Of a stretch of DNA of 13,219 nucleotides, positions 1-13,219 are shown one piece after another. The notes below the pieces were generated by a model that saw only the letters and a program-made list of their open reading frames with translations, had not been told where the DNA came from and did no database searches. The translations under genes and the position numbers were made by a program. This DNA is from an uncultured Oscillospiraceae bacterium (GTDB taxonomy: Bacteria; Bacillota_A; Clostridia; Oscillospirales; Oscillospiraceae), in assembly GCA_947631215.1 (NCBI GenBank), contig CANRKN010000053.1:1-13219 (forward strand), written 5' to 3'. Numbering within the stretch: position 1 is the first letter of the stretch; each line of letters opens with the position of its first letter.

Positions 1-30
1 GTATCTCACTCCTTCCCCTCATTCTAGCAC

Positions 31-67
31 AAAAGATGGTAGGCACTTTCGTGTCTACCATCTTTTT
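31..67. terminator. Strong bidirectional intrinsic terminator
   Basis: Positions 31-46 pair with 51-66 to give a 16-bp stem with one G-T pair and a TTTC loop. The stem is flanked by A residues on the left and a T run (63-67) on the right, so it can work in both directions. It lies about 110 bp beyond the stop codon of the leftward DUF3800 gene and would end that transcript. It could also end a rightward gene outside the window. The same kind of hairpin stands beside the repeat clusters near 9041 and 12577. Confidence 0.8.
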
Positions 68-80
68 ACCACGTCAGGGA

Positions 81-159
81 TTTTACACGGCTGCACCAAT
101 TTTCTGTTAAGCTCATCAAATTTACACGCTTGCACCAATTTTGAGATAACCGTGTAAAA
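81..159. repeat. Repeat cluster 1: two 39-bp units with inverted ends
   Basis: The unit TTTACACG-(G/C)(C/T)TGCACCAATTTT occurs at 82 and again at 121, exactly 39 bp later. The cluster starts with TTTTACACGG (81-90) and ends with its inverse CCGTGTAAAA (150-159), so the whole block has 10-bp inverted ends. It lies between the stop of the DUF3800 gene (180) and the hairpin at 31-67. The same words recur at 8782-8860, 9097-9170 and 12635-12665. CACGTCAGG just before it (71-79) matches the text preceding the clusters at 9041 and 12577. Its function is unknown. Confidence 0.8.
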
Positions 160-179
160 CGATGATATTAGCGTCCTAA

Positions 180-860
180 CTACATCTTTTTCTTCTCCAG
201 CGTCCGTAGATAGTCCTTACGGAAGGCCCGAACGCTGCCGAAAAACTCCATCTCCGACTTGGTGAACGACGCGCTCTCGGCCTTTTCCGCCAGCAGCTCC
301 ATCGTACAGATCAGGTCGACAGACTGAAACAGCTTGTAGTCAACGGGCCGCACCTTGCGAAACTCCACATGGGTATACAGCGTGTTGAAGACCGACGTGA
401 TGATTTTCGTCAGCTCGATCTGCCCGTTATCATAGTAGACAATCACCCTGTCAAAGCTGTTCCAATATGCCTCATGCTGGCGCAGCGTCTCTGCGATCTT
501 TTTGGAAAGCTGCGCCGTCATAGAGATCACGTCGGGGCAATCCCGTTTCCTGACCTTGATGCAGGCGTATCGAATGTCCAGCCTGCGGGTGAAATGGAAG
601 AGCGCCTTGAACAGCCGCTTGCGATCCTCCGTCAAATCGTTTGCATAGACTGCCTCCCGCCGGATGAGCGGCCCGGTATGTACGGCGTGCTGCGGGTAGC
701 CCAGGTTTTGCAAGCGTTCATTGAAGCGGGCGATGTCCCCAGAGATGTCGGCTGCCTGATCGTGGAGCACCATGGAGACGATGTAGTATGGCGAGTGGGC
801 CTCATAGGGGCCAAAATCGCCCGACTCGTCGATGAATACGCTCAGCACTTTCTCTGGCAT
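180..860 (-). CDS. DUF3800 domain protein
   Basis: The protein has 226 residues from the ATG at 860. That start is preferred over a TTG 15 bases upstream because GAGAGGA sits six bases before it. The N-terminus carries the DUF3800 signature FIDESGDFG (residues 9-17), with acidic residues D11, E12 and D15. Further acidic motifs are YYDNGQ (D144) and QSVDL (D182). The family is predicted to have an RNase H-like fold and is common in phages and defence islands. Its biochemical role is not established, and nuclease activity is an inference. The gene has its own consensus promoter and a folded leader, and lies downstream of the restriction operon in the same direction. A second copy, 90% identical over the visible 183 bp, starts leaving the window at the right edge. 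Confidence 0.85.
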   Translation of the reverse strand: MPEKVLSVFIDESGDFGPYEAHSPYYIVSMVLHDQAADISGDIARFNERLQNLGYPQHAVHTGPLIRREAVYANDLTEDRKRLFKALFHFTRRLDIRYACIKVRKRDCPDVISMTAQLSKKIAETLRQHEAYWNSFDRVIVYYDNGQIELTKIITSVFNTLYTHVEFRKVRPVDYKLFQSVDLICTMELLAEKAESASFTKSEMEFFGSVRAFRKDYLRTLEKKKM

Positions 861-889
861 GGTGCGTCCTCTCAATCTCTATCTAAAGA

Positions 890-970
890 AAGTGGCGGGG
901 AATTTCCCCGCCATTCGGTGGACCAGGGTCTTTCGACCAGCCCAGTCAGTGTGCTCCACTGACTTATTCT
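890..970 (-). ncRNA. Structured 5' leader of the DUF3800 gene, candidate small RNA
   Basis: Read leftward from the predicted transcription start near 970, three perfect hairpins follow in close order. The first is AGTCAGTG/CACTGACT (944-964, five-base loop). The second is GGTC-GAAA-GACC (927-938, a GNRA tetraloop). The third is GC-rich, TGGCGGGGA/TCCCCGCCA (893-913, three-base loop), and is followed by ACTTTCTTT. The third hairpin could act as a weak terminator or attenuator, giving an RNA of roughly 90 bases with read-through into the DUF3800 gene. It matches no riboswitch I recognise. Whether the RNA is an independent product is an inference. Confidence 0.5.
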
Positions 971-976
971 ATGTGT

Positions 977-1005
977 ATTATAACGGATGATTCGCAGTTT
1001 GTCAA
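977..1005 (-). promoter_or_regulatory. Consensus sigma-70/sigma-A promoter for DUF3800
   Basis: On the minus strand TTGACA (1005-1000) and TATAAT (982-977) are separated by exactly 17 bp. This is a perfect match to the housekeeping promoter. Transcription should begin near 970, so the first hairpin of the leader lies at the very 5' end of the RNA. The promoter lies only about 30 bp beyond the stop codon of the small gene at 1034-1285, so read-through from the hsd operon is also possible. Confidence 0.85.
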
Positions 1006-1033
1006 ACATGTTTACGCTGTAATAAATTGAATA

Positions 1034-1285
1034 TCAGCCGCGTCCGCTCATCATCTTCAACACTTCCTTTAATGCCGTTGAGCCCGCAGCGTTGGATTCA
1101 ACTTCCTGCAGATGTGCTTGCTCACATGCATCAACCGCGGAGAATACTTGCTCTCGTTCTTCGCCGGATAGCAATGCTGCCTTTTTCCGCATAGCATCGC
1201 ACTGTTGACGGATTGAGCTTTTCTGTCCTTGCTTCAGTGCTTCTTTGCTCAAATCAAAGAGAAAATCGCCATAATCATAACCCAT
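1034..1285 (-). CDS. Small helical protein of unknown function, last gene of the hsd operon
   Basis: The protein has 83 residues from the ATG at 1285 (MGYDYGDFLFDL). This start has a GGAG about 11 bases upstream. The frame is open further, back to a TTG at 1330 just after the hsdM stop, but no ribosome binding site precedes that codon. The protein is charged, looks mostly helical and has no membrane segment or known motif. Its position directly behind hsdM, with no terminator between, suggests cotranscription with the restriction genes. A role in that system is only a guess from position. Confidence 0.6.
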   Translation of the reverse strand: MGYDYGDFLFDLSKEALKQGQKSSIRQQCDAMRKKAALLSGEEREQVFSAVDACEQAHLQEVESNAAGSTALKEVLKMMSGRG

Positions 1286-1334
1286 GATAGATAACGCTCC
1301 GTTCCGATTGTTTTCTTTGTCGTTTCGCAATACA

Positions 1335-2816
1335 TTATTGCTTCAACTGGCCCATGAGCTCCTGGAAGCTCTCCAGAGCGCTTTGCAGGTTCTCAATGAT
1401 GTCGCCGGCCAGCTCGTCCGGCGCGGGGAGGTTATCCAGATCGGCCAAGGCCTTATCCTTGATCCAGAAGATGTCCAGGCTGGTCTTGTCCCGCGCCATA
1501 ATCTCATCCACGCTGAATCTGCGCCAGCGGCCGTCGGGGTTATCAGTTGACCAGGTCTCTTTCCGCTCGTGGCGGTTCTCCGGATGATAACAGGCGATGA
1601 AGTCCTCCAAGTCACGGTCGGTCATGGGGTTCTGCTTCAGCGTGAAATGGACGTTGGTGCGGAAGTCGTATATCCACACTTCCTTGGTCTGCCGCTCCGG
1701 GCTGGTGGGCCGTTCGTCGAAGAAAATCACGTTGGCCTTGACGCCGGGCTTGTAGAAGATGCCCGTGGGCAGGCGAAGGATGGTGTGCAGGTCGGTGGTC
1801 TCCAGCAGCTTTTTGCGTACGACCTCGCCCGCGCCGCCCTCAAAAAGCACATTGTCCGGCACCACCACGGCGGCCTTGCCGGTGGACTTCAGGATGGTGT
1901 TGATGTGCTGGACGAAGTTGAGCTGCTTATTGGAGCTGGTAGTCCAAAAATCAGAGCGGTTGTAGACCAAGTCTTCCTCCTCCTGCTCGCCCTCCTCGTT
2001 GGTGAAGGTGAGAGAGGACTTCTTGCCGAAGGGCGGGTTGGTCATGACATAGTCCACCCGGTAGCCGGGGTCGGACAACAGAGAGTCGCCCTGGGCCACG
2101 GGGACATTGCCATAGATGTCGCCGATATTGTGCAGATAGAGATTCATCAGGCACAGCTTGAACGTGGCGGCCACCAGCTCGTTCCCATAGAAGGTCTCGT
2201 TTTTCAAAAACTCCTTCTGTTCCCGATCCAGCTGATAGTTCTCTGCGATGAATTCCTGCGCCGCCAAGAAGAAGCCGCCGCTGCCGCAGCAGGGATCGGC
2301 GATGGTCTTCATTGGTTCCGGGCGCAGGCATTTGACCATGGCGCGGATGAGGGGCCGGGGCGTGAAGTACTGCCCGGCGCCGCTTTTCACGTCCTCGGCG
2401 TTTTTCTGTAGCAGGCCCTCGTAGATCTCGCCCTTCACGTCGGTGGACATAGAGACCCACTTCTCCTTGTCGATCATCTGCACGATGCGGTAGAGGATGG
2501 CCACGTTGCTGATCTTGTTGATGGCGCCCTTGAATATCTTGCCCAGGATGCCGCCCTGCTCGCCCAGGGTCTCCAGCGTGGTCTTATACTGGCTCTCCAG
2601 CGCCGCGCCGGTCAGGGTGTTCATGTCCGCCCAGGTGCATCCCGCCGGGATGCCGCTGTCCTTGTTGTAGGGCGGCTTGGAATACTCGTCTGCCATCTTG
2701 AGGAAGATAAGGTAGGTGAGCTGTTCCAGATAGTCGCCGTAGGAAATGCCGTCATCCCGCAGCGGGTTACACATGCCCCACACGCGGGAGATGATGGTGG
2801 AGGTTTGTTCAGGCAT
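1335..2816 (-). CDS. hsdM: Type I restriction-modification system, DNA methyltransferase subunit HsdM
   Basis: The protein has 493 residues, the usual HsdM length. It starts with the helical N-terminal domain of the family, followed by GQYFTPRP (residues 148-155). The S-adenosylmethionine-binding motif is DPCCGSGGF (174-182) and the catalytic adenine-methylase motif is NPPF (260-263). With HsdS it would form the M2S methylase that puts N6-methyladenine on the host copy of the target site; HsdR joins for cleavage. The ATG at 2816 is preceded by AAGGAGA at good distance. The gene is GC-rich (44 of 60 bases at 2341-2400), in contrast with the AT-rich genes just upstream in the operon. Confidence 0.96.
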   Translation of the reverse strand: MPEQTSTIISRVWGMCNPLRDDGISYGDYLEQLTYLIFLKMADEYSKPPYNKDSGIPAGCTWADMNTLTGAALESQYKTTLETLGEQGGILGKIFKGAINKISNVAILYRIVQMIDKEKWVSMSTDVKGEIYEGLLQKNAEDVKSGAGQYFTPRPLIRAMVKCLRPEPMKTIADPCCGSGGFFLAAQEFIAENYQLDREQKEFLKNETFYGNELVAATFKLCLMNLYLHNIGDIYGNVPVAQGDSLLSDPGYRVDYVMTNPPFGKKSSLTFTNEEGEQEEEDLVYNRSDFWTTSSNKQLNFVQHINTILKSTGKAAVVVPDNVLFEGGAGEVVRKKLLETTDLHTILRLPTGIFYKPGVKANVIFFDERPTSPERQTKEVWIYDFRTNVHFTLKQNPMTDRDLEDFIACYHPENRHERKETWSTDNPDGRWRRFSVDEIMARDKTSLDIFWIKDKALADLDNLPAPDELAGDIIENLQSALESFQELMGQLKQ

Positions 2817-2852
2817 GGGTGGTCTCCTTGTCGATAGAGGATGAGAATAGTA

Positions 2853-3452
2853 TCATTCGTCCAGGAGCAATTCTGGTGAATGCGTTGTGCAATTCAATAC
2901 AAGAAATTCTTCACTCTCTGCTCTTTTCACAATATCCAGTTCAACTACCTGTTTATATGTGTGTTCTAACAAGTCTCTGTAGTATATGTAAAGCTTAACT
3001 TCTGGAAGATTGTCGATAGTATGCGTCGCTGACAGAATTATGTTCATGGTTTGCATACTGCCAGACTGCAACGCTGTGGTGCGGAATTTAACACCCATAT
3101 TTATTATCGCGCAGCCTGATGAATCACAGTCTATATCTTTTGCTGTCCCTCTACCAATATTCCGAAGTTCACAGCCAGAAATACACCAATCCTTGAAAAC
3201 GCCGTCACCAGGATCTTCATCGAGAATATCAAGTTCAAGATTCGTATCCGGAAATGCAACCCTATCCGTTATCTTCAGTTGCAAATATGGCATTATATCA
3301 AGACGTTTGGTTTCCTCATATTGCCGTTTTGATTCTTCAACCTGCTCTTTTGTTGCTTTTGCGGATTTGCTGTTTTGTATTAAAATCAAAATGGTTACTA
3401 AAGCATAGATAAACGTAATTCCAACCATCAGCCAGTCAGTGATTGTAGGCAT
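2853..3452 (-). CDS. Membrane-anchored protein of unknown function between hsdS and hsdM
   Basis: The protein has 199 residues. A hydrophobic segment (about residues 7-26) is followed by a charged helical stretch, probably a short coiled coil (about 27-52). The remaining 150 residues look like a beta-rich soluble domain with several cysteines. The start codon overlaps the hsdS stop codon as TAATG, which points to translational coupling with hsdS. The gene is AT-rich like hsdS and unlike hsdM. No family is recognised. The topology, one N-terminal membrane segment with a soluble tail, is the same as for the 266-residue protein on the other side of hsdS, though I see no clear sequence similarity between the two. 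Confidence 0.75.
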   Translation of the reverse strand: MPTITDWLMVGITFIYALVTILILIQNSKSAKATKEQVEESKRQYEETKRLDIMPYLQLKITDRVAFPDTNLELDILDEDPGDGVFKDWCISGCELRNIGRGTAKDIDCDSSGCAIINMGVKFRTTALQSGSMQTMNIILSATHTIDNLPEVKLYIYYRDLLEHTYKQVVELDIVKRAESEEFLVLNCTTHSPELLLDE

Positions 3453-4615
3453 TAAGTCAATTCTCCCTCAAATGCTTTCTTCAAAATGCTCTGCCGCAGG
3501 GCCTCTGCCTGTTGCAATGCGGCGTCTATGGTTTGCTCGATACTGTCACAGACAGACATACGGGATTCAATTGCTTGAATTATTACCAACTGATCCTGAT
3601 AAGGAAATACAGGAATGTGGAGATTTGATATCTCAGAAGAATTTATGTTATGAACTCCGCTGGTTGATTTAGCTTTGTTTTCGATATAGATACGGGCAGA
3701 GTGAGCCTGCAAATACCACAGCAAAAATCGCGGGACAAGGTCATGGTGGTTTTTGATTCGTAATCGCATCAAGTAGCCAGCGAATGTCCCATTGACATCA
3801 ACGTCATTTACTATGGCTGCACGACCAACTAGAGAAGCACTGCCATTAGACCGAATTATCAAAATGTCATCCTCGCAGAGAGTGATTCCGTCCAGTTCTT
3901 GCTTCGCAAATAAGGCAGATTTTATGTCATTGTGATCAATGCGACCGACTTTATAGTTTATATTTGGTATACGATAGACAGGAATTGCTTTATCTGAGAC
4001 AGTATAGTCACATTTTTTTGATGTACCATATCGTGGCTTTTCAATAAATTCTGCCAGCGGTTGACAGGAAGTTGCTTTTGAATCAGACAGTTTGCCCTCA
4101 AACGCCTCTTTTAGCACCGCCTGCCGGTACACAGCCAGTTGCTGTTTTGCCTTTTTCAGCGTCTCCACGCCGCTGTCAAGTTGGGAGAACAGTTCTTCGG
4201 TTTTGGCAACGATGCGCTTTTGTTCTGGGAAAGATGGTATGTTCAGTTCTTTCTTTTCAAGGTGCTGATAGTGACGCGCATAACCTTTGTTCTCTAACCT
4301 TAAAACAAGGTATTGCGTTGCATAATACAAATACTTTGGAAACACTGACTGTTTCGGCTGGAGGATTTTAATGCCATCTGCCCCTGCTCCAAACGAGAAA
4401 TTCACATACTTGACAGCACGAGTATGATCCCCAAAGACTATAACAGGAAGCTCACATGTAATGCGCTTGCTGATATCGTCAGTATATCCCCCTATCAGTT
4501 CTTTTCCTTGGTCAACAACGGCCAATGCTCCGTGTTTCAAATAATTCTTTTGCTTAGTTTTCTTATTTGGAGAAATAGAGATTTTTTGAACTAAATCTCT
4601 ATACATAGAATCCAT
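3452..4615 (-). CDS. hsdS: Type I restriction-modification system, specificity subunit HsdS
   Basis: The protein has 387 residues from the ATG at 4615, which has GGAGGA eight bases upstream. An in-frame TTG at 4630 overlaps that ribosome binding site and is less likely. Two target-recognition domains (about residues 1-125 and 185-340) each end in a conserved helical spacer. The spacers close with the repeated words FEGKL (172-176) and FEGELT (C-terminus). This two-domain build means recognition of a split DNA sequence, with one half per domain and the helices setting the gap. The gene is AT-rich (22 of 60 bases G or C at 3901-3960), typical of an exchangeable specificity gene. The actual target cannot be read from the sequence. 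Confidence 0.93.
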   Translation of the reverse strand: MDSMYRDLVQKISISPNKKTKQKNYLKHGALAVVDQGKELIGGYTDDISKRITCELPVIVFGDHTRAVKYVNFSFGAGADGIKILQPKQSVFPKYLYYATQYLVLRLENKGYARHYQHLEKKELNIPSFPEQKRIVAKTEELFSQLDSGVETLKKAKQQLAVYRQAVLKEAFEGKLSDSKATSCQPLAEFIEKPRYGTSKKCDYTVSDKAIPVYRIPNINYKVGRIDHNDIKSALFAKQELDGITLCEDDILIIRSNGSASLVGRAAIVNDVDVNGTFAGYLMRLRIKNHHDLVPRFLLWYLQAHSARIYIENKAKSTSGVHNINSSEISNLHIPVFPYQDQLVIIQAIESRMSVCDSIEQTIDAALQQAEALRQSILKKAFEGELT

Positions 4616-4641
4616 AACCGATTCCTCCAAAAAATCTGAAT

Positions 4642-5442
4642 TCAGTCCTTCTTTTTTGAGATTTCAACTATAGCATTTTGGAAATTCCATCGTACGTTGT
4701 ATTCTTTCTTAAGAGGTGCAACTAAAGATTCATCAATATTATCATGCAGTGCTTTATAACTACTTTCATCGACCATCATGGAATAGCAAAACGTAGCAGT
4801 ACTCTTGTTAAACTTTGTAATAATAGCAATGTCATATGTTCCAATATCCCAAAAATAGTCTTTTTCAATTAGACTTAATGCGTGTTTATATTGTTCGCTG
4901 GCTCTGTACCTTGCGACTGCTTCAGCATAATCCGAACAGAACAATCTTAGTTGTTGTGCATTTTCAAATAATGATTCTGTATTAAGTTGAAACGTCTTTC
5001 CAAAAGTGTTCATCATATCAGAGAACTCGGTAAACGCACATGCAATGCTATTCTCTTCTATCCGGAATGGATGTACTTTTTCGGTCGTTTGAACAATGTT
5101 TCCTACGACATTCTGATTGATAGGAGAATAAAAATAAGACCATGAAAGATTGAGCTTTCTATCATCACGCTTGCGCGTAATGGATATGTCTATACCTTTT
5201 ATTGCGACAGGCTGATTCTTTGCCTCATATACACCATCGATTCTGAGGTAAGGACCACTTTGATTAAAAAAGAGGTTTGCAGTGCCTGTCGGCATAAACT
5301 CCAGCTTTGCCCTTCTAAATATTTTCTTCCAAGTAAATTTAATAACAGGAGTTAGAAGTGCAATTATAGAAATGATAAGTGCAAGCAATTCGTAGATTGA
5401 CATTTTTGCTGAAAAATCAATAGCTGCTTTTAAGTGTTCCAT
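4642..5442 (-). CDS. Membrane-anchored protein of unknown function between hsdR and hsdS
   Basis: The protein has 266 residues. A hydrophobic segment (about residues 16-38) is followed by a basic stretch (KKIFRRAK) that would lie in the cytoplasm. The rest is a soluble domain without recognised motifs and with a lysine-rich end. The gene begins 12 bp after the hsdR stop. Its AAAGGA ribosome binding site overlaps that stop codon, so it is tightly coupled to hsdR. Base composition is low in GC (23 of 60 at 4741-4800) compared with hsdR (39 of 60 at 5521-5580). It is followed by hsdS after 26 bp. It could be an accessory defence protein carried with the specificity gene. Confidence 0.75.
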   Translation of the reverse strand: MEHLKAAIDFSAKMSIYELLALIISIIALLTPVIKFTWKKIFRRAKLEFMPTGTANLFFNQSGPYLRIDGVYEAKNQPVAIKGIDISITRKRDDRKLNLSWSYFYSPINQNVVGNIVQTTEKVHPFRIEENSIACAFTEFSDMMNTFGKTFQLNTESLFENAQQLRLFCSDYAEAVARYRASEQYKHALSLIEKDYFWDIGTYDIAIITKFNKSTATFCYSMMVDESSYKALHDNIDESLVAPLKKEYNVRWNFQNAIVEISKKKD

Positions 5443-5454
5443 TTTGTTGTTCCT

Positions 5455-8202
5455 TTATGCCACCAGTTCAATGTTCATTTCCCGCAGTACCGACTCATAC
5501 TCCGGGCCAAAGACGTCATAGAACCGGCCAAGGCCGCCCTTGCGGTCGAAGGGACTCAGATCCAGATCGCTGGGCTCGATGCTCAGGGACGCGGCGATGT
5601 GGTCCTTGATGAGCCGCAGCCAGTCCATCTGCTCCTCGGTGAAGTGTACCGCGCCGGTATTTTTCTGGAACGTCCAGCGCATGAAGTTATAATTCACCTT
5701 GTCGGCAAAAGGCGCCAGCTCGTCGGCATAGCCCATCTCAAAGCGGACAAGGCTGACCAGATCGGCCAGCTGCGCCGCCGTGCCGCGCTTGACCTTGTCT
5801 GGCTTCCTGATGGCATAGCAGTCCCAGAGCCGCTCCACGGTGACGCCCTGGGCTTTCAGCTTCTCATACAACGCCTTTAGCTTTTCGATGGCCATGGGGC
5901 GGTCCTTATATCGCTGATCATAGATGATCCGCAGGGCGGTCAGCTCGTCCTGGTTCTCCTCAATGAACGCCCTGAAGGTCTGGATAGTGCGGTCGGCGTC
6001 GGACTGCTTGTCCGTATCGAAACCGACATACAGCACTGTATCCAAGTTCACGCTGTCGATGATCTGCTCGTGGCTGCGGCGCACGGCCTCGATATAGTTG
6101 CGGACATCCGGGTCATAGAAAGGCTTGACCGCCTCTTTGACCAGTTCCTTTTGGGCGGCGTCCATCTTTTTCTGCTCTTCCTCGGTGGGCTCACGGTCCT
6201 CGTCCAGCACGATTTCGGCACGAGCCGCGATAATGTCTCCATCAAAGGCGTCCAGAAGCCCTTGAGCCAGACTGCCTGCGGGCATGCCCACTGTCGCCTC
6301 AAACTCCTTGCGCTCCTTGGGGGACAGCTGGGCGTTCAGGCGTATCACCCGGTTGGCCAGAGAGGTGAGGGTGTCTTCGTCCTTCGCTCCCATGGCCACA
6401 TTGAGCATCAGCTCCCGCATGCTGACGGTGGGCTTGCGCTCCAGGGGGCGGGTGTCTGTCTTCTTCGATTTTGTCACGCCCACCGCGTCCACGATGACGA
6501 AATGGTCCTTGTTTCCCGTAGCAGAGTGGGACACCTTCTGCAGGTCATCTTTGCTCATCACGCGAGTGCCGCGGCCCTTCATCTGCTCGAAATAGTTCTT
6601 GCTGCGCACGTCCCGCATGAAGATGAGGCACTCGATGGGCTTTACGTCTACGCCGGTGGCGATCATGTCCACGGTGACGGCGATACGAGGGTTATAACCA
6701 TTTCGGAAGTTGCGCAGGATGTCCTCCGGCTTCTCCGCCTGACAGGTGATCTTCTGGCAGAACTCGTTGCCCTCGCCGAATTCCTCCCGGACGATTTGAA
6801 CGATGTCGTCCGCATGGCTGTCGGTCTTGGCAAAGATCAATGTCTTGGGCACTTCCTGGCGGTGGGGAAACAGGGCGGTGAACAGGTTGTCCCGGAACGC
6901 ACGGATGACCGTGCGTATCTGGCTGGGATTGACGATGTCCCGGTCCAGCTGGGTCTGCACGTAGTCCACATCATCGTCCAGCTGCTTCCACCGCTTGGCG
7001 CGGGTGAGGCGGTTGCGGCATTCGATGACCTGCTTCATGATGTGGCCTCCGTGCTTGGTCACGTCGGTCTCGATGAGGAAGATATCCTCGCCCACGTTCA
7101 CGCCGTCGATGATGGCCTGCTCCCGGGAGTACTCGCTGACCATATTCTGATTGAAATAGGCGATGGTGCGTTTGTCCGGTGTGGCGGTCAGGCCGATGAT
7201 GAAAGCATCAAAGTACTCCAGCACCTGGCTCCAGACGTTGTAGATGGAGCGGTGGCACTCGTCCACGATGATGCAGTCGAAAAATTCCGGCGGGTACTTC
7301 TCGTTATATACGACCTCCTTCACCGGCTGACTGCTGGCCCCGGTCATCTCGAACATGGACTCGTCCTCAGCAGATTCGTCGATTTCCTCGCCCTTGAGGA
7401 TGGAGTACATTCGCTGGATGGTGCTGATGCAGATCTGCACGTCAGGGATAAAGGCACTTTTCAGTCGGCACACACCGTACAGTTCTGGGAAAGAGCGATT
7501 ATCGTCGTTTGGTGGGTAGGCCAGAAACTCCCGCTCTGCCTGTTCGCCCAAGCTCCTGGTATCTACCAAAAACAGGATACGTTTCATGCCGCCATATTTC
7601 AGCAGACGATAAGCCGCCGTGATGGCGGTGAATGTCTTGCCGGCGCCCGTGGCCATCTGTACCAGCGCCTTGGGTCGGTTGTCAGCAAAGGACTGGTCAA
7701 GGTTTCGGATGGCCGTGACTTGGCAATCCCGGAAGCCCCGCGTATCCAGCGGCGGGAGGCGTTTCAGGTTGTTGCGGACGGTATCCTTCTGCGCCAGCAG
7801 TGCCCGAAGCGTCTCGGGACGGTGAAAGGAATATACCATTCGGGAGCGGTGTTTCACGTCGTCATAGTCCGTGAACTGAGTCAGCACACCTGTTGCCTCA
7901 TAGGCAAAACGGATGCGGTACTCCGCCTTGACATATTTGAATGTGCTGTTGGCATAGCGGTCCGACTGTGGTTCAACAGTTGTGATGTTCTCACCCATTT
8001 CATCCCGTTTTGCCTCTGCGACGCCCACAGGTAGCCCATCCACGAAAAGAGCATAGTCCACCGGCCCGGTACTGGTGGGGAACTCCCGCACGGCGACGCC
8101 AAGCGATGCCATGGGATTAAGTTGTTTAAAGTCCTGCAAGACCCAGCCCGACTGGACCAGCCGGGCGTCTATGAGCTGTCTCGCTTTTTCTTCGGGCGAC
8201 AT
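5455..8202 (-). CDS. hsdR: Type I restriction-modification system, restriction subunit HsdR
   Basis: The protein has 915 residues from the ATG at 8202, which has GGAGGA six bases upstream; a GTG 21 bases earlier is less likely. An N-terminal nuclease domain shows the PD-(D/E)xK pattern PVDYALF...VAEAK (about residues 47-65). A superfamily 2 helicase motor follows: Walker A ATGAGKT (184-190), DECH (314-317), GLTATP (337-342), motif V ATGVDV (515-520) and motif VI QMKGRGTR (540-547). The C-terminal part is of the EcoEI type. All key residues are present and the frame is intact, so it should translocate DNA with ATP and cleave unmodified DNA together with HsdM and HsdS. It is the first gene of the leftward hsd operon. 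Confidence 0.96.
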   Translation of the reverse strand: MSPEEKARQLIDARLVQSGWVLQDFKQLNPMASLGVAVREFPTSTGPVDYALFVDGLPVGVAEAKRDEMGENITTVEPQSDRYANSTFKYVKAEYRIRFAYEATGVLTQFTDYDDVKHRSRMVYSFHRPETLRALLAQKDTVRNNLKRLPPLDTRGFRDCQVTAIRNLDQSFADNRPKALVQMATGAGKTFTAITAAYRLLKYGGMKRILFLVDTRSLGEQAEREFLAYPPNDDNRSFPELYGVCRLKSAFIPDVQICISTIQRMYSILKGEEIDESAEDESMFEMTGASSQPVKEVVYNEKYPPEFFDCIIVDECHRSIYNVWSQVLEYFDAFIIGLTATPDKRTIAYFNQNMVSEYSREQAIIDGVNVGEDIFLIETDVTKHGGHIMKQVIECRNRLTRAKRWKQLDDDVDYVQTQLDRDIVNPSQIRTVIRAFRDNLFTALFPHRQEVPKTLIFAKTDSHADDIVQIVREEFGEGNEFCQKITCQAEKPEDILRNFRNGYNPRIAVTVDMIATGVDVKPIECLIFMRDVRSKNYFEQMKGRGTRVMSKDDLQKVSHSATGNKDHFVIVDAVGVTKSKKTDTRPLERKPTVSMRELMLNVAMGAKDEDTLTSLANRVIRLNAQLSPKERKEFEATVGMPAGSLAQGLLDAFDGDIIAARAEIVLDEDREPTEEEQKKMDAAQKELVKEAVKPFYDPDVRNYIEAVRRSHEQIIDSVNLDTVLYVGFDTDKQSDADRTIQTFRAFIEENQDELTALRIIYDQRYKDRPMAIEKLKALYEKLKAQGVTVERLWDCYAIRKPDKVKRGTAAQLADLVSLVRFEMGYADELAPFADKVNYNFMRWTFQKNTGAVHFTEEQMDWLRLIKDHIAASLSIEPSDLDLSPFDRKGGLGRFYDVFGPEYESVLREMNIELVA

Positions 8203-8250
8203 GATCCGTCCTCCTTCCAGCACAGAGCCAGACCGATTTCCGCCGAGACC

Positions 8251-8270
8251 CTATAAAAATCCATTTATAG
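8251..8270. promoter_or_regulatory. Inverted repeat at the hsdR transcription start, candidate operator
   Basis: CTATAAA (8251-8257) and TTTATAG (8264-8270) form a perfect 7-bp inverted repeat around six bases. It overlaps the -10 element and the predicted start of the hsdR transcript, so a repressor bound here could control the operon. No regulator gene is seen nearby. It could equally be a chance AT-rich palindrome. Confidence 0.35.
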
Positions 8271-8297
8271 GATACCACAAAAGCAGACGTTTTCCAA
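8269..8297 (-). promoter_or_regulatory. Probable promoter of the hsd operon
   Basis: On the minus strand TTGGAA (8297-8292) and TATCCT (8274-8269) are 17 bp apart. A TG one base upstream of the -10 gives an extended -10 element. It is weaker than the DUF3800 promoter but well placed, about 70 bp ahead of the hsdR start. Confidence 0.5.
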
Positions 8298-8300
8298 GTG

Positions 8301-8780
8301 GCTTCGACAACACAAAACGTGAGCCGCGGATCGCTCCGGCGGCCTGTGAAGGGCAGACATTACATATTATTGATGCGCGGCAATCAAGCTTTTGTCTCAG
8401 TTCCAGACCCATCCACTCGCCCATCCAATCGCTCGGAGTTTCAGAAGCCTGTAATGGCGGTGTTTGGCGGGTATTTCGGCTGTAAGGGAGGCGACTGTAT
8501 CCCTGTTTCGGGATACCTTATCGCAAACGTGTGGCGGGCCCGGGCTACTTCAAATTATGCCCTGGCTGCTGGGTCCACGGAGGATACGGCTCTCTCCCTG
8601 GTGCGCTATACCGTGCCAAGAATGCGTCCCGGCCCTGGAGGGACCATGGATATCAACCCGGCCCGCCTGCGGGCTCTGTGGGCCCAACGTGGCCGCCTCC
8701 AGGCAAGGCTCCTGCTGCCTGGGGGGTAACCAACCAAGACGAGCAGTGCATTCGTCGCTATGGTGGGCTATGGTATCCCC
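8301..8780. other. About 480 bp without a convincing gene, GC-rich and fold-prone
   Basis: Several rightward frames are open at once here (8298-8729, 8464-8982, 8531-8962). None has a good ribosome binding site or a recognisable protein; the openness reflects GC-rich text with few stop codons. The stretch holds hairpins GTATCCC/GGGATAC (8497-8516), GCCCGC-CT-GCGGGC near 8663 and CCTCCAGGCA/TGCCTGGGGG (8696-8725). It may be decayed coding sequence, an insertion remnant or a structured RNA. I cannot decide which. Confidence 0.4.
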
Positions 8781-8781
8781 G

Positions 8782-8860
8782 TTGCACCAATTATTCGTTA
8801 AGCCGTGTAAAACTGGTGCACTGCACCGCTTTTTTGCCAAGCCGTGTAAAATTGGTGCAA
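8782..8860. repeat. Repeat cluster 2: two 39-bp units
   Basis: TGCACC occurs at 8783 and 8822 and GCCGTGTAAAA at 8802 and 8841, so the period is 39 bp as in cluster 1. Each unit is also closed by an inverse TGGTGCA (8814-8820) or GGTGCA (8854-8859), so each can fold on itself. A more degenerate unit (GTGGTGCATTTT, then CCCGTGAAACGG) follows at about 8907-8933. No gene stops directly beside it; the hsdR start lies some 580 bp to the left and the toxin stop 330 bp to the right. Confidence 0.75.
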
Positions 8861-8960
8861 AGGGCTTTTTTCGCCAAAATGGGCACAAAGCAGCATGGGC
8901 GAAAAGTGGTGCATTTTGGACCCGTGAAACGGCTCTGCAACGGGCAAGATCAGTACAAAT

Positions 8961-8999
8961 AATGAACGACACCCCCGAATAACGGGGGTGTCGTTCATT
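8961..8999. terminator. Very strong 17-bp hairpin
   Basis: Positions 8961-8977 pair perfectly with 8983-8999 around the five-base loop AATAA. The stem has a GC-rich top (ACCCCCG/CGGGGGT) and an AT-rich base. A smaller hairpin GATTGTA/TACAATC (9001-9019) follows directly. It lies downstream of the leftward toxin gene and repeat cluster 3, so it may end that transcript. On the minus strand the T-rich tail is weak (AATTATTTG-like), so it could also be a structural part of the repeat element. Confidence 0.65.
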
Positions 9000-9040
9000 T
9001 GATTGTACGTCATACAATCTCCAAAACTGACGTGCAAACG

Positions 9041-9170
9041 TGCCCTAGCACGTCACGTATGGAGGTTGGACCCCCAAGCCGTGCAAATCGTCACGGCTGC
9101 ACCAATTTTCAGTCCGCTGCACCATTTTTTGCAGAACTGCACCAATTCTCAGTGGAGCCGTGTGAAACGG
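9041..9170. repeat. Repeat cluster 3: three 20-bp tandem units behind a conserved 55-bp lead
   Basis: CTGCACCA starts at 9097, 9117 and 9137, exactly 20 bp apart, followed by GCCGTGTGAAACGG (9157-9170). The lead 9041-9096 (GCACGTCA, TGGAGGTTG, TGCAAAT and so on) aligns with 12577-12634 with only one single-base gap and roughly three quarters identical bases. The cluster ends 17 bp before the stop codon of the leftward toxin gene. The 20-bp spacing resembles protein-binding iterons, but no replication gene is present. Confidence 0.75.
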
Positions 9171-9186
9171 GGAGGGTAAGGCGCCG

Positions 9187-9510
9187 TCACAGAGTTTCTA
9201 TTATCCTCTTCTGATCTCGCCGAGCATAGTAGACGGCGAGGATATTGACACGCTTCCTGGCGTCATCCACCAGATAATAGATGTTAAAGTTCCTGGTCCG
9301 TGTTTTGCGGATACCGCGGTCTCCCGCCGGGTCATCCTCTATTGCCGGGTAGCGGGACGGCATGGCCGAAAGAGAGCAGATCTCTTCCTCCAGCGCGTCC
9401 AATGTGTTCATACCGGCCAGAGGCGATTGCAGCGTCACGGAGATGTACCGCACGATCTCCGACAACTGCTCCTCCGCCTGCCGGGTCATCTCAACGGCAT
9501 AGCTCTCCAT
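9187..9510 (-). CDS. RelE/ParE family toxin
   Basis: The protein has 107 residues, the usual length of the family. It has the N-terminal helices (MTRQAEEQLSEIVRYI), the RYP segment in the middle and the conserved C-terminal strands (TRNFNIYYLVDD, VNILAVYYARRD). RelE members cut mRNA on the ribosome, while ParE members poison gyrase. The sequence alone does not settle which applies here. The ATG follows the antitoxin stop codon without a gap (TAA then ATG), and its ribosome binding site GGGAG lies inside the antitoxin gene. The two are clearly one operon. Confidence 0.9.
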   Translation of the reverse strand: MESYAVEMTRQAEEQLSEIVRYISVTLQSPLAGMNTLDALEEEICSLSAMPSRYPAIEDDPAGDRGIRKTRTRNFNIYYLVDDARKRVNILAVYYARRDQKRIIETL

Positions 9511-9813
9511 TTACGAAAGCTCCCGACGCAGATCGGTAAACACCTCTTTGGCGGGCCTTGTGCGCCCAGCCTGCACATCATCCATTCCCTTCTGGAGCAT
9601 AGCGGAAAATTCCTCGTCGGTCATCTCGTCCCGCGCCTTCGGTCCGCGGGGCAGCGTCAGCGGGAAAGGAATGCTCTTGGTGAGGATAATCTGGTTGTAG
9701 AGCAGGTTGATTACAGTGGACGCGGAGATGCCCAGCTTCTGCATGACCTCCTCGGCCTCGCGCTTCGTCTCCGGCTCCACCCGGACCAGCACATTTGCGG
9801 TCTTATTCGCCAT
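9511..9813 (-). CDS. RelB/DinJ family antitoxin
   Basis: The protein has 100 residues from the ATG at 9813, with AAAGGTGG upstream. A second ATG in frame four codons earlier is less well placed. The N-terminal ribbon-helix-helix domain (NVLVRVEPETKREAEEVMQKLG, then ISASTVINLLYNQII) would bind the operator as a dimer. The C-terminal part would wrap around the toxin. Such antitoxins repress their own operon together with the toxin. Confidence 0.9.
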   Translation of the reverse strand: MANKTANVLVRVEPETKREAEEVMQKLGISASTVINLLYNQIILTKSIPFPLTLPRGPKARDEMTDEEFSAMLQKGMDDVQAGRTRPAKEVFTDLRRELS

Positions 9814-9836
9814 GGTATGCACCACCTTTCAAAGCG

Positions 9837-9873
9837 ATTATACCATATTGTATGACGTTTCGCAATACAGTAT
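9837..9873 (-). promoter_or_regulatory. Promoter and operator of the toxin-antitoxin operon
   Basis: On the minus strand TTGCGA (9865-9860) and TATAAT (9842-9837) are 17 bp apart. ATAC...GTAT half-sites overlap them: ATACTGTAT near 9866-9874 and ATACAATATGGTAT just before the -10. They fit binding of the ribbon-helix-helix antitoxin and hence autorepression. Confidence 0.65.
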
Positions 9874-9927
9874 CACTTTGACCAGCCTGTATTTTTAAAA
9901 GACGTACTGCGTAATAGGAAGTAAACA

Positions 9928-10108
9928 TTGGGTCGTAAGAAAACGCTCGTAAACGACACCAACATCCTGTAGCACGAGATCGAAAAGCTCGCCCGGCGCT
10001 TCCTGCCGGACATCCTCGCGTTCTATGGGAGCGAGGAGGGCCAGCGGGAGTTCGGCGTGGAACGCCCAGCGGGAGATGGAAAGATACCTCCAAGATACCA
10101 AGACATAA
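9928..10108 (+). pseudogene. Decayed small rightward gene of about 60 codons
   Basis: Starting from a TTG at 9928 with AGGAAG six bases upstream, the frame reads LGRKKTLVNDTNIL, then a TAG at 9970-9972, then HEIEKLARRFLPDILAFYGS and EEGQREF. After REF the sense passes to another frame, which reads AWNAQREMERYLQDTKT and stops with TAA at 10106-10108. The gene therefore has one nonsense change and one frameshift of a base near 10053. The style (HEIEKLARRFLPDI, EEGQREF) resembles small helical proteins of clostridial mobile elements, from memory only. It faces the toxin-antitoxin promoter and is followed by a hairpin. Confidence 0.55.
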
Positions 10109-10115
10109 TAACGCC

Positions 10116-10145
10116 AGCGGCGGCAGTCAGGTGACTGCCGCCGCT
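10116..10145. terminator. Perfect GC-rich hairpin between the ATPase gene and the pseudogene
   Basis: Positions 10116-10128 pair with 10133-10145 (AGCGGCGGCAGTC) around a four-base loop. It lies 40 bp beyond the stop of the leftward ATPase gene and directly behind the rightward pseudogene, so it can end transcripts from both sides. On the minus strand a weak T tract (GTTATTATG) follows. Confidence 0.7.
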
Positions 10146-10184
10146 ATTCGGCGCAGATTGCTTTGCGGATCGTGTCAATAACTT

Positions 10185-11528
10185 CTAGTCAGTTGTAATC
10201 TGTCCCTGCTTCAATTCGTTGATTACTTGTTCAAAATCAATCGGCCGAACCCGGGGTACACCCCCATAATCGTTGTTCAAGTATTTATTCCTAACATTAT
10301 TATTAAAGTACGTGCGCTTTTCATAGTCAGATATACACTGGACGCTCTTAGAACCATCATCCCTTTCTCTTAAAATATAGGTTGATTCTCGAGCAAAATC
10401 CGATTGCATAAGCATTGTGTTGTGTGATGTTATTATAACCTGCCCAGCAATATATGGACAGACCTCTTGAATGATTTTTTGAAATAACAAATCATGGATC
10501 CCGGAATCCGCTTCATCTATAACTACTGTTTCCCCGAGACATGCACTTAAGAGATAGCAGAGAACGCGTAGAACTTGGTGGTTTCCTGTAGATTCAATAG
10601 AAAACGGAATACTGCGATAAGTACCTGCTACTTTCTTTTCAAAATAGAGTTGATAGTTCACAAGTCTGCCGCTGTATCCGCGTCGGTAGTAAACTTTTCT
10701 GACTTCTGAATTGATCGATGAAAAAAACTGAGAAAAAACTCTTTCTGCTAAATCCAATTGGTACTCATCTTCTTGCTGAAGGTTGCCTTGGTCAGGTTCT
10801 TCAAACACTTCATAACGAGACCGAAGCCTTTCCCAGCGCCTAGAACCAATGCCGACGTAACATGACAGCATCCAGACCTCTGCAAAAAAGTCTTCAAAAT
10901 TAGGCGATAGGTTATTTCCTACATACGACGAGGATTTATCAATCAGCTCGTGTTGGAATATTGCAAGCATCGAATGCTTGCCCCAAAAGCGTTTTGCGAC
11001 CGCCTTGATATCAGAGAGCAAGTCTTTGTCTTCGACTATTCCGGAGTTGATAGAGATCCCCTCTTTGGTGCAATTGAAATACACGCCTCTCCTTTTGTTC
11101 AGAAGATACTCTAACCGTTCACGGACGATCTCTGAATCACCGAATTCTATTTGGTATGATCCGTGCTTTCCATATATTGAAAACTCGTATTCTACAGTGA
11201 TCGGATCTTCATTTCCAATCATTCGATAATCACGGATGATCGCCGGTATATCCCGGAGGCCAGACAGAAGTTGCTGTCGAACTGCTTTTTCTATGTTTTC
11301 GTCATTGAAGAATTGTTTATGGTTAAGAAGTTCCTCATAAGTGTCTCTAATGTCCATGGTTGCCATCAATTCGTTGAGCAATACAAAGGCAGACATTAGA
11401 TTTGACTTTCCGGCCCCATTTTCTCCGAAAACAGTGACCAAGTGCTTTGGGGCATGGTCACGCCCGGTCAAGTCAAATACTATTTCGCCGAAAGAACGGA
11501 GGTTCTTAAGCCTTACTTTTGTAAACAA
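10185..11528 (-). CDS. Solitary AAA family ATPase, OLD-like (AAA_15/AAA_21 type)
   Basis: The protein has about 447 residues from a TTG at 11528, preceded by AGGGGTG at good distance. A GTG at 11537 or a TTG at 11576 is possible, but the family usually begins near KVRLKNLRSFGE. It has Walker A GENGAGKS (residues 35-42), a signature-like ESTGNHQ (312-318), Walker B VVIDEAD (335-341) and a switch histidine TSHN (367-370). This is the arrangement of ABC/SMC-type ATPases of OLD proteins. No TOPRIM nuclease domain follows, and no partner nuclease gene adjoins it. Relatives act in phage defence, for example as the ATPase half of two-gene systems. The gene is AT-rich (20 of 60 bases at 10681-10740). 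Confidence 0.85.
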   Translation of the reverse strand: MFTKVRLKNLRSFGEIVFDLTGRDHAPKHLVTVFGENGAGKSNLMSAFVLLNELMATMDIRDTYEELLNHKQFFNDENIEKAVRQQLLSGLRDIPAIIRDYRMIGNEDPITVEYEFSIYGKHGSYQIEFGDSEIVRERLEYLLNKRRGVYFNCTKEGISINSGIVEDKDLLSDIKAVAKRFWGKHSMLAIFQHELIDKSSSYVGNNLSPNFEDFFAEVWMLSCYVGIGSRRWERLRSRYEVFEEPDQGNLQQEDEYQLDLAERVFSQFFSSINSEVRKVYYRRGYSGRLVNYQLYFEKKVAGTYRSIPFSIESTGNHQVLRVLCYLLSACLGETVVIDEADSGIHDLLFQKIIQEVCPYIAGQVIITSHNTMLMQSDFARESTYILRERDDGSKSVQCISDYEKRTYFNNNVRNKYLNNDYGGVPRVRPIDFEQVINELKQGQITTD

Positions 11529-11581
11529 TCTTATCACCCCTACCCGTAGTATCTCATACCGCGAGCCGAAAAGCAAGCGTT

Positions 11582-11610
11582 ATTATTGCATGGATAAAAA
11601 TTTTTATCAA
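11582..11610 (-). promoter_or_regulatory. Promoter of the ATPase gene with a 16-bp palindromic operator
   Basis: On the minus strand TTGATA (11610-11605) and AATAAT (11587-11582) are 17 bp apart. The perfect palindrome GATAAAAATTTTTATC (11593-11608) covers the -35 element and spacer. A half-copy GATAAAAATC lies at 11641-11650, just ahead of the rightward promoter. This points to a shared regulator of the two divergent units, or to a chance AT-rich palindrome. Confidence 0.5.
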
Positions 11611-11653
11611 AATTCGATAGAAATCCTCTCTGAAAAGAGCGATAAAAATCTTA

Positions 11654-11682
11654 TTGACAGGCACAAGATGTTGTGTTATGTT
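11654..11682 (+). promoter_or_regulatory. Promoter of the rightward YjzC-like unit
   Basis: TTGACA (11654-11659) and TATGTT (11677-11682) are 17 bp apart, so transcription should begin near 11690. The promoter stands back to back with that of the ATPase gene. Confidence 0.65.
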
Positions 11683-11689
11683 ATGTGGT

Positions 11690-11924
11690 GAAGTCAGCGG
11701 ACTGCAATATGGGCTGCTGATCACTCGCGGGTGAAGGAATACGAAAAGACGCCCGTGGTCAGGCGTCTCCTCGCGCCGGCAAAAGCAACCGGCTGGGTAT
11801 TCAACTAAGTGGCATTAGAAGTTTACCACGGCCACGACCGATTTGCAATATATTTTTGCTGGCAGAAAGGAAAAGTAAGCGAGACTTCGTGCCTTTCATC
11901 AACCAAATGAAAGGAGGTTCCAAC
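11690..11924 (+). ncRNA. Long structured 5' leader, candidate regulatory RNA
   Basis: About 235 bases separate the promoter from the first good start codon. Four hairpins follow in order: TCAGCGG/CTGCTGA (11694-11720, one G-T pair), TCAC/GTGA (11721-11734), AGACGCC/GGCGTCT (11747-11768) and GCCGG/CCGGC (11775-11793). The rest to 11924 has no coding sense I trust. Such a long folded leader could be a riboswitch-like element or a free RNA. I do not recognise a known class. Confidence 0.4.
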
Positions 11925-12095
11925 ATGAGAACCACAGTAAAAACCGGGCAAAAAGCCCCTGTTTCGGGTCAGTATAAACCTGCTGGAAGCAAGACCGAAG
12001 TGACCTTTGTCGAGGGAAAACGCGTTCCCCCCACCCCCACTGGTGCGACAAAGTTCACACTGGTCGATCAGACCAAGCACAAGGGAGGCTCGTAA
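11925..12095 (+). CDS. YjzC-like small protein
   Basis: The protein has 56 residues. The start at 11925 has an almost perfect AAAGGAGG site; the frame is open further upstream to 11856 but without such a site. The pattern TGQKAPVSGQY, EVTFVEGKRVPPTP, TLVDQTKHK matches the small YjzC-type proteins of Firmicutes as I remember them; their function is unknown. The stop codon overlaps the next start as TAATG, so the two genes are translationally coupled. Confidence 0.7.
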   Translation: MRTTVKTGQKAPVSGQYKPAGSKTEVTFVEGKRVPPTPTGATKFTLVDQTKHKGGS

Positions 12096-12355
12096 TGAGG
12101 TTCCAAGGTGCTGTTGTGCGGGAGCAGGGCGTGACCTTTGGCATTGTGGTTGTAAAGCCGCATGTGCTGAATAGTCCTTCCTCTCGAGAGGATATGCAGA
12201 GGTTTGGCGTACAGGCGTTTGGTGTTATGCCAATCATCCTCATGGCTCAAAACAGCCGTGGAGTCCCAACATACTGGGGGCGCAGCGATATCGTTCGCTT
12301 TTTGTCCCACACGCCGATGCAGTGTATCCCCTGGAGGCAATATTCTGTTGCATGA
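12095..12355 (+). CDS. Small protein of unknown function coupled to the YjzC-like gene
   Basis: The protein has 86 residues, from the ATG that overlaps the preceding stop, with AAGGGAGG upstream. It has a hydrophobic beta-like N-terminal half (VTFGIVVVKPHVL), then QAFGVMPIILMAQ and a tryptophan-containing C-terminal part (PTYWGRSDIVRFL). It has no clear membrane segment or signal peptide and no known motif. It is followed directly by a terminator. Confidence 0.65.
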   Translation: MRFQGAVVREQGVTFGIVVVKPHVLNSPSSREDMQRFGVQAFGVMPIILMAQNSRGVPTYWGRSDIVRFLSHTPMQCIPWRQYSVA

Positions 12356-12371
12356 GCAACGGGAAAACAAT

Positions 12372-12404
12372 GAGGGCCGCTCATTAGAGTGGCCCTTGTT
12401 TAGT
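12372..12404 (+). terminator. Intrinsic terminator of the YjzC-like operon
   Basis: AGGGCCGCT (12373-12381) pairs with AGTGGCCCT (12388-12396), with one G-T pair and a six-base loop, and is followed by the T-rich TTGTTTAGTTGTT. It starts 17 bp after the second stop codon. Confidence 0.8.
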
Positions 12405-12514
12405 TGTTGGCGTCCATTACTCTTTTTCTTCTTTGCCCCCTTGGCTTCGATGTCGCCCTCTTTCGCACCCCATTCCTAAAATGTGTCGCTTTGTATGGCT
12501 CAAAGTTAAACACA

Positions 12515-12567
12515 AATCCGAACCCATCGCCTACGGGATACGGTCCCACGGGTCTTGGGTTCGGATT
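12515..12567. repeat. Long inverted repeat preceding repeat cluster 4
   Basis: AATCCGAACCCA (12515-12526) is perfectly inverted at 12556-12567. The 29 bases inside hold a smaller GGGA/TCCC hairpin (12535-12547). The element lies ten bases before the cluster at 12577, just as other strong hairpins lie beside clusters 1 and 3. Between the terminator at 12404 and this element I see no gene. Confidence 0.7.
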
Positions 12568-12576
12568 ATGTTGGTT

Positions 12577-12665
12577 TGCCCTTGCACGTCAGGTTTGGAG
12601 GTTGAACCCTCCTACCCATGCAAATTGTCGCGCTTGCACCAATTTTTGAGGTAGCCGTGTAAAAA
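12577..12665. repeat. Repeat cluster 4
   Basis: The lead 12577-12634 (GCACGTCA, TTGGAGGTTGAACCCTCC, TGCAAAT) aligns with 9041-9096. It is followed by a single unit TTGCACCAATTTT (12634-12646) and GCCGTGTAAAAACC (12654-12667). It lies about 60 bp beyond the stop codon of the leftward 80-residue gene. A partial unit TTGCACCGAGATAATC lies at 12714-12729. Confidence 0.75.
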
Positions 12666-12728
12666 CCGTTTGCTACCTCATATGACTGATAGCTGGAATG
12701 GCGGTGTTTTGATGTTGCACCGAGATAA

Positions 12729-12971
12729 TCAGACTTGGCCATTCTCATAGAACACATCGATCTCACAACCAAGCGTTTCTTTTGTCATTTCCAAATACTG
12801 TTTCATGGCTTGCTTGTCGGCGTCGGAATAATTGCTGTGGTCAACAAGTATCTCGCAAAGCCTATGCAGTACGTCATTTCCGTGTTTTGCTTGTTGACAT
12901 CCAGCGCCCATAGCCATTGCACACTGGACTGTTGTAATATAGCTGTTTTTAAGGTTATCAAATTCAGTCAT
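12729..12971 (-). CDS. Small protein of unknown function
   Basis: The protein has 80 residues and looks mostly helical, with four cysteines and no known motif. The ATG at 12971 has a modest GGGGAT upstream. The gene lies 65 bp downstream of the second DUF3800 gene in the same direction and may be cotranscribed with it. Reading is supported by the lack of stops and the plausible composition only. Confidence 0.5.
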   Translation of the reverse strand: MTEFDNLKNSYITTVQCAMAMGAGCQQAKHGNDVLHRLCEILVDHSNYSDADKQAMKQYLEMTKETLGCEIDVFYENGQV

Positions 12972-13036
12972 CGTAACATCCCCTCAGCGCGCTCATATTC
13001 CATAACGAAACGAGGCTTTTTGAAATACACCACGAA

Positions 13037-13219
13037 CTACAGCTTTTTCTTCTCCAGCGTCCGAAGATAGTCTTTCCGAAAGGCCCGGACGCTGCCGAAG
13101 AACTCCAACTCCGATTTGGTGAACGATGCGCTGTCGGCCTTCTCTGCCAGCAGCTCCATCGTGCAGATCAGGTCGGCGGACTGGAACAGCTTGTAATCAA
13201 CGGGCCGCACCTTGCGAAA
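13037..13219 (-). CDS. Second DUF3800 gene, 3' end only
   Basis: The visible 60 C-terminal codons match those of the gene at 180-860 without gaps. By my count 18 of 183 bases differ but only four residues (V/A, E/D and two M/L). Most changes are therefore silent, which suggests both copies are or were under selection as proteins. The rest of the gene, including its DESG motif and any leader, lies beyond the right edge. Confidence 0.85.
   Translation of the reverse strand, partial: FRKVRPVDYKLFQSADLICTMELLAEKADSASFTKSELEFFGSVRAFRKDYLRTLEKKKL

Follow-up and report, generated by a model that had tools for sequence, protein, structure and literature searches.

Tandem modules at the 3′ end of an RNA gene are known from the ssrA islands of Dehalococcoides (DsiB/DsiA), in which serine recombinase genes lie beside one end and 15 islands are without an integration module (McMurdie 2011, PMC3146451). 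Streptococcal ICEs with a serine integrase triplet carry several adjacent serine recombinase genes at one end, together with conjugation genes, and have 2–8 bp direct repeats (PMC4701971). CIMEs are a more general concept, in which integration and transfer genes are lost, both end sites are kept, and elements stack in tandem by accretion (PMC5704250). The attP of the A118 Listeria integrase is a pseudo-palindrome of 25-bp half-sites about a central dinucleotide (PMC3783163), and in the IS607 family multiple dimers of a serine transposase assemble the transposon-end complex (PMC6188088).

We describe here a stretch of 13,219 nucleotides (the window) from an uncultured Oscillospiraceae bacterium with four clusters of repeated words, and these repeats form the ends of mobile DNA islands which, in gut bacteria, integrate at the extreme tip of tRNA genes, where they can line up one behind another and here carry defence genes. 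We consider it likely that the clusters are the arms of the A and B ends of integrative elements targeting tRNA CCA, most probably by means of a large serine recombinase, and that the window is a recombinase-less stack of them. The kind of element is already known from serine-integrase ICEs, CIMEs and the Dehalococcoides islands, whereas arms built of repeats, and a terminator that replaces the original one, look new. Unlike the elements here, the Dehalococcoides islands target tmRNA, insert in its T-loop and have 20-bp direct repeats, and the passages cited make no mention of subterminal repeated arms (PMC3146451). The streptococcal ICEs disrupt mutT, traG or hsdM, with no tRNA among the serine-integrase targets named in that source (PMC4701971), and the site-specific serine-integrase IMEs treated alongside CIMEs disrupt dispensable genes (PMC5704250). 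The A118 site is described in the cited text without repeated-word arms (PMC3783163), and the IS607 family has no terminal inverted repeats and minimal target specificity (PMC4058570).

An earlier note on this DNA had proposed that two words are common to all four clusters, and this is borne out. With up to two mismatches there are 12 copies of TGCACCAATTTT in the window against 1.6 expected, a number reached in none of 200 shuffles. At the same tolerance CCGTGTAAAA is not enriched window-wide (12 copies vs 10.0 expected, with 62 of 200 shuffles reaching 12); its five exact copies (at 81 on the minus strand, 150, 8803, 8842 and 12655) and its sole one-mismatch copy (9158) all lie within the clusters. 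The proposed periods also hold, at 39 bp in clusters 1 (92 to 131) and 2 (8783 to 8822), and at 20 bp over three units in cluster 3 (9098, 9118 and 9138, with steps of 20 and 20); cluster 4 has a single TGCACCAATTTT unit. The words do not share one strand orientation as had been thought, for inverted copies are present in cluster 2 (8809–8820 and 8848–8859) and in cluster 1 (CCGTGTAAAA at 81–90), and a further inverted word lies just outside cluster 2 at 8902–8913. Clusters 3 and 4 have a longer 5′ part in common (9041–9073 and 12577–12609, 88%), which is the recombination half-site. That the words are not a product of chance is also seen in the genus of locus L007, where the word tested occurs 43 times in 12 of 35 genomes and a reversed control in none.

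The first element, E1, extends from cluster 1 to cluster 2, carries a type I restriction-modification system and a DUF3800 gene, and adjoins E2. Both of its ends are present, although the A half-site is damaged: by comparison with other half-sites it is reduced to a degenerate CACGTCAGGG lacking the TTTGGAG part (68–79, plus strand). The A-end arms of cluster 1 follow (81–159, plus strand), with an inverted CCGTGTAAAA, two TGCACCAATTTT words at the 39-bp spacing, and a CCGTGTAAAA. A hairpin outside E1 (31–66; inverted repeat I21) is probably a terminator of chromosomal origin that was shifted by insertion, a reading suggested for the window by G320 and G001 (contig C8), where a displaced tRNA trailer follows the A end. 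The cargo genes are all on the minus strand, and code for a 231-residue DUF3800 protein with its 3′ end toward the A end (180–875; Pfam PF12686, 1e-7), HsdM (1335–2816; PF02384, 2.4e-70; PADLOC MTase_I, 7.2e-186), HsdS (3452–4630; PF01420; PADLOC Specificity_I) and HsdR (5455–8223; PF04851, PF08463 and PF04313). A DUF3800-XI RNA is located upstream of the DUF3800 gene on the same strand (897–944; Rfam RF02975, 74.4 bits vs a gathering score of 37.8).

At the opposite end of E1, the arms of cluster 2 (8783–8913) consist of two 38-bp TGCACC...GGTGCA units and the outlying inverted word, and this DNA resembles B ends in G310 (L070, 77% over 568 bp) and G328 (L065, 80% over 202 bp). They are followed by a hairpin with a perfect 17-bp stem (8961–8999; inverted repeat I15), the equivalent of which comes after a tRNA in relatives and could serve there as the tRNA's replacement terminator, and by the B-end half-site (9015–9040, minus strand), which matches the A half-site at 18 of 25 positions in register 0 and at no more than 8 in eight other registers. 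Rfam has no match at the clusters, and its weak match to ohsC at 8963–9025 is under the gathering score.

E2 has, on the side of E1, a central TG dinucleotide (9041–9042) with its A-end half-site (9041–9068, plus strand), and then the arms of cluster 3 (9079–9167, plus strand), in which three TGCACC words at 20-bp spacing are accompanied by CCGTGTGAAA. Its cargo, on the minus strand, is a ParE-type toxin gene with its 3′ end toward the A end (9187–9510; PF05016, 1.9e-9), a RelB-type antitoxin gene (9511–9825; PF04221, 7.4e-11) and a gene for an AbiL-like AAA ATPase (10185–11576; PF13304, 4.6e-14; PADLOC AbiLi, 2.2e-40). DNA like the toxin gene also lies next to an A end in G003, with short remnants in G328. 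E2 has no recognisable B end in the window. E3 is represented by its start, with an A-end half-site (12577–12604, plus strand), the arms of cluster 4 (12608–12664, plus strand; one TGCACCAATTTT and a CCGTGTAAAA) and a second DUF3800 gene truncated by the window end (13037–13219, minus strand), whose DNA is 90% identical to 178–362 and whose 60-residue piece alone has no Pfam match. A hairpin read from the sequence is present just outside this A end (12515–12567).

The ends have a consistent architecture. An A end is composed, in order, of a half-site of ~26 nt, TGCACCAATTTT words often at 20-bp spacing, and a terminal CCGTGTAAAA, and a B end of inverted TGCACC...GGTGCA words, then the hairpin, then an inverted half-site. 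The E1/E2 junction at 9015–9040 and 9041–9068 is a joint, attP-like dyad, and an unguided scan of window positions places the top dyad with a 2-bp centre at its TG/CA (9041). In all four end pairs tested, A and B half-sites aligned in the register that the CA of the Glu site (below) defines agree at 16–21 of 25 positions, vs no more than 8 in eight other registers, and together form a pseudo-palindrome of ~50 bp around a central dinucleotide, comparable to the attP of A118 (PMC3783163). A ends are found after gene 3′ ends at some loci and ahead of an operon at others. Those of G002, G003, G316, G321 and G001 (contig C11) are solitary, with no partner end found, and the one in G001 C11 is followed by a sequence nearly identical to the trailer of a tRNA-Thr that lies 9 kb off and, puzzlingly, has no B end itself. 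Solitary A ends lie upstream of oligopeptide-transporter operons in G001 and G002, and their reading as regulators was dropped because other A ends sit past gene 3′ ends.

The tRNA association is precise, with the B end beginning exactly at the CCA end of an ARAGORN tRNA gene at nine loci: Thr(cgt) in G320, G297 and G319, Ser(cga) in G328 and G327, Ala(cgc) in G328, Glu(ttc) in G001, Pro(ggg) in G254 and Ser(gga) in G240. The half-site at these joints has diverged at the Ser loci but is plain for the four other tRNA types (Thr, Ala, Glu, Pro), and the target sites have little in common except CCA. Two sets of empty sites confirm that insertion is directly after CCA. At the tRNA-Thr loci of G322 and G323, which are syntenic, a terminator directly follows the CCA in place of the 9.1-kb B-A/B-A array of G320, and the position of the G001 element behind tRNA-Glu is empty in all five other loci where the match runs to the query's end (G219, G310, G315, G317 and G002). 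The Glu joints read CAC-CA-CGTCGG when empty, CAC-CA-TATT at the left and GACA-CA-CGTCGG at the right, an overlap of exactly CA without a longer target duplication, which fixes the crossover at CA for this one site. The Thr site cannot fix the overlap because the empty relatives and G320 have different trailers.

Proteins with Resolvase, Recombinase and zinc ribbon domains are encoded in relatives at L021 (two), L062, L067 and L155, and the recombinase genes of L062, L021 and L067 are 61–67% identical and terminate just inside B ends. This position suggests that the modules stacked in the window belong to a family of serine-recombinase elements and have no recombinase of their own. No recombinase gene is present among the scanned proteins of the window and the G320 array, so that their tie to the recombinase is through shared ends only. 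Some apparently autonomous relatives also have relaxase or coupling-protein genes near the recombinase genes, and a protein of ~170 residues is encoded upstream of the recombinases. Among six family relatives outside the genus, arms, hairpin and core come after the recombinase gene in three (G254, G240 and G146), with no A end in ~45 kb beside the B end of G146; G278, G014 and G242 have no arm cluster, and in G278 60 kb is free of any word cluster. At least three words within 800 bp accompany five of eight recombinases of at least 60% identity vs none of 23 below, where the eight include the query itself (L105), two that prompted the idea (L106 and L107) and one with an internal stop (L152), the 23 include the second recombinase of the G001 element (L126), and three fragments at 61–78% with 0–1 words (L109, L120 and L121) were left out before the count.

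A pattern scan of genomes gave six matches, of which three are real (L007, L009 and L011) and three are without a word cluster (L008, L010 and L012), and a family-wide model search under stricter filters matched in 1 of 300 genomes. Six matches in viral contigs, four of them near-identical stretches, were judged from context to be chance, as probably are the word matches in G260, G304, G329 and contig C40 of G310, which form no cluster. Plasmid and phage searches with window positions 8740–9200 gave no match.

Arm sites are a feature of lambda-like integration, and the repeats could be such sites for a tyrosine recombinase inserting at tRNA 3′ ends, positions that tyrosine integrases typically use (PMC4701971). 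A 279-residue tyrosine recombinase gene does lie just inside one A end in G328; however, members of that recombinase family turn up in 22 of 35 genomes (as many as 16 in one) and the arms accompany it at one of 30 loci, the starting one, and the Glu element has no longer direct repeat of the target end, only CA being common to both joints. We regard this account as improbable, and slightly more so than one that keeps this picture of the ends but makes the arms iterons or partition sites of the excised circle, with no part in recombination. The latter is itself unlikely: tandem words at 20-bp steps are iteron-like and a circle would bring both arms together, but no replication or partition genes were recognised among the scanned window proteins, although relatives do have a Pfam replication-relaxation gene.

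A much more doubtful mover is a DDE transposase of the IS21 or Tn7 type, with the words as its multiple end-binding sites. DDE-type ends combine inverted terminal sequences with subterminal repeats, much as here, yet there is no target duplication of several bases (CA at Glu, none seen at Thr), insertion is at CCA in nine loci, and none of 27 proteins scanned is a DDE transposase. Least probable of all is a role of the A-end repeat as structured RNA or as terminator of an adjoining gene. TTTTACACGGC and GCCGTGTAAAA are able to pair, and RNAalifold predicts 25 pairs with 84.6% paired cells vs 82.3% in shuffles (reached by 10 of 500) and 31–48% when slid, including three pairs with two-sided change (reached by 23 of 500), these figures coming from five sequences only, with the structure derived from the same five. 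Against this, the 13-bp helix has no two-sided change, A ends lie past gene 3′ ends at some loci and before an operon at others, and Rfam has no match at the A-end repeat. Of the earlier suggestion that regular spacing reflects a bound protein or a folded RNA or DNA, the protein is the better supported part: the spacing of the words is quantised, as would fit a bound protein, and the repeats probably bind one. A folded RNA is at best weakly indicated. The earlier note named as refutation that the words belong to a known insertion sequence end or are spread evenly over the genome regardless of gene modules. This is half the case: they are parts of mobile-element ends, though of no recognised insertion sequence, and they mark module borders.

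We return to serine-mediated integration, for which the following course is the most plausible on present sequence comparisons. A large serine recombinase would integrate the circular element into the chromosome through a crossover of two bases, the CA within the 3′-terminal CCA of a tRNA gene, the joined ends forming an attP of ~52 bp with two 25-bp half-sites, a central CA, and TGCACCAATTTT/CCGTGTAAAA words flanking both sides. After insertion the B end would lie against the tRNA and provide it with a fresh hairpin terminator, and the displaced trailer would border the A end. Later elements could enter at the same place, such that modules would stack in one orientation, and the window would be the far end of such a stack, with E1, E2 and the start of E3, none with a visible recombinase gene and all presumably mobilised in trans; relatives that look autonomous have a recombinase gene, or two, immediately within the B end. 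To the right of the window this course predicts B ends followed by a tRNA gene, Thr(CGT) judging from the half-site or possibly Ala(CGC) from the likeness of the B end. For the arms, the most likely role is that of accessory sites bound by some protein of the recombination complex.

Large serine integrases are simple enzymes for which two short sites suffice, and higher-order complexes on repeated arm sites are formed in lambda and Tn7 by enzymes unrelated to serine recombinases. In integron cassette arrays modules are likewise stacked, each with its recombination site at the 3′ end of the gene; their tyrosine recombinase and folded attC are not the end structure seen here, and the half-sites are presumably unlike the attC core. 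It is possible, and we offer this tentatively, that the serine recombinases here build a comparable higher-order complex on the repeated arms of both ends, and that one helper recombinase collects and releases many recombinase-less modules in a row behind tRNA genes, in an integron-like but serine-based system with a new tRNA terminator for each module. Evenly spaced words at both ends would represent natural serine recombination with accessory sites, and the sparing of the tRNA gene on insertion would be explained by a crossover at CCA combined with a replacement terminator. The arrays suggest a route by which these gut bacteria accumulate modules for defence and toxin-antitoxin functions, and further such arrays can be located by their end signatures.

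The four repeat clusters of the window (c1 to c4, at 81-159, 8782-8860, 9041-9170 and 12577-12665) are real, as TGCACCAATTTT with up to two mismatches occurs 12 times in the window against 1.6 expected, and none of 200 shuffles reaches 12. The earlier note gave their periods as 39, 39 and 20 bp, which are exact, and described a single orientation, which is incorrect, as inverted words are also present in c1 and c2; c3 and c4 have a longer 5' part in common. Searching a genome collection for the two words set 8-12 bases apart matched six stretches, three of them true relatives: L007 and L009, from records titled uncultured Oscillospiraceae, and L011, titled uncultured Acetatifactor sp. The L007 and L009 genomes belong to the same genus, in which TGCACCAATTTT is found 43 times in 12 of 35 genomes and its reversed control in none of the 35.

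We propose that the clusters belong to integrative elements with two types of end, A and B. An A end reads TGCCCTTGCACGTCAG.TTTGGAGATTG, TTTTACACGGC, at least one TGCACCAATTTT word and then CCGTGTAAAA, with variation among copies. A covariance model of it has matches at six places in five of the 35 genus genomes, and in one of 300 genomes at the family level under stricter filters than in the genus search. B ends combine inverted TGCACC/GGTGCA words, a hairpin, and the A-type half-site (the ~25-nt recombination half-site) in inverted copy. In 19 sequences, with neighbour distances counted up to 90 bp, same-strand words are 19-20 bp apart in nine cases, 39-41 bp in eight and at other distances in eight, and opposite-strand words 13 bp in six, 26-27 bp in eight and at other distances in six. 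A second repeated word, GTCCGGAAAA(C/T)GGGGTACAG or near it, adjoins B-type arms at four loci (L061, L062, L063, L069), is often continuous with TGCACC, and is perhaps an insertion-sequence end.

When A and B half-sites are compared outward from the CA dinucleotide that the tRNA-Glu joints have in common (see below), matches per 25 positions are 18 at the window joint, 20 at the tRNA-Glu site, 16 at tRNA-Ala and 21 for one element of genome G320, and at most eight in eight shifted registers. A scan of the window for 2-bp-centred dyads, covering every position except about 30 at either end, places 9041 first (18/25), followed by a hairpin at 48 (17). This A/B joint geometry matches the one published for A118 attP, in which half-sites of 25 bp surround a central dinucleotide (in the available text of PMC3783163).

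The B end starts exactly at the tRNA-gene CCA in nine loci, which include Thr, Ser, Ala, Glu and Pro tRNAs. Where the tRNA is a Ser tRNA, the half-site has diverged, and arms and hairpin identify the B end. G320 has the order tRNA-Thr, B, A, B, A, corresponding to two tandem elements, and its second copy, like the window, has a B-like cluster at a tandem joint instead of a tRNA. In G146 the insertion site is not a tRNA gene but the 3' part of another serine recombinase gene (L156 near 7700). L069 has a tRNA-like end uncalled by ARAGORN, and the clusters of G310 C34, G328 C9, G001 C35 and G002 C12 have no called tRNA gene nearby. In G319 C72 a tRNA-Ser lies ~190 bp from the words and is separated from them by a trailer. 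G001 C11 has a tRNA-Thr without a B end and, 9 kb from it, an A end with a near copy of that tRNA's trailer after it. Trailers appear alike by eye across the genus (L022 from 1032; L037 below 19515, reverse strand; L165, L166 and L168 after tRNA-Glu), in that each begins with a sequence like ACGTCGAAAG and has a long outer stem and an inner hairpin flanked by GAAGA and ATCGGT. The recombinase target may include this common start.

Empty sites show where the elements sit. The G001 element sits after tRNA-Glu, a neighbourhood matched in 30 of 35 genomes, and we inspected the five others whose match reaches the query end. G310, G315, G317 and G002 have an empty site with the trailer directly after the tRNA; the contig of G219 (96% identical) stops ten bases past CCA, and the same ten-base sequence, CGTCGGAGGG, comes directly after the A end in G001. 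The empty site reads CAC-CA-CGTCGG, the left joint CAC-CA-TATTATGACG and the right joint AAGACA-CA-CGTCGG, such that the overlap common to the Glu joints is CA. The G320 neighbourhood recurs in G322 and G323, where tRNA-Thr, CCA, a terminator and a similar downstream gene are present and words are absent; the trailers of these two genomes are unlike that of G320, so the Thr site gives the array position and not the overlap. The T-arm of tRNA-Thr(cgt) in occupied G320 (L034 13026-13101) is unlike that in empty G322 and G323 (L134, L135), and the tRNA-Thr(cgt) of G001 C11, with its trailer after it, has the form of the occupied loci.

Large serine recombinase genes stop just inside the B end at L021, L062 and L067 (Glu, Thr and Ser tRNAs). 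L021 has a second such gene (40% identical) ahead of the first, and a 133-aa ORF with C-terminal letters in common by eye adjoins L062. Paired adjacent serine recombinase genes are also present in G240, G146 and G278, preceded in G240 and G146 by a gene for a 172-176 aa protein (the G240 copy matches HTH weakly, at a score under the cut-off); coupling-protein-like genes are nearby in G240 and G278, and a Replic_Relax gene in G146 and G278. At least three words lie within 800 bp after the recombinase in 5/8 cases at ≥60% identity versus 0/23 below (Fisher p 3e-4), the eight including the query and the two loci that gave the idea, with three fragments carrying 0-1 words left out. Among six relatives outside the genus, independent of those loci, three have arms, hairpin and core, including G254, which has two exact words and is under the three-word cut; G278, G014 and G242 do not have this combination. 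A tyrosine recombinase adjoining one A end is a member of a common family (L064 10070-10909 and 30 loci; as many as 16 matches in a single genome, G328). Of the 30 loci retrieved for this family, one has arms, and it is the locus from which the search began.

The spacing of about two helical turns, the occurrence of arms with or without a recombinase gene and their presence at both ends suggest that they are putative sites for a protein aiding synapsis or direction; that they are instead iterons or partition sites we consider less probable. The closest published systems in the literature searched, as far as the available texts describe them, are the Dehalococcoides ssrA islands (PMC3146451), serine-triplet ICEs (PMC4701971) and CIMEs (PMC5704250). 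Repeated arms of this kind are not named in the available parts of PMC6907783 and PMC12884075, and we recognised no published account of these elements in the literature searched, which is weak negative evidence.

The window has the G320 order in the opposite reading direction: A (c1), B (c2), A (c3) and A (c4). Element E1, from c1 to 9040, carries DUF3800 with its RNA, HsdM, HsdS and HsdR; E2, from 9041, carries ParE, RelB and an AbiL-like ATPase, and its B end was not found in the window; E3, from 12577 past the window end, carries a second DUF3800. The DUF3800-XI RNA (897-944, reverse strand) is directly upstream of the DUF3800 gene, and the two gene copies are 90% identical in DNA where both are visible. 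parE-like DNA adjoins an A end again in G003, with short remnants in G328. Genes of 172-173 aa that look similar by eye adjoin an end cluster in three genomes (L036 7204-7725; L037 42315-42836 in contig coordinates of G321 C5; L023 11598-12116), the L036 copy with a sigma-70 region 4 match below the Pfam cut-off. Large surface-type proteins are recurrent cargo (L021 12638-15124, G320 C12 44184-46640, L069 1433-3274), with a Fib_succ_major domain in the L021 copy and, by eye, similar N termini in the others. Cluster c1 lacks part of its half-site, and E1 may therefore no longer be mobile. The B-end hairpin lies at the former place of the tRNA terminator and, from this position, could substitute for it.
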